Below, in pieces: positions 1-64,000 of a stretch of 64,000 nt of DNA. Every line of letters starts with the position of its first letter. Positions within the stretch are counted from its first letter, which is position 1. Origin of the DNA: Alitabrizicola rongguiensis. GTDB lineage: Bacteria > Pseudomonadota > Alphaproteobacteria > Rhodobacterales > Rhodobacteraceae. The DNA lies in the NCBI RefSeq assembly GCF_021491355.1, contig NZ_JAKENF010000001.1, positions 310,001 to 374,000 of the forward strand, given 5' to 3'. A program made the translations under genes and the position numbers. Below the pieces are notes generated by a model. It was not told the origin of the DNA. It searched no databases and was given only the letters and a program-made list of their open reading frames with translations.

Positions 1-140
1 CCTTCATAGGCCTGCACGCGCGAACGCGAGCCTTCGGTCACCTTGTAGCCGACGCGCACGGTGTCGCCGGCCTTGAAATCCGGAATGGTCTTGCCGAGTG
101 CCGCAATCTGCTCGGCTTCGAGTTGGGCGATCAGGTTCAT
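1..140 (-). CDS. rplS: 50S ribosomal protein L19, 3' part outside window
   Basis: L19 is a large-subunit protein at the interface with the 30S subunit. Only the first 46 or so codons are inside the window; the rest lies to the left. Read from position 140 the protein begins [20 protein letters not shown] and continues through [16 protein letters not shown], the normal L19 N terminus. An AAAGGA ribosome-binding site sits just upstream of the ATG. It is the last gene of the rpsP-rimM-trmD-rplS block, 49 bases downstream of trmD, and is probably cotranscribed with it. Confidence 0.95.
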
Positions 141-189
141 GCCCTGGTCCTTTCGATGCTCACGGTTTTCCCGTGAATGTGATGCCGCC

Positions 190-1047
190 TCAGAGCTCTC
201 GGTCTTCATCCGGGTCCCTACCATGCTCGGCACAGTAAGCCCGCCAGAGATCAGGCCTGCGTTCTTTCGTCAGCCTTTCGGCCATTCCCCGGCGCCAGTC
301 GGCGATCTTCGCGTGGTGCCCCGACAGAAGAACTTCGGGGATCTCGCGGCCTTCCCAGACCGAGGGTTTCGCATACTGCGGAAATTCAAGAAGCCCCCCC
401 GAAAAGCTTTCCTCTTCGGTGGACACCTGATTCCCGAGCACGCGGGGTATAAGTCGAACGGTCGCGTCGATCAAGGCCTGTGCGGCGATCTCGCCGCCGG
501 TCAGGACGAAGTCGCCCAGGCTGACTTCCTCGATCCCCCAATGGTCGATCACGCGCTGATCCACGCCCTCGAACCTGCCGCAGAGAAGGGTGATCCCGTC
601 CGCCTCGGACCAGCGCTGCGCCATCGCCTGCGTGAAGGGCTTTCCCCGCGGGGAAAGATAGACGACCGGCCAGCGCGCCCGGTCAACCGGCGCCCCAACC
701 GAGGCTTGGGCAAGCGCCCGGTCCACGACATCGGCACGAAGCACCATGCCTGCGCCGCCGCCAGCGGGCGTGTCGTCGACATTGCGGTGGCGCCCCTCGC
801 CGAAGGGACGCAGGTCAATGGTTTCCAGAGCCCAAAGACCCATGTCCAGCGCCTTGCCCGTCAGGCTGAGTCCAAGTGTGCCGGGAAAAGCCTCGGGGAA
901 GAGCGTGATGATCCGGGCGCACCAGGCCCCTTTCAGCCGGCGCGGCTCTTGCATCAGGTCACGCGGCTTGATTGACGCGCTGATCTTCAGCCGCCCATGG
1001 GATTTCGCTGCGGCCGAAGGCGGCGGAGTGTCGGATGCATCGGACAT
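190..1047 (-). CDS. trmD: tRNA (guanine-N1)-methyltransferase TrmD
   Basis: TrmD methylates G37 of tRNAs using S-adenosylmethionine and so prevents frameshifting. It acts in the cytoplasm as a knotted SPOUT dimer. The 285-residue protein has [13 protein letters not shown] near residue 44, then [34 protein letters not shown] and [14 protein letters not shown], the usual TrmD motifs including the SAM-binding knot. About 40 residues precede the canonical start; I recall similar extensions ([11 protein letters not shown]) in Rhodobacterales homologues, so I keep the ATG at 1047, which has AAGG upstream. It lies in the L19/S16 block but is separated from rimM by an extra membrane-protein gene. Confidence 0.95.
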
Positions 1048-1089
1048 GATGCCGCCTTCTAGCGGGTTCCGGCGGCGACGGGAACCGAC

Positions 1090-1992
1090 TTAGAGCACGG
1101 CATTGTCGGGATCGGAGACTTCGATCACCTTGGCAAAGCCGCGCAGCCTCTCTCCCAACGCGGCGTCGGGGACAGAATCGGCCGCGATCCGCAAGGAATC
1201 TGCCGCAGGGTAATCATCCCAAAGGTCGGGCCGGTCTTCGAACAGGGCCTCGGCGCGGGACAGGAACTCATCCAGAAGCTGGGGATCCTGACTGGCGATG
1301 AAGAAGGCCTCGGTCACCCCCGAAGTGCCCTTCAAGAGGTCGGCCATTGCCGGATCGGTCGCCAAACGCACGATGGCGCGCCGCAAGACCGCCTGCTCCT
1401 TCTCGGAAAAGCGCAAGTGACGCGCCAGTAGCCGCAGGTTCCCGCCGCTATCCTCGGTCCCGATCGCCTCGATCAGCGCCTCCTCCATGCGGAAATCCGG
1501 CGTGTCCTCGCCCAGATCCAGCAGCGGCGCAAATCGGCCGGGCCAATCCGATCGGGGTCGATCGGCAAGCGGCATGGCCGTCATCTGCCGCAAGGCATCG
1601 TCAAGAAACGCATCCATCTCTGATCGATTAGCCGGATTCCAGACAAGACGGCCAAGAAGGATCGCCACTGCGCTCAAGCTGACGGGCAGCCAGAACGGAA
1701 CTTTAGGTTCAAAACCAAGGACATGCCCGATTCCGCGGCCAAATCCGAAGCACAGAAGGACTAACAGCAGTTGAACCACCGTCCTGGCAGCCAGCGCGAT
1801 CCATGGGCGCGGAGCCAACCATTCCCTGTCCTGCTCCGGCCATGTCTCGGGGCGCAGCACGAGGAGCCACAGCAGGAATATCAAAGTGAAGATCGGAACC
1901 AGCGACCAGCCAAGCCCAGCCAGCCCAGCCAAGAGCGGGCCCAGATAAAGCAGGGCCGTCGCACCGCGAAGCAACGTTGCTCGGTTGAACAT
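1090..1992 (-). CDS. hypothetical membrane protein between rimM and trmD
   Basis: I do not recognise a family. The 300-residue protein has three or four hydrophobic segments in its first half (about residues 12-46 as a possible pair, 66-86 and 98-117). A soluble, acidic, probably helical second half of about 180 residues follows, with no catalytic motif that I can see. It is minus strand like its neighbours, 42 bases upstream of trmD and 67 bases downstream of rimM, so it is likely transcribed with the translation-factor block. rimM and trmD are usually adjacent, which makes this gene an insertion into that order. Function unknown. Confidence 0.75.
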   Translation of the reverse strand: MFNRATLLRGATALLYLGPLLAGLAGLGWSLVPIFTLIFLLWLLVLRPETWPEQDREWLAPRPWIALAARTVVQLLLVLLCFGFGRGIGHVLGFEPKVPFWLPVSLSAVAILLGRLVWNPANRSEMDAFLDDALRQMTAMPLADRPRSDWPGRFAPLLDLGEDTPDFRMEEALIEAIGTEDSGGNLRLLARHLRFSEKEQAVLRRAIVRLATDPAMADLLKGTSGVTEAFFIASQDPQLLDEFLSRAEALFEDRPDLWDDYPAADSLRIAADSVPDAALGERLRGFAKVIEVSDPDNAVL

Positions 1993-2059
1993 GAAACTCT
2001 TCCCTCACCCCAAGCATAAGGATGCCGAGGGGGCGGGCTTCTGGCAAGCGTGCTGAAGG

Positions 2060-2569
2060 CTAGTCCAGGCCTTCTGGCAGATCGACGATCAGCCGGCCGG
2101 CGGCAATGTCGACCGTAGGAACGGCGGCGCGGGTGAAGGGTATCAGCAGGGTATCGGACGGAGCAGGACGGATCACCTCGATCAGGTCGCCAGCGCCGTG
2201 ATTGTAGATGGCCCGGACCCTGCCCAGCACCGCCCCACCCGTGTCACGCACCTCCAGACCAAGCAGGTCGGCGTGGTAGAACTCATCTTCGGCCGGCGCA
2301 GGAAGCCGCGAGCGGTCGGCGAAGAGGCTCGTGCCCTTGAGCGCGTCTGCCTCTTCCTTGGTGACGATTCCGGTCAGACGTGCGCCAAGCCCACCCGCCA
2401 CCGGGCGGGTCAGCGTCACGCGAAAGCTGCGGGCCCCGTCCTCGGTGAAAAGCGGGCCGTAGGAAGCGATGTCGGAGGGTTCCGAGCAGAAGCTCTTCAG
2501 CCGTACCTCGCCCTTGACGCCGAAGGATCCGGCGATGGCACCGACGCAGATGCGGTCAGGTCCTGGCAT
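2060..2569 (-). CDS. rimM: 16S rRNA processing protein RimM
   Basis: RimM is an assembly factor for the 30S subunit that binds ribosomal protein S19 and helps mature the 16S 3' domain. The protein opens MPGPDRICVGAIAGSFGVKG, the N-terminal beta-barrel start. The PRC-barrel segment follows (EFYHADLLGLEV to the C-terminal TVDIAAGRLIVDLPEGLD). I choose the ATG at 2569 (169 residues, the usual family length) because AAGGA stands 7 bases before it and homologues start at this point. An in-frame ATG at 2629 would add 20 residues but has no Shine-Dalgarno sequence and lies just after the rpsP stop. Confidence 0.93.
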   Translation of the reverse strand: MPGPDRICVGAIAGSFGVKGEVRLKSFCSEPSDIASYGPLFTEDGARSFRVTLTRPVAGGLGARLTGIVTKEEADALKGTSLFADRSRLPAPAEDEFYHADLLGLEVRDTGGAVLGRVRAIYNHGAGDLIEVIRPAPSDTLLIPFTRAAVPTVDIAAGRLIVDLPEGLD

Positions 2570-2641
2570 GGGCGCGTCCTTGGCGGCTGCATTGGGGCGG
2601 ACGGCCCGACCGGGCCGCCCGCGAGTCATTGGAAAGGCGAG

Positions 2642-2995
2642 TTATTCTTCCGCAGGAGCAGCCGAACGGGCCGCCTTCTTGGCAGCGAGTTCGGACATCT
2701 TCTTGCCCGGCACGGCAGCTTTCGGGTTGTTGCGCTCGACTTTGGCTTTGTGGCCGGCGGCTTCCAGCATCCGGGCGATCCGCTCGGTCGGCTGGGCGCC
2801 CTGCGCCAGCCAGTACTGTACGCGCTCGATGTTCATCTGCACGCGCTTCTCGTCGTCTTTCGCGAGCAGCGGGTTGTAGGTGCCGAGCTTTTCAAGGAAG
2901 CGGCCGTCGCGCGGCATGCGCGAGTCGGTGGCAACGATCGAATAGAACGGGCGCTTTTTCGAGCCGCCGCGGGCCAGACGGATTTTCATGGACAT
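2642..2995 (-). CDS. rpsP: 30S ribosomal protein S16
   Basis: S16 is a small-subunit assembly protein. The 117-residue product begins [20 protein letters not shown] and has the conserved LGTYNPL and [21 protein letters not shown] stretches. An alanine/lysine-rich C-terminal tail of about 35 residues follows; I recall such tails as usual in alphaproteobacterial S16. A GGAG ribosome-binding site lies upstream of the ATG at 2995. It precedes rimM and follows the chorismate mutase gene by 43 bases, as in related genomes. Confidence 0.96.
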
Positions 2996-3038
2996 TGGGT
3001 AGTCTCCTTCAGGGTTGGGTATACCGGCTTGGGGCCGG

Positions 3039-3335
3039 TCATTTCTGCAGTTTCTCGTGGTGCCTGATGACTTCGGAGATGATGAAGTTCAGGAATTTCC
3101 TGGCAAATTCCGGATCTAGGTCTGCCTCTTGCGCCAAGCGCTCCAGACGTTCGATCTGCCGTGCTTCGCGCGTCGGGTCCGACGGCGGAAGGTCGTGCTC
3201 GGCCTTGAGGCGGCCGACGGCCTGCGTGTGCTTGAAGCGCTCCGCAAGCGTGTAGACGAGGATCGCATCGAGCCTGTCGATGCTTTCGCGGTGGGTTCGG
3301 AGCAGCGCCTGCGCGCGGGTGGCGGCGTCAGTCAT
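3039..3335 (-). CDS. chorismate mutase, AroQ class
   Basis: The enzyme converts chorismate to prephenate for phenylalanine and tyrosine synthesis. The 98-residue all-helical protein has the AroQ pattern: an N-terminal helix with [31 protein letters not shown] (catalytic Arg near residue 16, Arg/Lys near 33-44) and the C-terminal helix [20 protein letters not shown]. It is a monofunctional short form with no fused prephenate dehydratase. It sits between the GNAT gene and rpsP, its familiar position in Rhodobacterales. The gene symbol is uncertain (aroQ or pheA-like), so none is given. Confidence 0.9.
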
Positions 3336-3407
3336 TCGGGCCTCCGGGCAAGGACTGGAAACCGCAGGGCATGCGTCTGACGTCCGTCTGAGGAGCGAGA
3401 CGGACGG

Positions 3408-4520
3408 TCATTGCCGCACCTCCGGCCGGGGATGGCGGTAGACATGAATCGGTTTGTCGTAGTCGAACGTCGGCGCACCGGGGTCGAGGCGGGCGCCAAG
3501 GCGTTCCGCCAGCGCGATCGACCGGGCATTGTCCGGCGCAATGTAGCTGACGATGTCGGTCCAGCCGAGCGCGCGGACGGCCCAGTCGCGCGCGGCACGG
3601 GCGGCCTCGAAGGCATAGCCCCTGCCTTCGGCCTCGGGCGCCCAGACCGACCAGCCGATCTCATGCTCGGGCCAGCCTTCGGGAAACCAGGGGCCCGCCA
3701 TGCCGAGCGGCGTGTCAGGCGCCTCGCGGGTCGCGAAGATGAACATGCCAAAGCCGCGATGCACCCAATGGCCGGTCAAGTGCCCCATCGCGCGCCAGGC
3801 CAGCGGCCGGGACAGCGGGCCGCCGACGTAGCGGCCGCGGTCCGAAGTCAGGAATGCGGCGCAAGGCTCGAAGTCGCCAGGGCGGGGCGCCCGCAGGATC
3901 AGCCGTTCGGTCTGAAGAACCGGAGTGCCGGCCAGGGCGACGGGGGGGCGCGAATTCTCGTACGAAAATTCGGGGCTGGAAGGGAGCCGGGTCAGGTCGT
4001 GACGGATGACGACGTCAGTCGGGTCCGCGCCCGGCGCATCGACCTTTCGACCGCCGAGACGAAGCCCGAGCGCGATCGAGCGGTCGTTGCCGGGATCGAT
4101 GTAATTGTCGATATGGTCCCAGCCGAAGGTCGCCGCTGCCCAGGCCATCACGGCCTGCGCCCCTTCGGCGGCAATCCCCTTGCCTTCGGCCGGTTCAGTG
4201 ACGAACCAGCCCAGCTCGGGCTCGGGATAGCCCTCCGGCTGATAGATGCCGACCTCACCCAGATATTCGCCCGTCACCAGGTCATCGATCGAGAACGGCC
4301 CGAAGCCCATCAGCGGCCATTGCCCGACCTCGGAGGCGAAGATGCGCCAGGCCTGTTCGGTGGTGAACGGCCCGCCTTCCCACTTCGCCCGGTCGGCGGC
4401 GAGGAAGGTAAGCCGATGCGCGAAATCGTCATACCGCGGCATGCGCAGACGCAGGCGAGCGGTCTCAAGAACCGGCGCGGTGGCGTGCTGGACAAGCGGC
4501 GGACGGGCGATCATGCGCAA
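3408..4520 (-). CDS. fused double GNAT-family N-acetyltransferase
   Basis: The 370-residue protein contains two RimJ/RimL-type acetyltransferase domains in tandem. The first spans about residues 15-180 (ETARLRLRMPRYDDF, ELGWFVTEPAEGKGIAAEG, NDRSIALGLRLGG). The second spans about 203-365 (QTERLILRAPRPGDF, EIGWSVWAPEAEGRGYAFEA, NARSIALAERLGA). Both keep the acetyl-CoA loop region and the N-x-RSIA-LGLRLGG helix. The linker encodes EFSYENS (residues 184-190), which is exactly a copy of the palindromic repeat found twice just upstream of the gene, so the protein may be an in-frame fusion of two former neighbours. It lies between ffh and chorismate mutase. The substrate is unknown; protein N-terminal or small-molecule acetylation are both possible. 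Confidence 0.88.
   Translation of the reverse strand: MRMIARPPLVQHATAPVLETARLRLRMPRYDDFAHRLTFLAADRAKWEGGPFTTEQAWRIFASEVGQWPLMGFGPFSIDDLVTGEYLGEVGIYQPEGYPEPELGWFVTEPAEGKGIAAEGAQAVMAWAAATFGWDHIDNYIDPGNDRSIALGLRLGGRKVDAPGADPTDVVIRHDLTRLPSSPEFSYENSRPPVALAGTPVLQTERLILRAPRPGDFEPCAAFLTSDRGRYVGGPLSRPLAWRAMGHLTGHWVHRGFGMFIFATREAPDTPLGMAGPWFPEGWPEHEIGWSVWAPEAEGRGYAFEAARAARDWAVRALGWTDIVSYIAPDNARSIALAERLGARLDPGAPTFDYDKPIHVYRHPRPEVRQ
3952..3971. repeat. palindromic repeat inside the GNAT gene
   Basis: This is a 20-bp near-perfect palindrome of the form GAATTTTC-GTAC-GAAAATTC with one mismatch (C for T at the sixth base on the plus strand). It is flanked by the same short tails (gcgc before, ggggct after) as the copy at 4537-4556. 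It lies within the coding sequence and translates as EFSYENS between the two acetyltransferase domains. Confidence 0.75.
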
Positions 4521-4536
4521 CGCATCCGCAGAGCGC

Positions 4537-4556
4537 GAATTTTCATACGAAAATTC
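4537..4556. repeat. palindromic repeat upstream of GNAT gene
   Basis: This second copy of the GAATTTTC-N4-GAAAATTC palindrome has centre ATAC and so one mismatch to perfect symmetry. It lies 16 bases upstream of the GNAT start, in the ffh-GNAT gap. It shares the flanking gcgc and ggggct tails with the copy at 3952. Confidence 0.75.
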
Positions 4557-4568
4557 GGGGCTTCAGGG

Positions 4569-4588
4569 GAATTTTCGCCAGAAAATTC
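4569..4588. repeat. palindromic repeat, third copy
   Basis: This third copy has perfect 8-bp arms GAATTTTC and GAAAATTC around a GCCA centre. It lies 12 bases from the second copy and 20 bases downstream of the ffh stop. In RNA it would be a weak AT-rich hairpin without a U-tract, so a terminator role is doubtful. Confidence 0.7.
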
Positions 4589-4608
4589 GTTGGGTCGGGC
4601 GGAGGGCA

Positions 4609-6102
4609 TCATTTCTTCTTCATCAGCCCCGACAGGCCCGCGGGCAGGGTCAGGCCGCGCGGCATGCCCATGGGCGGCATCCCCGACATGCCTTCGCGCA
4701 TGCCTTTGGCGGTTTCTTCGAGCTCGGCGGGCGACATTTTCGACAGGTCGGGCATGCCGCCCTTGCCCAGCATGGACTTGAGCGCCTGTTTCATCATGCC
4801 GCCCTTGCCCATCTTCTTCATCATGTCCGCCATCTGGCGGTGCTGCTTGAGAAGCCGGTTCAGTTCGGCCACGTCGAGGCCTGCCCCCGCGGCGATGCGC
4901 TTCTTGCGGCTGGCCTGCAGGAGATCGGGGTTCGCCCGTTCCTTCTTGGTCATCGAGTTGATGAGCGCGATCTGGCGGCGCAGCATCTTGTCGTTGAAGC
5001 CCGCTTCCTCGGCCTTCTTCGCCATGCCGCCCATGCCGGGCAACATGCCCATCAGGCCCTGCATGCCGCCCATCTTCAACATCTGGTCAAGCTGCATCTT
5101 CAGGTCGTTCATGTTGAACAGGCCCTTCGCGAAGCGTTTCGCCATGCGCTCGGCCTGTTCGGCCTCGAAGGTTTCCTGCGCCTTCTCGACCAGCGCGACG
5201 ATGTCGCCCATTCCGAGGATGCGGCCCGCAACCCGGTCGGGCTCGAATGTTTCGAGCGCATCCATCTTCTCGCCAAGGCCGACGAAGCGGATCGGCTTGC
5301 CGGTGACGGCGCGCATCGACAGGGCCGCGCCGCCGCGCCCGTCGCCGTCCATCCGGGTCAGGACGACACCGGTGATGCCAACCTTGCCGTCGAATTCGGT
5401 GGCGACGTTGACGGCGTCCTGACCGGTCAGGCCGTCGACAACCAGCAGCGTCTCGCGCGGGTTCACCGCATCGCGGACCGCCTGCACCTCGTCCATCAGG
5501 ACTTCGTCGATATGGAGCCGCCCGGCGGTGTCGAGCATGTAGACGTCGTAGCCGCCGAGGGAGGCTTGCGTCTTGGCACGCTTGGCGATCTGCACCGCCG
5601 TCTCGCCCTTGACGATCGGCAGGGTATCGACGCCAATCTGCGCGCCGAGGATCTGCAGTTGCTCCATCGCCGCCGGGCGGTTGGTATCGAGCGAGGCCAT
5701 TAGCACCCGCTTGCCGTTCTTTTCCTTCAGCCGCTTGGCGAGCTTCGCGGTCGTCGTCGTCTTGCCCGAGCCTTGCAGACCAACCATCAGGAGTGGCGAA
5801 GGCGGGTTGTCGATCTTCAGCGCGTCGGCCGGGCCGTCGCCCGCAAGGACATGCACCAGCTCGTCATGGACGATCTTGACGACCTGCTGGCCTGGCGTGA
5901 CCGATTTCGTCACTGCCTGGCCGGTGGCCTTGTCCTGCACCCGCTTGACGAAGTCGCGCGCAACGGGCAGCGAAACGTCGGCCTCAAGCAGCGCCGTGCG
6001 AACCTCACGGAGCGCGGTCGCGACATCTGCTTCGCTCAAGGCGCCCTGCTTGGTCAGCCGGTCGAATACGCCACCAAGGCGTTCTGACAGGTTCTCGAAC
6101 AT
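4609..6102 (-). CDS. ffh: signal recognition particle protein Ffh
   Basis: Ffh is the SRP54 GTPase. It binds 4.5S RNA and signal sequences and hands nascent membrane proteins to FtsY. The 497-residue protein has the N domain (MFENLSERLGGVFDRLTKQG), the G domain with Walker-type GLQGSGKTTTTAKLA near residue 110, the DTAGRLHID motif and TRMDGDGRGGAAL. A methionine-rich M domain follows (LKMQLDQMLKMGGMQGLMGML and a long Met/Gly tail). A GAGGTG ribosome-binding site precedes the ATG at 6102. It is the first gene of the minus-strand translation and export block. Confidence 0.97.
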   Translation of the reverse strand: MFENLSERLGGVFDRLTKQGALSEADVATALREVRTALLEADVSLPVARDFVKRVQDKATGQAVTKSVTPGQQVVKIVHDELVHVLAGDGPADALKIDNPPSPLLMVGLQGSGKTTTTAKLAKRLKEKNGKRVLMASLDTNRPAAMEQLQILGAQIGVDTLPIVKGETAVQIAKRAKTQASLGGYDVYMLDTAGRLHIDEVLMDEVQAVRDAVNPRETLLVVDGLTGQDAVNVATEFDGKVGITGVVLTRMDGDGRGGAALSMRAVTGKPIRFVGLGEKMDALETFEPDRVAGRILGMGDIVALVEKAQETFEAEQAERMAKRFAKGLFNMNDLKMQLDQMLKMGGMQGLMGMLPGMGGMAKKAEEAGFNDKMLRRQIALINSMTKKERANPDLLQASRKKRIAAGAGLDVAELNRLLKQHRQMADMMKKMGKGGMMKQALKSMLGKGGMPDLSKMSPAELEETAKGMREGMSGMPPMGMPRGLTLPAGLSGLMKKK

Positions 6103-6310
6103 CGCGGCACCTCATCGTTCGCGTTTGCCCCGATATGGGGCTGCAGGGACATGATACAAAGCCGGAGCGCACCCGTGGGCGCAACGCGCTGACGGATGGC
6201 GATCCCGGGCATTGCCCATGGGACCGGAAGCGGCAAGCCTCCGGGGAATTCCGCAGCGCGATACGCCCGAGTGGTGCGGGAGTCAAGCTGGAAGCCGACC
6301 GACCACACGT

Positions 6311-6823
6311 TCAGTCTGCGCCGAACCAGCCATTCAGCGCGGCGGCAAGGGCACCGGCGGTCTTCTGGCTGCCATAGGCTTCGGTCAGCGGCAGGTGAGT
6401 GCCATCGCGCCGAACGAGCGCGGTCCGCCAAACGCGCGGCTCGGGTGGCAGGCGGCGGCCGGCCTTGCCGATCCTGTCGCCGGGCTTGCGCCTGATAAGC
6501 GTCGATTGGAGCGTCGCGCCCGTCAGATCGGCAAGCGAATGGATCGTCTGACGACGCCCAAATATGCCTGTCTGCGTGATCTCTGCGTGATCGGCTGCAC
6601 GGTCGAGCCGCACGGTAAGCACCTGTACGAAGACACCGAAACAGCCGAGGAAGATGATGACCCCGAAGCCGATCAGAAAGAGGCCACCCGTCATCTGCCC
6701 TGCCCGCGCCAGCGCCCATCCCCAGAGCATGGGCAAAAGCGCCACAGCCAGAAGGGCAGCGCCGGGACCAAGGGGAATGTCGCGCAGCACAAGTCGTTCC
6801 GGTGTATTCTCGACAACGCGCAT
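6311..6823 (-). CDS. hypothetical two-span membrane protein
   Basis: This protein is not assigned to a named family. I take the ATG at 6823, which has GAGGG upstream and precedes MRVVENTPERLVLRDIPLGP; a longer in-frame reading upstream is only open sequence opposite the glycosyltransferase gene. The 170-residue protein has two strongly hydrophobic segments (about residues 21-40 and 46-68). A soluble C-terminal half follows with beta-rich character (TVRLDRAADHAEITQTGIFGRR, TALVRRDGTHLPLTEAYG). That layout resembles small PH-like or DUF membrane proteins. It diverges from the 6950 gene. Function unknown. Confidence 0.75.
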   Translation of the reverse strand: MRVVENTPERLVLRDIPLGPGAALLAVALLPMLWGWALARAGQMTGGLFLIGFGVIIFLGCFGVFVQVLTVRLDRAADHAEITQTGIFGRRQTIHSLADLTGATLQSTLIRRKPGDRIGKAGRRLPPEPRVWRTALVRRDGTHLPLTEAYGSQKTAGALAAALNGWFGAD

Positions 6824-6949
6824 GATGAGCCCTCGCCACCTCGGGAAAGCGATAGCGCCGATACGATGCCGGCGCCAGCACGGCCGCCCTTGACGGATCG
6901 GCGGCGCAGTCAACCTTAGCCGCAAGAGACCGAACAGAGGGACGGCGGG

Positions 6950-7744
6950 ATGCAAGGCGTGATCTATGTGGCGAAGGGAGCGGGTTATCTGGACCTTGCG
7001 CAGCGGTCGGCCCAAAGCCTGAAGGCGCTCAATCCTGGCCTTGAGATTGACCTCTTTACCGACCTTGCCCCCGAACCTGGACTGTTCGACCGGATCGCGG
7101 CAATTCCCGACGGTCCAACGGCCAAACTGGCAAGCCTCGGCGCCTCGCGGTTCGAACGCACGCTGTATCTCGACTGCGACACCCTCGGCCTTGCCCCGCT
7201 CGGCGATCTTTTCGATGTGCTCGACCGCTTCGATCTGGCCGTGGCACATGACGTGCGCCGGACGTCCGACCTGATCCGGACAGGAACGGGCGAGACCGTG
7301 CCCTATGCCTTTCCGCAGATGAATTGCGGGGTCCTGCTGTATCGCAGGTCCGAACCGATGGCGCGGTTCCTGACCGAATGGCAGGCGGCCTATCACGCCG
7401 CGGGTCTCGACCGCGACCAGCCGAGTTTCCGTGATGTCCTCTGGCGCAGTGACCTGCGCTTCTACGTCTTGCCGCCCGAATTCAACCTGCGCCGGGTGAC
7501 GGAACTGGATGCCTGGGAACCGCTCGATGCCCGTCCGACCATCCTTCATTCGCACCGGCTGCTACAACATCTCCGTGGCGCGACCGAGCGGCTCGACGAT
7601 CTTGCAGCAATCCTTCCGGAAGAGCGTCGAGCCAGACAGGAGGAATGGCACGCGATCGGGCTGCGCGATCCGGCCCAAGGCGATGATCCGGTCGCGGCCT
7701 TCCTCGCCGCCGAAGCAGCACAGGGAGGCGCGCGCGGGCAATAG
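6950..7744 (+). CDS. GT8-like nucleotide-sugar transferase
   Basis: The 264-residue protein has a GT-A fold signature: N-terminal MQGVIYVAKGAGYLDLAQRS, then KLASLGASRFERTLYLDCDT, where DCD is a DxD metal-binding motif near residue 80. The acceptor-side segment FPQMNCGVLLYRRSE and a late LHSHRLLQHLRG follow. This resembles GT8 and related stand-alone glycosyltransferases, so it probably moves a sugar from a nucleotide donor; donor and acceptor cannot be read. There is no signal peptide. It is a single gene, divergent from the 6823 gene and 88 bases before a LysR gene, and it is not part of the large glycan cluster downstream. Confidence 0.78.
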   Translation: MQGVIYVAKGAGYLDLAQRSAQSLKALNPGLEIDLFTDLAPEPGLFDRIAAIPDGPTAKLASLGASRFERTLYLDCDTLGLAPLGDLFDVLDRFDLAVAHDVRRTSDLIRTGTGETVPYAFPQMNCGVLLYRRSEPMARFLTEWQAAYHAAGLDRDQPSFRDVLWRSDLRFYVLPPEFNLRRVTELDAWEPLDARPTILHSHRLLQHLRGATERLDDLAAILPEERRARQEEWHAIGLRDPAQGDDPVAAFLAAEAAQGGARGQ

Positions 7745-7832
7745 GGCGGTTTTCCCTTGTAGTCCGCACGATTGGCGCTAACCCTTCGCAGAATTGCACG
7801 AAATCCGGCACATGCCGGCGACGGAGTTCGTT

Positions 7833-8720
7833 ATGTCCTTTGACAACTGGGACGAGATCCGGACGGCCTACCAGGTTGCCCGCCTAGGCACCGTTTCAGG
7901 TGCAGCCGAGGTGCTTGGCGTCCATCACGCGACGGTCATCCGCCATATCGACGCGCTGGAAAAGCGGCTTGGAACAAAGCTTTTCCAGCGCCATGCGCGC
8001 GGTTACACCCCGACAGAAGCCGGGCGCGACCTGCAGACGGTTGCGCAGGCGACCGACGACCAGTTCGCACAGCTTTCAGGCCGACTGCGCGGGCGGGGCG
8101 ATACGGTGACGGGTGAGCTCGTCGTCACCTCGATCGGCGGGCTGTCCCCTGTCCTCACCCCCGTCTTCGTCAGCTTCCAGAAGCTTCACCCGGCCGTCCG
8201 TATCCGCTTTCTCGTCGACTCGCGGCTGTTCCGGCTGGAATACGGCGAGGCGCATGTCGCGATCCGGGCCGGAGCGATGCCGGAGGAACCCGACAACGTC
8301 GTCCAGCAGTTGAGCCGGATTCATACCGGGCTCTATGCCTCGAAAAGCTATGCGGCCGAGAATGGCATTCCGTCCTCGCCGGCCGATTTTCGCGGTCACC
8401 GTTTCATCGGGGTGAACACGCCGGCGTCGCGAGCGCCATTCCACCGATGGCTGGCCGAACGCGTCGCACCCGAAGACTTTACCTTTGTCGCATCGGACCA
8501 GGCAGCGTTGATGGAGGCGATCCGCGAAGGTGCAGGCATCGGCTTCATCTCGGCAGCCGAGGCAGAAGGCGACGACAGGCTGATCGAGGTGATGCCGCCG
8601 CTGCCGGAGTGGGAAGTCACGCTCTGGCTTGTTACCCATGTCGATCTGCATCGCACGACAAAGGTGCAGGCGTTCGTCAGCCATCTGAAAGAAGCGGCGC
8701 GGCACTGGAAGGGGTTATGA
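7833..8720 (+). CDS. LysR-family transcriptional regulator
   Basis: The protein has an N-terminal winged helix-turn-helix (NWDEIRTAYQVARLGTVSGAAEVLGVHHATVIRHIDALEKRLGTKLFQRHARGYTPTEAG, residues 5-64) and a periplasmic-binding-like effector domain. The ATG at 7833 has GGAG about 8 bases before it and gives 295 residues, the family norm. An earlier ATG at 7794 has no such site. The stop overlaps the start of an EamA transporter (ATGA), so the two form an operon and the regulator probably controls it. The effector is unknown. Confidence 0.9.
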   Translation: MSFDNWDEIRTAYQVARLGTVSGAAEVLGVHHATVIRHIDALEKRLGTKLFQRHARGYTPTEAGRDLQTVAQATDDQFAQLSGRLRGRGDTVTGELVVTSIGGLSPVLTPVFVSFQKLHPAVRIRFLVDSRLFRLEYGEAHVAIRAGAMPEEPDNVVQQLSRIHTGLYASKSYAAENGIPSSPADFRGHRFIGVNTPASRAPFHRWLAERVAPEDFTFVASDQAALMEAIREGAGIGFISAAEAEGDDRLIEVMPPLPEWEVTLWLVTHVDLHRTTKVQAFVSHLKEAARHWKGL

Positions 8721-9628
8721 CACCTTCCAGGCCGAGTACGACCTGGGCCGGCCATGTGGCGATGCTTGCCTTTTCGGCGCTGATTGCCGGGTCCTTTTCG
8801 CTTGGTGTTCTGGTTGCGCCGATGGCAGATCCGGCCGCGCTGAGTGCAGTGCGTTTCGTTCTGGCGGCGGGTGTGATCGGGGCAGCCGCCCTTGCGACAA
8901 CGCCCGTACGGCGCAGCGACCTGTCCGCGCCATGGCGCTATCTGGTTCTCGGGCTGCTTCTTTCGATCTATTTTGTCCTGATGTTCGAGGGTCTGAAGAC
9001 CGCAGATCCGGTTTCGGCGGCTGCGGTTCTGACCTTGACCCCGGCGATGGCAGCCGGGTTTGGCCGTCTGCTGCTGCGCCAGCAGCTGTCCGGGCGCATC
9101 GCCGCAGCGCTGGCGATCGGCGCATTGGGGGCACTCTGGGTCATCTTCCGGGGCGACCCACAGGCTGCGCTGCGCTTCGAGATAGGTCCGGGCGAGGCGA
9201 TCTATTTTCTCGGCTGCGTGGCCCATGCCGCCTATACGCCAATGGTCCGGAGACTGAACCGCGGCGAGCCAGCGCTGACCTTCACCTTCGGCACGCTTCT
9301 GGCCGGGAGCGGCGTTCTTCTGCTTTGGGGACTGGCTGCTATCCGCCAGACCGACTGGACCGCCCTGCCCGCCCTGTTCTGGTTCGTCATGGGCTATCTG
9401 GTGATCTGCGCCACGGCGATGAGCTTTGTGCTGCTGCAATTCGCCTCGCTGCGGCTGCCTGCCTCAAAGGTCATGGCCTATACCTATCTGGTCCCCAGTT
9501 GGGTGATACTGTGGCAAATGGCACTTGGCGCGGCGCATCCGCCCATGACTGTGATTGTCGGTGTCTGCCTGACCGCTATCGCCCTGTTCATGCTGCTGGA
9601 GAACGGGCGCGAAAGTCCCACGGCATGA
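8717..9628 (+). CDS. EamA/DMT-family transporter
   Basis: The 303-residue inner-membrane protein has about ten hydrophobic segments in the two-fold EamA repeat layout (for example FSALIAGSFSLGVLV, YLVLGLLLSIYFVLMFEGL, PVSAAAVLTLTPAMAAGF, and KVMAYTYLVPSWVILWQMALG in the second repeat). Members of this drug/metabolite family export amino acids, nucleosides or drugs. The start overlaps the LysR stop by four bases, so translation is coupled. The cargo is unknown. Confidence 0.88.
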   Translation: MTPSRPSTTWAGHVAMLAFSALIAGSFSLGVLVAPMADPAALSAVRFVLAAGVIGAAALATTPVRRSDLSAPWRYLVLGLLLSIYFVLMFEGLKTADPVSAAAVLTLTPAMAAGFGRLLLRQQLSGRIAAALAIGALGALWVIFRGDPQAALRFEIGPGEAIYFLGCVAHAAYTPMVRRLNRGEPALTFTFGTLLAGSGVLLLWGLAAIRQTDWTALPALFWFVMGYLVICATAMSFVLLQFASLRLPASKVMAYTYLVPSWVILWQMALGAAHPPMTVIVGVCLTAIALFMLLENGRESPTA

Positions 9629-9685
9629 AATAATGCACACCGCATATTTCTTTGGCACTTGACGTCCTGTCGCATTGACGTCAGA

Positions 9686-9701
9686 GAATGAATGTTCATT
9701 C
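9686..9701. promoter_or_regulatory. TetR-type operator palindrome upstream of efflux operon
   Basis: This is a perfect 16-base inverted repeat, GAATGAA-TG-TTCATTC, 60 bases before the tetR start. Two TTGACGTC direct repeats (9659-9666 and 9675-9682) lie just upstream and either could serve as a -35 region. The operator would then cover the promoter spacer or -10. Palindromes of this size next to a TetR gene are usually autoregulatory; that role is inferred. Confidence 0.65.
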
Positions 9702-9761
9702 ACGCCGCTCTGCGGCAAAAATCTGCCGCCTCCCGCCCAAATCCCGGATTGCAAATCCAAC

Positions 9762-10403
9762 ATGACCGCACACAGCCCCGACTTCCGCCCCCCGATCCAG
9801 GACAGCCGACAAGCCGACATCCTGCAGGCCGTCCGAACCGCCTTCATCGAGAAGGGCTTCGATGGTGCGTCGATGCAGGATCTGGCGCGCGCGACCGGCA
9901 TGAGCGTGGGCAACTTCTACCGTTATTTCCCGTCCAAGTCGGCGATCGTTGCGGCGCTCATTGAAAAGGATGTGGCTGAGGTCGAGCGCGACTTCGCGGC
10001 GATCCAGAGCATGCCGAACCCGTTCGACGGCTTGCGGTTGGCCGCGCAAAGGCGCGTGATTGAATGCGAATGCTCGGGCGAGGGTCAGATCTGGGCCGAG
10101 ATCACGGCGGCCGCGCTGCGCAAGGGCGATGTGGCCGAGGTCGTTTGCCGGATGGAAATGGCGGTGCACGAAAGCCTGCTGCGCACCATCGCAAGCGCCA
10201 AGGGCATCGACTTCGAGACCGCCAGAGAACGCTATACAGCCCATATCGAGTTGCTGATGCTTCTGGTCAAGGGCGCCAGCACCCGCGTCGCATTGCGGCG
10301 TCCTCAGCGCGCGGCAGGAAATGGTCCTGATCTGACCGGGCTGGTCCTGCGAACAATAGATCAAGTGCTTGACGAGATTTCAAACGACGACGTGAAGGTT
10401 TGA
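9762..10403 (+). CDS. TetR-family repressor of the RND operon
   Basis: The protein has a TetR HTH (QADILQAVRTAFIEKGFDGASMQDLARATGMSVGNFYRYFPSKSAIVAALIEKD, about residues 17-70) and an all-helical ligand domain. The ATG at 9762 gives 213 residues, a normal length; an upstream ATG at 9675 overlaps the operator palindrome and is unlikely. The gene ends two bases before the adaptor gene, so tetR, the adaptor and the RND pump form one transcription unit. The operator upstream suggests autorepression relieved by a pump substrate. Confidence 0.9.
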   Translation: MTAHSPDFRPPIQDSRQADILQAVRTAFIEKGFDGASMQDLARATGMSVGNFYRYFPSKSAIVAALIEKDVAEVERDFAAIQSMPNPFDGLRLAAQRRVIECECSGEGQIWAEITAAALRKGDVAEVVCRMEMAVHESLLRTIASAKGIDFETARERYTAHIELLMLLVKGASTRVALRRPQRAAGNGPDLTGLVLRTIDQVLDEISNDDVKV

Positions 10404-10404
10404 C

Positions 10405-11598
10405 ATGAGGCAGTTTCGTTCTCTCTCTTTCGGTCTGGCGGCATTGCTTGCCACCCTGCCGGTTCTTTCAGGCGGTGCTGTGTGGGCCGAAGACGCGGCG
10501 AGCGCGCCGAAGGATGTGACACTTCCCGCCATCACCGTTTCTGCCGCCAGGATGGTTCACCTGCGCGATCGCGTTGTCGCCTCGGGGCTGGTCGCCCCGG
10601 TCGAGACGGTGCTGGTCCAGCCGTTGATCGAGGGGCAACCCATCGAGACCCTGAACGCCGATGTCGGAGACACGGTCTCGGCAGGGCAAGTGCTGGCCAA
10701 ACTTTCGGATTCCACCCTGCTGCTGCAGGAAAGCCAGTTCGAAGCGTCGCTCGCGACGGCTCAGGCGCAGGTCGCCCAGGCCGAAGCGCAGCTCTTGGAA
10801 GCGAAAGCCAAGGCGGACGATGCAAAGCGCATCAATGAGCGCACGGCCGCACTTCGCGCGCAGGGTTCTGCCTCGCAGGCGGCGGCGGATACGGCATCTG
10901 CCAATGCCGTTGCGGCCCAGGCCGGAGTGACGGTTGCCGTCCAGATGCTCGAGGCGGCGAAAGCGCAGGTCAAGGTCGTGCAGGCCCAGATCGAAAATCT
11001 CGATCTCGAACTGACGCGGACAGAAGTCGTGGCCCCCGTTGGCGGTACCGTGGTCGAGCGCAATGCCATGGTCGGGGCGATCGCCTCTGCGGCTGGAGAC
11101 CCGATGTTCACACTTGTCCGCGATGGTGAACTGGAACTGCGTGCCGACGTGGCCGAACGGCTTGTCGCAAAACTGCAGCCCGGTCAGCCCGCAACGCTGC
11201 GAGCTGTCGGGCTGAGCGAGCCCCTGTCGGGTACCATCAGGCTGGTTGATCCGGTCATCGACACCGGTACGCGGCTTGGGCGTGCCCGCATCACCGTGGA
11301 CAGGAACGACGCGGTGCGTCAGGGCATGTTCATGGACGCAGACATCCTCGTCGCTGAACGCGATACGCTTGCGATCCCCGTCACTGCTGTTGGTGCGGCG
11401 GCCTCGGGCGCTACGGTGATGAAGGTGACGGATGGCGTCGTGTCGCGCGTTCCGGTCCAACTCGGCATCCGCGAGGACGGCCTGGTCGAGGTCGTCTCTG
11501 GCTTGAACGAAGGCGATCTGGTCGTGACGAAGGCGGCGTCCTTCGTCCGCGACGGCGACCATATCAAGCCTGTTCCCGAAACCGTCGGTACCAACTGA
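10405..11598 (+). CDS. RND efflux periplasmic adaptor subunit
   Basis: This is a membrane-fusion (HlyD/AcrA-like) protein that links an inner-membrane RND pump to an outer-membrane channel. The 397-residue sequence has a signal peptide (MRQFRSLSFGLAALLATLPVL to about residue 29) and a lipoyl half-motif (VETVLVQPLIEGQPIETLNADVGDTVSAGQVLAKL). Next comes a long helical hairpin rich in Ala/Gln/Glu (about residues 110-200), the second lipoyl half (LTRTEVVAPVGGTVVERNAMVG), the beta-barrel and the membrane-proximal domain. There is no lipobox cysteine. It is 8 bases before the pump gene. Confidence 0.92.
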   Translation: MRQFRSLSFGLAALLATLPVLSGGAVWAEDAASAPKDVTLPAITVSAARMVHLRDRVVASGLVAPVETVLVQPLIEGQPIETLNADVGDTVSAGQVLAKLSDSTLLLQESQFEASLATAQAQVAQAEAQLLEAKAKADDAKRINERTAALRAQGSASQAAADTASANAVAAQAGVTVAVQMLEAAKAQVKVVQAQIENLDLELTRTEVVAPVGGTVVERNAMVGAIASAAGDPMFTLVRDGELELRADVAERLVAKLQPGQPATLRAVGLSEPLSGTIRLVDPVIDTGTRLGRARITVDRNDAVRQGMFMDADILVAERDTLAIPVTAVGAAASGATVMKVTDGVVSRVPVQLGIREDGLVEVVSGLNEGDLVVTKAASFVRDGDHIKPVPETVGTN

Positions 11599-11606
11599 GG
11601 GACACC

Positions 11607-14600
11607 ATGAACTTCTCAGCCTGGGCCATCCGAAAGCCGATCGCACCTCTGCTGCTTTTCATGATGCTGATGGTGCTGGGTTGGCAGTCTTTCAACACGC
11701 TGCCGATCACCCGGTTTCCGAACATCGATGTGCCGCTTGTCGCCGTCACCGTGACCCAGTCGGGCGCGGCGCCGGCCGAGATGGAGATGCAGGTCACCAA
11801 GGAAATCGAGGATGCCGTCGCTGGCATCAGCGGGGTGAAGAACATCACCTCGACGGTCACAGACGGCCAGTCGCAGACCCTTGTCGAGTTCCGCATCGAA
11901 ACGCCAACCAACCAGGCCGTGCAGGACGTGAAGGATGCGGTTGACCGAATCCGCGGCGACCTGCCGGGGGACATCGACGCACCAATCGTCACCAAGATCG
12001 ACGTTGAAGGTCAGGCGATCATGTCCTTCGCGGTCAAGGCTCCCAACATGTCTGTCGAAGAGCTTTCATGGTTCGTCGACGACACAGTAAAGCGGGCGCT
12101 TCAAGGTAGGTCCGGCATCGGACGCGTCGACCGCTATGGTGGCGCAGACCGCGAAATCCGGATCGAGCTTGACCCTATAAAGCTGGACAGTTTCGGCATA
12201 ACGGCCGGCTCCGTCAGTGCCCAGCTGCGTGCGACCAATACCGACCTTGGCGCTGGCCGCGCAGAAGTCGGCACGGGCGAGCAGGCAATCCGTCTTCTGG
12301 GCGACGCCTCGACTGTCGATAGCCTCGCAAACACCACGATCGCCATCGGAAATGGGCGCTTCGTGCGCCTGTCGGATCTTGGCTCGGTGGTAGACACCAG
12401 CGAAGAGCTCCGTTCCTTCGCACGGTTCAATGGCGAACCGGTGGTGGTGTTCGCCGTGTTCCGGGCGAAAGGCGCGTCGGAAGTCAGCGTTTCTCGGACG
12501 ACGAATGCGGTCCTGGACGACATCAGGAAGGAAAATCCCGAGGTCTCGATCGAGCCGGTTGATGACACGGTGTTCTACACCTTCGGAAACTACGAAGCGG
12601 CGCTGCATACCCTGATCGAAGGCGCGATCCTCGCGGTCCTAGTGGTGCTGGCGTTCCTGCGGAACTGGCGCGCCACACTCATCGCCGCGGTTGCGCTACC
12701 ACTTTCGGCGGTGCCCACGTTCTGGCTGATGGACCTCCTTGGCTTTTCGCTGAACCTCGTGAGTTTCCTTGCGATCACGCTCGCGACGGGGATCCTGGTC
12801 GACGATGCCATCGTGGAGATCGAGAACATCGCCCGGCACATACGCATGGGCAAGACGCCTTACCGCGCCTCGATCGAGGCGGCCGACGAGATCGGCCTGG
12901 CCGTGATCGCGACCTCGGCCACGATCGTGGCGGTGTTCGTGCCCGTCAGCTTCATGCCCGGCATTCCCGGCCAGTACTTCCGCCAGTTCGGCCTGACTGT
13001 CGCCATCGCTGTCCTGTTCTCGCTGCTGGTGGCGCGCCTCATCACCCCGATGATGGCCGCCTACCTGATGCGGGCCAAGGACGCGATGGAGGAGCACAAG
13101 GGCGATGGCCGGATCATGCGCGCCTACCTCTGGTTCGTGCGCAAGAGCGCGGGCGGCCGGATCCTGTTCATTCCGTCTCGCTATGTAACGCTGGTGGCTG
13201 CGATCGCCGTCCTGATCGTCTCGGTTTACTTCATGGCGAAGGTACCGGGCAGCTTCATCCCTCCCGAAGATGTCAGCCGCATACCGGTCAGCGTCGAGTT
13301 GCCACCCGGATCGACGCTGGACGATACGGAACGCGCGACGGACCGCATCTTTGCCGAGTTGAAGGATATCGACGGGGTCGAAAGCATTTTCATCCTGGGC
13401 GGCTCATCACCCACGGGCGACCTCGACGTCCGGCGTGCCAGCGTGACGGTCATCCTGGAGAAGCTTGACCATTCGCTCGTGCACCGGCTGGTTTCGCTGG
13501 CGCGCGAGATTCCTGTCATCGGGGGCATGGTGCCTGAGATGAAGAGCGAAGGACGCGAACGACCGCAGAACCAGATCGAAGCAGAAGTCTTTGACAGGCT
13601 GTCGGCCATTCCCGACATCCGCGCGTTCAAGTTGAACGACCGGGGCGAACGCGACATCTCCTTCTCGATCCTTTCGTCGAACGAAGCGGACCTGAACGAG
13701 GCGGTGGCTAGGCTTGAAGAGCAGCTGCGCGGCGATCCCCTGCTTGCCAACGTCTCGTCCGAGGGCGCCCTTCCCCGGCCGGAAATCCAGATCAGGCCGC
13801 TGGTAGAAGAAGCGGCGCGGCTTGGCGTGACGACCAATGACATCGCCAACACCGTCCGCGTGGCGACGATCGGCGATGTGGATTCGGCACTGGCCAAGCT
13901 GTCGATCGACAACCGTCTTATCCCGGTACGGGTCCGTCTGGACGATGCCTCGCGCGCCGATCTGGCACGCATTGCGGCGCTGAAGGTCAATACCTCGACC
14001 GGAACCGCCGTACCTCTGAGTTCCGTGGCCGAAGTGTCCATCGCCGAAGGACCGAGCGTTGTCGATCGCCTGAACCGCGAGCGGCGCGCGACGATCGGGG
14101 CCAACCTGCCCGTCGGTGTGGCGCTTGGCACGGCGACGGACCGCTTCAAGGAGGTGCTGGCCCAGACCGAACTGCCGCCAACCGTCCGCGTGCAGGAATC
14201 CGGCGATGCCGAAGTTCAGGCAGAACTGACGCAGTCCTTCGGCAATGCGATGGTCATGGGGCTGATGCTGGTGTTGACGGTGCTGATCCTGCTGTTCGGC
14301 AGCGTGATCCAGCCTTTCACCATCCTGTTCTCGCTGCCGCTTGCCATCGGCGGTGTCGCGGCGGCGCTGATCCTGACCAATAACGCGGTGTCGATGCCGG
14401 TGCTAATCGGGATCCTGATGCTGATGGGGATCGTGACCAAGAACGCCATTCTGCTGATCGACTTCGCCATCGAGATGCGCAACCAGGGCATGAACCGCCT
14501 GGCTGCGGTGATCGAGGCTGGTCACAAGCGGGCGCAGCCGATCGTCATGACATCGATCGCGATGTCGGCAGGCATGCTGCCCTCGGCACTTGGCGTGGGC

Positions 14601-14912
14601 GAAGGAGGGGCGTTCCGGGCACCGATGGCCATTGCGGTGATCGGGGGCATCATCGTCTCGACCGTTCTCAGCCTAGTGGTCGTGCCGTCCTTCTTCCTGA
14701 TCATGGATGATCTGTCCCGCCTGCTGGCCTGGATGTTCAGCCGGCTGATCGGGCCGAAGGAGCAGGAGCCGGAGGTGCCCGAAAACGCGGAACTTGCGGC
14801 TCGGATCGAGGAAGGCGCCGGCGAAATCGCGGCCCTCCGCAACCGGATCGCGGAGATCGAGGCAGGTCAGGCCGGCAGGCGAGGATCAACGACCCTGCAC
14901 GTCGCGGAATAG
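11607..14912 (+). CDS. RND efflux transporter permease
   Basis: This is a proton-driven trimeric inner-membrane exporter of the HAE/AcrB superfamily, 1101 residues. It has the N-terminal [25 protein letters not shown] helix, porter domains, and a TM4 with adjacent aspartates D399-D400 in [19 protein letters not shown], matching the proton-relay pair of drug-type pumps. The second half repeats the fold ([42 protein letters not shown]). The C-terminal tail is charged and probably coiled-coil (about the last 45 residues). There is no outer-membrane factor gene nearby, so it likely uses a TolC encoded elsewhere. The substrate is not readable. Confidence 0.94.
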
Positions 14913-14941
14913 ATCGTCCGATACAATGAACATGTGACAAG

Positions 14942-14965
14942 GCACCGGCTTCGGCTGGTGCTTTT
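14942..14965 (+). terminator. Rho-independent terminator of the RND operon
   Basis: An 8-bp stem GCACCGGC / GCTGGTGC (one G-T pair) closes a stable TTCG tetraloop and is followed at once by TTTT. It lies 30 bases after the pump stop codon, on the same strand. Confidence 0.8.
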
Positions 14966-14998
14966 GTTTGCGACCCTGAAATTGACACGTAAATCCTG

Positions 14999-15018
14999 AA
15001 CTTTTCTCGGGGAAAGTT
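14999..15018. promoter_or_regulatory. candidate operator of the LacI-type regulator
   Basis: This is an imperfect 20-base inverted repeat (AACTTTTCTC / GGGGAAAGTT) centred on CG, as LacI-family operators usually are. It lies 80 bases before the regulator start and 11 bases after a TTGACA hexamer (14982-14987). Autoregulation is inferred. Confidence 0.4.
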
Positions 15019-15097
15019 GGAATTTGACAAGACCGGGGCAACCTGCCACCAACGACCATACGCCAGGAGGCCGGGCGTGATCCGGCAGGAGGGGGCG

Positions 15098-16129
15098 ATG
15101 ACAACGAGACCGGTTCGGACGATGGAGGATTTCGCGGCCAGCGTCGGCCTGTCGCGCCCGACGGTCTCCAAGTATTTTCAGGATCCCGCTTCGGTTCGAC
15201 CGAAGGTGCGCGAGAAGATCGAGATCGGCCTGAAGGCGACGGGGTTTCGCCCGAACCTTTTCGCAGTGAACCTCAACCGCCGCCGGACCAAGATCATCGG
15301 CCTGATTTTCCCCAGTTCGCTTGATCCCTTCTTCACCGGCCTGCGCCGCCGGATCGAATCCGAAGCGACCGCAGCCGGATACATGCCCTTCGTCTTTTCC
15401 TCGGATGGGCGCGCCGAACTTGAAGCCGAAGCGCTTGAAACGCTTGGATCCCTGAACGTCGCGGGGGTCATCATGGTCCCTGTTCGCGGCGACGATGCCC
15501 ATCGGGCAAAGGTCAAGGCGCTGGCGCAGCGCATTCCCGTTGTATTCATGGATGCGCCCTTCGATGGCGAAGAGACCTTTGTCGGCACCAATAACGCCCA
15601 GTCCATGGCGCTGATCACCGACTATCTGACGCGCCTGGGGGACCGGCCCTGCTATTTCGACATGCCGGACGTGAATTCGAACGCCCGCGACCGGCGCGAG
15701 GCCTATCTCGCGACCATGCGCCAGCGCGGGCTGGAGCCAGTGCTGGTGCCCCTGAATCCCTCGGTCAGTTGGGACTTCGAACGCTACGCCTTCGATGAGA
15801 CCAATCGCATCCTGGCAAGCGGCGGGTTTCCGACCCGCACGATCCTTTGCGGCAACGACCGTGTCGCCTTCGGCCTGCTGGCGGCGGTGAATCAAGCTGG
15901 TTTGAAGGTCGGCCTCGGCCCCGACTGCGACTATCGCGTCGCTGGCCATGACAATCAGCCCCTGTCGGAATACATCTGGCCCCCGCTGACGACGGTCCAG
16001 CAGAACACCGCAGAGATGGGCCGCGCGGCCATCCGCCTGCTTCTGGCCCGGATCGCCAACAGCGAACAGAAACCACGTGCCGAACATCTTCTGATCGGGG
16101 GCGAGTTGATTCTGCGTGCCTCGGCCTGA
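15098..16129 (+). CDS. LacI-family transcriptional regulator
   Basis: The protein has an N-terminal HTH (TMEDFAASVGLSRPTVSKYFQDPASVRPKVREKIEIGLKATGFRPN) with the hinge helix and a sugar-binding-protein-like core (IIGLIFPSSLDPFFTGLRRRIESEATAAGY; VVFMDAPFDGEETFVGTNNAQS; GNDRVAFGLLAA). The ATG at 15098 has a strong AGGAGG-type site and gives 343 residues. No sugar transport or catabolic gene is adjacent: upstream is the RND operon with its terminator, downstream is the convergent glycan cluster. Its regulon is therefore elsewhere or is the glycan cluster itself. Confidence 0.9.
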   Translation: MTTRPVRTMEDFAASVGLSRPTVSKYFQDPASVRPKVREKIEIGLKATGFRPNLFAVNLNRRRTKIIGLIFPSSLDPFFTGLRRRIESEATAAGYMPFVFSSDGRAELEAEALETLGSLNVAGVIMVPVRGDDAHRAKVKALAQRIPVVFMDAPFDGEETFVGTNNAQSMALITDYLTRLGDRPCYFDMPDVNSNARDRREAYLATMRQRGLEPVLVPLNPSVSWDFERYAFDETNRILASGGFPTRTILCGNDRVAFGLLAAVNQAGLKVGLGPDCDYRVAGHDNQPLSEYIWPPLTTVQQNTAEMGRAAIRLLLARIANSEQKPRAEHLLIGGELILRASA

Positions 16130-16132
16130 CAC

Positions 16133-16153
16133 GCGCCGCTCACTCAGCGGCGC
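16133..16153. terminator. bidirectional hairpin between convergent genes
   Basis: A GCGCCGCT / AGCGGCGC stem of 8 bp with a 5-base loop lies between the LacI-type regulator and the convergent GT2 gene, and it includes that gene's stop codon. There is no U-tract on either side, so termination strength is uncertain. Confidence 0.4.
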
Positions 16154-17133
16154 CCAAGCCTCGCCTCGAACATGCACCAGACATAGGTGGCCGAGGCATA
16201 GATGTAGTAGAGCTGGTGCCAGACCAGGCCGAACAGGGCAAAGATCGGGCCACCTTGGCGGTTCAGGAACAGCGCCAACCGCCAATTTGCAAGGATCGCG
16301 GACACGAACAGGACAAGAGGCAGCGGCCAGAGCCCGGCATCAGCAACTAGCGTGAGGCAACTGAGGGCAAAAAGCCCGGCCAGCCCCGCGCGAAGACGTT
16401 CGAGCCGCGAAATGTTCAACGTATCAGCAAGACCGGAGCGTTCACGGATCAGGCGTGACCATGGCAGCGCACGATGCAGGATGTCGGTCCGCAGGACATT
16501 GACGATGCGCCAGCGCTTGAGATGCGTCGCCTGCAGTGCTGGTTCGATACGGATTCGGCCAACATGGCGCAGCCGATCGCCAAGTTCGATGTCTTCGATC
16601 GACGGGTAGCGGTATCTCGCGGCATCGAAGCCGCCGACAGCCCTGAAGGCATCGGCGCGCACGGCGCCGCATCCGGCCCAGAAAGTCGTCGCTTCGCCAG
16701 CGCCCTGCGTGTGATAGAAATGGTGGATCAGGTTCTTGTAGCGCGAAAGCCAGCCCGGCTCGGGCGGGTTAGTATCGTAGCTGCCGAAGGCTGCAACCAG
16801 CGTCGGATCGACCATCAGCTTCTGCATGACCTCGCCCGCGTCGGGATGAACGGCAACATCGGAGTCGACGAACCAGAGGATCTGGCCGCTCGCCTCCTTG
16901 GAACCGCGATTGCGCGCGGCAGCCGGACCGGCCTGATGGGCCATCTGAATGACCCTTGCCCCAAGATCACGTGCCTGCGCGGCCGTGCCATCGGTCGATC
17001 CGTCATCGACAACGATTACCTCTTCGACAGTTCCCTGTCGCTGCAAGGTCAATACCGCGGCAAGGGAACGGTCGAGAAACCGCGTGGCGTTGTAGGCCGG
17101 CATGATCACGGAAATGCCCTGTCGATCGGTCAA
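16144..17133 (-). CDS. glycosyltransferase family 2
   Basis: The GT-A domain lies in residues 1-220: ISVIMPAYNATRFLDRSLAAVL, IVVDDGSTDGTA, AAARNRGSKEASGQILWFVDSD (DSD metal site) and FDAARYRYPSIEDIELGDRL (ED motif of inverting enzymes). Two or three C-terminal membrane spans follow (about residues 246-310). Such enzymes usually put a sugar on a polyprenyl or lipid carrier at the inner face of the membrane. Its start overlaps the stop of the upstream membrane protein gene by four bases. It is third in a translationally coupled trio with the flavoprotein at 18659. Confidence 0.88.
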   Translation of the reverse strand: MTDRQGISVIMPAYNATRFLDRSLAAVLTLQRQGTVEEVIVVDDGSTDGTAAQARDLGARVIQMAHQAGPAAARNRGSKEASGQILWFVDSDVAVHPDAGEVMQKLMVDPTLVAAFGSYDTNPPEPGWLSRYKNLIHHFYHTQGAGEATTFWAGCGAVRADAFRAVGGFDAARYRYPSIEDIELGDRLRHVGRIRIEPALQATHLKRWRIVNVLRTDILHRALPWSRLIRERSGLADTLNISRLERLRAGLAGLFALSCLTLVADAGLWPLPLVLFVSAILANWRLALFLNRQGGPIFALFGLVWHQLYYIYASATYVWCMFEARLGRR

Positions 17134-18662
17134 AGGCTGACCCTTCGAGTGCTACGGGGCCAAACCGCGAGCGCCAGCGTCAAGGGCAGCAGGAAACCCA
17201 CGCGCGCGCCGTAGCGCGAGGCCGGCTCGGATATCGCCCCGCAGATGAAGGCATTGGCGATGAGACCCAGAAGAACCGTCACAATGAACAGGCGCAGGGA
17301 CTCCGGTGTTTCCGATCGCCGCAGTACGATCAGGAGGCCAAGCAGCGATCCGAGATAGACAGCGGCGTGAAGGGACGAAACCCAACTGATCCAGCCCCTG
17401 CTCGGGCCAAGCAATCTCCCATCGGCATGGTCCGGCGTCAGATAGGTCGGACGGGAAAAAATCGAACCGACCATGTCAGGCGTCGGGATGGTCATATCGA
17501 CGCTTACCAGATGCAACTGGTCGATGGTGTTGGCAACCAGCGCCCCGGTAACGGCAAGAGGCGCGGACAGGAACGTTCGCAGGCCGAACTCCAGTTGCTC
17601 TGCGGCCACCTTGGCACGGATGTCCGGCGACAGAAGTGCATATGAACCGTCATTCGGGTCGGACGAAAACAGGATGACCGGTGCGTCGAAGCGGTAGCTT
17701 CGATCTCCCGGTCGCTCGAGCTGCTCATAAAGCGCACAGGTCGCCAATGCCGGATCGGGACAATGAGCGGCAAGATAGTCGCGGCCCGGACCGTCCTCGA
17801 CCAGGCGGGCCGTCAGGAAGGGCAGATAGATGACCTGAGAATGGCGGATGGCATTGACCGCGCTGGAAAAGATGAACCGTTCGGCCAAACCACCGCCCAC
17901 AAGAAGCGCACAGAGCGCAGCGATCTTCCAGCGATGACCCACCGCAGCTGGGGCCATGAGTACGCAGAGTGGGATCATCACCACCGCGATCATAAGATGG
18001 GACGGATGCGCCAGAATTGCGGCGATCGCGACGGCAATCGAGAGGACAATCTCGCTCGCACGCAATTGCCTGAGGAACGCCGTCAGCAGCGCGAGCATCA
18101 GGATCAGGACCGGTGCCAGCAAATCAGGCATCAGGAACGCGACATAGAACGGAAGTGATCCAAGCGCACCTGCCACCGTCAGACTTGCCGCGACCTCTGC
18201 CGGACGCCCCTCCAACCCGATGCCGCGGACCGCAACCTTCGCGACGATCCAGACCGCAAGCCAGAAGATCGCGAGATTCGCGGCCACGGCGAAGTCCACA
18301 TTCCCAAGCCATGCGAAAAGGGCGAGCACCGCCGCATAAACTGCCGATCGGCTGCCGACCGTCGTGTTGTCCGCGGGAGCATCATGGGTCGAAGCGACAG
18401 TCGCCGTCGTCGAAGATTCACTTGCAGGAGCAATCTCCGCGCCCGTTTCAACCGAAGTGGCGACAAGATCGGCTCCGAACAGGGACAACACCTGTTTGCC
18501 TGCCTCCAGATAGCCTTCGGTGTCGTAATAGAACGTTGCCCGGCCGTTGAAGCCATAGACTGAAATCGCGCAGATCAGAGCGACTGCGACCGCCAATATC
18601 GTACGCCAGGATACCGCACTTTGGGCCGGGACACGCGTCTGGCTTACCGTTCGTGCCTTCAT
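17130..18662 (-). CDS. polytopic membrane protein, possible GT-C transferase
   Basis: The 510-residue protein has about ten membrane spans. The first extracytoplasmic loop carries FYYDTEGYLEAG (near residue 46), an acidic motif in the place where GT-C lipid-linked sugar transferases hold their catalytic Asp/Glu. A Ser/Thr-rich acidic stretch lies near residues 75-100. A large periplasmic segment sits around residues 290-420 (SQVIYLPFLTARLVEDGPGRDYLAAHCPD). Overlapping ATGA junctions join it to both neighbours. I infer a lipid-linked sugar transferase or flippase role in glycan assembly; the family is not certain. Confidence 0.7.
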   Translation of the reverse strand: MKARTVSQTRVPAQSAVSWRTILAVAVALICAISVYGFNGRATFYYDTEGYLEAGKQVLSLFGADLVATSVETGAEIAPASESSTTATVASTHDAPADNTTVGSRSAVYAAVLALFAWLGNVDFAVAANLAIFWLAVWIVAKVAVRGIGLEGRPAEVAASLTVAGALGSLPFYVAFLMPDLLAPVLILMLALLTAFLRQLRASEIVLSIAVAIAAILAHPSHLMIAVVMIPLCVLMAPAAVGHRWKIAALCALLVGGGLAERFIFSSAVNAIRHSQVIYLPFLTARLVEDGPGRDYLAAHCPDPALATCALYEQLERPGDRSYRFDAPVILFSSDPNDGSYALLSPDIRAKVAAEQLEFGLRTFLSAPLAVTGALVANTIDQLHLVSVDMTIPTPDMVGSIFSRPTYLTPDHADGRLLGPSRGWISWVSSLHAAVYLGSLLGLLIVLRRSETPESLRLFIVTVLLGLIANAFICGAISEPASRYGARVGFLLPLTLALAVWPRSTRRVSL

Positions 18663-20122
18663 GCCGCAAGCGTCGTCTTCTGCCGCTGGTCCGTGGTGAA
18701 CTCCTCATGGTAGGAGCGCTCGACATTCACCTGCCACAGGTCGTGGCTTTCGCCCATCAGGTTGCGTGCCGCCAACATGGCGGTCAGCATCGAATGGTCT
18801 TGGTTGTTGTAGCGGTGCAACCCGTTACGTCCGACCGTCTGCAAATTGTGGAACTTGTCCAGCCAGCCTCGGATCACGTCCAGCGCCGTCATGTAATCGG
18901 CATCGTAGACCGGGTACGCCTTCGGTTCACGAATGACGCAACCATCGATCACCGAGTCAGCGGGCGCGAGGCCGATCGCCTCGAGTTCCTTTGCGGCCTT
19001 GCGGACCAGATCCTCATCCGGCTCTGCCCACATCGCATCCGTCACGTTCAGGAAATACTCCATCCCAATCGCGGCATGGTCCGGACGCGCCAACATCTCG
19101 GGCGACCATGCCCCGAAGTTCTGGATACGACCGACAGTGACCTCGTCTGAATGGACATAGATCCAGTTGTCGGGAAAGGGCGCTGCGCGATCCAGAATCA
19201 GCACTACGATCAGGAAATCCCGATACTTGAGTTGCCGCGCCGCAGCGAGAACTTCCGGGGGCGGCGGCGGATCGAGGGATAGCAGAAGATCGCGCAACGC
19301 CATTGAATTGATCACTTCATCGACCGGCATCTGGACGATCTCGCGTCCGCCTCGTCCATCGGGCTGGTCGATCTCGAGAGCTGTCACATGGAAACCATCG
19401 CGCAACACGTGCCGCACAAACACGCCAGTGCGTACCTCGCCTCCGTCTGCAACAATCCTGTCCCGCATCTTCTCCCACATCATCCCCGGACCCAGGCGGG
19501 GATAGCGGAATTCCTCGATCAGGCTGGCGGTGTCATTCGCCCCTGTCAGCGCGTTCCAGACAGCCTTGGTCAGCGACAGGTTGCGGATACGCTGCGCCGC
19601 CCAGTCTGCGCGGATCTCGGTGCAGGGAACACCCCAGACCTTCTCGGTATAGGTCTTGAAGAACATCCGGTAGAGCCGGTCACCGAACCGGTTCGTCACC
19701 CACTCCTCGAGTGTATCCTCCCGAGAATACGGGAAAATCCGCCAGCGAAGATAGCTGGCCAACACCCGCGAGGTTTCGATGACGCCAAGCTGGCGCAAGG
19801 TGTTGGCGATCTTGAGCGGATAGTCGAAGAACCGGCCGCGAAAGAAGATGCGACTCTGCCGCGGACGTGTCAGAAAGTCGTCCCCGCAAATCGTTTCCCA
19901 GATGCGCTCGACCTCAGGCACCTTGGTGAAGAAGCGGTGGCCGCCGATGTCGAACCGGAAGCCGGCATGGCTCTCTGTTCGCGCAATTCCGCCCACCAGA
20001 TCGCGGGCCTCCAGCACGACAGGGTGCAGTGGAAGTCCGATTTCCTGCGCCTGATGCGCGGCCGTAAGTCCTGCGGGACCGCCACCAATGACTGCCAGAA
20101 CTTTCACTTCGGAACCTTCCAA
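18659..20122 (-). CDS. FAD-dependent oxidoreductase, UDP-galactopyranose-mutase-like
   Basis: The 487-residue protein starts with a dinucleotide-binding fold, VLAVIGGGPAGLTAAHQAQE, an acidic strand end (VVLEARDLVGG), and DIGGHRFFTKVPEVE. It resembles the NAD(P)/FAD amine-oxidase and UDP-galactopyranose mutase groups found in polysaccharide loci. The RYNNQDHSMLTAMLAARNL segment near the C terminus is the usual FAD-contact end. It is the first gene of the minus-strand trio with the polytopic protein and GT2. The divergent promoter region with the 20366 gene is AT-rich. The substrate is presumed to be a nucleotide- or lipid-linked sugar, but that is inference. Confidence 0.8.
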   Translation of the reverse strand: MEGSEVKVLAVIGGGPAGLTAAHQAQEIGLPLHPVVLEARDLVGGIARTESHAGFRFDIGGHRFFTKVPEVERIWETICGDDFLTRPRQSRIFFRGRFFDYPLKIANTLRQLGVIETSRVLASYLRWRIFPYSREDTLEEWVTNRFGDRLYRMFFKTYTEKVWGVPCTEIRADWAAQRIRNLSLTKAVWNALTGANDTASLIEEFRYPRLGPGMMWEKMRDRIVADGGEVRTGVFVRHVLRDGFHVTALEIDQPDGRGGREIVQMPVDEVINSMALRDLLLSLDPPPPPEVLAAARQLKYRDFLIVVLILDRAAPFPDNWIYVHSDEVTVGRIQNFGAWSPEMLARPDHAAIGMEYFLNVTDAMWAEPDEDLVRKAAKELEAIGLAPADSVIDGCVIREPKAYPVYDADYMTALDVIRGWLDKFHNLQTVGRNGLHRYNNQDHSMLTAMLAARNLMGESHDLWQVNVERSYHEEFTTDQRQKTTLAA

Positions 20123-20365
20123 TTCACGGGGCCACTCAACCTTAAAAAGAATTCAGCACGGGCACTGCAACCGAACAAACAATCACGCGCCATAACCCTT
20201 CCGTCTTCGCATCAATATTCGGCAGAAGAAGACATTTTCGCCCTTCCGACAACAGACTTTTCCGACGAAGATCGTTTCGAAATCTGGGTATTCACGAATC
20301 GTTGCTGCAGTAGCATTGTTCCGTGGAGTTAGATGATCTTCAACTTCTTTGTAACTGGTTGGACG

Positions 20366-21391
20366 ATGATGCAAAAAAGAATTGTTATAACTGGCGGTGC
20401 AGGCTTCATCGGTAGCCATCTTTGCGAACGTCTTGTTGATCAGGGAAATGATGTCCTTTGCGTGGACAATTATTTTACCGGCAGACGAAACAATGTCGCA
20501 AAATTGTTGGGCAGGCCGAATTTCGAATTGCTACGCCATGATGTGACGCAGCCACTTTTTGTCGAGGCTGACGAGGTCTACAACCTCGCCTGCCCAGCTA
20601 GCCCGATCCATTATCAATTCGATCCGGTCAAGACGACAAAGACGTCAGTCATGGGCGCATTGCACATGCTTGGCCTCGCTAAGCGCTGCCGCGCGAAGGT
20701 CCTCCAGGCCTCGACATCCGAAGTCTATGGCGACCCGCTGGTCCATCCGCAGGCGGAAGATTACTGGGGCAACGTCAATCCTGTCGGTCCGCGCTCGTGC
20801 TACGACGAGGGCAAGCGCTGCGCAGAAGCGCTGTTCTTCGACTATCGTCGACAGCACAATGTCCGCATCAAGGTCGTCAGAATCTTCAATACCTACGGTC
20901 CGCGCATGCTGCCGAATGACGGGCGCGTGGTTTCGAATTTCATCCTGCAGGCCCTGCAGAATGAGCCGATCACAATCTACGGAGGTGGATTGCAGACTCG
21001 CTCCTTCTGCTACGTAGACGACCTCGTCACAGGACTTATGGGGATGATGGCGACGCCAGACAGCTTTACTGGGCCCATGAACCTCGGAAATCCGGAGGAA
21101 ATCACAGTTCGCGACCTGGCCGAATTGATCGTTGCCATGACTGGTTCGAAATCTGAGATCGTGAATCTTCCGGCAACTGCAGATGATCCCCGCCAGCGCC
21201 GTCCGGACATTAGCCTCGCAAAGGAAACAATTGGCTTCACTCCGACGGTCCGCCTGACTGATGGGCTGGCCAAGACCATCCGATATTTCGAAACTGTCCT
21301 TTCGCAGGGAAAGAACGATCGGATTGAAACTTCGGACCCGAGGCGGGGCGATGTCGTTACGCCGATCTTCGTCCGGTCCGGAACCCAGTGA
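20366..21391 (+). CDS. UDP-glucuronate decarboxylase (UXS) family protein
   Basis: UXS enzymes oxidise and decarboxylate UDP-glucuronate to UDP-xylose using bound NAD+. The protein begins [27 protein letters not shown] (Rossmann GxxGxxG). It has the family stretches [36 protein letters not shown], and [20 protein letters not shown] with the catalytic Tyr and Lys. [22 protein letters not shown] follows. This is close to UXS rather than to other epimerases. In-frame ATGs at 20333, 20366 and 20369 exist; I choose 20366 because homology starts there. The first few hundred bases are visibly richer in A+T than the rest of the cluster. It likely supplies UDP-xylose for the glycan made here. Confidence 0.85.
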
Positions 21392-21452
21392 GCCCGGTGA
21401 AGGCTTTCGCTGACCACCACGCAGTAACAAAGAAGAACGCGGAGACACGCAC

Positions 21453-22382
21453 ATGAAAGTGCTGGTTACCGGAAGCTCTGGGTTGATCGGCCGAGAAGTC
21501 GTCGCCCGTCTTGCGACCGACGGCCATACGGTCGTGAAATTCGACATCACGGATGATGGCAGTGATATCCGCGACGCCTCGGCCCTGGCTGCGGCCATGG
21601 AGGGCTGTGACGGCGTCATGCATCTGGCGGCGGTGTCACGTGTCGCTTGGGGCGAGGCAGCTCCGGCGCTGTGCGACGACGTCAACATCGCCGGGACACG
21701 CGTCCTGCTGGATGTCATGGGCCAGCGGCTCCGCAGGCCGTGGCTGGTGTTTGCAAGTTCGCGCGAAGTATATGGCGACCCGGAAATCGTGCCGGTATCG
21801 GAATCTGCGCCGATGCAGCCGGTCAATACCTACGGCCGCTCCAAAGCCGCGGGTGAACGGATGATCGAGGCCGCACGTGCAAACGGACTTTCGGTTTCCA
21901 TTGTCCGTCTGTCCAACGTCTACGGTACGGTCCACGACCACCCAGATCGAGCGGTCCCTTCGCTTCTGTGGCGTTCATACAAGGGGGAGGAGTTGCGCCT
22001 GTCGGGCGTGAACGCCTTCTTCGATTTCGTCCATGTTGACGATACCGCACGCGGCCTCGTGATGGCAGCCAAGCTGCTCGCAGACGGCACCGAGCAGCTT
22101 CCGACCGTGCATCTGGCGACGGGTGTGGCGACTTCGCTGGGCGAGCTTGCCCGCCTGTCACTCGAAGTCGCGATGTCGCGGTCTTCTGTCACAGTTCTTC
22201 CTGCGCGCAGCTTCGATGTCAAAGGGTTCTGCGGCAATCCGGCCCGCGCCGCCGAGGTGCTTGGCTGGCAGGCCGAAATACGCCTGATGGATGGGTTGCG
22301 TCGCTACCTTGAGATCCTCAAGAAACGAGGACGTCCGCTCGATCCGGTCGACATGCCCGCCCTCTCGCAATCCGCAGCGTGA
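21453..22382 (+). CDS. NAD-dependent epimerase/dehydratase
   Basis: This is an extended SDR of 309 residues: MKVLVTGSSGLIGREVVARL (cofactor loop), FASSREVYGDPEIVPV, and YGRSKAAGERMIEAA with the Tyr/Lys pair. IVRLSNVYG and FDFVHVDDTARGLVMAA follow. It would epimerise or dehydrate a nucleotide sugar. Exact specificity is not readable, but UDP-glucose or UDP-glucuronate 4-epimerase-like enzymes share this layout. It lies 61 bases downstream of the UXS gene and is probably cotranscribed with it and the following glycosyltransferases. Confidence 0.85.
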   Translation: MKVLVTGSSGLIGREVVARLATDGHTVVKFDITDDGSDIRDASALAAAMEGCDGVMHLAAVSRVAWGEAAPALCDDVNIAGTRVLLDVMGQRLRRPWLVFASSREVYGDPEIVPVSESAPMQPVNTYGRSKAAGERMIEAARANGLSVSIVRLSNVYGTVHDHPDRAVPSLLWRSYKGEELRLSGVNAFFDFVHVDDTARGLVMAAKLLADGTEQLPTVHLATGVATSLGELARLSLEVAMSRSSVTVLPARSFDVKGFCGNPARAAEVLGWQAEIRLMDGLRRYLEILKKRGRPLDPVDMPALSQSAA

Positions 22383-22451
22383 TAGACTTTGTGAGTGCAG
22401 CGCCATCGCTTGGTGCTGTCCGGTTTCGAATAGACATGTGAGCGGACAAGT

Positions 22452-23705
22452 ATGTGGGATCGCGAGCGGCTCAAGCCGCCTTATGTGATGCTTGACCAGG
22501 AGATAACGGATCCGGTCGCAGCCATAGAAATGGCGCCCGAGGTTAACGGCGCGCATATGATCGTGCGTTATCGGGGCCATCCGGTCAGCCGCATCTGGCT
22601 TCCCCGCTACGAATACAGTGGTTCTATACCCATATCGGTTGTCGAGGACCGAATCCACAAACAGGCCGGTCAGGCGATTGACCAGATGAAGGTCCGGCTT
22701 GCCCTGGAGAACCGCACCCGCCCTGCGCGAACTCCTGATCTGACCGTCGTTGTCTGTACACGCAACCGCGCAGATCTCTTGCGTCGTTGTCTCGGCTCGC
22801 TCATTGCCATGCGCGATGCACGGCTGGATCATGGGCCGGCGGTCGATCTTCTGGTGGTCGACAACGCCCCGCCAGATGACAGCACCCGCAACGCGGTCGC
22901 GGAATTCCCCGGCGTGCGCTACGCGGTGGAGCCAGTTCCCGGCCTCGATTTTGGCCGCAACCGCGCCATCGCCAGCACCAACCGCGCCTGGCTTGCCTAT
23001 GTCGACGACGATGCCGTTGTCGATCGCTACTGGCTTGACCGGCTTGCTGAAGAAATCGAACGCTGCCCCGATGCCGGCTGTTTCACCGGTCCGATCCTGC
23101 CGATGATGCTGGAAACCGAGGCGCAGCTGCGTTTCGAATGGGCGGGCGGGTTCGGCAAGGGGTTCTTCTGGAAGCGCTACGCCAGCAGGAAATGGGGTGA
23201 TGCGATCTATCCCGCCGGATCGGGCATGTTCGGCACGGGTGCCTGCATGGTCTATTCTACCGCCGTGCTGCGCGAACTCGGACTATTCGATGAAGCGCTC
23301 GATACCGGCCCGCCGCTTCCCGGAGGCGGCGACATCGACATGTTCTACCGGGTCGTTCGGTCAGGTAGGCCGCTGGTTTACGCGGGGGGGATCCTGGTTC
23401 ATCACGAGCATCGCCGCGATATCCCCGGTCTTCGCAAGCAATATGGCAGTTGGGGCGCTGGCCTGATGGCCCTGTGGACCAAGAACTGGGCGCAGGATCC
23501 TTCCATGCGGCCGCAGCACAAACGGCTGCTCAGATGGTATGCCGGCCATCTTGTCCGGCAGATGCTAAGGTCGCTTCGCGGTCGGGGAGGCTATTTTCCG
23601 TCCTTCGTCTGGGCAGAAATGATTGGTGCGGTAAAGGGTTACTTCGGCGAATACGGACGGTCGCAGAAGCGGATTGCAGAACGCAAGGCAAAGGTGCTGC
23701 AATGA
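22452..23705 (+). CDS. glycosyltransferase family 2 with N-terminal extension
   Basis: The 417-residue protein has a 90-residue N-terminal region (IVRYRGHPVSRIWLPRYE) followed by a GT2 domain: LTVVVCTRNRADLLRRCLGSL, LLVVDNAPPDDSTRN, RNRAIASTNRAWLAYVDDDAVVD (metal-binding aspartates) and PGGGDIDMFYRVVRSGRPLVY. HEHRRDIPGLRKQYGSWGAG near the end is typical of GT2 enzymes in exopolysaccharide loci. No membrane span is obvious. It overlaps the next, related GT2 gene by four bases. The extension is shared with that neighbour, suggesting tandem duplication and divergence. Confidence 0.86.
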   Translation: MWDRERLKPPYVMLDQEITDPVAAIEMAPEVNGAHMIVRYRGHPVSRIWLPRYEYSGSIPISVVEDRIHKQAGQAIDQMKVRLALENRTRPARTPDLTVVVCTRNRADLLRRCLGSLIAMRDARLDHGPAVDLLVVDNAPPDDSTRNAVAEFPGVRYAVEPVPGLDFGRNRAIASTNRAWLAYVDDDAVVDRYWLDRLAEEIERCPDAGCFTGPILPMMLETEAQLRFEWAGGFGKGFFWKRYASRKWGDAIYPAGSGMFGTGACMVYSTAVLRELGLFDEALDTGPPLPGGGDIDMFYRVVRSGRPLVYAGGILVHHEHRRDIPGLRKQYGSWGAGLMALWTKNWAQDPSMRPQHKRLLRWYAGHLVRQMLRSLRGRGGYFPSFVWAEMIGAVKGYFGEYGRSQKRIAERKAKVLQ

Positions 23706-25033
23706 GTGTCGCGCCTTGGTACATCGTTCACATCGAACTGACCGATCCCCCCTCTGAGGTTACGCCCCCCCCATCGGCCAATGCGATATTTGCCGTCTAT
23801 CGATATAGGGGCGCGGTGATCGGGTATGATCGATTTCTGCCCGAGGAGATGCCGCTCAAGGGGGCGGAGGTCGCTCCTCGCGCCGCCGGTACACTTGCGT
23901 ACTTCGCGAAGCAATGGCTGCAGCTTTCCCCGGGCATGGAAATGCCGGCCTGGACCCCGCGGGCCGACGCCGCCTATTGGTTCCCGTTGCGCGAACTTCC
24001 CGAGGACGCGCTTGCAAGGCTAGATGCGGCACTCGATCATCGCCGAAGCCGCCCTGCGCCAGTTACGGGAACGGTGGCCATTTGCACCAGACACCGCCCG
24101 CAGCAACTGGCCGAATGCCTCGCATCGATCGCTGCCGAATGCGACGGCTCTCGCGAAGTCATCGTCGTGGACAATGGCCCGGATGCGGAAACCGAGGCTG
24201 TCGTCCGCCGATATCCCCACGTCCGCTACGTCTCCGAGACGGTGCCGGGGCTCAGCCGCGCGCGCAATGCCGCAATCCGCGAGGCGCGGGGCGATGTCGT
24301 CATCTTCGTCGATGATGACGTGCGGCCCGAACCCGGATGGGTGGAACCGATCCTGCGCGCGTTTTCAGACCCCTCGGTTGGGGTCGTTTGCGGACTGGTC
24401 CTGCCGCTTGCGCTGGATACGCAGTCGCAGATTTCGTTCCAGTTCGATCTGGGCTTCGGCGGCATGGGCTTTGTACCGCTGCGCTTCGGTCAAGACTTCG
24501 TTCGCGGCGGCTGGAGAGGCGTTCCCGTCTGGACCATCGGTGCTGGTGCCAATATGGCGGTGCGCCGGTCAGCCAGTGACGCCATCGGCGGGTTCAACGA
24601 GGCCGTAGGGCCGGGTCGCTCGGTCGGCGGAAGCGAGGATTCCGAATTCTGGCATCGGTTGCTATTTGCCGGGCATTCGATCGTCTATGAGCCTCTGTCT
24701 GTCGTGCGCCATGACCACCGTCGAGATCAAGACGCGATGAGCAAGCAGGCCTACGGCTATAGCGCCGGGCATTTGGTGGCACTGTTCGCGCAATTCGGCG
24801 AAAACCGCGACTGGGGCGACCTATTTCGCGCATTCATCACAATCCCGGCTTGGCACATCAAACGCATCATGAAGCAGCCATATCTGAAGCTGAGGGGAAG
24901 GGCCGACCCACAACTTTGGGACTGGGTCAGGGGCTATTTCAAGGGGCTCACGGCAATCCGCCTTGCATTCAGTTCGCCGGGGGCGCTAAGCGCAAAGGGC
25001 AAGAATCCAAATAGCAGCGGGAGGAACGGATGA
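23702..25033 (+). CDS. glycosyltransferase family 2, paralogue of preceding gene
   Basis: Starting at the ATG that overlaps the previous stop, the 443-residue product has an N-terminal extension of about 120 residues (FAVYRYRGAVIGYDRFLPEE). A GT2 domain follows: TVAICTRHRPQQLAECLASI, VIVVDNGPDAETEAV, SRARNAAIREARGDVVIFVDDDVRP and GGSEDSEFWHRLLFAGHSIVYEP. HDHRRDQDAMSKQAYGYSAGHL parallels the first paralogue. It probably adds a different sugar to the same glycan. The longer open frame to its left lies inside the previous gene and is not used. Confidence 0.86.
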   Translation: MSVAPWYIVHIELTDPPSEVTPPPSANAIFAVYRYRGAVIGYDRFLPEEMPLKGAEVAPRAAGTLAYFAKQWLQLSPGMEMPAWTPRADAAYWFPLRELPEDALARLDAALDHRRSRPAPVTGTVAICTRHRPQQLAECLASIAAECDGSREVIVVDNGPDAETEAVVRRYPHVRYVSETVPGLSRARNAAIREARGDVVIFVDDDVRPEPGWVEPILRAFSDPSVGVVCGLVLPLALDTQSQISFQFDLGFGGMGFVPLRFGQDFVRGGWRGVPVWTIGAGANMAVRRSASDAIGGFNEAVGPGRSVGGSEDSEFWHRLLFAGHSIVYEPLSVVRHDHRRDQDAMSKQAYGYSAGHLVALFAQFGENRDWGDLFRAFITIPAWHIKRIMKQPYLKLRGRADPQLWDWVRGYFKGLTAIRLAFSSPGALSAKGKNPNSSGRNG

Positions 25034-25058
25034 TCCCGCACAATCAAGGGCTGCTCGG

Positions 25059-25838
25059 ATGAGCATGCCATCGTCCCGCGATCTGATGCATCTGCGCGAC
25101 GTGATCCGTGTCCTGGTGTGGCGCGACCAGCGCGGGCGCTACACCACGACGCTGATGGGCGTGGTCTGGGCAGTCGCAGCCCCGGTGCTGTTCCTGATGA
25201 CCTTCTATTTCCTGTTCACCTTCGTGATGCCCCTGGCGATACCGAACTATGCCTCGCATGTCTTCGTGGCGCTCGTGGCCTGGACATGGTTCCAGGCAAC
25301 CGTTTCTGAAAGCGTGGAATGCATCGTAGGCAATCAGAGCCTCATCAGTCAGCCGCGCTTTCCTGTGGCAGCCCTGCCGGTTGCTTCGGCCATGTCGAAC
25401 CTGCTGACCCTATGCCTGACTCTGCCGGTGCTGCTTCTGGTCCTGCTGGCTGAGGGATCGCAAGCCGGGCTTTCCTTGGTGACGCTGCCGATCATCATGC
25501 TGTGCCAGCTCGTGGTCATTCTTGCCATCGCCTTTCTGGTCGCCGCGCTGAACGTACGGTTCCGCGATCTTGGCTATATTGTGCCGATCCTGCTGCAGCT
25601 TTTCATGTTTGCCACGCCAATCTTCTACGATTACGCGGCCGTCCCCGATCGCGCGCGCGCCGTACTCGCGGTCAACCCCCTTGTCACTCTGGTCGAATCC
25701 TATCGGACGGTGCTTATCCAGGGCGGCTGGCCTGACTGGACGCCCCTTGTGCTGGTGTTCCTGGGCGGATCGGTCGCGCTGGCGCTGACCTGGCGGTATT
25801 TCCGGGCAGCCAGTGCCGACTTCCTTGAGGAGGTCTGA
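25059..25838 (+). CDS. polysaccharide ABC exporter, membrane subunit (Wzm-like)
   Basis: This is an ABC-2 type permease of 259 residues with six hydrophobic segments. It opens LRDVIRVLVWRDQRGRYTTTLMGVVWAVAAPVLFLMTFYFLFT, where the cytoplasmic amphipathic N terminus before the first span is typical. PLVTLVESYRTVLIQGGWPDW is the usual Wzm C-terminal loop. It pairs with the ATPase that starts one base after its stop codon. Together they would export a finished lipid-linked glycan (O-antigen or capsule-like) across the inner membrane. Confidence 0.88.
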   Translation: MSMPSSRDLMHLRDVIRVLVWRDQRGRYTTTLMGVVWAVAAPVLFLMTFYFLFTFVMPLAIPNYASHVFVALVAWTWFQATVSESVECIVGNQSLISQPRFPVAALPVASAMSNLLTLCLTLPVLLLVLLAEGSQAGLSLVTLPIIMLCQLVVILAIAFLVAALNVRFRDLGYIVPILLQLFMFATPIFYDYAAVPDRARAVLAVNPLVTLVESYRTVLIQGGWPDWTPLVLVFLGGSVALALTWRYFRAASADFLEEV

Positions 25839-25839
25839 G

Positions 25840-27087
25840 ATGGGGCCCGCGCTTCACGTCGCGGATCTTGGCAAGGCGTTTCGCCACCGCACCGGACAGG
25901 AGCCTCGATCGTTCCGCCGGTGGGTCGAGAACGGATTTGGCAGGACGACGACGAGCGAGCGGTTCTGGGCGCTTCGCCACGTTTCCTTCGACGTTGCGCC
26001 TGGCGAGATGCTGGGGGTCATCGGTCGGAACGGGGCTGGCAAGTCGACATTGCTGCGGCTGATGGGGGGGGTCATGCGCCCCGACGAGGGGCGCATCGAA
26101 ACCTCGGCACCCGTCAACGGGCTTCTCGAACTGAATACAGGAATGCATCCCGACCTGACCGGTCGAGAGAACATCATCGTCAACGGCGTGCTGGCCGGAC
26201 TTCTGCGCAAGGAAGTGGAAGAACGCGTCGACAGGATCATCGATTTCGCTGAACTGGCCAATTTCATCGACGACCCTGTCCGCACCTATTCCAGCGGTAT
26301 GCGCCTCCGGCTAGGCTTTGCCGTTGCCGTTCACGTCGATCCGAAGATCCTGCTGATCGACGAGGTTCTGGCGGTGGGCGATCTGGCGTTCCAGCAGAAA
26401 TGCCTGGCTCGGATCGAAGAATTCCGAGCGCGTGGTTGTGCCATCGTACTGATCTCACACGAGCTTGAACAAGTCGCAACCCGGTGTGACCGGGCGATCT
26501 GGCTTGCCCACGGCGAATTGCGCGGCAGCGGCGACGCGCCCACTACGGTCGAGGCCTACATCGGATCGATGCGGGCAGAAACGCTGCAACGCACCCCGGA
26601 CCCAGCAGAAGCGGTTTCAGAAGATGCTGGCCGCTATGGAGCGCGAGAGATCTATGTCTCCGCCATTGAGGTCATCGATCGGCATGGCCTGCCGGCGACA
26701 GGGATCGGCGCGGGAGAGCCGGTGACATTCCGCCTTACGGTCAATCCGCAAGAGGAGAAACAGGCCTGGCATGTCTCTGTCGCCGTCGCCCGAGAGGATG
26801 GTACGGTACTGCTCGACCTGAACTCCGGTGCCGACGGCATTGTGCTTCCGCCCCTGACGCGCGAATGCCGGATTGACCTGCAAGTTGAGCGTCTTGATCT
26901 GTTGCCAGGCGACTATCGGATCGACGTCGGGCTTTGGCAGTACGACTGGGACTATGCCTATGACTATTTTCCGTCAGCCGCTCATCTGACCGTCGCCGGC
27001 GAACGCGGAAGGCAGGGCATTCTCCATATTCCGCACCATTGGCGGATTGATCAGGAAGCGGCCCCGACCGGAGAAAGGAACGAATAG
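25840..27087 (+). CDS. polysaccharide ABC exporter, ATP-binding subunit (Wzt-like)
   Basis: The ATPase domain has Walker A IGRNGAGKSTLLRLMGG, signature YSSGMRLRLGFAVAV, Walker B ILLIDEVLAVGD and the H-loop LISHELEQ, all within the first 250 residues. A C-terminal beta-sandwich of about 150 residues follows (ATGIGAGEPVTFRLTV, LPGDYRIDVGLWQYDWDYAYDYFP), like the glycan-recognition domain of Wzt. That domain implies export of a specifically capped polysaccharide. I use the ATG at 25840, which has GAGGAGG upstream (415 residues). Its 3' end overlaps the convergent GT2 gene by 37 bases. Confidence 0.9.
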   Translation: MGPALHVADLGKAFRHRTGQEPRSFRRWVENGFGRTTTSERFWALRHVSFDVAPGEMLGVIGRNGAGKSTLLRLMGGVMRPDEGRIETSAPVNGLLELNTGMHPDLTGRENIIVNGVLAGLLRKEVEERVDRIIDFAELANFIDDPVRTYSSGMRLRLGFAVAVHVDPKILLIDEVLAVGDLAFQQKCLARIEEFRARGCAIVLISHELEQVATRCDRAIWLAHGELRGSGDAPTTVEAYIGSMRAETLQRTPDPAEAVSEDAGRYGAREIYVSAIEVIDRHGLPATGIGAGEPVTFRLTVNPQEEKQAWHVSVAVAREDGTVLLDLNSGADGIVLPPLTRECRIDLQVERLDLLPGDYRIDVGLWQYDWDYAYDYFPSAAHLTVAGERGRQGILHIPHHWRIDQEAAPTGERNE

Positions 27088-28052
27088 GGCTGGCCGCCAT
27101 CGGGCTCCGTCAGGTCCGCCAGCGCGACCGGCCCGTTGCCGCTGTGAAGCGCGGCCTTGAGCTTCTGCCAATGCAGAGATCTGAGCTCCCGCGACCGGAA
27201 CCAAAGTGGATTGAGAAGGTAGGACTCCGTCAGCAGACGGGCCGCCAGTTTGACTTCTCCCTTGCGCAGTACCGCTGGAAGAAGCCACCCGTTCAGGGTC
27301 GTGCGGGCATCGCGGAATGCGCCTTCGGAGGCGGTTGGGCCGGTCTTGCGGATGTCGGCCAGCACGGTCCTGACGGCGCGCAATTGTCGCACAGGGTCCG
27401 ACTGCGACATGCTCTCGGGCAGAAGCCGATAACCGACCAGCGGCTCGGGCACCAGCACCGGAGGTGCGACAGCGGCAAGCTGCAGGCACAGCTTCCAGTC
27501 TTCGGCGCCCTGCGCGCCTCGATCGCGCAGGCTCGAGTCGAAGCCGCCGACACTCTCTAGCGCAGTGCGGCGAAACAGAGAGGCGCTGCCGTTGCCAACC
27601 GAGTTGACCGCCAGCAAACCTTCGAAATCGTGCCGTGGCGGCGTTGTCCATCCGGGCGTCGACAAGAGGCGGTTCTGGCGGTCGATGCGAAAGGAATAGG
27701 CATAGGCAAAGGGAGCTGCCTTATTCGCCAGAAGAGCATCGCGCGTGCGTTTGAGAAAGGCAGGATGCCAAATGTCATCGGCATCAAGAAAGGCCACGAG
27801 CGTCGCGCGCGCCTCGGCCAGGCCACGGTTCCGCGCCCCTGCCAGACCGGCATTTGCCTGCCGGACGAGGCGCAGGCGCGGTTCGCCTTCAAAGGCACGA
27901 AGGCTATTCTCGAGATCGTCGGTCGAGCCGTCATCGACGATGATCAGTTCGAAATCAGCAAACTGCTGGGCCAGCACGGAGCGGATCGTATCGCCAATCG
28001 ACCAGGCAGAGTTGTAAGTTGGAACCGCTATCGAAATCTCTGGGTTCGCCAT
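27051..28052 (-). CDS. glycosyltransferase family 2
   Basis: The GT2 domain contains ISIAVPTYNSAWSIGDTIRSVL, LIIVDDGSTDDLENS, GLAGARNRGLAEARATLVAFLDADDIW (DAD metal site) and GAQGAEDWKLCLQLA (ED catalytic pair). A helical C-terminal third without clear spans follows. The ATG at 28052 has AAGAGGTGAG upstream; an ATG at 28076 is also in frame. It is on the opposite strand to the exporter genes but inside the same cluster, so it likely contributes another sugar transfer. Confidence 0.86.
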   Translation of the reverse strand: MANPEISIAVPTYNSAWSIGDTIRSVLAQQFADFELIIVDDGSTDDLENSLRAFEGEPRLRLVRQANAGLAGARNRGLAEARATLVAFLDADDIWHPAFLKRTRDALLANKAAPFAYAYSFRIDRQNRLLSTPGWTTPPRHDFEGLLAVNSVGNGSASLFRRTALESVGGFDSSLRDRGAQGAEDWKLCLQLAAVAPPVLVPEPLVGYRLLPESMSQSDPVRQLRAVRTVLADIRKTGPTASEGAFRDARTTLNGWLLPAVLRKGEVKLAARLLTESYLLNPLWFRSRELRSLHWQKLKAALHSGNGPVALADLTEPDGGQPYSFLSPVGAAS

Positions 28053-28124
28053 TTGCGGCTCACCTCTTGGCGGCAAGGAGGGAAACGGGCAGGATCACCA
28101 AAGGCATGGCATCGATGTCAGTCA

Positions 28125-30665
28125 TTGACGCACACTAGCACAGTCTACCCGCCGCGAAAGACCACAGCCCTGAAGCCAATCTTTACCCGCAAGACCATCT
28201 CTAGAAGATCGGCCCGCCGGTTCATCCGCAAGCGGTGGCCGCTTCTGGCCGGCGTGTTGGTCTTGGCATTGGCTCTCGCGGTACCCTTCCTGTTCGGCTC
28301 CTCCGAAGAACAATCAGCCGCAGCTTTGTCGCAAGCAAAGGCGAGCATTGCTGCAGGAGATGACGACACGGCTGTATCGCTTCTAGGTACAGCCTTGAGG
28401 CTTGACCCGGAGAACCTTGAAGCAAGGCGGACCCTCGCGGCTGCTTTTCTCCGCCAAGGCAAGACCGGTCCGGCCAGATCGCTATTTGACGAACTCGTTA
28501 CCCGGGACCCCCAGTATCTGGATGGTCTGATTGCCCTCGCAACCATCGCCTACACGACTTACGATTTCTCTGGGGGTCAAACCTACGTGGCGGCCGCGCT
28601 GGCGATTTCTCCGGAAGATACAGAGGCGAATGCGATTGCGGTCGCACTGAAGGTCGAAGAGGCAATCCAGACCAAAGACCCTTCCACCCTTGCCGAGGCG
28701 GAAAGCAAGGCGCTCGAATTCGCGAGGGAGAATCCCGATAACCTGATGGCGCTACGAGCGGCTGTCCGCGCGACCATGAATGGACAAGATCCTGCATCGG
28801 CCATCCCGTTGGTCGATCATGCCATTGAACTGACCAAGGGTCGCTACGACTTCGAGGAGCTTCGGCTGGCTGTGCTGCAGAAGGCCGGCGAAAAAGAAGC
28901 TGCGGTCGATCAGATCGAGAGGATGTTTCATGCTTTCCCCGAAAGGTCCGCAATTGGCGACTGGCTGTTCTCGATACTCGACTCACGAGACGACTATGAA
29001 GGCGCGAGGCAGGTCCTGTTTGAAGCCGCTCAGCGGGCTGACTTTGGCGAGGAGCCGACTGACAAGCTGCTTGACTACGTCAGACGAAAGGGCCAGCCGG
29101 GAGACGTGCTAGCCACGCTGGAGATGATCATTGCTGCGGCTCCCGACCTCAAGACGTCGTCGCGATACGTCCTCGCAGTTGCCGATCTCCAAGCTGACGA
29201 AGGCCACCCTGACGCTGCGCTCGAAAGGCTCCAGGCGCTCCTAAACAGCGGTGCCGATGTTCAGACCATCGCCGCAGCCCGGACGATGATGGCCCGCATC
29301 TATCTGGCTCAGGGCAAGGCCGCCGAGGCGCAGGATCTTGTCCGCGAGGTCCTGGCGACGGCGCCGGAAACCGTATCGGCCTTGAAATTGCAAGCCCGGA
29401 TCGAGCTGGACGCGGACAACGCCTCGCAGGCACTCACCGCCCTTCAGAGCGCTCTCGACCAGAGCCCGCGCGACAGCGAGGTCATGTTGCTGCTGGCTGA
29501 AGCCTACGAGAAATCAGGTGCTCTGCCGCTGGCGGGTGAACGCTTTGCGCTGGCAGTCGAATACTCCAACCACGGCGTAGACGAGACCTTGCAGGCCGCT
29601 GCCTTTCAGGTCCGGATGGGTAGATCCGACAGGGCGATCGAGATGCTGAACCAGGCTCTCCAGGCGAATCCCGATAGCATACCCCTTCGTGCTGCGGCAG
29701 CACGCGCCTATGCGAGCCAGTTCGACTGGGTCCATGCACGGCAGATGATCGACGCTTTGACCGCGATCGGCACCCCCGAGGCGCTGGCAGCTGCAGACCA
29801 GTCACGCGACGTAGTCATTTCAACACAGACGACGCTTGGACAGACACGCCTTGTCATCGATCGCATTCTGGCAGAGGGGCCGGGGAAGACATCCGACGCG
29901 ACGCGGGCCGTCGATCGAATGATCGATCAGGGGAAACCGGATACGGCGCTGACCTATCTGCTCGACCCTGCACGCGGCATTGACCCGGCCATGACAACGC
30001 TGCGTGCCATGCTGTTCGCGCTGAACGGCAAAACCGATCAGGCCACGGAACAGCTTCGCGCAATCCTGAAAACTGACCCGACCGACGATTTGGCTTTTCT
30101 TGCACTTTACGGCCTGCTCGATCGATCTGGTCAGACTGACGCCGCCATCGCCCTTCTGGATGGCGCGCTGTCCCAGCCGGAACCGCCGATTGCCGCACTT
30201 CTTCAGGCAGCCGACAACAAGGCCGCCGCTGGTAACGTGAGCGAGGCTATCGCACTGACGAGGACCGCCTATGATCGTGACCCGGGCGACAAGATAACCG
30301 CCGCCTTGCTCGCCCGCCGCATCGTCCTTGACCCGAAGGCCACCGCCGATGATCTGCGGGAGGCACGGGATATTGCCGCGCCGCTCCGTTCTCTGGACCG
30401 ACCCTTGGTGCTGGATACGCTCGGCTGGGTCGAGGTGCGGCTGGGCACGCCCGCCGCCGGCCTGAGCGATCTGCAGACTGCCGGGCGTCTCTTGCCCGAC
30501 GACCCGACTGTCCGGTTCCATCTGGCGATGGCGCTGTTCGCTCTTGACCGCCAGATCGAGGCGAAAGACGCCTTGAAATCCTATCTTGCAATGACCGGCA
30601 CAAAGGCCGAGGCGGATGTGGCCGAGGCCAAGGCCATCCTTCAGAAGCTCGAGACAGGTGGTTAG
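28125..30665 (+). CDS. membrane-anchored TPR-repeat protein
   Basis: The product is about 846 residues. A basic N terminus (TRKTISRRSARRFIRKRW) precedes one membrane span (LLAGVLVLALALAVPFLFG). The rest is a solenoid of tetratricopeptide repeats (for example AALSQAKASIAAGDDDTAVSLLGTALRLDPENLEARRTLAAAF). The start is uncertain: no in-frame ATG precedes the span, and TTG 28125 or CTG 28170 are the candidates. A separate ATG at 28106 runs out of frame to a stop at 28136. Large TPR proteins near polysaccharide genes often scaffold synthesis or export machinery. It resembles PEP-CTERM-system TPR proteins in layout, but no exosortase is present. Confidence 0.8.
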   Translation: MTHTSTVYPPRKTTALKPIFTRKTISRRSARRFIRKRWPLLAGVLVLALALAVPFLFGSSEEQSAAALSQAKASIAAGDDDTAVSLLGTALRLDPENLEARRTLAAAFLRQGKTGPARSLFDELVTRDPQYLDGLIALATIAYTTYDFSGGQTYVAAALAISPEDTEANAIAVALKVEEAIQTKDPSTLAEAESKALEFARENPDNLMALRAAVRATMNGQDPASAIPLVDHAIELTKGRYDFEELRLAVLQKAGEKEAAVDQIERMFHAFPERSAIGDWLFSILDSRDDYEGARQVLFEAAQRADFGEEPTDKLLDYVRRKGQPGDVLATLEMIIAAAPDLKTSSRYVLAVADLQADEGHPDAALERLQALLNSGADVQTIAAARTMMARIYLAQGKAAEAQDLVREVLATAPETVSALKLQARIELDADNASQALTALQSALDQSPRDSEVMLLLAEAYEKSGALPLAGERFALAVEYSNHGVDETLQAAAFQVRMGRSDRAIEMLNQALQANPDSIPLRAAAARAYASQFDWVHARQMIDALTAIGTPEALAAADQSRDVVISTQTTLGQTRLVIDRILAEGPGKTSDATRAVDRMIDQGKPDTALTYLLDPARGIDPAMTTLRAMLFALNGKTDQATEQLRAILKTDPTDDLAFLALYGLLDRSGQTDAAIALLDGALSQPEPPIAALLQAADNKAAAGNVSEAIALTRTAYDRDPGDKITAALLARRIVLDPKATADDLREARDIAAPLRSLDRPLVLDTLGWVEVRLGTPAAGLSDLQTAGRLLPDDPTVRFHLAMALFALDRQIEAKDALKSYLAMTGTKAEADVAEAKAILQKLETGG

Positions 30666-30679
30666 GCCGCCAGGGCATG

Positions 30680-32467
30680 TCAGCTTCGCGCAGCGCGGTA
30701 GGCTCGCCATCCCCCGAAGTCGGTAATTTCCTCCGCGCCATCAAGTGCATGGGCCTCGCACAGGAAGCCTGAAACCTGCCGCCCGTCTGCCAGCGTGACC
30801 TTCCCGATGCCTAGCGGCGACGGGATGCGGGCAACGAACCGCCCGAACACGCCCGCAGGCAGCGCCCAGACTTCAACCTCGATCCCCGGTCCGGCAAAGC
30901 CAGGCTCGTGAATGAGGCCAGGCTTTGCCGGGACGGTGCCGGCAAGCGCATAGAGCCGATAATCGGGGGCGCTGCGCGTTGCTTCCAAAAGCATCCCGCC
31001 TGCTCCGGTCAGTTCGGGATTGAGCGGCATACCCGTCAGATGGGCGCCGACCACAACAATCGGCAGCATCTCATCGCTAACGGCCACGGGTGGCGGCGGC
31101 GGGACTTCGGCCGAGCGGTCTCGGCCCAGGCCACTGGCCGCTGCGCGGTGCAGAGCCGCAGCGAAGGGTGCGAGTGCGTCGTCACTGAAACCCGGCCCGA
31201 CCAACGTCACCCCCGCAGGCAGCCCGCTTGGACCAAAGCCCGCCGGAACCGCAATCGCCGCGTAGCCGAGAAGGTTCGCAAAGTTCGTGTAGCGCCCGAA
31301 CTGGCTGTTGCGGGCGATCGGGTCGGCCAGCATCGCCTCGACCGTGCAGGTGGTAGGCGAGGTAGGCAGAAGCAGCATGTCGACCTCGGCCCAGACCGGC
31401 GCGACGATCTTGCGCAACTCTTCCAGCCTGTAGCGCCCGCGGAAGGCGTCAACAGCCGTCTTGTCCTTTGCACCCTCGATGATCCGTCGCACGGTCGGAT
31501 CGAAATCCTCGGCGTGCTCTGCCAGGAAATCCTCGACCGCCGCCAGCCGTTCGGCCACCCAAGGACCGTCATAGAGCAGCGCCGCGACCTCGCGGAACGG
31601 GGCATAATCGAAGGGCAGGATCGTCGCACCCAGAGCTTCGGCCCGGGCGATGGCCGCGCCGTACAGCGCCTCGACCTCGGCATTGCCGTAGAACTCGCGC
31701 TCGGCACCAGCCAGAATACCGATCCGCGGACGCGAGGGTAGCGGGACCGGCAGGGCGGGCCGCGAGAACGGGTCACCCGCATCCTCACCCTCCATCAGGC
31801 GGCGGATTTCCACCCCTTCGGCCACTGTGGCGGCAAAGACCGTCACGACATCGACGCTGCGGCAGGCCGGAACCACGCCGGTATTGGGCACGAGGCCCGG
31901 AGTCGGTTTGATGCCGACGAGGTTGTTGAAGGCTGCGGGTACCCTGCCCGATCCCGCCGTGTCAGTCCCGAGCGCGAAGGTGCAAAGGCCAGACGCTACC
32001 GCCACCGCCGAGCCGGACGATGACCCCCCTGAAACATAGGCCGGATCAAAGACAGAGCGCGGCGCACCATAGGGCGAACGGGTGCCGTTCAGCCCGGTGG
32101 CGAACTGGTCCAGGTTGGTCTTGCCGATGACTATCGCGCCCGCGGCCCGAAGCCGTGCCACGACCGTGGCATCCGCAGAGGGGTGATAGGTATAGGCCGG
32201 GCAAGCGGCGGTTGTCGGCAGGCCCGCCGCGTCGATATTGTCCTTGACCGCGAAGGGGATGCCCCAGAGCAGCCGGCCCTGCGGCCCCTCGTCTGTCAGC
32301 CGGCGCGCCTCGGCGCGGAGCATCTCATCCGGGGTCGCGGTGATGAATACGGCCGGGTCCGGCAACGCCGCGCGGCGGGCGATGACCTCCTCGATCACCG
32401 CAAGCGGTGTGGTTCCGGCGGCATAGGCGGCGCGCAAAGCAGGCAGGGTCAACATCATCGGCAGCAT
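30680..32467 (-). CDS. atzF: allophanate hydrolase
   Basis: The enzyme hydrolyses allophanate to ammonia and CO2 in the cytoplasm, the last step of guanidine, urea-carboxylase and biuret pathways. The 595-residue protein has the amidase-signature domain with the Ser-cisSer-Lys triad K75 (GIPFAVKDN), S149 (VSGGSSSGSAVAV) and S173 (GTDTAGSGRVPAAF). The C-terminal allophanate-specific domain follows from about residue 470 (IVVVGAHLTGMPLNPELTGAGG). Its start overlaps the carboxylase stop by one base. It is the last gene of the riboswitch-led operon and the only allophanate hydrolase seen in the window. Confidence 0.93.
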   Translation of the reverse strand: MLPMMLTLPALRAAYAAGTTPLAVIEEVIARRAALPDPAVFITATPDEMLRAEARRLTDEGPQGRLLWGIPFAVKDNIDAAGLPTTAACPAYTYHPSADATVVARLRAAGAIVIGKTNLDQFATGLNGTRSPYGAPRSVFDPAYVSGGSSSGSAVAVASGLCTFALGTDTAGSGRVPAAFNNLVGIKPTPGLVPNTGVVPACRSVDVVTVFAATVAEGVEIRRLMEGEDAGDPFSRPALPVPLPSRPRIGILAGAEREFYGNAEVEALYGAAIARAEALGATILPFDYAPFREVAALLYDGPWVAERLAAVEDFLAEHAEDFDPTVRRIIEGAKDKTAVDAFRGRYRLEELRKIVAPVWAEVDMLLLPTSPTTCTVEAMLADPIARNSQFGRYTNFANLLGYAAIAVPAGFGPSGLPAGVTLVGPGFSDDALAPFAAALHRAAASGLGRDRSAEVPPPPPVAVSDEMLPIVVVGAHLTGMPLNPELTGAGGMLLEATRSAPDYRLYALAGTVPAKPGLIHEPGFAGPGIEVEVWALPAGVFGRFVARIPSPLGIGKVTLADGRQVSGFLCEAHALDGAEEITDFGGWRAYRAARS

Positions 32468-35400
32468 CAGGCGGTCTCCATCACGGCAAGCACATCTCCG
32501 GCGCGCACGGTCCGTCCGGGCGCGGCACGCAGGTCGCGGATCCGCCCGGATACAGGCGCCTCGACCATGATTTCCATCTTCATCGACTCGACAATGGCGA
32601 TGCGATCGCCCGCCGCCACTCGGTCGCCCGGCTCGACCAGCATCTTCCAGACGCTGCCGGGCACCGGGCTTTCGATCCCGGTGCAGCCATGGGGCACCTC
32701 GCCCTGATCCGAGGACAGGCTTTCGTCGGCAACGAAGGTGTCAAGCCCGGCCTCCTTCCAGCGCTGACGCTCGGCCTCGAAGGCGGCCTGCTGGCGGGTC
32801 TTGAAGGCGGCGATGGCACCTGCTTCGCCCGCGAGGCGTCGGCTCTCATCGGCCCAACTGAGCCGGGTCTCTTCGATCCGGACAGGATATCCGCCATGCG
32901 GGAAGGCAGCGCGCGCCTCGGTCAGTTCTGCATGGTCCACCGGGAAGAAACGGATCTGGTCAAAGAAGTCGAGCAGCCAGGGCCCATCCGCAAATGCTGC
33001 CGTTCGCCGCCAGGTGTTCCACATCTGGATCGTCCGACCGAACAGCTGATACCCCCCGGGCCCCTCCATCCCGTAGATGCACATATAGGCCCCGCCGATG
33101 CCAATGGCATTCTCGGGTGTCCATGTGCGCGCCGGGTTGTACTTCGTCGTCACCAGCCGGTGGCGCGGATCGACTGGTGTCGCGACCGGCGCCCCGAGAT
33201 AGACATCGCCCAGACCCAGCACCAGATAGCGCGCATCGAAGACGATGCGCTTGACTGCGTCTTCGTCTTCCAAGCCGTTGATCCGGCGGATGAACTCGAT
33301 GTTCGACGGGCACCACGGCGCATTGGGGCGGACAAGCTCCTGATACTTGCGCATGGCCAGCGCGGCATCGGGATCGTTCCAGGACAGCGGCAGGTGGACG
33401 ATGCGCGAGGGCACCGACACCTCTTCAGCGGGGGGAAGCTGCTCCTCGACCGCGGCGAGTTCGCGCAAGAGGTCGGCGCGGGCAATCCGGGCCGGGTCGT
33501 AGTGGATCTGCAGCGATCGGATGCCGGGCGTCAGGTCGATCACCGGCAATCCGGCCGCCTTCACCGCCTGCATCAGCACATGCACCCGGAGCCGAAGTCC
33601 CACGTCCAGCGCCATGTCCCCATATTCGACCAACAGGTTGGCGTCACCCTGCCGGCGATAGACCACCTGCACATCGCCATGACGCTCGCCCAAGATCGGC
33701 GAGCCTGCGCGGGCCACCGAAGGGCCGGCCACCGGATCGGTGGTCCTTTCGACCGGGCGGAAGCGCACCCGGTCGCCGGGCCGAAGTTGGCCGATCTTCC
33801 ACAGATCTTCCTCCGCCACGACCGCCGGGCAGACGAAGCCACCCAGGCTCGGGCCGTCGGGGCCAAGGATGATCGGCATGTCGCCGGTGAAGTCGATCGC
33901 CCCGATCGCATAGGCGTTGTCATGCAGGTTCGACGGGTGCAGCCCCGCCTCGCCGCCATCCGGCCGCGCCCAGTCCGGCGCCGGGCCGATCAGGCGGACG
34001 CCCGTGCGGGCCGAGTTGAAATGCACCTCGTAGGGGGTGGAGAAAAGCGTGTCGATGTCGCTGGTTCGGAAGAAATCCGGCGCGCCATGCGGGCCATAGA
34101 CAACAGAGAGATCCCAGTCATGGGTCAGGTCCGCGGGTTCCGGCGGGGTCACGGCGCCCTTTGGGCCGTTTGCCAGATGCAAGACATCGCCGGTCTTGAG
34201 CGTTCCGGTCGCGTGGCCGCCGAACTGTCCCAAGGCGAAACAGGCGCGCGAGCCCAGCACCTCGGGCGCAGCAAACCCGCCCGCGATCGCCAGATAGGCG
34301 CGCTGCCCCGGCCCGACGATGGCGCCGATCGACAGAACACCACCTGCCGGCACATCGACCATGGGTCCGGCATGGTCCTCGCCATTCAGGGTAAGCCGCA
34401 TTGCCGCCCCGGCCAGCGCCACCCGCGCCGCAGTCAGGAAACGCAACGTTGGGCCGTTGACGGTCAGCTCCAGCGCGGCGGTGTCGGGTGGGTTGCCGAC
34501 CAGCCGGTTGGCATTGCGAAAGGACCGCGCATCCATCGGACCAGAGGGAGGCACACCGACATGCCAGAGACCAAGGCGACCCGGAAGTTCCTGAAGGCTC
34601 GATTGCGCGCCGGGGGCCAGAACCTCGACCCCCTCGGGCACGAAGGGGAAGCTGCGCAGCGCCGTCGTTGCAACACGGCCCGAGGTGAACAGGTCCGACA
34701 CCGCAATCGCCCTAAGGTAGCCGAGGTTGGTTTCGATCCCCGACAGACGCGTTTCGGCGAGCGCAGTCTGGAGCGCAGCGATGGCGGCGGCCCGGTCAGG
34801 GCCTTGGACAATGACCTTGGCCAGCATCGGATCGTAGAAAGGCGTCACCTCGGTGCCCGTCTCGACCCAGCCATCGACACGGATGCCCGGCGGGAAGGTG
34901 ACCTCGGTCAGCAGCCCCGCCGCCGGACGGAAACCGGCATGGGGCATTTCGGCATAGATGCGCGCCTCGATGGCCGCCCCAAGCGGCTGCGGCAGTACCG
35001 CCGGAATGACCGCCTCGCTCGCCGCCTGCCGGATCATCCATTCCACGAGGTCGATGCCGAAGACGGCCTCGGTCACCGGATGCTCGACTTGAAGCCGGGT
35101 GTTGACCTCGAGGAAGTAGAACTCTTCCCGTGCGAGGTCGTAGATGAACTCGACCGTTCCAGCCGAGGCATAGGCGACACTGGCGCAGAGGTCTGTCGCC
35201 GCCCGGTGGAGCCTCTTGCGCACATCGTCCGGCAAGCCGGGGGCAGGCGTTTCCTCGATGACCTTCTGGTTGCGGCGCTGGAGCGAGCAGTCCCGCTCGC
35301 CAAGCGCCACCACCTTGCCCTGCCCGTCGCCGAAAACCTGCACCTCGACATGACGCGCCTCAGAGACGAAGCGTTCGAGGTAAACCCGCGCATCGCCGAA

Positions 35401-35970
35401 GCTGGCGCCGGCCATGCGCTGGACCCCGTCGAAGGCCGCGGTCAGCGCCGCGGCATCGTCGCAAAGCTGCATCCCGATCCCGCCGCCGCCCGCCGTGCTT
35501 TTCAGCATCACCGGGTAGCCGATGCGGTCTGCCGCGGCCAAGGCCTCCTCCAGCCCGGAAAGGAGCCCCGACCCAGGCAGCAGCGGCACGCCCGCCGCCT
35601 GTGCTAGGTCACGCGCCGTGTGCTTCAGCCCGAAGGCCGCAAGATGCTCAGGACGCGGGCCGATGAAGGCGATCCCTTCCGCCGCCAGCCGCTCGGCAAA
35701 GCCGATGTTCTCGGACAGGAAGCCGTATCCGGGATGCACCGCCTCGGCCCCGGTCGCCTTGCAGGCGGCCACCACCGCCTCGACGTTCAAATAGCTTTCC
35801 GTCGCCGGGGCCGGACCCAGCCGCACCGCCTCGTCGGCCATGCGGACCGCCATCGAGAAGCGGTCTGCATCGGAATGGACTGCGACCGAGGCGATCCCCA
35901 TCCGCCTCAGCGTGCGGATCACCCGCACCGCGATTTCGCCGCGGTTCGCGACAAGCACCTTGGCAAACAT
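32467..35970 (-). CDS. biotin-dependent guanidine carboxylase (urea carboxylase family)
   Basis: The enzyme carboxylates its nitrogen substrate with ATP, bicarbonate and a biotin arm. The 1167-residue chain has a biotin carboxylase domain (MFAKVLVANRGEIAVRVIRTL; glycine-rich ATP loop KSTAGGGGIGMQL; FYFLEVNTRLQVEHPVTE). The carboxyltransferase half, made of the two KipA/KipI-like allophanate-hydrolase-subunit folds, covers about residues 480-1030. The BCCP domain carries biotinyl lysine K1131 in VESMKMEIM. The ATG at 35970 is chosen because the family starts there. The urea and guanidine forms are one family. The guanidine-I riboswitch and the DUF1989 pair in the same operon point to guanidine, giving carboxyguanidine. 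Confidence 0.9.
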   Translation of the reverse strand: MFAKVLVANRGEIAVRVIRTLRRMGIASVAVHSDADRFSMAVRMADEAVRLGPAPATESYLNVEAVVAACKATGAEAVHPGYGFLSENIGFAERLAAEGIAFIGPRPEHLAAFGLKHTARDLAQAAGVPLLPGSGLLSGLEEALAAADRIGYPVMLKSTAGGGGIGMQLCDDAAALTAAFDGVQRMAGASFGDARVYLERFVSEARHVEVQVFGDGQGKVVALGERDCSLQRRNQKVIEETPAPGLPDDVRKRLHRAATDLCASVAYASAGTVEFIYDLAREEFYFLEVNTRLQVEHPVTEAVFGIDLVEWMIRQAASEAVIPAVLPQPLGAAIEARIYAEMPHAGFRPAAGLLTEVTFPPGIRVDGWVETGTEVTPFYDPMLAKVIVQGPDRAAAIAALQTALAETRLSGIETNLGYLRAIAVSDLFTSGRVATTALRSFPFVPEGVEVLAPGAQSSLQELPGRLGLWHVGVPPSGPMDARSFRNANRLVGNPPDTAALELTVNGPTLRFLTAARVALAGAAMRLTLNGEDHAGPMVDVPAGGVLSIGAIVGPGQRAYLAIAGGFAAPEVLGSRACFALGQFGGHATGTLKTGDVLHLANGPKGAVTPPEPADLTHDWDLSVVYGPHGAPDFFRTSDIDTLFSTPYEVHFNSARTGVRLIGPAPDWARPDGGEAGLHPSNLHDNAYAIGAIDFTGDMPIILGPDGPSLGGFVCPAVVAEEDLWKIGQLRPGDRVRFRPVERTTDPVAGPSVARAGSPILGERHGDVQVVYRRQGDANLLVEYGDMALDVGLRLRVHVLMQAVKAAGLPVIDLTPGIRSLQIHYDPARIARADLLRELAAVEEQLPPAEEVSVPSRIVHLPLSWNDPDAALAMRKYQELVRPNAPWCPSNIEFIRRINGLEDEDAVKRIVFDARYLVLGLGDVYLGAPVATPVDPRHRLVTTKYNPARTWTPENAIGIGGAYMCIYGMEGPGGYQLFGRTIQMWNTWRRTAAFADGPWLLDFFDQIRFFPVDHAELTEARAAFPHGGYPVRIEETRLSWADESRRLAGEAGAIAAFKTRQQAAFEAERQRWKEAGLDTFVADESLSSDQGEVPHGCTGIESPVPGSVWKMLVEPGDRVAAGDRIAIVESMKMEIMVEAPVSGRIRDLRAAPGRTVRAGDVLAVMETA

Positions 35971-35975
35971 CGGCC

Positions 35976-36569
35976 TCAGTCCCGGATGATGACGCGGATC
36001 GGCGTCGGGTCGAAGCCGTTGCAGGGATTGTTGATCTGCGGGCAGTTCGAGATGACGCAAAGCACGTCCATCTCGGCCTTCAGCTCCACGTGGTCGCCGG
36101 GCGCCGAGATGCCGTCGTCGATGGTCATCGCGCCATTCGGGCTGATCGGGACGTTCATGAAGAAGTTGATGTTCGGAACGATGTCCCGCTTGGACATGCC
36201 GTGTCGGGCCAGTTCCAGAAGGAAATTCTCGCGGCAGGCGTGGAGGTAGCGGGTCTCATGCCCGAAGCGCACGGTATTGGACTCGCAGGAGCAGCAGCCG
36301 GCCGAGGTGTCATGCCGCCCCGAGGTATCGGCGGTGACGGTCAGCATCACGCGCCCCTCGGACGAGACGATCTTCGCCCCGGTCGAGATATAGGCGATGC
36401 CATTCGTGCGCATCGTATCCTGGTTCGAGTAGCGCTCGCCGAAGTCATCGGCGTTGTAGAAGATCGTGTCGATCGCCTGCTGGCCAAAGCTGTCCTCGAT
36501 GCGGATGGTCTGGCCCTTGCGGACAACGCCGGACCAGGGCTTTTCGGCGGGAATCTCGTGGATCTGCAT
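35976..36569 (-). CDS. carboxyguanidine deiminase subunit (DUF1989)
   Basis: This DUF1989 protein was formerly called urea carboxylase-associated protein 2. In the guanidine pathway two such proteins (CgdA and CgdB) form the deiminase that turns carboxyguanidine into allophanate and ammonia. The 197-residue sequence opens IHEIPAEKPWSGVVRKGQTIRIEDSFGQQAIDTIFYNADDF and has a cysteine-rich SAGCCSCESNTVRFGH segment near residue 94 that may bind metal. INFFMNVPISPNG and DVLCVISNCPQINNPCNGFDPTPI follow. It lies 5 bases before the carboxylase start and 11 bases after the partner gene. I have not assigned the A or B letter with certainty. Confidence 0.85.
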   Translation of the reverse strand: MQIHEIPAEKPWSGVVRKGQTIRIEDSFGQQAIDTIFYNADDFGERYSNQDTMRTNGIAYISTGAKIVSSEGRVMLTVTADTSGRHDTSAGCCSCESNTVRFGHETRYLHACRENFLLELARHGMSKRDIVPNINFFMNVPISPNGAMTIDDGISAPGDHVELKAEMDVLCVISNCPQINNPCNGFDPTPIRVIIRD

Positions 36570-36580
36570 GATGGTCCCCC

Positions 36581-37381
36581 TCAGCCCCGCGCGTTGTTTT
36601 CAAAGCCGCGGATCGCCTCGGCCGTGGCGGTGCGGCAAAGGTCGTCGGCCGGCACCGGCCTTGCCGCAAGGCGGGTCGCGGTGACCGCCGGTTCCGGTCC
36701 CGTGGCGGGGTCGAGCGGATGGCGGGTATTGGACAGGGCGATCAGCAGGTCCATCTCGGCGCGCAGTTCTACCCAGTCTTGCCCAGACAGAAGCGCACCG
36801 CGCCAGCCGAAGCGGCCCGCCGCATCAACCCGCACCGGGGCGAAGAGCGTCAGCACCGCCGGCAGGTCGCGCCGGTCGAGGCCCAGCTTGCCCGCCGCCA
36901 ACACCATGTTGTCGCGCTGGTTGCGCGCACGTGGATCAGCAAAGGTCGCGGGCGAAGACCCGCCGGTCAGGGCATCATGCGCGCCGGAACTGTCCTCGGT
37001 GATCGACAGCATCACCCGGCCCATGTCGGAAAAGATGACCCGCCCCCTGCGCAGCTCGGTCGTCCACTGGACCTTGACCGTATCGGGCAGGTTCATCCGT
37101 TCGGATGGGTCGCGCGCCGCCCAGGCGGCAAGGCCAACGCTCGTGCCGCTGCCGCCAAGGGCCAGCCGCAGCACCTCGCCCGCCGCCAGCCGGGTCGGCC
37201 AGTACCAGCCGCCTGGGATCACCTCGGTCTGCAGGACACGCTCCGGATCGGGATCAGGCGCCGGAACCGGGCTGGGGTCCGGCAGGGCCTTCGGCGCAAA
37301 GTTCAGGCCGCGGCGCTGGTGTTCTTCGTAGCGGGCGCGGTCGGCGGCAATCTGGTCGGGGCTGCGGGGGGTGTGGAGCAT
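36581..37381 (-). CDS. carboxyguanidine deiminase partner subunit (DUF1989)
   Basis: This is the second DUF1989 protein, formerly urea carboxylase-associated protein 1. I use the ATG at 37381, which has AGGAGAGG just upstream (266 residues, MLHTPRSPDQIAADRARYEEHQRR). The N terminus is a Pro-rich linker after RGLNFAPKALPDPSP. The core has GGWYWPTRLAAGEVLRLAL, GRVMLSITEDSSGAHDALTGGS and LFAPVRVDAAGRFGW, parallel to the companion protein. It would form the heteromeric deiminase that makes allophanate. Confidence 0.85.
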   Translation of the reverse strand: MLHTPRSPDQIAADRARYEEHQRRGLNFAPKALPDPSPVPAPDPDPERVLQTEVIPGGWYWPTRLAAGEVLRLALGGSGTSVGLAAWAARDPSERMNLPDTVKVQWTTELRRGRVIFSDMGRVMLSITEDSSGAHDALTGGSSPATFADPRARNQRDNMVLAAGKLGLDRRDLPAVLTLFAPVRVDAAGRFGWRGALLSGQDWVELRAEMDLLIALSNTRHPLDPATGPEPAVTATRLAARPVPADDLCRTATAEAIRGFENNARG

Positions 37382-37397
37382 CTGCCTCTCCTGATGT

Positions 37398-38213
37398 CTA
37401 CCGGGTCGTCCCGGATGGGGCCGCGAACAGGGCCGGGTCGTCCCGGCCGGGCAGGGTGTCGATCTCGAACATCGTGCGCTGGCCGGCCACGCGCGGCGGC
37501 CACAGGACGATGTCCTTGGTGATGGTCGCGCCGTAGCGCTCGAGTTCCTCGGTGCGAGTGCGGGTGCGCTCGAAGGCGATGATCCGGGTCGCCAGGCTGA
37601 AGGCCTCGCGCAGGTCATGGGTGACCATGACCACCGTCATCGGCACCTCGTTCCACAGCCGCTTCATCAGCACATGGATATCGGCGCGGATGCCGGGATC
37701 GAGCGCACCGAAGGGCTCGTCCAGCAGCAGCACGCGCGGCTGCATCATCAGCGCTTGCGCCAGCGCCAGCCGCTGCTGCATTCCCCCCGACAGTTGCGCG
37801 GGGTATTTCGTCTCGGCCCCCTCCAGCCCGACCTCGCCGATCATCGTCCGCGCCTGCTCCTCGATCCGGCGGCGGGTGGCGCCGAACGTCCGACCCAGCC
37901 GGCGGCTGGCGCGAAGTTCGGGGCCAAACATGACGTTGCCCAGCACCGTCAGGTGCGGAAAGACCGAGTAGCGCTGATAGACCACACCGCGATCGGGGCC
38001 CGGCTCGGGCGGCAGAGGCGCACCGTCGAGCAGGATGCGCCCGCGCGTCGGCTGTTCCTGACCCAGGAGCATCCGCAAGAAGGTGGTCTTGCCGCAGCCC
38101 GAGGGACCGACCAGCGCCACGAAGGCGCGCGGCGCGACCTCGAGCGAGATGTTTTCCAGCACGATCTGGTCGCCGTATTCCTTCCAGACCCTTTCGACGG
38201 TCAGGGCGGTCAT
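37398..38213 (-). CDS. ABC transporter ATPase, NitT/TauT type, probably guanidine uptake
   Basis: The 271-residue ATPase has Walker A VGPSGCGKTTFLRMLLG, signature LSGGMQQRLALAQALMM, Walker B VLLLDEPFGALDP and switch VTHDLREAF. It belongs to the nitrate/sulfonate/taurine importer class and energises uptake by the neighbouring permease. It overlaps the permease stop by four bases. Such transporters are a known class of guanidine-I riboswitch targets, so guanidine import is the favoured reading. Confidence 0.9.
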   Translation of the reverse strand: MTALTVERVWKEYGDQIVLENISLEVAPRAFVALVGPSGCGKTTFLRMLLGQEQPTRGRILLDGAPLPPEPGPDRGVVYQRYSVFPHLTVLGNVMFGPELRASRRLGRTFGATRRRIEEQARTMIGEVGLEGAETKYPAQLSGGMQQRLALAQALMMQPRVLLLDEPFGALDPGIRADIHVLMKRLWNEVPMTVVMVTHDLREAFSLATRIIAFERTRTRTEELERYGATITKDIVLWPPRVAGQRTMFEIDTLPGRDDPALFAAPSGTTR

Positions 38214-39028
38214 CGCGCACCCTCCAGTTCGGACCAGGGGAAGACGCGGCGGCGGGCAAGGTCGATCAGGCGGTCACCGATCACGGCCAGAAGCGTGATC
38301 CAGGCGACATAGGGAAAGATCACGTCCATCGACAGGTAACGCCGGACAAGGAAGATCCGGTAGCCCAAGCCGGAATCGGCCGAGATCGCCTCGGCCGCGA
38401 TCAGGAACAGGAAGGCCGGCCCCAGTTGCAGGCGCAGGCTGGTCAAGAGGCGCGGCAGCACCTGTGGCAGCACCACACGCAGGCCGATCAGCCAGGTTGA
38501 GGCCGACAGCGTCTCGGCCTTGACGATCTGTTCGCGCGGCAGCGCCTGCGCCGACAGCGACAAGTCGCGGATCAGGATCGGCGCCACACCGATCACGATC
38601 AGTGCGATCTTCGAGGCCTCGCCCAGACCCATTACGATGAAGAGGATCGGCAGCAGCGCCAGCGGCGGCACCATCGAGACAAAGGCAATGAAGGGCGCGA
38701 GCGTCGCCCGCATCACCGGCAAGAGCCCGATCAGCAGGCCGATGACCAGCGCGAGCGCAGTCGAGATGCCAAGCCCTGCGAAGAGACGCCAGAGGCTCGC
38801 CGCCGTGTCGGACCAGAGCAGGTAATCCCCAGTGCGCGGATCGGGCTGGAAGGCCATGCGGTTGACGGTATCCGCCAGCGTCGCGAGCGACGGCAAGAGC
38901 TTGTCATTCGGGTTGGCCTCCAGCCGGATCGCCGAGCCGATCAGGTAGGCAACGATCAGCAGGGCGAAGGGCAGGCAGTGCAGCACGAGGGTGGCCCCGC
39001 GCGACGGCCGCCGGTTGATCCAGCGCAT
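38210..39028 (-). CDS. ABC transporter permease, NitT/TauT type
   Basis: The 272-residue inner-membrane subunit has about six spans. The cytoplasmic EAA-like loop is GLGEASKIALIVIGVAPILIRDLSLSAQALPREQIVKAETLSAS, with the conserved Gly spacing seen in importers. It partners the ATPase immediately downstream and the binding protein 16 bases upstream, together forming the importer of the riboswitch-controlled operon. Confidence 0.9.
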   Translation of the reverse strand: MRWINRRPSRGATLVLHCLPFALLIVAYLIGSAIRLEANPNDKLLPSLATLADTVNRMAFQPDPRTGDYLLWSDTAASLWRLFAGLGISTALALVIGLLIGLLPVMRATLAPFIAFVSMVPPLALLPILFIVMGLGEASKIALIVIGVAPILIRDLSLSAQALPREQIVKAETLSASTWLIGLRVVLPQVLPRLLTSLRLQLGPAFLFLIAAEAISADSGLGYRIFLVRRYLSMDVIFPYVAWITLLAVIGDRLIDLARRRVFPWSELEGAR

Positions 39029-39044
39029 CGGGTCGCTCCGCCGG

Positions 39045-40115
39045 TCAGAGCGCGCCGTCGGCGGCGAGCTTCATGTAGGTGTCGCTGAAGCGCAGCTTCA
39101 CATTGCCCGTGTCACCCAGCACCGCGCCACCCGGCAGTTCGATCCCGATCACGTCAGCCGAAGGCGCGCCGGACCCGAGCAGGCCCTTGTCGAACAGGAA
39201 GCCCCGCACATGGTCCATCGTCTTGGACAGATCCGGCGAGGTCACGAAACCCACCGCATCCGCCGGCTTGGCGAACAGCTTGGTCGCTGCCAGCTGATCC
39301 TCGAAACCCGCCTGATCGGTGCCAGAGGCCGCGCCCATCGCCGCCCGCGCTGCAGCGCCTTCGGGCGTGTCAGAGGCCATCACGGTGACGGTGTCATACC
39401 AGATGCCCGCCAGCGCCTTGCCGAAGTCGGGGTTGTCGGCCAGCACCTGCGTGTTTGCGACCATCAGGTCGATGATCTCGCCCGGGATCTGGCTGCTGTC
39501 GAAGACCTTGGTCGCGCCCGGCAACTTGACGATTTCGGAGACCATCGGGTTCCACGTCACCATCGCGGTCACGTCCGGCGTCTGAAAGGCGCCGACCATG
39601 TCGGGATCAGCGGTGTTGACCACTTTCACGTCCTGCTCGGACATGCCGACGCTGTCGAGCGCCCGCGCCAGCAGGTAATGCGAGACCGAGAACTCCACGA
39701 GGTTCACGTTGCGGCCCTTGATGTCGGCCAGCGTCGCGCCGTCCTTCAGGATCACAGCGTCATTGCCTGCAGAGAAATCGCCGACGATCACCGCCGTCGT
39801 ATCCACGCCCCCGGCCGAGGGGATGGAAAGCGCGTCCATGTTGGTGACGGTCACCGCGTCATAGGCACCGGCGGTGTACTGGTTGATCGATTCCACATAG
39901 TCGTTGAACTGGGTCACCTCGATGGTGATGCCATACTTGTCGGCCCATTTCTTGACGATCCCGGTATCGGCGGCATAGCCCCAGGGCATCCAGCCGACAT
40001 AGATCGACCAGGCGACCTTGAAATCCTTCTTCGGTTCGGCAAGGCCGGGTCCGGCCACGGCCAGAACGGCCAAAGCGGTCAGCGTGGCAAGCGCGGTTCG
40101 ACGGCACATCGTCAT
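39045..40115 (-). CDS. ABC transporter substrate-binding protein, probably for guanidine
   Basis: This is a periplasmic NMT1/SsuA-like binding protein. The ATG at 40115 has AAGGGAC upstream and gives 356 residues with a signal peptide (MTMCRRTALATLTALAVLAV to the Ala-Glu cut near residue 26). The mature part opens KKDFKVAWSIYVGWMPWGYAADTG, and its GAYDAVTVTNMDAL segment is typical of the class. It is the first gene after the riboswitch terminator. Confidence 0.88.
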   Translation of the reverse strand: MTMCRRTALATLTALAVLAVAGPGLAEPKKDFKVAWSIYVGWMPWGYAADTGIVKKWADKYGITIEVTQFNDYVESINQYTAGAYDAVTVTNMDALSIPSAGGVDTTAVIVGDFSAGNDAVILKDGATLADIKGRNVNLVEFSVSHYLLARALDSVGMSEQDVKVVNTADPDMVGAFQTPDVTAMVTWNPMVSEIVKLPGATKVFDSSQIPGEIIDLMVANTQVLADNPDFGKALAGIWYDTVTVMASDTPEGAAARAAMGAASGTDQAGFEDQLAATKLFAKPADAVGFVTSPDLSKTMDHVRGFLFDKGLLGSGAPSADVIGIELPGGAVLGDTGNVKLRFSDTYMKLAADGAL

Positions 40116-40137
40116 TCTGGTGTCCCTTTCGGCGTTG

Positions 40138-40175
40138 AAAAGGGATTGTCGGAACCATCGCGCCGCCAATCCCTT
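40138..40175 (-). terminator. intrinsic terminator of the riboswitch expression platform
   Basis: On the minus strand AAGGGATTG pairs with CAATCCCTT, which ends in TTTT, with a loop of about 18 bases. It lies between the aptamer and the first gene, where ligand-controlled termination would occur. The guanidine-I class is generally an ON switch, so guanidine would be expected to prevent this hairpin. Confidence 0.75.
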
Positions 40176-40182
40176 GGCTTTA

Positions 40183-40305
40183 CGAGGTCTCCCGGGTTTT
40201 TATCCCGCCGTGCGCCAGGCAGGGATTTCTCCCCCTGCCGGTGGCAGCTCTCGGACCAGACGCGCCTTGCGGTGCCGGAACCCTAGCCGCCAACTCATGC
40301 CTTCC
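40183..40305 (-). promoter_or_regulatory. guanidine-I (ykkC) riboswitch aptamer
   Basis: On the minus strand the sequence contains CTAGGGTTCCGGC (plus-strand 40274-40286), then TCTGGTCCGAGAGC, then ACGGCGGGATAAAA followed by CCCGGGAGA. These are the conserved blocks of the ykkC guanidine-I aptamer, in the right order and spacing, with a variable GC-rich arm between the second and third. The aptamer precedes a terminator and the guanidine transport and carboxylation operon, exactly its expected context. Outer boundaries are approximate. Confidence 0.92.
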
Positions 40306-40448
40306 TTGATTCCGCCGACGGGGCCGCGAGCCAAGATTTTGGCGCCCCAATCTGCGCCCGAAGCCGGTCTTGCCGGATCTCGCGCCGCTTTCTCCGTCCG
40401 CCGCCCATTTCTTGGGCTTGGTGCGACCGGAGCCTGGCTTGCCTCCGG

Positions 40449-40802
40449 TCACGGATCCTCTCCGACGAATTCCACGGGGCGCTCCCACTGAATCAGCACG
40501 ACACAACCCGGAGTGGACCATACGGAATGGATGCTGCCCTCGGGGTTGACGATCAATGCTCCGGTCCCATAGTCGCCGTGTTCGTCGCTTTGCGCCCCTT
40601 CCAGTACGAGGATGGTCTCCAGTCCGGTATGGCGATGGCGCGGGACCGAGGCGCCGGGGGCGTAGCGCAGCAGCGCGACCGAGGGAAAGCCATCGCAAAG
40701 CGGGCAGATCTCGACCCCCTGCCGGAAGGGCTGGAATGGCAGCGCCGCCCAGCCGCCGGAAGCGAGGCCCGGAAACGACAGGGGTTCAATCATCGAGCGC
40801 AT
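40449..40802 (-). CDS. small cupin-domain protein
   Basis: The 117-residue single-domain protein has a cupin core: [28 protein letters not shown] (His-x-His...Glu metal ligands near residues 56-63) and [11 protein letters not shown]. It resembles the ChrR-like cupin group. It overlaps the upstream cysteine hydrolase gene (stop at 40786) and is the last gene of the biuret/triuret module, ending about 140 bases before the riboswitch. Its role is unknown; a sensor or auxiliary enzyme is possible. Confidence 0.8.
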
Positions 40803-41454
40803 CCACGATTTCAGCCGTCGTCGCCGTCCAGCCGACGATCGCCCCCTGCGCGCGGATCATCTGCAGGGCGGCTTCCTTGAATTCGGGGAAATAGCTTTCG
40901 GTCGCGTCCTCGGCGAGCAGGCAGTCAAAACCCCGGTCATTGGCCTCGCGCATCGTGGTCTGCACGCAGACCTCGGTCGTGACGCCGGCAAAGACCAGCG
41001 TTCGGATGCCGAGCCTTGCCAGATGATCGCCAAGCGGGGTGGCGTAGAAGGCGCCCTTCCCCGGCTTGTCGATCACGATCTCGCCCGCCGCCGGCAGCAG
41101 TTGCGGCACGATCTCGGCCCCCGGTTCGCCCGCGATCAGGATGCGTCCCATCGGGCCCGGATCGCCGATCCGGAGCGAAGGCTTGCCCCGCTCGCGCTTG
41201 GCCGGTGGACAGTCCGACAGATCGGGGCGATGGCATTCGCGGGTATGGATCACCGGCAGGCCAGCTGCGCGGAACCCTTCGATCAGGGCGGCCACGGTCG
41301 GGATGATGGCGGCCAGCACCGAGACGTCATTGCCTAGGGCCGCACCGAATCCTCCCGGCTCGATGAAGTCGCGCTGCATGTCGATGACGATCAGCGCCGT
41401 CGTGGCCGGATCGAAGCGAAGGGGAAAGGGCCTGGCGGCCACGATCTCGGCCAT
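40786..41454 (-). CDS. isochorismatase-like cysteine hydrolase, possible triuret hydrolase TrtA
   Basis: The 222-residue hydrolase has the Asp-Lys-Cys triad D25 ([10 protein letters not shown]), K130 ([11 protein letters not shown]) and C163 ([19 protein letters not shown]). It is related to BiuH, encoded two genes upstream, but differs around the active site ([32 protein letters not shown]). Published triuret pathways pair a BiuH with such a second cysteine hydrolase (TrtA) that opens triuret toward biuret, and the gene context here fits. A ureide amidohydrolase is the alternative. It overlaps the ABC ATPase by one base and the cupin gene by 17. Confidence 0.85.
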
Positions 41455-42994
41455 CAGGCATGTCCCCCCATGTGATGGCCGATGGTCCCGATGTCCGCCT
41501 GCGCCGCATCTACGGCATAGGCGATGCGCCCCTCAGACATGACCAGAACACGGTCCGACAGCTCGAGGATCTCGTCCAGGTCCTCGCTCATCAGCAGCAC
41601 CGCCGCACCCCGGTTGCGCGCTGCGACGATGCGGGCGCGGATTTCGGCCACCGCCGAGAAATCGAGGCCGAAGCACGGGTTCGAGATCACCAACAGGTCA
41701 ACGTCACCCGTCAGTTCCCGCGCCAGAACGGCGCGCTGCACGTTCCCGCCCGAGAGAGCGGCGATCGGCGCATCGACTGAGGTCGTCTTGACCTTGAAGT
41801 CGCGCACCAGCTCGTTGGCCCGCGCCCGGATCTCGCGCCCCTTCAACCAGAAACGCGTGCCCTTTCCGTCCTGGTCGAAGCTGCGGAAGCCGATGTTTTC
41901 GGCCACGCTCATCTTTGGCGCGCAGGCGTTGCGGAGCGGCTCTTCGGGCAGGTAGCGAACGGCGCGGATGCGGGCCTCGGCCCGGCTGGCGCTGTAGGGT
42001 GCGCCCTTGACCCTGATTGTTCCCGCCTCCAGCCCACGCTGGCCTGTCAGGATCTCCATCAGTTCCATCTGACCGTTGCCCGAGATGCTGCAACACCGAC
42101 GATCTCGCCTGCGCGAACAGTCAGCCCCTCGATCGATATCTCCTTCAGGCCAGAACGGTCACGCGTGCGGACGCCGTCCACTTCCAGGACCGGCGCTCCT
42201 GCCATGCCCGCCCGCGCCATTGCGGCAACGGGCGCATCGGACCCGATCATCATGTTCGCCATATCGGCATGGCTCAGATCAGCCACCCTGCCCTGCCCCA
42301 CGAGCCGACCGCGCCGCAGGACCGAGACATCGTCGGCAAAGGCCGTCACCTCGCGAAACTTGTGGCTGATCATCAGGACCGAGATCTCGCCCTTTTCGCA
42401 CAGGCCACGGACATGACCGAGAACCTCGTCCGCCTCGTCGGGCGTCAGGACCGAAGTCGGCTCGTCGAGGATGAGGAAGCGGCGGCCGAGATAGAGCTGC
42501 TTCAGGATCTCGAGCTTCTGCTTCTCGCCCGCTGCCAGCGCCCGGACCGGCTGGTCCAGCGGCACGGCGAAGGGCATCCGCTCCATGAACTCGGTCAGCG
42601 CCGCATGTTCTTTCCGCCAGTCGATAATGGCGGGGGTGTCATCGCGGCTGATGACGAGGTTCTCTGCGGCGGTCAGCGAGGGGACCAGCGTGAAATGCTG
42701 GTAGACCATGCCGAGGCCAAGCGCATGGGCTGCCCGCGGATCGGGCACCTTCGCCTCGCGTCCTCCGACCATCATCTGCCCCGTGGTCGCGTGGTAGAAG
42801 CCCATCATACATTTCACGAGCGTGGATTTGCCCGCGCCGTTCTCGCCCAGAAGCGCATGGAACGTGCCGGGTGGCACAGTGATCGATACGTCATCGAGGG
42901 CCGTGAACCCCCCGAAGCGCATGGTCATGCCAAGGGTTCTGACCTCGAGCGCGCCTTCGGGCAGCTTTTCCTCGCCGATCACCATCATGGTCAT
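41454..42994 (-). pseudogene. frameshifted sugar/nucleoside-type ABC importer ATPase
   Basis: Together the two halves encode one double-ATPase of the BMP-importer (nucleoside/CUT2) type, about 513 residues. The first half (42994 to 42059) has Walker A LGENGAGKSTLVKCMMGFYH and Walker B LILDEPTSVL and runs to VRAGEIVGVAASRATVRWN before a stop. The second half (from 42068 to 41454) begins MELMEILTGQRGLEAG and has LSGGNVQRAVLARELTG. The family sequence across the join should read GVAGISGNGQMEL. Restoring one G at about 42088 gives exactly that, so a single-base deletion breaks the frame. It could be a sequencing error. It lies between biuH and the second cysteine hydrolase. Confidence 0.85.
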
Positions 42995-43683
42995 GGCAGG
43001 GCCTCCAGCAGGGTCTTGCTGTCGGCCACCGCGCCGAAGACGCCGCCCTGCATCGTCACCATCTTCAGCGCCGCCTCATGGTTGCCGCGGTCCGTGGCAC
43101 CGCAGCAATCCGACAGGACCAGACATTCGAAGCCGCGGTCATTCGCTTCGCGCATGGTGGTCGAGACGCAGACATCGGTGGTGATGCCGGTGATGATGAG
43201 GTTGTCGATGCCCTTGGTGCGCAACATCAGTTCCAGGTCGGTTGCGCAGAAGCTGCCCTTGCCGGGCTTGTCGATGATCGGCTCACCCGGCAGGGGGTAA
43301 AGCTCTTCGATGATGTCCCAGCCCGGCTCACCCCGGATCAGGATGCGTCCACACGGCCCGACCTCACCGATGCCTGCCCCGATCTGCTGCGACCGCCAGC
43401 GCTTGTTTGGCGGAAGGTCGGACAAGTCGGGCCGGTGCCCCTCGCGGGTGTGGATGATGTGATAGCCATTGGCGCGCATCGCGCCCAGCACCGCCTTGAT
43501 CGGTTCAATCGGCGCGCGCGTCAGCGACAGGTCATAGCCCATCTTGTCGACATAGCCGCCCGGCCCGCAGAAGTCGGTCTGCATGTCGATGATGACCAGC
43601 GCCGTGTTGTCGGGGCGAAGCTCGCCGTTCCAGGGCCAGGCATATGGGGTTGAGGCGATGGTGGTCATCGGCGGCTCCGTCAC
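42991..43683 (-). CDS. biuH: biuret amidohydrolase
   Basis: The enzyme hydrolyses biuret to allophanate and ammonia. The 230-residue protein matches my memory of Rhizobium BiuH along its length: [40 protein letters not shown] and [20 protein letters not shown]. The catalytic triad is D33, K139 and C172 ([19 protein letters not shown]), and Q212 ([10 protein letters not shown]) sits where the selectivity glutamine of BiuH lies. Its ends overlap the permease and ATPase genes by four bases each. The product allophanate feeds AtzF encoded downstream. Confidence 0.9.
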
Positions 43684-44606
43684 TTTGTCAGGCTGAGTTC
43701 ACCGGGCGCGCCGGTCATGGCGCGGCTGGGCGAGGAAATCGCGATCATCACGCCAAGCGTCAGGACGTAGGGCGCGGCGTAGAAGAGGTAGTAGCCGGAA
43801 GAGACACCAACCGATTGCAGCGCCGGGCCAAGTGCCCCCGCCCCGCCGAACAGAAGTGCCGCGAAGAAACAGGCGATCGGGTTCCAGCGGGCAAAGATCA
43901 CCAGCGCCACGGCCATCAGGCCCTGACCAGAGGAGATGCCCTCGTTCCAGCTACCCGGATAGTAAAGTGATAGGTAAGCGCCGCCGACCCCGGCCATCGC
44001 CCCCCCTGCCCCTGTCGCCAACGTGCGGATGATCGCGGGCCGCAACCCCATGGCGCGGGCGGCGTCAGTGCTGTCGCCGACCACGCGCAGGATCAAGCCG
44101 ATGCGGGTCGATCGCAGCATCCACCAGAAGAACACCGACAGCGCCGCTCCGATCAGGAACAGCACATTGACGTTCAGCGCCGCTTCCAGTTGCGGCAGGC
44201 CCGACCAGCCGCCAAAGGGGATGGACGGTAGGTCGGGCGCAACCGGCTGGATGAAGGGTTTGCCGAAGTAGAAGGCAAGCCCCATCCCCAGCAACATCAT
44301 CGCGATGCCGATCGCGATGTCGTTCACCTTGGGAAGCGAGCAGATCAGGCCATGGACCAGTCCGAAGACCGCCCCCGCCAGCGCGGCAACCGCGACACCT
44401 GCCCAAGCGGAACCGGTAAGACAGGCAACCGCGTAGCCGGACATCGCTCCGAAGACGAGCGTGCCCTCGAGGCCAAGATTGATGCGGCCAGAGCGTTCGG
44501 TCAGCACCTCGCCGAGGCTCACGAACAGGAAGGGCGTCGAGACGCGGATCGCCCCGCCGAGGATTGCGATGGGGATGGCCCAGAGGCCAATATCGTTGTC
44601 CATCAT
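43680..44606 (-). CDS. BMP-type ABC importer permease 2
   Basis: This is a branched/nucleoside-class permease of 308 residues with eight or more spans. It begins [48 protein letters not shown], the SG-x-INLGLEG motif being typical of this class. [28 protein letters not shown] near residue 210 is the EAA-like part. I use the ATG at 44606, which overlaps the first permease's stop. It likely forms the importer core with permease 1. Confidence 0.9.
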
Positions 44607-45715
44607 GTCCTCCAGCGTTCCGGGGTGAAGATCTTGAACCGTCCGTAGAGCGCATCGCTGAGCAGGATCGCGACGAAGACGAACCCCTGCAGCACCAGGA
44701 CGGTCGCGTCGGGCAGGTCCATCCGCCGTTGGATCAGGCCCGACGAAGCCTCGAACCCGGCCAGAAGGCAGGCGACGGGGATGATCGCAAGCGGGTTGTG
44801 ACGCGCAAGGAAAGCAATGAGGATACCGGTGAAACCATATCCGGCCGCGAGCGAGGCATTGGCAGAGCCAAGCACAGCCGAGGTCTCGAAGAAACCGGCG
44901 AGGCCGGCAAAGGCACCCCCGAGCGCGGTAAATCCAAGGATCAGCCGGCCCACAGGCAGGCCCTGCACCTGCGCTGCGCGCACGTTGCCGCCGGCGATCC
45001 GGGCGGCGAAGCCCCAGGTCGTACGGTCGATCAGCGCCCAGGACAGGATACAGCACAGGATGCCCACCGGCAGGCCCCAGTGCAGCTCCGCCCCGGGGAT
45101 GTTGCCGACGCGAAGTGCATCGGGCAGCGGCGCGGTAGACGGTTTGTTCAGGCTCGCCGGGTCGCGCAGAGGTCCTTCGACGATATGATTCATCAGGGCG
45201 ATGGCGATGTAGGACATCAACAGGCTGGCAATCGTCTCGTTCACGCCGCGGTAGTGCCGCAACGCCCCGACGGTGCCGATCCAAAGTCCTCCGACGAGCG
45301 CCGCGGCCAGGGCCATCAGCGGCAGGCCGACCCAGGACGACGCGCCGCTCAGCACAACCCCAAGCGCCCCGGCCGCCACGCCGCCCAGAACGATCGCCCC
45401 CTCGCCACCAATGACCACGAGGCCCAGCCTTGCGGGCAGCGCGACGCAAAGGGCGGCAAACAGGAGCGGGGCAGCCCGCGAAAGCGTGTTCTGCCAAGAA
45501 AACCAGCTGCCGAAGCCCGCCTTGTAGACCAGGCCATAGAACTCGGCCGGGGATTTTCCCTGCGTCATCAGGAAGAAGCCGAAGATCGCGAGCCCGGCCA
45601 GAAGCGCGCCGACCGGAAGCACGACGGCCTCGGACTTGCGGGCGAGAGCGGCGCGCCATCCTTCCCCCGCCCCTGCCCTGGCTCCGGCCTGAACCATGGC
45701 TGTCACATCGGCCAT
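44603..45715 (-). CDS. BMP-type ABC importer permease 1
   Basis: The 370-residue inner-membrane protein has about ten spans, including LPVGALLAGLAIFGFFLM, APLLFAALCVALPARLGLVVIGGEGAIVLGG and YRGVNETIASLLMSYIAIALMNHIVEGPLRDP, the last two being signature stretches of the YufP/NupB class. The ATG at 45715 has GGAGGG upstream. It lies 19 bases after the binding-protein gene and overlaps permease 2. Confidence 0.9.
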   Translation of the reverse strand: MADVTAMVQAGARAGAGEGWRAALARKSEAVVLPVGALLAGLAIFGFFLMTQGKSPAEFYGLVYKAGFGSWFSWQNTLSRAAPLLFAALCVALPARLGLVVIGGEGAIVLGGVAAGALGVVLSGASSWVGLPLMALAAALVGGLWIGTVGALRHYRGVNETIASLLMSYIAIALMNHIVEGPLRDPASLNKPSTAPLPDALRVGNIPGAELHWGLPVGILCCILSWALIDRTTWGFAARIAGGNVRAAQVQGLPVGRLILGFTALGGAFAGLAGFFETSAVLGSANASLAAGYGFTGILIAFLARHNPLAIIPVACLLAGFEASSGLIQRRMDLPDATVLVLQGFVFVAILLSDALYGRFKIFTPERWRT

Positions 45716-45734
45716 GTGCCGCCCTCCGCAGACG

Positions 45735-46859
45735 TTACGAGGTGGAGCCGAGGACACCCTCGACGAGGTAGTCCATGCTTTCAAGCTTGACGTCCGTCTC
45801 GACGAAGGCTTCGCCCTCTGCCGCGATGACGTTGCCCTTGTTGTCCTTCAGCGGGCCCTTGATGACGGCAAAGCCACCCTTGAGGATCTCGGCCTGCTTC
45901 GCCTCGAAATCGGCCTTTGCCTCGGGGGTCACGGCAGGCCCGAGCGGCGACATCTTGATGAAGCCTTCGGCGAGCCCGCCACGGACGAAGTTCGGGATCG
46001 GCTCGCCCGCCATCGTCGCAGTAATCATGTCGGTATAGACCTTGGACCAGTTCCACTCGGCCCCGGTCAGATACTTGTCGGGCGCGAGCGAGGACTGGTT
46101 GGCATGGTAGCCGCAGACATAGGCGCCACGACCGGCCGCTGTCTCGATCACAACCTTGGGGCTGTCCACGTGGCAGGTGATGACATCACACCCCGCGTCG
46201 CACAGTGCGTTCGTCGCCTCGGCCTCCTTCACGGCCAGCGACCATTCGCCGGTGAAGATCACCTGGCAGGTGATGGTCGGATCGACCGAGCGCGCGCCCA
46301 GAAGGAAAGAGTTGACGTTCAGCAAGACCTGCGGAATCGGCTTGGCCGCAACGAACCCGATCTTCTTGGTCTTGGTCATGTGCCCGGCAACGACGCCGTT
46401 CAGGTACTGACCCATGCCGATATAGCCGAAATAGCTGCCGACATTCGTCGGATGCTTGTCGGCCTGCCACATCCCGCCCGCATGCTCAAAGCGGACATCG
46501 GGATATTTCGCCGCCATCTCGAGGATATGGGGATCGAAATAGCCGAAAGAGGTCGGGAACAGGAGCGTGGCCCCGTCGAAGTTGATCATCGACTCCATCG
46601 TCTTCTGGACGTCGATGGTTTCGGGGACGTTTTCTTCTTCCACCACCGTCACGCCGGGAATGGATTTCAGCGCCGCAGCGCCCTCGGCATGGGCCTGGTT
46701 GTAGCCATAGTCATCCTTGGGTCCCACATAGATGAACCCGACTGTCAGCTTGTCGAGGGCCTCGGCACGGGCCATGCGGGGCAGTCCCAAAAACGCGGCA
46801 GACCCGGCAAGCGCCGTCCCCATCAGAAAGTGGCGGCGCGAAAGAGAGGAAGTGGACAT
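45735..46859 (-). CDS. BMP-family substrate-binding protein
   Basis: This is a periplasmic basic-membrane-protein type receptor of 374 residues. The ATG at 46859 has GGAG upstream. A twin-arginine signal is visible: SSLSRRHFLMGTALAGSAAFLGLPRMARA. The mature part opens LDKLTVGFIYVGPKDDYGYNQAHAEGA and continues INFDGATLLFPTSFGYFDPHILEMAAKYPDVRFEHAGG, as in Med/PnrA-like receptors. In this operon the ligand is more likely biuret, triuret or a related ureide than a nucleoside; that is inferred from the neighbouring hydrolases. Confidence 0.9.
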   Translation of the reverse strand: MSTSSLSRRHFLMGTALAGSAAFLGLPRMARAEALDKLTVGFIYVGPKDDYGYNQAHAEGAAALKSIPGVTVVEEENVPETIDVQKTMESMINFDGATLLFPTSFGYFDPHILEMAAKYPDVRFEHAGGMWQADKHPTNVGSYFGYIGMGQYLNGVVAGHMTKTKKIGFVAAKPIPQVLLNVNSFLLGARSVDPTITCQVIFTGEWSLAVKEAEATNALCDAGCDVITCHVDSPKVVIETAAGRGAYVCGYHANQSSLAPDKYLTGAEWNWSKVYTDMITATMAGEPIPNFVRGGLAEGFIKMSPLGPAVTPEAKADFEAKQAEILKGGFAVIKGPLKDNKGNVIAAEGEAFVETDVKLESMDYLVEGVLGSTS

Positions 46860-47081
46860 CAGCGGTTCTCCATCCTGGCGGGCCGCGTCTAGGACGTGAG
46901 GGGAGGAGGAAGGCAGCCCGAACAAAGATGACGATGAGCAATCAGAGTGCTGCTGTCTCCTGCTGATTTCGCACTGGATCGCTGCAAGACCTGCAGCACT
47001 TATCATGCCGGAGAAAATCCGCCCCCGCAGCCATCGGCATGGTCAGGCCCAGACGACCAAGAAGTGACGGCTCAAGAGAGA

Positions 47082-47981
47082 TCAGCTGTAGCGCTCGGTC
47101 ATGGCTCGCGCGATCTGATCGGCGAACTTCGCGGCAGCGACCGGAAGGCTTCGTCCGCGCAACTGGCCAAGCAGAAGCTGCCCGGGCGCGGCATCCCGCA
47201 GATCGAGCGGGCGATATTGCAGCCCGTCCTGCCCTTGTGGCGGCAGGCCGATCGGGATCTGGAACGAAATCAGGTTCTCGGTGGTCGGATAGCGGCGCAG
47301 GAACTCGAAGCTGTCCGACTCGACGGTGGCCGGAAGACGGAACGAGGCCCGTGTCATGGCCGCATCGATCAGATGACGCACTCCGTAGGATGCAGTCGGG
47401 AGTCCGATCGGGTATGGCACGCAGTCACGCAGGCGGACGATCTCTTTCTTCGCCAGCGGGTGGTCCGCCGCCATGACAGCGCAAATGGTCTGCTGTACCG
47501 CTGTCAGCGTGTGAAAATCGCTGAAACGCACAGGCTCCAGCACCAGCGCAATATCCGCGGAATGATCGACAAGCGCCTGCTCGGCCGCATCTCGGTCGCG
47601 CAGATGCACGCTGAAGGTCACAGCCGGGTGGTCGCGGCGATAGAGCGATATCTGCTCGGGCAGGAAGAACGGGAGCAGCGCCTGGCTGCAGGCGATCGAG
47701 ATATGGCCGCGCCGTTCCCCCGAAAGATCGGCGATATGTGACCGGACTCGGTCCAGGTCGGAGATCTGGTTGCGGATGTGATGGATCAGCAACTCTCCCG
47801 CCGTCGACAGCCTTACCCCGCGCGGCAGCCGCTCGAAGATCGGAACCCCCAGTTCCTCCTCCATCGCCAGAAGCCGCCGGTTCAGCGCCGTCGAGGTGAT
47901 GGCCAGCGTCTCGGCCGCCTTGCGGATCGAGCCGGCCCGGGCGATCGCATCGATATAGCGTAAGGAGTCGAGATGCTTCAT
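47082..47981 (-). CDS. LysR-family regulator of the biuret/triuret module
   Basis: The ATG at 47981 gives 299 residues. They comprise a winged HTH (MKHLDSLRYIDAIARAGSIRKAAETLAITSTALNRRLLAMEEELGVPIFERLPRGVRLSTAGELL) and an effector domain (RRGHISIACSQALLPFFLPEQISLYRRDHPAVTFSVHLRDRDAAEQAL). It points toward the importer-hydrolase genes, 222 bases upstream of the binding-protein start, and probably controls them. The longer upstream frame lacks homology. The inserted element begins on its promoter side. Confidence 0.88.
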   Translation of the reverse strand: MKHLDSLRYIDAIARAGSIRKAAETLAITSTALNRRLLAMEEELGVPIFERLPRGVRLSTAGELLIHHIRNQISDLDRVRSHIADLSGERRGHISIACSQALLPFFLPEQISLYRRDHPAVTFSVHLRDRDAAEQALVDHSADIALVLEPVRFSDFHTLTAVQQTICAVMAADHPLAKKEIVRLRDCVPYPIGLPTASYGVRHLIDAAMTRASFRLPATVESDSFEFLRRYPTTENLISFQIPIGLPPQGQDGLQYRPLDLRDAAPGQLLLGQLRGRSLPVAAAKFADQIARAMTERYS

Positions 47982-48060
47982 GTCCGACCGATGCCGCAGG
48001 ATGATGGCACCAGATGCAGTCGCGACAGCCCCGCGGTCAAGCGACCGCTCATTCCGAATT

Positions 48061-48070
48061 GAAGTTTGGG
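48061..48070. repeat. left copy of 10-bp direct repeat flanking integrase element
   Basis: GAAGTTTGGG occurs here and at 50556-50565, in the same orientation on either side of the integrase, unknown gene and transposase remnant. It may be an attachment core (attL). The match is short and was found by looking for one, so support is modest. Confidence 0.3.
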
Positions 48071-48261
48071 GAGGAAATGGCGGACCCGGAGGCCGCCTCG
48101 GTCTAGGTGCTGCCAGTAGCATTTCGTCACGCCAAGCCACTGACATGGCTGATTTTCCCAGTTTCTCCGAACTGACTAGTGACTTCCTGTTGCAGCCGGA
48201 AGCCGTCCGATGCAGAATTTTTGGTGGATTGGTTGGCGGGTAATGACTGAAAGGCGTTCAG

Positions 48262-49551
48262 ATGCCGAAGAAAGCTCGGGAGCTAGGGCCGCTGGACATC
48301 AAGCGAATGGTGCGGCTCGGTCGCGACAAGACCGAGATGTTCTCGGTCGGCGGCGTGAGCGGCCTCTACCTTCAAGTTCTCCCAAGTGGGGCGGCGTCAT
48401 GGCTGTTGCGCGTCATGGTTGGCGAGAAGCGCAGGGAGATCGGGTTGGGGGGCTATCCCGATGTGACTCTTGCCGCCGCTCGGGAAAAGGCCAGACAGGC
48501 GCGGGACGCAATCCGGCAAGGCATCGACCCGGCTGAAGAGCGCAAAGCCGCCCGCGCTTCGCTGGTGGCTATGCAGAGGCGAGAATTGACCTTCTCGACA
48601 GCGATCGACCGATGCTTGGCTGGCAAACTGGACGCTTTCCGCAACCAAAAGCACAAGGCGCAGTGGCGGTCGACCTTAGCCACATATGCCGAGCCGTATC
48701 TGGGCAAGATGGTGGTTTCGGAGATAACTACCCAAGACGTGCTTCGGGTTCTTGAACCCATCTGGTCCCTCAAGACCGAGACTGCGTCGCGCCTTCGCAC
48801 GAGAATCGAGGCGGTTCTGTCTTGGGCTACGGTTGCTGGGCATCGGACGGGCGACAATCCCGCGCGTTGGGCGGGCAACCTAAAAGAGCTCCTGCCGTCG
48901 GCCGCGAAGGTGGCTAAATCTTCCAACTTCCCGGCATTAGCGCTCGACGACGCCGCGCGCTGGTTTGCAGACATTCAAGCCCGCCAAGGAACGACTGCCA
49001 GAGCATTGGAGTTTCTGGCTCTTTGTGCGGCGCGATCGGGCGAAGTGAGAGGTGCGCTGTGGAATGAAATCGACCTCGCAAAAGGGATTTGGACGATCCC
49101 TGCCACTCGGATGAAGATGGAGCGCGAGCATAGGGTGGCCTTGTCGAGCGCTGCAGTGAGGCTCCTGGGGGCACTGCCAATGCTGCATGGTAACCTCCTG
49201 GTTTTCCCCGCTCCGCGAGGTGGTGAGCTTTCCGACATGGCTCTTTCGATGGCAATGAAACGGATGCACACCGCCGATATGGAAGCAGGGAATCGTGGTT
49301 TTTTGGACCAAGTATCAAGGCGACCAGCCGTGCCACATGGTTTGCGCAGCACATTCCGTGATTGGGTGGCCGAGCGGACCAGCTTTCCCGGCGAAATGGC
49401 TGAGGTAGCGCTCGCACATCGCATCAGTAACGTGGTGGAGGCAGCCTATAGACGTGGCGACATGATAGAGAGGCGTCGTGCAATGATGGAAGGCTGGTCA
49501 GAGTTCCTCGCTTGCGAGTCCGGCAGTCCAGGGACGGAGGAGCGCGCGTGA
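48262..49551 (+). CDS. tyrosine recombinase / phage-type integrase (P4-like)
   Basis: The 429-residue site-specific recombinase has an N-terminal Arm domain of the DUF4102 kind (LGPLDIKRMVRLGRDKTEMFSVGGVSGLYLQVLPSG, EIGLGGYPDVTLAAAREKARQ). A core-binding helical domain and a catalytic domain follow with R258 (CAARSGEVRGALW), H359 and R362 (VPHGLRSTFRDW) and nucleophile Y396 (VVEAAYRRGD). All key residues are present, so it may be active. GC is visibly lower than in the neighbours. It is the first gene of a small element between the LysR gene and etfA. No tRNA gene is adjacent. Confidence 0.92.
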   Translation: MPKKARELGPLDIKRMVRLGRDKTEMFSVGGVSGLYLQVLPSGAASWLLRVMVGEKRREIGLGGYPDVTLAAAREKARQARDAIRQGIDPAEERKAARASLVAMQRRELTFSTAIDRCLAGKLDAFRNQKHKAQWRSTLATYAEPYLGKMVVSEITTQDVLRVLEPIWSLKTETASRLRTRIEAVLSWATVAGHRTGDNPARWAGNLKELLPSAAKVAKSSNFPALALDDAARWFADIQARQGTTARALEFLALCAARSGEVRGALWNEIDLAKGIWTIPATRMKMEREHRVALSSAAVRLLGALPMLHGNLLVFPAPRGGELSDMALSMAMKRMHTADMEAGNRGFLDQVSRRPAVPHGLRSTFRDWVAERTSFPGEMAEVALAHRISNVVEAAYRRGDMIERRRAMMEGWSEFLACESGSPGTEERA

Positions 49552-50309
49552 AGCGATTTGAGCCGTGCGACTGCTGGGAGCCGGGCTGCTTTCGCTGCGC
49601 CGTAGGTTTCGCAATTTTAAGACTTGGCTTTTCCATCGATTGCAATTGCTTCGCCAACAGGGGAACGCCTTGCCGCAACAGTTGCAATCGTCTTTACTTG
49701 GATTGGGCTTCTGCCTTTGCTCGTGCGAGCCCACCCTATCTAGAGTGGGCTAGACGGCGATTGGCACGATCCGGCCTAGTCGTAAACCAAGCCTTTGTCT
49801 TCAATGGCCATGAGCAGCTGGACGTTTCTGAAGAGGTTCGAGAAGGGAGAAGATTAACTGAAGAGGAGAGTTTTTTTGTTTCCCTGCGGCAGATCGAAGA
49901 TGCCGCTGCCAAGGAACTCAGTGTTGAAGTTGAACAAGATCCTGTCAGTTTCGATGCTGCTAAACTTCTAGTTGCATCAGCTATCAAGGAGGGGAGGCCA
50001 GTCCCTGCGCCGCTTCGCGCATGGGCATACGGTTTGATCACTGGCGAAACAGTCAGGCCGGTGGCCAAGGGCAAACTGCTTGGAGCGACGGACGCGCGCG
50101 ACAGAATGATCTGCATGCTGGTGCAAGAGTTGCTGGATGCCTTTTCCCTAAAGCCGACCTCCGGAGAGCGGGAAGCGGGAACAAGCGCCTGCAACGCGGT
50201 TGCAAAGGCCTTTGCTTTAGTCGGCTTGGCCCCAAGCAGCTACGAGGCTGTGATTGGCATCTGGGGGAAGCGCAAGAAGCACATGCAATTCGACAGCCGC
50301 GCGGATTAG
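49548..50309 (+). CDS. hypothetical protein of the integrase element
   Basis: I do not recognise a family. I choose GTG at 49548, overlapping the integrase stop by four bases and preceded by GGAGG at 49536-49540, giving 253 residues. The N terminus is unusually cysteine-rich (CDCWEPGCFRC near residues 7-17, and several more Cys to residue 46), which suggests a metal site. The C-terminal half is helical and ordinary for mobile-element proteins (PVPAPLRAWAYGLITGETVRPVAKGK, SACNAVAKAFALVGLAPSSYEAVIGIWGKRKK). Translational coupling with the integrase suggests a linked function such as an accessory factor. Confidence 0.6.
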   Translation: MKRFEPCDCWEPGCFRCAVGFAILRLGFSIDCNCFANRGTPCRNSCNRLYLDWASAFARASPPYLEWARRRLARSGLVVNQAFVFNGHEQLDVSEEVREGRRLTEEESFFVSLRQIEDAAAKELSVEVEQDPVSFDAAKLLVASAIKEGRPVPAPLRAWAYGLITGETVRPVAKGKLLGATDARDRMICMLVQELLDAFSLKPTSGEREAGTSACNAVAKAFALVGLAPSSYEAVIGIWGKRKKHMQFDSRAD

Positions 50310-50327
50310 TAAGAACTCTACCAAGAA

Positions 50328-50524
50328 GCTACAAACGACGAGCTGCAACCGGTTCGGCAGCTGCGCACCCACCTCGCGGACTTCATGGCAGCCTACAACT
50401 TCGCCCAATGGCTGAAGACGCTCGGGGGCTCATGCCCTACGAATCTATCTGCAAGATCTGGACACCAGAGCCGGATCGATTCATCCTCGACCCGATCCAA
50501 CAGATGTCGGGACCGAACTCTTAG
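50328..50524 (+). pseudogene. 3' remnant of an IS481-like transposase
   Basis: Translation shows QLRTHLADFMAAYNFAQWLKTL and then, after a one-base shift in a run of five G (50424-50428), GLMPYESICKIWTPEPDRFILDPIQQMSGPNS and a stop. This is the C-terminal end of the integrase-core transposases common in proteobacterial IS481-type elements. Only about 65 codons remain, with no inverted repeats or 5' part seen, so it is dead. It marks an older insertion at the right side of the integrase element. Confidence 0.65.
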
Positions 50525-50555
50525 GCACGCTACTTGACGTCCTCTTGATAAGGCC

Positions 50556-50565
50556 GAAGTTTGGG
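50556..50565. repeat. right copy of 10-bp direct repeat flanking integrase element
   Basis: This is the second copy of GAAGTTTGGG (first at 48061-48070), 33 bases before the end of etfA. If real, it would be attR and the element would span 48061-50565. Confidence 0.3.
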
Positions 50566-50598
50566 ATTCTCGCCGCCGGTCCTGGGGCGCTGGTGTCT

Positions 50599-51525
50599 TC
50601 AGAGCTTTTCGATCAATTCCGGGACGGCGGAGAAGAGGTCGGCCACGAGGCCATAGTCGGCCACCTGGAAGATCGGGGCCTCTTCGTCCTTGTTGATGGC
50701 GACGATCACCTTCGAGTCCTTCATGCCGGCGAGGTGCTGGATCGCGCCCGAGATGCCGACAGCGACGTAGAGGCTCGGCGCCACGACCTTGCCGGTCTGA
50801 CCAACCTGCCAGTCGTTCGGGGCATAGCCCGAGTCGACCGCCGCGCGCGAGGCGCCAACGGCTGCGCCCAGCTTGTCTGCCAGTTTCTCGATCAGCGCGA
50901 AGTCCGCTTCCGAACCGACGCCGCGCCCGCCCGACACCACGATCCCGGCGCTGGTCAGCTCCGGACGGTCCGAGGTCGCGGTCTTGTCCTCGACCCAGGA
51001 CGAGAGCGACCCGTCCTCGGCCGTGGCCAGCGCTTCGACCGGGGCAGACCCGCCCATCCCCACCGCGTTGAAGGTCGCGGTGCGCACGGTGAAGACCTTC
51101 TTGCCGTCGCCCGATGTCACCGTCTGCACGGCGTTGCCGGCATAGATCGGCCGCTCGAAGGTCGACGCATCGATCACCGCCGTCACGTCCGACAGCACCA
51201 TCACGTCCAGAAGCGCGGCCACCCGCGGCAGCACGTTCTTGTTGAACGCCGTCGCCGCGCCGCAGATATGCTCGTAGCCGCCCGCCAGCGACACGATCAG
51301 CGCCGCGGTCGGCTCCGCCATCCCGTGGCAATAGACGTGGTCGCCGGCAAACAGCACCTTCGCCACGCCCTCGAGCTTCGCCGCCTCGGCCGCGGCGGCA
51401 TCGCCGCCCTGGCCCGCGACCAGCACATGCACCTCGCCCAGACCCTTCACCGCGGCAACGGTCTTGGCGACCGCGTCCGTCGACAGCGCGCCCTCGTTCA
51501 CATCGGCAAGCAGAAGAACCGCCAT
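50599..51525 (-). CDS. etfA: electron transfer flavoprotein subunit alpha
   Basis: EtfA binds FAD and, with EtfB, carries electrons from acyl-CoA dehydrogenases to ETF-ubiquinone oxidoreductase. The 308-residue protein has the FAD domain motifs [65 protein letters not shown] and [12 protein letters not shown]. The N-terminal half is [18 protein letters not shown]. The start is one base after the etfB stop. It is last in an operon that starts with an acyl-CoA dehydrogenase. Confidence 0.96.
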
Positions 51526-51526
51526 C

Positions 51527-52288
51527 TCAGATCACCCCCGCTTCGTCTTTCAGTTTCGCGATCAGCTCGTCGACCGAGCCGACCTTCACCCCGGCCTTGC
51601 GGCCTGCCGGCTCGACCGTCTTCACGACCGTCAGGCGCGGGGCGACGTCGACGCCGTAATCGGCCGGCGTCCTGGTGGCCAAGGGCTTGGCCTTCGCCTT
51701 CATGATGTTCGGCAAGCTCGCATAGCGCGGCTCGTTCAGCCGCAGGTCGACCGTGATGATCGCCGGCAGCTTGACCTTGATCGTCTGCAACCCGCCATCG
51801 ACCTCGCGCGTCACCGTTGCGCTGTCGCCTTCGACCGCAAGCTCGCTCGCGAAGGTGCCCTGCGACCAGCCCAGAAGCGCCGCAAGCATCTGCCCCGTCG
51901 CGTTCATGTCATTGTCGATCGCCTGCTTGCCCGCCAGAACGAGGCCCGGCGCCTCTTCCCTGACGACACCCGCCAGCAGCTTCGCCACGGCCAGAGGCTC
52001 GATGTCGGTCTGCACATCCGCCGCCGCCTCGATCAGGATCGCCCGGTCGGCGCCCATGGCGAGCGCGGTCCGCAGCGTCTCCTGCGCCTGCTTCACGCCA
52101 ACCGAAACCACAACCACCTCGGTCGCGATCCCCTTCTCCTTCAGACGGATCGCCTCTTCCACCGCGATCTCGTCAAACGGGTTCATCGACATCTTCACGT
52201 TCGCAAGATCAACTCCCGTCCCATCCGCCTTCACGCGGACCTTCACGTTGTAGTCAATCACTCGTTTGACAGGCACCAATACCTTCAT
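51527..52288 (-). CDS. etfB: electron transfer flavoprotein subunit beta
   Basis: EtfB is the AMP-binding subunit of ETF. The 253-residue protein begins [20 protein letters not shown] and has [47 protein letters not shown] (the family signature) and [16 protein letters not shown]. It lies 16 bases downstream of a sugar-isomerase-like gene, so ETF is made here as part of a pathway operon rather than only as a housekeeping pair. Confidence 0.96.
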
Positions 52289-52304
52289 CGGCGTGTCTCC
52301 GTTG

Positions 52305-53153
52305 TCAGCAGCAACGGCGGAAGCGGTCCACGATCACGTCCAGCACCTCGGACGGATCGCGCTTCCACCAATTCTCGGCCGAGAAGATCTCGACCTCGCA
52401 CAGGCCGGTGTATCCGGTCCCGTCTTCGACCGCTTGCCGTATCGCGCGCAGGTCCGCAACGCCATCACCCATCATTCCCCGGTCCAGAAGCATGTGGCGG
52501 GTGTCTTCCAGCCAGTCACAGAGGTGGTAACCCAACACCCTGCCCTTCGCGGCGGCAAGGATGTCGATCAGTGTCCGGTCCCACCAGACGTGATAGACAT
52601 CGACCGCGAGCCCCACATTCGGAGCGGCCACCCTGTCAGCCACGGCCAGGGCATCGGCCACGGTGAAGATGCAGGTGCGGTTTCCCCCGAACATCGGGTT
52701 CAGTGGCTCCAGCGCCAGCGAGACCCCTGCCGCCGCTGCGAGCGGGGCCGCAACGGCGACGCGCTCGGCCAAGCGCTTCTGAGTCTCGATCACGCCCTTG
52801 GTCCCGGGTTCGGTTCCCCCGGTCACGATCGTCAAAACCGGAGCGCCGAGTTCGGCCGCCATGTCGATCGAGGCGCGCAGATCGCCGTCGCCACGAGGGG
52901 CCTCGGACCCGACCAAATAGGGAGTGCGGCACAGGCCCACGACCTGCATCCCCGCGGCCCGCACACGATTGCCGATCTCGACCGCGCGGGGACCGATCTC
53001 GCGCCGCCAAAACACGATCCCGCCATAGCCCCGCGCCGCGCAGGCGTCGATAACGCGTTCGGGCGACCACCCGGCCCCTGCCCCGTCCAAGTTGTGGCCC
53101 AAGCTTGCAGTGTTCAGGGCCAGGGCCGAGTGGTCATTCGTGAAGTCCCGCAC
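52305..53153 (-). CDS. sugar phosphate isomerase/epimerase-like TIM barrel protein
   Basis: The 282-residue protein is of the xylose-isomerase-like AP-endonuclease-2 fold: [61 protein letters not shown] (Glu metal ligand), [13 protein letters not shown] (Asp and His ligands) and [16 protein letters not shown] (late Glu). Such proteins isomerise or epimerise sugars or keto-acids with a divalent metal. It is one base from the DUF993 gene and 16 bases from etfB. The substrate is unknown. Confidence 0.85.
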
Positions 53154-53154
53154 C

Positions 53155-54303
53155 TTACGCTCCGTAAAGCGCTAGGAGGTTCTTCATCCGGGTCACCGCA
53201 AGGCCGGGATCGCGCAGGAGGCCGCAGCCGTCGGCGAGGCGGAACACTTCGGTGAAATAGGGGAGCGGACGCATCGCCTGCGCGCCGTTCAGCATGACGA
53301 AATGCTCCTGGAAGCCGTTGAGCCAGGCCAAGAAGACCACCCCGGTCTTGTAGTATTGCGTTGGCGCGCGGAAGATCAGGCGCGCGAGCGGCACGGTTGG
53401 CTCGAGCGTGGCGCGGAATCCCGCCAGGTCGCCTTGGCCCAGAAGGCCCACCGCATGGGCGGCAGCGGGGGCGAGCGGGTCGAAGATGCCCAAGAGAGCG
53501 TGGCTGTAGCCCTGGTCATCGCCCGCGATCAGTTCGGGGTAGTTGAAATCGTCGCCGGTATACATGCGGACACCCGCAGGCAGGCGGCGGCGCATCAGGA
53601 TTTCCTTGTCCTTGTCGAGGAGGCTGATCTTGATCCCGTCCACCTTGGACAGGTTACGATGGATCACCTCGAGCGCCGTTTCCAGTGCGTCTTCGAACCG
53701 GGGGCTGCCCCAATAGCCGGCAAGGGCCGGGTCGAACATCTCGCCCAGCCAGTGCAGGATCACCGGCTTGTCGCAGGCCGCAAGAACCCGGTCGTAGACC
53801 TGCACATAGTCTGATGGTCCTTTCGCCACACGGGCAAGTGCCCGGCTGGCCATCAGGATGAGCCGGGCATCCAGTTTCTGGATCGCCTCGACTTGTTCCA
53901 GATAGGCGCGGATCACGTCATCCAGACTGCGGGCATCGACCGGGTTCAGGTGGTCGGTGCCGCAGCCGTTTGCCACCCGCGCCTCGGGCAGGTCTTCCCG
54001 GGTGCGGCGGATCAGTTCCAGCGCCCCGGGCCAGTCCAGACCCATGCCGCGCTGCGCCGTGTCCATGGCTTCGGCGATGCCAAGGCCGAGGCCATGCAGA
54101 TGGTGGCGGAATGCCATCGTCTTGGCCCAGTCCACCGTCGCCCGGCCCGAGGGGTCATTCGCGGTGAAGGGATCAGCCACGACATGTGCGGCCGAATAGA
54201 CGACGCGGGCGGCATCGCGGCCAAGCTTTCCGGCGGGAATAGGTGAGCCGGTCAGTGTGTAGTCGGACATCCGGCCCGCACAATCGGGAAGCGCAATCTT
54301 CAT
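53155..54303 (-). CDS. DUF993 family protein, aldolase-like
   Basis: The 382-residue protein matches the DUF993 family, distant relatives of the dihydrodipicolinate synthase/aldolase TIM barrels. Visible stretches include WAKTMAFRHHLHGLGLGIAEAMDTAQRGMGLDW, NGCGTDHLNP, KPVILHWLGEMFDP, DGIKISLLDKDKE (Lys in the place of a Schiff-base lysine) and YTGDDFNYPELIAGDDQGYSHALLGIFDP. I infer a retro-aldol or dehydratase step in the catabolic pathway. It is usually seen next to sugar isomerase-like genes, as here. The exact reaction is not known to me. Confidence 0.82.
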   Translation of the reverse strand: MKIALPDCAGRMSDYTLTGSPIPAGKLGRDAARVVYSAAHVVADPFTANDPSGRATVDWAKTMAFRHHLHGLGLGIAEAMDTAQRGMGLDWPGALELIRRTREDLPEARVANGCGTDHLNPVDARSLDDVIRAYLEQVEAIQKLDARLILMASRALARVAKGPSDYVQVYDRVLAACDKPVILHWLGEMFDPALAGYWGSPRFEDALETALEVIHRNLSKVDGIKISLLDKDKEILMRRRLPAGVRMYTGDDFNYPELIAGDDQGYSHALLGIFDPLAPAAAHAVGLLGQGDLAGFRATLEPTVPLARLIFRAPTQYYKTGVVFLAWLNGFQEHFVMLNGAQAMRPLPYFTEVFRLADGCGLLRDPGLAVTRMKNLLALYGA

Positions 54304-54314
54304 GGCCTGTCCTT

Positions 54315-55076
54315 TCAGAACCTTGGAACGAGCAAGCCGCCATCAGCGGAGATCACCTGTCCCGTCGTGTAGGGGAGTCGCCCGGAGGCAAGCGAGGCGA
54401 TGATGGTGCCCATCTCGTCCGGCGTGCCGACGCGCGGCAGAAGGGTCAGGCCTGCCTCGGCCCGGGCGCGGTAGCTGTCGATGACCGCCGCCGTCATGTC
54501 GGTGGCGATCAGGCCGGGCTGCACGTCGTAGACGTGAATGCCTTCGCGGGCGAGCCGCACCGCCCATGTTTTCGAGGCCATCGCGGCGGCAGCCTTTGAC
54601 ATGGCGTATTCGGCGCGGGGTTCGGCCACGGCGGTCGCATTCGACGAGGTGACGTTGACGATGGCGTGGAACACGTTCCGTTCCCGCCCTATCACCCGGC
54701 GCGCAAAGGCCTGGGTCAAGAAGAACATGGCCTTGGCGTTCACCGCCTGACAGCGGTCATAGCTGGCCTCGGTGACCTCGAGCGGGTCACCACGTTGCAT
54801 CACGCCGACGCCTGCGTTGTTTACCAAGGTGGTCAGCGGACCCAATTCGGTTTCGATCCGCTCAATCATCGCGGCATGGGCCGCGAGGTCGGTGACGTTC
54901 ATCGGAACTGCGAGCGCATCGCCCCCCAATGCGCGGACAGTTTTGACCGCGACCGGGAGATCGGCATCGTCGGGCAATCCGTTCAGCGCGACCGCGAACC
55001 CCTCGTGCGCCAGAGCCTTGGCTGCGGACAGACCGATGCCGCGTGAGGCGCCGGTCACAAGGGCAACGCGCTTCAT
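54315..55076 (-). CDS. SDR-family oxidoreductase
   Basis: This is a classical short-chain dehydrogenase of 253 residues: KRVALVTGASRGIGLSAAKAL (cofactor), TLVNNAGVG, NVTSSNATAVAEPRAEYAMSKAAAAMASK (catalytic Ser-Tyr-Lys) and VQPGLIATDM. It resembles 3-ketoacyl-ACP reductase-like members. The ATG at 55076 overlaps the acyl-CoA dehydrogenase stop; longer frames upstream lie inside that gene. It is expected to oxidise a hydroxyl intermediate or reduce a keto one in the same pathway. Confidence 0.88.
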   Translation of the reverse strand: MKRVALVTGASRGIGLSAAKALAHEGFAVALNGLPDDADLPVAVKTVRALGGDALAVPMNVTDLAAHAAMIERIETELGPLTTLVNNAGVGVMQRGDPLEVTEASYDRCQAVNAKAMFFLTQAFARRVIGRERNVFHAIVNVTSSNATAVAEPRAEYAMSKAAAAMASKTWAVRLAREGIHVYDVQPGLIATDMTAAVIDSYRARAEAGLTLLPRVGTPDEMGTIIASLASGRLPYTTGQVISADGGLLVPRF

Positions 55077-56215
55077 GCCCGGGCGCCCTTCTTCAAGAGC
55101 TCGCGTGCAATGATCATGCGCTGGATCTGGTTGGTGCCTTCGTAGATCTGGGTGATCTTCGCGTCCCGATAAAGCCTTTCCACCTCGAAGCCGCGGATAT
55201 AGCCCGAGCCGCCAAAAACCTGTACGGCATCTGCTGTCCGGGCGACCGCCATGTCGCCGGCAAAGCATTTGGCAATCGAGCAGGCCTTGGTCGCATCCTG
55301 GCCGCGGTCGATCTTCGAGGCGGCCGACTGGACGAGGAGCCGCGCCGCCTCGATGTCCTTGGCCATGTCGGCCAAAAGCCACTGGACGCCCTGAAACTCG
55401 GCAATCGCCTTGCCGAACTGTTTACGGGTGCCGGCGTAGTCCACCGCCGCTTCCAGTCCGGCCTGGGCGATCCCGACGGCCAGTGAGGCGATGCCGACAC
55501 GGCCCTTGTCGAGAACGCTCATCATCATGTGGAAACCGCGACCGGCGTCGCCCAGAAGTGCGTCGGGGCCAAGCCGGACATCGGTGAAGGTCAGCGCCCC
55601 GACCTGAGAGGCGCGTTGGCCCATCTTGTGTTCCTTGGGGCCGCGCTCGACGCCTTTCGCGTGCAGGTCGACGATGAAGATCGACATGCCGCGGTTCCCG
55701 GCCTCTTTGTCCGTCCGGGCAAGAACGAAGCCCAGGTCCGCGACGGGCGCGTTGTGGATCCAGATCTTGCCGCCGTTCAGCCGCCAGCCATCCCCATCCC
55801 GTTCCGCCGTCGTGCGGATGCCGGATACATCGGTCCCCGCCTCGGGTTCGGTGATGCAGTAGGCCACCTTGGTCTGCATCGCCAGGATCGGGGCCAGCAG
55901 CTTGCGCTGTGCATCTGTTCCATGGCGGACGAGCAGCGAGGAGATCAGTTCGACCAGGCCGCACTGGTCGGCAACCGACGCATAGCCGCGCGAGAGTTCC
56001 TCCATGACGATGGAATAGGTCAGGGTGTCGAACCCCGGACCGCCCATCGCTTCGGGCACACCGATCCCGAACAGGCCCAGCTTGGCCATCTCTTGATAAA
56101 GCTCGTCGGGGAAACGCTCGTCACGGTCAAGCGCTTCGGCCATGGGGCGGATCGCCTCGTCGGCAAAGCCGCGCGCCATGTCCCGAACCTGTTCCTGCAT
56201 CTCTGTCAAAAGCAT
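55073..56215 (-). CDS. acyl-CoA dehydrogenase
   Basis: This flavoenzyme introduces the alpha-beta double bond in an acyl-CoA and passes electrons to ETF. The 380-residue protein has the FAD stretch AYCITEPEAGTDVSGIRTTAERDGDGW, KIWIHNAP, GYIRGFEVERLYRDAKITQIYEGTNQIQRM, with catalytic Glu in YEGT near residue 359, and the usual four-domain order. It is the first gene of the minus-strand operon ending in etfBA. The divergent promoter region contains a perfect 16-bp palindrome. The acyl substrate is not clear; short or branched chain is likely. Confidence 0.92.
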   Translation of the reverse strand: MLLTEMQEQVRDMARGFADEAIRPMAEALDRDERFPDELYQEMAKLGLFGIGVPEAMGGPGFDTLTYSIVMEELSRGYASVADQCGLVELISSLLVRHGTDAQRKLLAPILAMQTKVAYCITEPEAGTDVSGIRTTAERDGDGWRLNGGKIWIHNAPVADLGFVLARTDKEAGNRGMSIFIVDLHAKGVERGPKEHKMGQRASQVGALTFTDVRLGPDALLGDAGRGFHMMMSVLDKGRVGIASLAVGIAQAGLEAAVDYAGTRKQFGKAIAEFQGVQWLLADMAKDIEAARLLVQSAASKIDRGQDATKACSIAKCFAGDMAVARTADAVQVFGGSGYIRGFEVERLYRDAKITQIYEGTNQIQRMIIARELLKKGARA

Positions 56216-56229
56216 CGTTGTGCCCTTTA

Positions 56230-56245
56230 GTAACTATGTAGTTAC
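56230..56245. promoter_or_regulatory. 16-bp palindromic operator before the acyl-CoA dehydrogenase operon
   Basis: GTAACT-ATGT-AGTTAC has perfect arms and lies 15 bases upstream of the acyl-CoA dehydrogenase start. The same arms recur at 61764-61779 and partly at 56323-56338, in the divergent promoter regions of this catabolic region. This suggests one shared repressor or activator that is not encoded in the window. Confidence 0.6.
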
Positions 56246-56322
56246 ATACTGGGCCATCCTTTGACGGTCAAGCGATTCCTCCTGTGAATGCCCTTGCCAG
56301 ACTCGGGCGCCCCTGCCATTAA

Positions 56323-56338
56323 TGCACTATATGGTTAC
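56323..56338. promoter_or_regulatory. degenerate copy of the same operator before aldo/keto reductase gene
   Basis: TGCACT-ATAT-GGTTAC keeps ACT and GTTAC of the 56230 palindrome at the same spacing, 15 bases before the aldo/keto reductase start. The match is weaker on its left arm. Confidence 0.35.
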
Positions 56339-56353
56339 TTATGGGAGGAATGG

Positions 56354-57370
56354 ATGCAGCCGTCGGATTTTCGCACCTTTGGCCGTTCGGGGCTGAAAGT
56401 CACCACGTTTGCCTTCGGCACCGCACCGGTCGGCAACCTGTTCCGGCCCATCGACGATGCAACCTCGGACGCGATGTTCCAGACATCGTGGGACGCCGGG
56501 ATCCGTTTCTACGATACGGCCCCCATGTACGGTCACGGGCTGGCCGAGCTGCGCACCAGCGAGAACCTGCGCTGGAAGCGGCGTGACGATTTCGTACTGT
56601 CGTCCAAGGTCGGGCGGCGGCTGGTCCCGGCAAAGCGCGAGACGATCGATTTCACGCCCTGGACCCAAGGCGCGCCGTTCAGGATGGAGTTCGACTACAC
56701 CTACGATGGCACGATGCGGGCGTTCGAGGACAGCCTGCAGCGGCTGGCGCTGGAACGGATGGACATCGTCTTCATCCACGACATCGACGTCTTCACGCGT
56801 GGCAAGGACCAGCCCGAGGTTTTCAAGCAGGCGATGGAAGGCTGCTACACGGCGCTGGCGCGGCTGCGCGACGAACAGGTGGTCACGGCCATCGGCGTGG
56901 GCGTCAACGAATGGGAGGTCTGCCACGAGGCGCTGAAGCAGCGCGATTTCGACTGCTTCCTGCTGGCAGGCCGCTACACCCTTCTGGAACAGGAGGCGCT
57001 GGACGCGTTCCTGCCGCTGTGTGAACAGCGCGGGGCGGCCGTGCTGGTCGGGGGCGGGTTCAACTCGGGCATCCTGGCGACGGGGGCAAAGCCCGGGGCG
57101 AAATACAACTACGGCGCGGCGCCTGCGCATGTCATGGAGAAGGTCGCCCGGATCGAGGTGGTCTGCGCCGAGTACAACGTTCCGCTTCCGGCCGCTGCGC
57201 TGCAGTTCGTGGTGGCCCATCCGGCGGTGCCGTCATTCTGTGCCGGCACGCGGACGGTGGAACAGTTGAAGCAGAACCTGGCGTGGTTTAGCCAGCCGAT
57301 CCCGGCAGAGTTCTGGGCGGCGCTCAAGTCCAAGGGCCTGTTGCGCGAGGATGCTCCGGTTCCGGCATGA
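56354..57370 (+). CDS. aldo/keto reductase
   Basis: The 338-residue NAD(P)-dependent barrel is close to the L-fucose dehydrogenase / pyridoxal 4-dehydrogenase group. The start at 56354 has GGGAGG upstream and gives MQPSDFRTFGRSGLKVTTFAFGTAPVGNLFRP. The catalytic set is visible: Asp and Tyr in RFYDTAPMYGHGLAE, Lys in LSSKVGRRL, His in MDIVFIHDIDV. It overlaps the MaoC-type gene. It likely oxidises a sugar or hydroxy-aldehyde at the entry of the pathway. Confidence 0.9.
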   Translation: MQPSDFRTFGRSGLKVTTFAFGTAPVGNLFRPIDDATSDAMFQTSWDAGIRFYDTAPMYGHGLAELRTSENLRWKRRDDFVLSSKVGRRLVPAKRETIDFTPWTQGAPFRMEFDYTYDGTMRAFEDSLQRLALERMDIVFIHDIDVFTRGKDQPEVFKQAMEGCYTALARLRDEQVVTAIGVGVNEWEVCHEALKQRDFDCFLLAGRYTLLEQEALDAFLPLCEQRGAAVLVGGGFNSGILATGAKPGAKYNYGAAPAHVMEKVARIEVVCAEYNVPLPAAALQFVVAHPAVPSFCAGTRTVEQLKQNLAWFSQPIPAEFWAALKSKGLLREDAPVPA

Positions 57371-57819
57371 CCCGGCGGCAGCTGCCCCCCGGGCTTTATG
57401 GCCACAGCGTTCTGGGGATCGGAGATCGGATAGAAACGGCCCGGGTGAAGGTCACGCCTGAGGCGATCGATCGCTTCGCGGACCTCTCCGGCGACCGCTT
57501 TGCCTTGCACATGGACGATGCCGCCGCGCGTAAGCTTGGGTTTCCGGCCCGTGTGGCGCATGGGCTTCTGGTCCTGTCGCTGATCGACGGGCTGAAGAAC
57601 CAGTCGCCGGTCCGGCTGGATGCGGTGGCTTCTCTGGGTTGGGACATCCGGTTCCGAGCGCCGGTGTTTGCGGGCGATGAGGTGAAGGCGACCTTCACAG
57701 TGGACTCAATGCGCCCCGCACGCGACGGCCGGGGGATCGTGGTCTTTGCGGTCGAGGCGCGCAACCAGCAGGACGAGGTTGTGCAGCAGGGCACCACCAC
57801 CCTGATGATGCGGCCCTGA
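57367..57819 (+). CDS. MaoC-family (R)-enoyl-CoA hydratase-like protein
   Basis: The 150-residue hot-dog-fold protein has VTPEAIDRFADLSGDRFALHMDDAAARKLGFPARVAHGLLVLSLIDGL, in which Asp and His of the hydratase 2 motif lie around DRFALHMD, followed by FRAPVFAGDEVKATF. It would hydrate or dehydrate a CoA thioester. Four-base overlap with the aldo/keto reductase gene shows they are one operon. It ends 2 bases before the convergent glycerate kinase gene. Confidence 0.88.
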   Translation: MTRRQLPPGLYGHSVLGIGDRIETARVKVTPEAIDRFADLSGDRFALHMDDAAARKLGFPARVAHGLLVLSLIDGLKNQSPVRLDAVASLGWDIRFRAPVFAGDEVKATFTVDSMRPARDGRGIVVFAVEARNQQDEVVQQGTTTLMMRP

Positions 57820-57821
57820 CC

Positions 57822-59081
57822 TCAGCGCAGCAGGATCGCGCGGAAGTCGTTGACGTTGGTCCCCGTCGGTCCGGGTACGAACAGATCACCCAAGGCAGAA
57901 AAGGCGCTGTAGGCATCGTTGCCGGCAAGGAAGGCCGCCGGGTCGTGGCCCAGAGCGCGCAGGCGGGGTGCGGTAGTGCCGGTCGCAAAGGCCCCGGCGT
58001 TGTCCTCGGACCCATCGATGCCGTCTGTGTCAGCGGCAAGCGCGGCGAAGGGCAGGCCCTCGGCGGCCAGTGCGGTTGCCAAAAGGAACTCGGTGTTGCG
58101 CCCGCCCTTGCCCTTGGCCCGCAGGGTCACGGTGGTTTCCCCGCCTGAAAGCAGGACCACGGGCCGGGCAAACGGGCGGTCGCGCAAGGCAACCTCGCGA
58201 GCAATCGCGGCGTGGACGCGACCGACGTCGCGGGCTTCGCCCTCGATGGCATCCGACAGGATCACGGCGGGGACGCCTTGCGCTTCGGCGACCCCGGCCG
58301 CAGCCTCTAGCGACAGGCGGGCCGAGGCGATGACTTTCACCTCATGACCGGCAAAGACAGGAACGCCCGGGTCGGGCGCCTGCCCCTGATCCCCGGCCAG
58401 CCATTGCGCCACGGCTGTGGGCAGCGCGATGCGCCAGCTGGTCACCATAGCGCGGGCTTCGGACCGGGTAACTGCATCGGGGACCGTGGGGCCGCTGGCC
58501 ACCTGGGCCGGATCGTCCCCCGGCACATCCGACACCACGAGGGTCACTACCTTGGCCGGGTGGCAGACCGCGGCCAGGCGCCCGCCCTTGATGCCCGAGA
58601 CCTGCTTGCGGATTGCGTTCATCACCGAGATCGGTGCGCCCGACGCCAGCAAAGCCTGGTTCAGCGCGGCCTCATCCTCCAGCGTCAGGTCGCCTGGCGG
58701 ACAGGGCAGCAGCGCCGAACCACCGCCGCAGATCAGCGCGACCACCAGATCGTCGGGCCCTAGCCCCCTGACCGCATCGAAAAGGGCCGCTGACGCCCGC
58801 AGTCCCGCAGCGTCCGGAACAGGATGCGCGGCTTCCAGAACCCGGATCCGCCGCGTGGGGCAGGCATAGCCGTAGCGGGTGACGACCACGCCCTCCAGTG
58901 GGCCATCCCACTGTGCCTCGAACGCTGCCGCCAGTTGCGCGGCACCCTTGCCAGCGCCGATCACCACCGTTCGCCCCTGCGGCCGGGGTGGCAGATGTGC
59001 CGCAATCGCCAAGGCCGGATCGGCCGCCTGCACTGCCGCCTCGAACAGACCCGTCAGGAACGTCCGATCCTCAGGGCTCAA
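57822..59081 (-). CDS. glycerate 2-kinase (MOFRL family)
   Basis: The enzyme phosphorylates D-glycerate to 2-phosphoglycerate for entry into central metabolism. The 419-residue protein has GRTVVIGAGKGAAQLAAAF in the N-terminal domain, then VALICGGGSALLPCPPGDLTLEDEAALNQALLASG. The MOFRL C-terminal stretch is RPVVLLSGGETTVTLRAKGKGGRNTEFLLATALA. It overlaps the Dabb gene by four bases and is last in the CoA-transferase operon, so the pathway may release glycerate or hydroxypyruvate. Confidence 0.92.
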   Translation of the reverse strand: MSPEDRTFLTGLFEAAVQAADPALAIAAHLPPRPQGRTVVIGAGKGAAQLAAAFEAQWDGPLEGVVVTRYGYACPTRRIRVLEAAHPVPDAAGLRASAALFDAVRGLGPDDLVVALICGGGSALLPCPPGDLTLEDEAALNQALLASGAPISVMNAIRKQVSGIKGGRLAAVCHPAKVVTLVVSDVPGDDPAQVASGPTVPDAVTRSEARAMVTSWRIALPTAVAQWLAGDQGQAPDPGVPVFAGHEVKVIASARLSLEAAAGVAEAQGVPAVILSDAIEGEARDVGRVHAAIAREVALRDRPFARPVVLLSGGETTVTLRAKGKGGRNTEFLLATALAAEGLPFAALAADTDGIDGSEDNAGAFATGTTAPRLRALGHDPAAFLAGNDAYSAFSALGDLFVPGPTGTNVNDFRAILLR

Positions 59082-59389
59082 AGCGCGACATCCGCCACGA
59101 AGATACTGTCGACTCCGCCGTCCAGTTCGGCCAGGACGCGCGCGCCGATCACCTTGTGCAGGGGATCGTCCAGGTAGGTGTCCCGCACTCCGGCGTCCCG
59201 GAAATCGAACCAGAAGACATCGTTGAAGCCCCGCACCAGCGGCGTTTCGACCGAGACATTGTCGAAGTGCCGGAAGTCGAGGATGCCGTCGATGTGCCCC
59301 TTCAGGCCGGCAAGGTCACGGAAGAGCGAAGCCTTAGTTTCTGCCGTGGTCCCCGCGCGGAAGCGCAGTGCAACGATGTGACGGATCAT
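59078..59389 (-). CDS. Dabb-domain (stress-responsive alpha/beta barrel) protein
   Basis: The ATG at 59389 has AAAGGA upstream and gives 103 residues: MIRHIVALRFRAGTTAETKASLFRDLAGLKGHIDGILDFRHFDNVSVE, then DVFWFDFRDAGVRDTYLDDPLHKVIGARVL. This is the small dimeric ferredoxin-like Dabb fold, with the His near residue 4 and the late DPLHK. Such proteins can catalyse minor isomerisations or cyclisations or act as chaperones. Here it is sandwiched between enoyl-CoA hydratase and glycerate kinase, so a pathway role is likely. Confidence 0.85.
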   Translation of the reverse strand: MIRHIVALRFRAGTTAETKASLFRDLAGLKGHIDGILDFRHFDNVSVETPLVRGFNDVFWFDFRDAGVRDTYLDDPLHKVIGARVLAELDGGVDSIFVADVAL

Positions 59390-59390
59390 C

Positions 59391-60167
59391 CTAATCCTTT
59401 CTGAAATCGGGTTTGCGCTTGTCCCGATAGGCGGCAAGCCCCTCGGCCAGGCCGGGTGAGGCGGCGGCGATGGTTCCGGCCAGCGCCTCGATCACCCGTT
59501 CGCGTTCTTCGCCCTCGGCGGCGTTCACCAGCATCTTGGTCAGTTCACTGGCGCGGGGCGACCGAGCGCGAAGCCGTTCGACAACCTGATCCGCGGCCAC
59601 CAATCCCTTGCCCTGCGGCACGACCTGATCGACAACACCCAGCGTCAGCGCCTGCTCCGCGGTCAGGACCTCTCCCATCAAGGCCATCCGCCGGACAACC
59701 TGCGCGCCGAAGCGGCGGACCGTCCTCTGGGTACCGGACCAGCCAGGAATGACACCAAGGCCGGTTTCCGGCAGGCCAAGCTTCACATGCGCCTCGGCGA
59801 TCCGCAGGTCGGCACAGGCGGCCAGTTCCAGGCCCCCGCCAAGGCAATGGCCGTTCAGGACGGCAATCACCGGGGCTGTCAGGCGGGCGAGCGCGTCAAA
59901 GGCGAGGTGGCCGTCGCGCAGCCAGTGACGGCCGAAGTCGTCTGGCGTCAGGCTGGACCAGTTTGCGATGTCGCCTCCGGCGCAGAAGGACTTGTTCCCC
60001 TCGCCGGTCAGGATAACGGCGCAAGCTCCCGCGCGTTCGATCTGGCGACATAAGGCAAGGAGTGCATCGACCATCTCGGCATCAAGCGCATTGTGCTTGT
60101 CGGCCCTGCGGATCGTCAGGCGCGCCACCCCGTCCGAGATGGCAAGGTCAAGCCGAGGGTCGGTCAC
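59391..60167 (-). CDS. enoyl-CoA hydratase/isomerase family protein
   Basis: This is a crotonase-fold protein of 258 residues: RRADKHNALDAEMVDALLALC, GEGNKSFCAGGDIANW (oxyanion part), VIAVLNGHCLGGGLELAACADLRIAE (first catalytic Glu), and GLPETGLGVIPGWSGTQRTVRRFGA (second Glu). Both glutamates are kept, so hydratase activity is plausible. It overlaps the CoA-transferase gene by four bases. Confidence 0.9.
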   Translation of the reverse strand: MTDPRLDLAISDGVARLTIRRADKHNALDAEMVDALLALCRQIERAGACAVILTGEGNKSFCAGGDIANWSSLTPDDFGRHWLRDGHLAFDALARLTAPVIAVLNGHCLGGGLELAACADLRIAEAHVKLGLPETGLGVIPGWSGTQRTVRRFGAQVVRRMALMGEVLTAEQALTLGVVDQVVPQGKGLVAADQVVERLRARSPRASELTKMLVNAAEGEERERVIEALAGTIAAASPGLAEGLAAYRDKRKPDFRKD

Positions 60168-61735
60168 AGCGCAAGGCCCATCGGTTCGGGCTGGAACAGC
60201 CGCGCGTCCATCGTTTTCAGGTCCTTTGCAACGGCGAGCGGCGTTGCGGCCTGATCCAGAACGTCGCGTTGCAGGTCAAGGCCGGGGGCGATTTCGGACA
60301 CCATCAACCCGCTGTCGACCAGCCGCAGGACGCAGCGCTCGGTGACATAAGTGATGTCCTGGCCCTGCATCCGTGCGCGCTTGCCCGAGAAGCTGACCTG
60401 ATCGACCTTGGGCACGATCTTTGCGATCCGGCCTTCCTTATCGATGACCAGCCGTCCGTCTTCGAGGTGCATCTTCGCCCCGGCGTTGAAGTTGCCCGAA
60501 AAGACGATCTTGCGGGCGCGCGCGGTGATGTCGACGAAGCCTCCGGCCCCGGCGGTGCGGTGCGGGGTGGCCGACAGGCGGCTGACGTTGACCGAGCCTT
60601 CAGCGTCGATTTCCAGGAACGACAGCAGCGAACAGTCGAAACCCCCGGCCTGGAAGTAGATGAACTGGTGCGGTGAGGCGACGAAAGCCTCGGCGTTCGA
60701 GGCGCAGCCGAACTTGAAGTCGAGGAGGGGGACGCCGCCCACTGCGCCCTGTTCGATGACCCAGGTGACCTTGCCGTGGTGGCCTTCCTCGATCAGGACG
60801 CGTGGCACGTTGGCCGAGATGCCAAAGCCGATGTTCACCGCCCAGCCGGGCCGCATCTCCATGGCGACGCGACGGGCGATGACCTTTGCGACGTTGAATT
60901 CGGCCAGGCGGAAGGTGTGCAGCGGCCGGAACAGCTCGCCCGAGATTGCGGGGTCATAGGCGGTTGCGGTGGTCTGCAACTGATCCGGCGCCTCGACGAT
61001 GACGTCGACAAGGATGCCCGGGACGCGAACATCGTGCGGGCGGAAGGTGCCGACGGCGGCGATGCGCTTGACCTGGGCGATGACAATGCCGCCGGAATTG
61101 CGGGCCGAAAGTGCCATCTCCATCGCGCCAAGGGTGGCGCCTTCGTGTTCGAAGGTGAGATTGCCGTTTTCGTCGGCGGTCGTGGCGCGGATGATCGCCA
61201 CATCCGGGCGCAGCGCCGGGAAGTGCAGCCAGGTGTCGCCGTCGAACTCTACCCGCTTGACCAGCGGCAGGGCCCGGGCGCTGGCGTTCATGGCGCAGCC
61301 ATCGATGTCGGGATCGACGAAGGTATCCATGCCGACCTTGGTCAGGACGCCGGGCCGCTTGGCCGCCCCTTCGCGCAACATGTCGAAGAGGATGCCGGAG
61401 GGGACGTTCCAGGCCGCCAGGTCCTCGGCCAGGATCCGTTGCCAGATCAGCGGGGGATCGGCGTTGGTCGGGCCCGAAGGGTAGGAGCCGCCCAGGATGC
61501 GCGCGATCATGCCCTTGTGGGCGATGTGGTCGACGCCCTTGGTCCCGAACATGTCACCGGCGGTGATGGGGTGGATCGTGGTCAGTCCGCGCGGGGCGCC
61601 CTCTTCCAGGAAACGCTCGCCCAGGGCCTTAAGGACGGCATCCGGACAAAGCAGGCCGGAGGACGAATTCACCGCCACCACCGCCCCGTCCTTGACCAGG
61701 CGCGCCGCCTCTGCAGCAGACTTGACTTTGCTCAC
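60164..61735 (-). CDS. acyl-CoA:carboxylate CoA-transferase (YdiF/PCT family)
   Basis: This is a fused alpha-beta family I CoA-transferase of 523 residues, which activates an acid by moving CoA from another thioester. It has the N-terminal SGLLCPDAVLKALGERFLEEGAPRGLTTIHP, IIRATTADENGNLTFEHEGA, and the WVIEQGAVGGVPLLDFKFG segment with E328 as the likely catalytic glutamate. AGGFVDITARARKIVFSGNF follows in the second half. It is the first gene of the minus-strand operon with enoyl-CoA hydratase, Dabb and glycerate kinase. The operator palindrome lies 29 bases before its start. Confidence 0.9.
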   Translation of the reverse strand: MSKVKSAAEAARLVKDGAVVAVNSSSGLLCPDAVLKALGERFLEEGAPRGLTTIHPITAGDMFGTKGVDHIAHKGMIARILGGSYPSGPTNADPPLIWQRILAEDLAAWNVPSGILFDMLREGAAKRPGVLTKVGMDTFVDPDIDGCAMNASARALPLVKRVEFDGDTWLHFPALRPDVAIIRATTADENGNLTFEHEGATLGAMEMALSARNSGGIVIAQVKRIAAVGTFRPHDVRVPGILVDVIVEAPDQLQTTATAYDPAISGELFRPLHTFRLAEFNVAKVIARRVAMEMRPGWAVNIGFGISANVPRVLIEEGHHGKVTWVIEQGAVGGVPLLDFKFGCASNAEAFVASPHQFIYFQAGGFDCSLLSFLEIDAEGSVNVSRLSATPHRTAGAGGFVDITARARKIVFSGNFNAGAKMHLEDGRLVIDKEGRIAKIVPKVDQVSFSGKRARMQGQDITYVTERCVLRLVDSGLMVSEIAPGLDLQRDVLDQAATPLAVAKDLKTMDARLFQPEPMGLAL

Positions 61736-61763
61736 GGCGGACTCCTTCCGGGTTGGCTTTAAG

Positions 61764-61779
61764 TAACTAACCAGTTATA
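61764..61779. promoter_or_regulatory. operator palindrome between CoA-transferase and aldo/keto reductase genes
   Basis: GTAACT-AACC-AGTTAT differs from perfect symmetry by one base and matches the arms of the palindrome at 56230-56245. It lies in the 134-base divergent promoter region serving the CoA-transferase operon and the second aldo/keto reductase. Confidence 0.55.
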
Positions 61780-61869
61780 ACGATAGCGAAGGTGGCCGCC
61801 CAAGATCAAGCCTCAATTGCGCGACTATGGGATCGAGTTGCCGGGACTTGGACAGGAGGAGCGCCACCA

Positions 61870-62688
61870 ATGAACATCACTCTCCAGAAGACCCACCAAC
61901 GCGCCTTCGGGACGTTCCCGCTGAAGGGCGACGTTCTGCGCCAGGCGGTCCACGATGCGGTGGAAGCCGGCTATCGCGCCTTCGACACGGCCCAGATGTA
62001 CCAGAACGAGCCGGACACTGGTCTTGCGCTGGCCGACTGCGGGCTGGCGCGCGACGAGCTTTGCATCACCACCAAGGTCGGAGTCGAGAACTTTACCAAG
62101 GCGACGTTCATGCCCTCGGTCGAGCGGTCGCTGAGGGAGCTGCGGGTCGATCATGTGGACGTCCTGCTGCTGCACTGGCCGACGCCCGGCGGGGATGTCC
62201 GGGAATCGCTGGAGCTGCTGCAAGCGGCCAAGGATCGCGGGTATACCCGGCATATCGGCGTGTCGAACTACACCGCCGCGATGATGGCCTTTGCGAAGAC
62301 CGTGGTGTCGGACCCGCTGGTGACGAACCAAGTCGAGTTCCATCCGCTGCTGGATCAGACAAAACTTCTGAAGGCGGCGAACGACACCGGCATTCCTTTG
62401 GCCGCCTATTCCTCGGTCGCGCGGGGCGAGGTGTTCAAGTATCCGCTCTTTGCCGAAATCGGGGCGGGATACGGCAAGTCGGCTGGGCAGGTCGTTCTTC
62501 GCTGGATCCTGCAGAAGGGGGTGCAGGTGAATTGCATGTCGACAAAGGCGGCGAACATCCGGGCGAACTTTGACATCATGGATTTCACCTTGTCGTCGAT
62601 CGACATGGCGCGGATCGACGCCATGACGGCCATGAACTACCGGATCATCGGCAAGAACCTGATCCCCTATGCGCCGGACTTTGACTGA
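61870..62688 (+). CDS. aldo/keto reductase (AKR, 2,5-diketo-D-gluconate reductase-like)
   Basis: The ATG at 61870 follows AGGAGG and gives 272 residues. The tetrad is visible: Asp and Tyr in GYRAFDTAQMYQNE, Lys in LCITTKVG, His in VDVLLLHWPTPGG. VTNQVEFHPLLDQTKLL and VVLRWILQKGVQVNCMSTKA are usual AKR3/AKR5 stretches. It likely handles an aldehyde or keto sugar of the same regulon, as it shares the operator region with the CoA-transferase operon. Confidence 0.9.
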   Translation: MNITLQKTHQRAFGTFPLKGDVLRQAVHDAVEAGYRAFDTAQMYQNEPDTGLALADCGLARDELCITTKVGVENFTKATFMPSVERSLRELRVDHVDVLLLHWPTPGGDVRESLELLQAAKDRGYTRHIGVSNYTAAMMAFAKTVVSDPLVTNQVEFHPLLDQTKLLKAANDTGIPLAAYSSVARGEVFKYPLFAEIGAGYGKSAGQVVLRWILQKGVQVNCMSTKAANIRANFDIMDFTLSSIDMARIDAMTAMNYRIIGKNLIPYAPDFD

Positions 62689-62697
62689 AACGAAATC

Positions 62698-62721
62698 GGG
62701 GCGGCCTGCAAGGACCGCCCC
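62698..62721. terminator. GC-rich hairpin between convergent genes
   Basis: GGGGCGG pairs with CCGCCCC across a 10-base loop that can form two further pairs. It lies 10 bases after the aldo/keto reductase stop and 27 bases before the end of the convergent GMC oxidoreductase gene. There is no U-tract, so it is a candidate only. Confidence 0.45.
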
Positions 62722-62747
62722 AGGTTGCGCATCAGCCGGGAGGTGGC

Positions 62748-64000
62748 CTAGCGGTTGCCGCGGATCAGGTCGGCGGCTCGCTCGCCGATCATGATCGACG
62801 GCGCGTTGGTGTTAGATCCGACCAGCGAGGGCATGACCGAGCTGTCACAGATGCGCAGCCCGTCGACTCCCCGGACGCGCAGCTGCGGATCGACGACGGC
62901 CATGTCATCCTTGCCCATACGGCAGGTGCTGACAGGATGATAGGAGGTACGGCCGTATTGGCGCGCATATGCCTCGAAGTCGGCCTGGGTCCGCACGTTC
63001 TGGTCGGGGAAGCGGATTTCGCGGATGTATTTCTGCAACGAGGGCTGGCTGAAGATCTCGCGGCTGATCTTGACGCCTTCCGTCGACTTTCGCAGGTCGT
63101 CGGGGTCACCCAGGAAGTTCGGGTCAACGATGGGCGTTGCCGCCGGGTCGGCGCTTCGCAGGGTGACCGAGCCGCGCGCCCTGGGGCGGAGATTGTAGCT
63201 GTTCAGCGTGATGCCGGACGATCCCTTGCGCACCGAAGGAACGCCGGCCTCAGCCCCTGCGCCGCACAAGAAATGGAACTGGAGGTCGGGGCAAGAGGCC
63301 GACCCGACGCCGCCTCCGAACCAGAACGCGCCGGCTTCGACCACGTTCGAGGTTACGGGGCCGGAATTGAACAGGAAATACTGCGCCCCGGCCCATGCGG
63401 CCCAGAGCGGCTTGTTGTATTTGTCGAGGCTGTCATGGCCCTTCAACTCGGCCACGATGTCGATGCCAAAATGGTCGGTCAGGTTCTGACCGACGCCCGG
63501 CAGGTCCTGGACCACGGTTATCCCGAGGCTTCTCAGATGCGCCGCCGGGCCGATCCCTGACAACATCATCAGTTTGGGGCTGCCGATGGCGCCCGAGGTC
63601 ACGACCACCTCGGACCCTGCGCGGACGGTGACCGGCGCGCCACCGGTGGAGTATTCGACGCCGACGGCCCGACCGTTTTCGATCAGCAGTCGCCGCACCA
63701 GGGCACCCGTAGTCAGCGTCAGGTTTGGCCGTTTCAAAGCGGGGCGCAGATAGCCAACGGCGGCGGAGCAGCGCCGGTTGCCGCGGATGGTCGTCTGGTA
63801 GATGCCTGCGCCTTCCTGCTGCGGGCCGTTGAAGTCCGGGTTGAAGGGGATGCCGTATTCCTGGCAGCTTTGCACAAAGGCGCGGCTGGTCGGGTTCGGG
63901 TCGGGCAGGTTCGACACCCCCAGTGGCCCGTCAGTGCCATGCCAGTCCCCCGACAGGATCGTGTTGCCCTCGGACCGCATGAAGTATTTCCGGATGTCCT
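62748..64000 (-). CDS. GMC-family FAD oxidoreductase (choline dehydrogenase-like), 5' part outside window
   Basis: The open frame runs to the right edge, so the N-terminal FAD-binding part (GxGxxG) is missing. The visible 417 or so residues contain CSAAVGYLRPALKRPNLTLTTGALVRRLL, VVTSGAIGSPKLMMLSGIGPAAHLRSLGI (GMC signature 2), GVGQNLTDHFGIDIV, and the C-terminal catalytic region GRTSYHPVSTCRMGKDDMAVVDPQLRVRGVDGLRICDSSVMPSLVGSNTNAPSIMIGERAADLI with the active-site His and Asn. It probably oxidises an alcohol feeding the CoA pathway next to it. The true start is beyond 64000. Confidence 0.92.
   Translation of the reverse strand, partial: DIRKYFMRSEGNTILSGDWHGTDGPLGVSNLPDPNPTSRAFVQSCQEYGIPFNPDFNGPQQEGAGIYQTTIRGNRRCSAAVGYLRPALKRPNLTLTTGALVRRLLIENGRAVGVEYSTGGAPVTVRAGSEVVVTSGAIGSPKLMMLSGIGPAAHLRSLGITVVQDLPGVGQNLTDHFGIDIVAELKGHDSLDKYNKPLWAAWAGAQYFLFNSGPVTSNVVEAGAFWFGGGVGSASCPDLQFHFLCGAGAEAGVPSVRKGSSGITLNSYNLRPRARGSVTLRSADPAATPIVDPNFLGDPDDLRKSTEGVKISREIFSQPSLQKYIREIRFPDQNVRTQADFEAYARQYGRTSYHPVSTCRMGKDDMAVVDPQLRVRGVDGLRICDSSVMPSLVGSNTNAPSIMIGERAADLIRGNR

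What the first reader, a model, noticed from the sequence alone, without database searches (positions are those of the whole stretch)
30680..47981. Two ureide modules that converge on one allophanate hydrolase
An importer with BiuH and a second cysteine hydrolase (biuret/triuret) sits head-to-tail with a guanidine importer, carboxylase and deiminase. Both routes end in allophanate, and only one AtzF is visible, in the guanidine operon. This looks like a combined scavenging island for guanidine, biuret and perhaps triuret nitrogen. I do not know of a description of the two modules joined in this way.
Basis: partly seen in the sequence, partly recalled or inferred. Interest (0 to 1): 0.75.

Follow-up and report, generated by a model that had tools for sequence, protein, structure and literature searches.

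The report
Triuret and guanidine islands sharing AtzF
Two known sets of genes that let bacteria use unusual nitrogen compounds (triuret/biuret and guanidine) sit side by side and appear to share one final enzyme, an arrangement that recurs in several other bacteria in different layouts.

Summary
All genes lie on the minus strand at 30680-47981: a triuret/biuret module (LysR, SBP, fused permease, BiuH, ATPase, TrtA, cupin), then a guanidine module (Guanidine-I riboswitch, importer, Guanidine-II riboswitch, CgdB, CgdA, guanidine carboxylase, AtzF). The second cysteine hydrolase looks like triuret hydrolase (TrtA): 13 of 13 positions taken from the TrtA paper match. The carboxylase has both guanidine-type aspartates. 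The genome has one AtzF above cut-off.

The join is not private. Of 16 other genomes found with guanidine carboxylase and BiuH, 9 have BiuH within 20 kb of AtzF (0.1 expected), in four layouts counting the window's. Of 17 such genomes (own included), 14 keep one AtzF, in the guanidine operon. Of 17 BiuH genomes without the carboxylase, 16 have an AtzF within 12 kb of BiuH. So the triuret module usually lacks its own AtzF where a guanidine operon supplies one.

Caveats: here the importer ATPase is frameshifted and LysR inverted; a same-genus relative lacks BiuH and most of the importer. The local triuret half may be decaying, or the missing base may be an error. Function is inferred. Each module is known; my searches found no description of the join.

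The parts
47082..47981 (-). LysR-type regulator of the triuret/biuret module; co-directional with SBP here, divergent in relatives
   Evidence: Pfam HTH_1 and LysR_substrate; 65-70% identical to the LysR beside the same module in L007, G001 and G181
46860..47081 (-). Upstream region of the importer operon with a GTGCTGCA...TTGCAGC-like element, candidate LysR site
   Evidence: A similar element lies between LysR and SBP in G001 and G181 (read by eye)
45735..46859 (-). BMP-family substrate-binding protein (triuret/biuret importer, inferred)
   Evidence: Pfam Bmp; 80% identical to the SBP of L007
43680..45659 (-). Fused permease: two permease subunits in one reading frame
   Evidence: perm1 and perm2 of L007 map consecutively on it at 81% and 84% identity
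42991..43683 (-). BiuH, biuret hydrolase
   Evidence: NF050097 423 bits, cut-off 370; 416 bits to the chains of 6azn/6azq (PMC7948467 names 6AZQ as BiuH)
41454..42994 (-). Double-NBD importer ATPase, split into 42059-42994 and 41454-42068 by one base fewer near 42088
   Evidence: Both halves align to the single ATPase of L007 and of L008 in two frames; G006, G181 and G550 are in frame at this point
40786..41454 (-). TrtA, triuret hydrolase
   Evidence: 304 bits to 6xix; 13 of 13 TrtA positions checked are conserved; 51% to the pMET-2 cysteine hydrolase taken as guanylurea hydrolase
40449..40793 (-). Small ChrR-type cupin protein of the triuret operon, role unknown (carboxybiuret decarboxylation is a guess)
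   Evidence: Pfam Cupin_7; same place and 61-66% identity in L007 and L008
40187..40297 (-). Guanidine-I riboswitch aptamer
   Evidence: RF00442, 80.3 bits, gathering 63
39045..40115 (-). Guanidine importer substrate-binding protein (likely start ATG 40115)
   Evidence: TIGR03427 546 bits, cut-off 334; start placed
38210..39028 (-). Guanidine importer permease
   Evidence: Pfam BPD_transp_1
37398..38213 (-). Guanidine importer ATPase; the end of its coding sequence holds the Guanidine-II aptamer
   Evidence: Pfam ABC_tran; overlap
37401..37449 (-). Guanidine-II riboswitch aptamer, inside the ATPase coding sequence and upstream of cgdB
   Evidence: RF01068, 45 bits, gathering 32
36581..37381 (-). 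CgdB, carboxyguanidine deiminase subunit
   Evidence: TIGR03425 220 bits, cut-off 206; start read
35976..36569 (-). CgdA, carboxyguanidine deiminase subunit
   Evidence: TIGR03424 319 bits, cut-off 285
32467..35970 (-). Guanidine carboxylase
   Evidence: TIGR02712 1774 bits for the ORF 32467-36060, cut-off 1304; Asp at K. lactis positions 1330 and 1584
30680..32467 (-). AtzF, allophanate hydrolase, guanidine-type clade; only one over cut-off in the genome
   Evidence: TIGR02713 770 bits, cut-off 511; tree

Best explanation
A combined scavenging island. The BMP-type importer is expected to bring in triuret/biuret, TrtA turns triuret into carboxybiuret (which decarboxylates to biuret), and BiuH turns biuret into allophanate. 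The second importer brings in guanidine, and guanidine carboxylase plus CgdAB turn it into allophanate. One AtzF, encoded at the end of the riboswitch-controlled guanidine operon, splits the allophanate of both routes into ammonia and CO2. The triuret module lacks the AtzF that it usually carries in genomes without the guanidine pathway. Shown by sequence: the gene content, the residues that mark the enzymes, the riboswitches, the single AtzF, and the recurrence of the join and of the missing AtzF in other genomes. Inferred: substrates of the importers, flux through AtzF from both sides, and expression. In this genome the triuret importer ATPase may be broken.
For: Enzyme identities. One AtzF over cut-off in the genome. 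BiuH within 20 kb of AtzF in 9 of 16 other genomes holding guanidine carboxylase and BiuH, against 0.11 expected for random places; all 16 carboxylases have both guanidine-type aspartates. Four layouts: triuret-then-guanidine (window), guanidine-then-triuret (G181, G550, G531, G539, G543, G544), convergent (G530), divergent (G536, G534). 'Joined' needs at least 4 changes on the BiuH+TrtA tree of 46 loci. Single AtzF in 14 of 17 such genomes, while of 17 BiuH genomes without the carboxylase 16 have an AtzF, each within 12 kb of BiuH. All 10 joined loci placed in the AtzF tree carry the guanidine-type AtzF.
Against: ATPase frameshift and LysR inversion in this genome; in the same-genus G006 the triuret module begins only at ATPase residue 127 and no BiuH was found although the genome is 99% complete. 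AtzF sits behind guanidine riboswitches, so it may not be made when only triuret is present. In 7 of 17 genomes BiuH is not within 20 kb of AtzF (5 on another contig than the guanidine AtzF, 2 more than 160 kb away), 2 of 17 keep two intact AtzF and a third a damaged second one. Guanidine-type AtzF also occurs in 6 triuret loci where no carboxylase was seen in the flanks. Among the order sample of 390 genomes only 2 of the 9 with BiuH-like and TIGR03427 matches, own included, have them close; the other 7 lack the carboxylase. Urease is present in 10 of 10 genomes tested, so AtzF may not be essential.
Confidence: 0.75

Rival explanations
1. In this genome the triuret/biuret half is a decaying remnant and only the guanidine half works.
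For: One-base frameshift in the ATPase not seen in three relatives; LysR inverted relative to three relatives; G006 of the same genus lacks LysR, SBP, permease, BiuH and the start of the ATPase at this place, and BiuH genome-wide.
Against: BiuH, TrtA, SBP and permease are open and 71-89% identical to those of L007 and L008; a single missing base may be an assembly error; the candidate LysR site upstream of the SBP gene is kept.
Confidence: 0.35
2. Allophanate from biuret is not handled by AtzF in joined genomes: it decarboxylates to urea and urease finishes the job, so the triuret module lost AtzF because it was dispensable, not because it is shared.
For: Urease alpha in 10 of 10 genomes tested: 9 of the 10 with BiuH near AtzF (G534 not tested) plus G006; AtzF lies behind guanidine riboswitches. 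That allophanate decarboxylates is recalled.
Against: Genomes with BiuH but no guanidine carboxylase keep AtzF near BiuH in 16 of 17 cases; urease was not counted in that group, so this is not a full control.
Confidence: 0.15
3. The second hydrolase is a guanylurea hydrolase, so the modules work in series (guanylurea to guanidine) rather than side by side.
For: Guanylurea hydrolases are of the same protein family and feed the guanidine carboxylase pathway (PMC9800807, passages seen); the protein is 51% identical to the pMET-2 cysteine hydrolase, which I take to be the enzyme of that paper from its neighbour.
Against: 304 bits to TrtA and 13 of 13 TrtA positions conserved; the pMET-2 protein differs at the positions of F35, N41, E160 and Q202; BiuH accompanies it in the 10 joined loci read (not in G006).
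Confidence: 0.05
4. The modules are neighbours by chance, as passengers of genomic islands, with no functional link.
For: An integrase gene lies beside the island at 48262-49551.
Against: 9 of 16 other genomes within 20 kb, 0.11 expected; a crude count of only four lineages is still unlikely by chance; different layouts; absence of the triuret AtzF.
Confidence: 0.08

Closest known systems
Triuret operon TrtA-BiuH-AtzF (R. leguminosarum 3841, Herbaspirillum BH-1; PMC7948467, passages seen)
   Same: TrtA and BiuH together; BMP-type importer and cupin in the same order as in four alphaproteobacterial plasmid copies
   Different: No AtzF of its own; the only AtzF is in the adjoining guanidine operon
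Guanidine carboxylase operon under Guanidine-I and Guanidine-II riboswitches (Raoultella, Erwinia, Klebsiella; PMC12186494, passages seen)
   Same: Importer, CgdAB, carboxylase and AtzF with both riboswitch classes
   Different: Guanidine-II lies in the 3' coding end of the importer ATPase, before cgdB, rather than before the carboxylase; adjoins a triuret module
Guanylurea pathway GuuH + guanidine carboxylase (Pseudomonas mendocina; PMC9800807, passages seen)
   Same: An isochorismatase-family hydrolase and the guanidine pathway in one organism
   Different: There the hydrolase feeds guanidine in series; here TrtA/BiuH feed allophanate in parallel
Nitrifier triuret clusters with atzF, and with allFGHK in comammox (PMC12625717, passages seen)
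   Same: TrtA, BiuH and nucleoside-type importer clustered, in comammox next to another nitrogen pathway
   Different: The authors report no guanidine degradation genes in their nitrifier genomes

Membership tests
Triuret hydrolase (TrtA) | Catalytic triad D24, K129, C162; F29, E72, K132, V157, T158, E160, Q202; TrtA-type F35, N41, I205 | tested here: met
   13 of 13 of these positions identical (positions from passages of PMC7948467)
Triuret hydrolase (TrtA) | Hydrolyses triuret, not biuret | not testable with these tools
   Needs enzyme assay
Biuret hydrolase (BiuH) | NF050097 above curated cut-off; D36, F41, K142, K145, Q215 with Y53, V218, D173 | tested here: met
   423 bits, cut-off 370; residues match with an assumed numbering offset of 3
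Guanidine carboxylase | Asp at K. lactis positions 1330 and 1584 (criteria of PMC11410670) | tested here: met
   D693 and D922 of the protein starting at 35970
Guanidine carboxylase | Prefers guanidine to urea | not testable with these tools
   Needs enzyme assay
Carboxyguanidine deiminase CgdAB | Two DUF1989 subunits of the TIGR03424 and TIGR03425 kinds next to the carboxylase | tested here: met
   319 and 220 bits, cut-offs 285 and 206; which model is CgdA and which CgdB is recalled
Guanidine-I and Guanidine-II riboswitches | Rfam gathering scores | tested here: met
   80.3/63 and 45/32 bits
Published triuret operon | Own AtzF with TrtA and BiuH | tested here: not met
   No AtzF in the triuret half; one AtzF over cut-off in the genome, in the guanidine operon
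Guanylurea hydrolase (GuuH) | Nearest to guanylurea hydrolase rather than to TrtA | tested here: not met
   51% to the pMET-2 protein over 203 residues; 304 bits to TrtA. GuuH of strain GU itself was not at hand

The most novel reading that the evidence does not exclude
The join is a selected regulatory unit, not only a shared enzyme: because AtzF is locked behind two guanidine riboswitches, guanidine acts as the signal that opens the last step for triuret and biuret as well, so the cell treats the compounds as one class (for example products of purine oxidation) and uses triuret nitrogen fully only when guanidine is present.
Probability: 0.12. Interest if true: 0.75.

Novelty: new variant of a known kind. 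Interest (0 to 1): 0.5.

Why it matters
It shows two little-studied ureide pathways merging repeatedly on one enzyme, with the second copy of that enzyme usually absent, so one gene deletion would test two nitrogen routes at once. It also poses a clear question: how is an AtzF under guanidine riboswitches made available for triuret. For annotation it warns that a triuret operon without AtzF is not necessarily incomplete.

Tried and rejected
Guanylurea hydrolase as the identity of the second hydrolase was considered and set aside. A terminator as the Guanidine-I expression platform: the window has an AAGGGATTG...CAATCCCTT stem and a T run at 40138-40175, but three other loci show instead different sequences that can pair with the Shine-Dalgarno region (G181, G052, L042, read by eye). 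I lean to translational control but did not test it. The whole-region fold was uninformative (z -0.76). The promoter/terminator scan found no more than chance. The importer family TIGR03427 alone is a poor marker of the carboxylase pathway: of the 50 genomes (42 of the family sample with a BiuH-like and/or TIGR03427 match, 2 of the own genus, 6 of the order sample with both), 5 have TIGR02712; in one without it (G069, L043) the importer stands next to an arginase-family gene. BiuH and TIGR03427 co-occur in 11 of 198 family genomes, but 9 of these 11 lack the carboxylase, so I do not use that figure for the join.

Counts and dropped rows: matches under 45% identity to ATPases, LysR and perm2 were left out of the map; also SBP1 and permease; one query (AtzD) was cut out of frame by one base and is not used. 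In one search two duplicate rows were dropped (97 to 95), four loci were labelled 'both' from genome distances, and G006 is not in that tree. In one search, 46 of the 105 loci given (window included) had both BiuH and TrtA after removal of duplicates. Genome G551 (BiuH 361 bits, under cut-off) is not in the 17. Of 80 AtzF loci, 37 showed a carboxylase in the flanks, 3 of them (L080, L120, L126) with Asn at position 1330, so probably urea carboxylases. The 45 genomes are these 37 plus 8 others. Completeness of the named genomes is not given by the tool, and several are MAGs. In one search a fifth row (100 bases of L139) was put in by mistake; I read the other four rows only, and its consensus line is not used. 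One search used a wrong residue offset for TrtA; one search corrects it. One search was made while checking this report.
Full report
WHAT IS THERE. All the genes lie on the minus strand, transcribed from high to low coordinates. First comes a triuret/biuret module: LysR regulator (47082-47981), BMP-type substrate-binding protein, a permease ORF that covers both permease subunits of the relatives, BiuH, a double-domain ATPase, a second cysteine hydrolase, and a small cupin protein. About 330 bases after the cupin gene begins the guanidine module: SBP, permease, ATPase, CgdB, CgdA, carboxylase, AtzF (ending at 30680). Rfam finds a Guanidine-I aptamer just before the second SBP (40187-40297) and a Guanidine-II aptamer before cgdB (37401-37449), both over gathering score.

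WHICH ENZYMES. BiuH is over the curated cut-off and matches 6azn/6azq, the published BiuH, at 416 bits. The second hydrolase matches triuret hydrolase 6xix at 304 bits. The 13 positions that I took from passages of the TrtA paper (PMC7948467) are all identical, among them those that the authors discuss as separating TrtA from BiuH. The cysteine hydrolase of pMET-2 (L030), which I take to be the guanylurea hydrolase of PMC9800807 (passages seen), is 51% identical and differs at four of these positions. The carboxylase has aspartate at both positions (K. lactis 1330 and 1584) that PMC11410670 requires of guanidine carboxylases, the first of which separates them from urea carboxylases.

ONE AtzF. 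The genome (99.96% complete) has one AtzF above cut-off; the other five matches score 57-183 bits against a cut-off of 511.

IS THE JOIN PRIVATE TO THIS GENOME? No. In a family sample of 198 genomes, BiuH over cut-off is in 19 and the guanidine-type SBP in 32. Of 50 genomes then searched, 5 have the carboxylase: the own genome, G006 (same genus), G181, G028 and G052. Of the last three only G181 has BiuH, and its modules are adjacent in the opposite order, with under 100 bases between AtzF and LysR. In an order sample of 390 genomes, 21 have a BiuH-like match, 48 the SBP and 9 both (G000, G071, G181, G482, G490, G493, G504, G511, G513); only G000 and G181 have them close, and the other 7 lack the carboxylase. 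The best 80 AtzF loci in named GTDB genomes include 37 with a carboxylase in the flanks. Of these 37 genomes, 15 have BiuH over cut-off, and in 8 of the 15 BiuH lies within 20 kb of AtzF. With G181 this is 9 of 16 other genomes, against 0.11 expected for random places. All 16 carboxylases have both guanidine-type aspartates. The layouts differ: guanidine then triuret in G181, G550, G531, G539, G543 and G544 (gaps between the modules from under 100 bases to about 10 kb); convergent in G530 (Rhodobacter MAG); divergent in G536 (Devosia) and G534 (Rhizobium SL86, about 6 kb apart); triuret then guanidine in the window and, cut short, in G006. On a BiuH+TrtA tree of 46 loci the label 'joined' needs at least 4 changes; such a count cannot tell gain from loss.

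WHERE THE TRIURET AtzF WENT. Among the 17 genomes with carboxylase and BiuH (own included), 14 have a single AtzF, the one after the carboxylase. G541 and G546 have two intact ones, the second after TrtA and cupin. G534 has a second, shorter match with an internal stop. Among 17 family genomes with BiuH but no carboxylase, 16 have an AtzF over cut-off, each within 12 kb of BiuH; the exception, G124, is 84% complete. Fisher's test gives p about 2e-6, or 1e-5 if the damaged copy of G534 is counted as present, but the two groups differ in taxonomy and the rows are related, so the p-value is only a guide. The AtzF tree of 95 rows (quick method, labels from 10-kb flanks) has a largely triuret half (42 rows: 31 triuret, 8 neither, 3 carboxylase) and a largely guanidine half (53 rows: 28 carboxylase, 10 joined, 9 neither, 6 triuret). 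The 3 carboxylase rows in the triuret half (L080, L120, L126) have Asn at position 1330 and are probably urea carboxylases. All 10 joined rows lie in one strongly supported set of 32 rows, which also holds the six triuret rows without a carboxylase in the flanks (two Sphingomonas, Fulvimarina, Jiella, and MAGs named Roseivivax and Tabrizicola). So this type of AtzF is not bound to guanidine.

HOW IT MOST LIKELY WORKS. Triuret to carboxybiuret (TrtA), to biuret, to allophanate (BiuH); guanidine to carboxyguanidine to allophanate (carboxylase, CgdAB); AtzF for both. The chemistry is published for each route; the sharing is inferred from gene content. AtzF is downstream of two riboswitches that normally switch on with guanidine (PMC12186494, passages seen), so how AtzF is supplied on triuret alone is open. 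Read-through from the triuret promoter in the window's layout, basal expression, or joint supply of both compounds are possible. Urease is present in 10 of 10 genomes tested, so a bypass through urea is also possible.

LOCAL DAMAGE. The ATPase reading frame shifts by one missing base near 42088; G006, G181 and G550 are in frame there. LysR is turned round compared with L007, G001 and G181, although a candidate operator is kept upstream of the SBP gene (by eye). G006 lacks everything from LysR to the middle of the ATPase's first half at this place, and no BiuH was found in that genome. Another genome of the genus with a BiuH, G001, is cut by a contig end inside the ATPase, and neither AtzF nor the carboxylase was found in it (83% complete), so it cannot tell. 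The triuret half may thus be failing in this genus, or the missing base may be an error.

KNOWN OR NEW. Each half is known. Literature searches on combinations of guanidine carboxylase, biuret, triuret, guanylurea hydrolase, carboxyguanidine deiminase, allophanate hydrolase, gene cluster and riboswitch listed no paper whose title or abstract start describes the join; the passages read in PMC7948467, PMC9800807, PMC12186494, PMC12625717 and PMC11410670 do not mention it. Other listed papers were not opened, apart from PMC9481103 on tandem riboswitches (passages). The library holds open-licence papers only, and two papers that I asked for were not held. I therefore call it a new variant of a known kind.

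SIDE RESULT. Eleven guanidine carboxylase loci were scanned with Rfam (window, L028, L031, L041, L042, L051, L052, L057, L060, L068, L071). Ten have a Guanidine-II aptamer over gathering score (L042 does not), and in all 10 it lies wholly inside the 3' end of the importer ATPase ORF. The aptamer match is 49 bases in six rows (window, L028, L031, L041, L051, L071) and 50 in four (L052, L057, L060, L068), so the encoded tail differs while the RNA is kept.

Noticed in passing
window 37401-37449 (also L028, L031, L041, L051, L052, L057, L060, L068, L071): Guanidine-II aptamer lies entirely within the 3' coding end of the guanidine importer ATPase gene, upstream of cgdB, in 10 of 10 loci where it was found (11 scanned).
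   Followed up: partly
window 42059-42994 and 41454-42068: One-base frameshift splits the triuret importer ATPase in its second nucleotide-binding domain; three relatives are in frame there.
   Followed up: partly
window 47082-47981: LysR gene is inverted relative to the same operon in L007, G001 and G181; candidate operator remains upstream of the SBP gene.
   Followed up: partly
L028/L140 (G006): Same-genus genome keeps TrtA and cupin beside the guanidine operon but lacks BiuH, permeases, SBP and the first 126 residues of the ATPase at this place.
   Followed up: partly
L043 5346-6734 (G069): A Guanidine-I importer stands next to an arginase-family enzyme instead of the carboxylase, perhaps a guanidinase route; 28 of 32 TIGR03427 genomes of the family sample lack the carboxylase.
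   Followed up: partly
window 43680-45659: Two permease subunits are fused in one ORF of 659 aa; separate genes in L007 and L008.
   Followed up: no
L137 5618-6844 (G534): A triuret-type AtzF match with an internal stop about 2 kb from TrtA, on the other strand, in a genome that also has the guanidine AtzF; possibly a copy on its way out.
   Followed up: no
window 48262-49551: Phage-type integrase gene directly beside the island on the other strand; no tRNA found in the window.
   Followed up: no
L071 (record titled Exiguobacterium profundum isolate SSD5): Record carries a joined island nearest to Rhodobacterales ones, so the species name is probably wrong.
   Followed up: no
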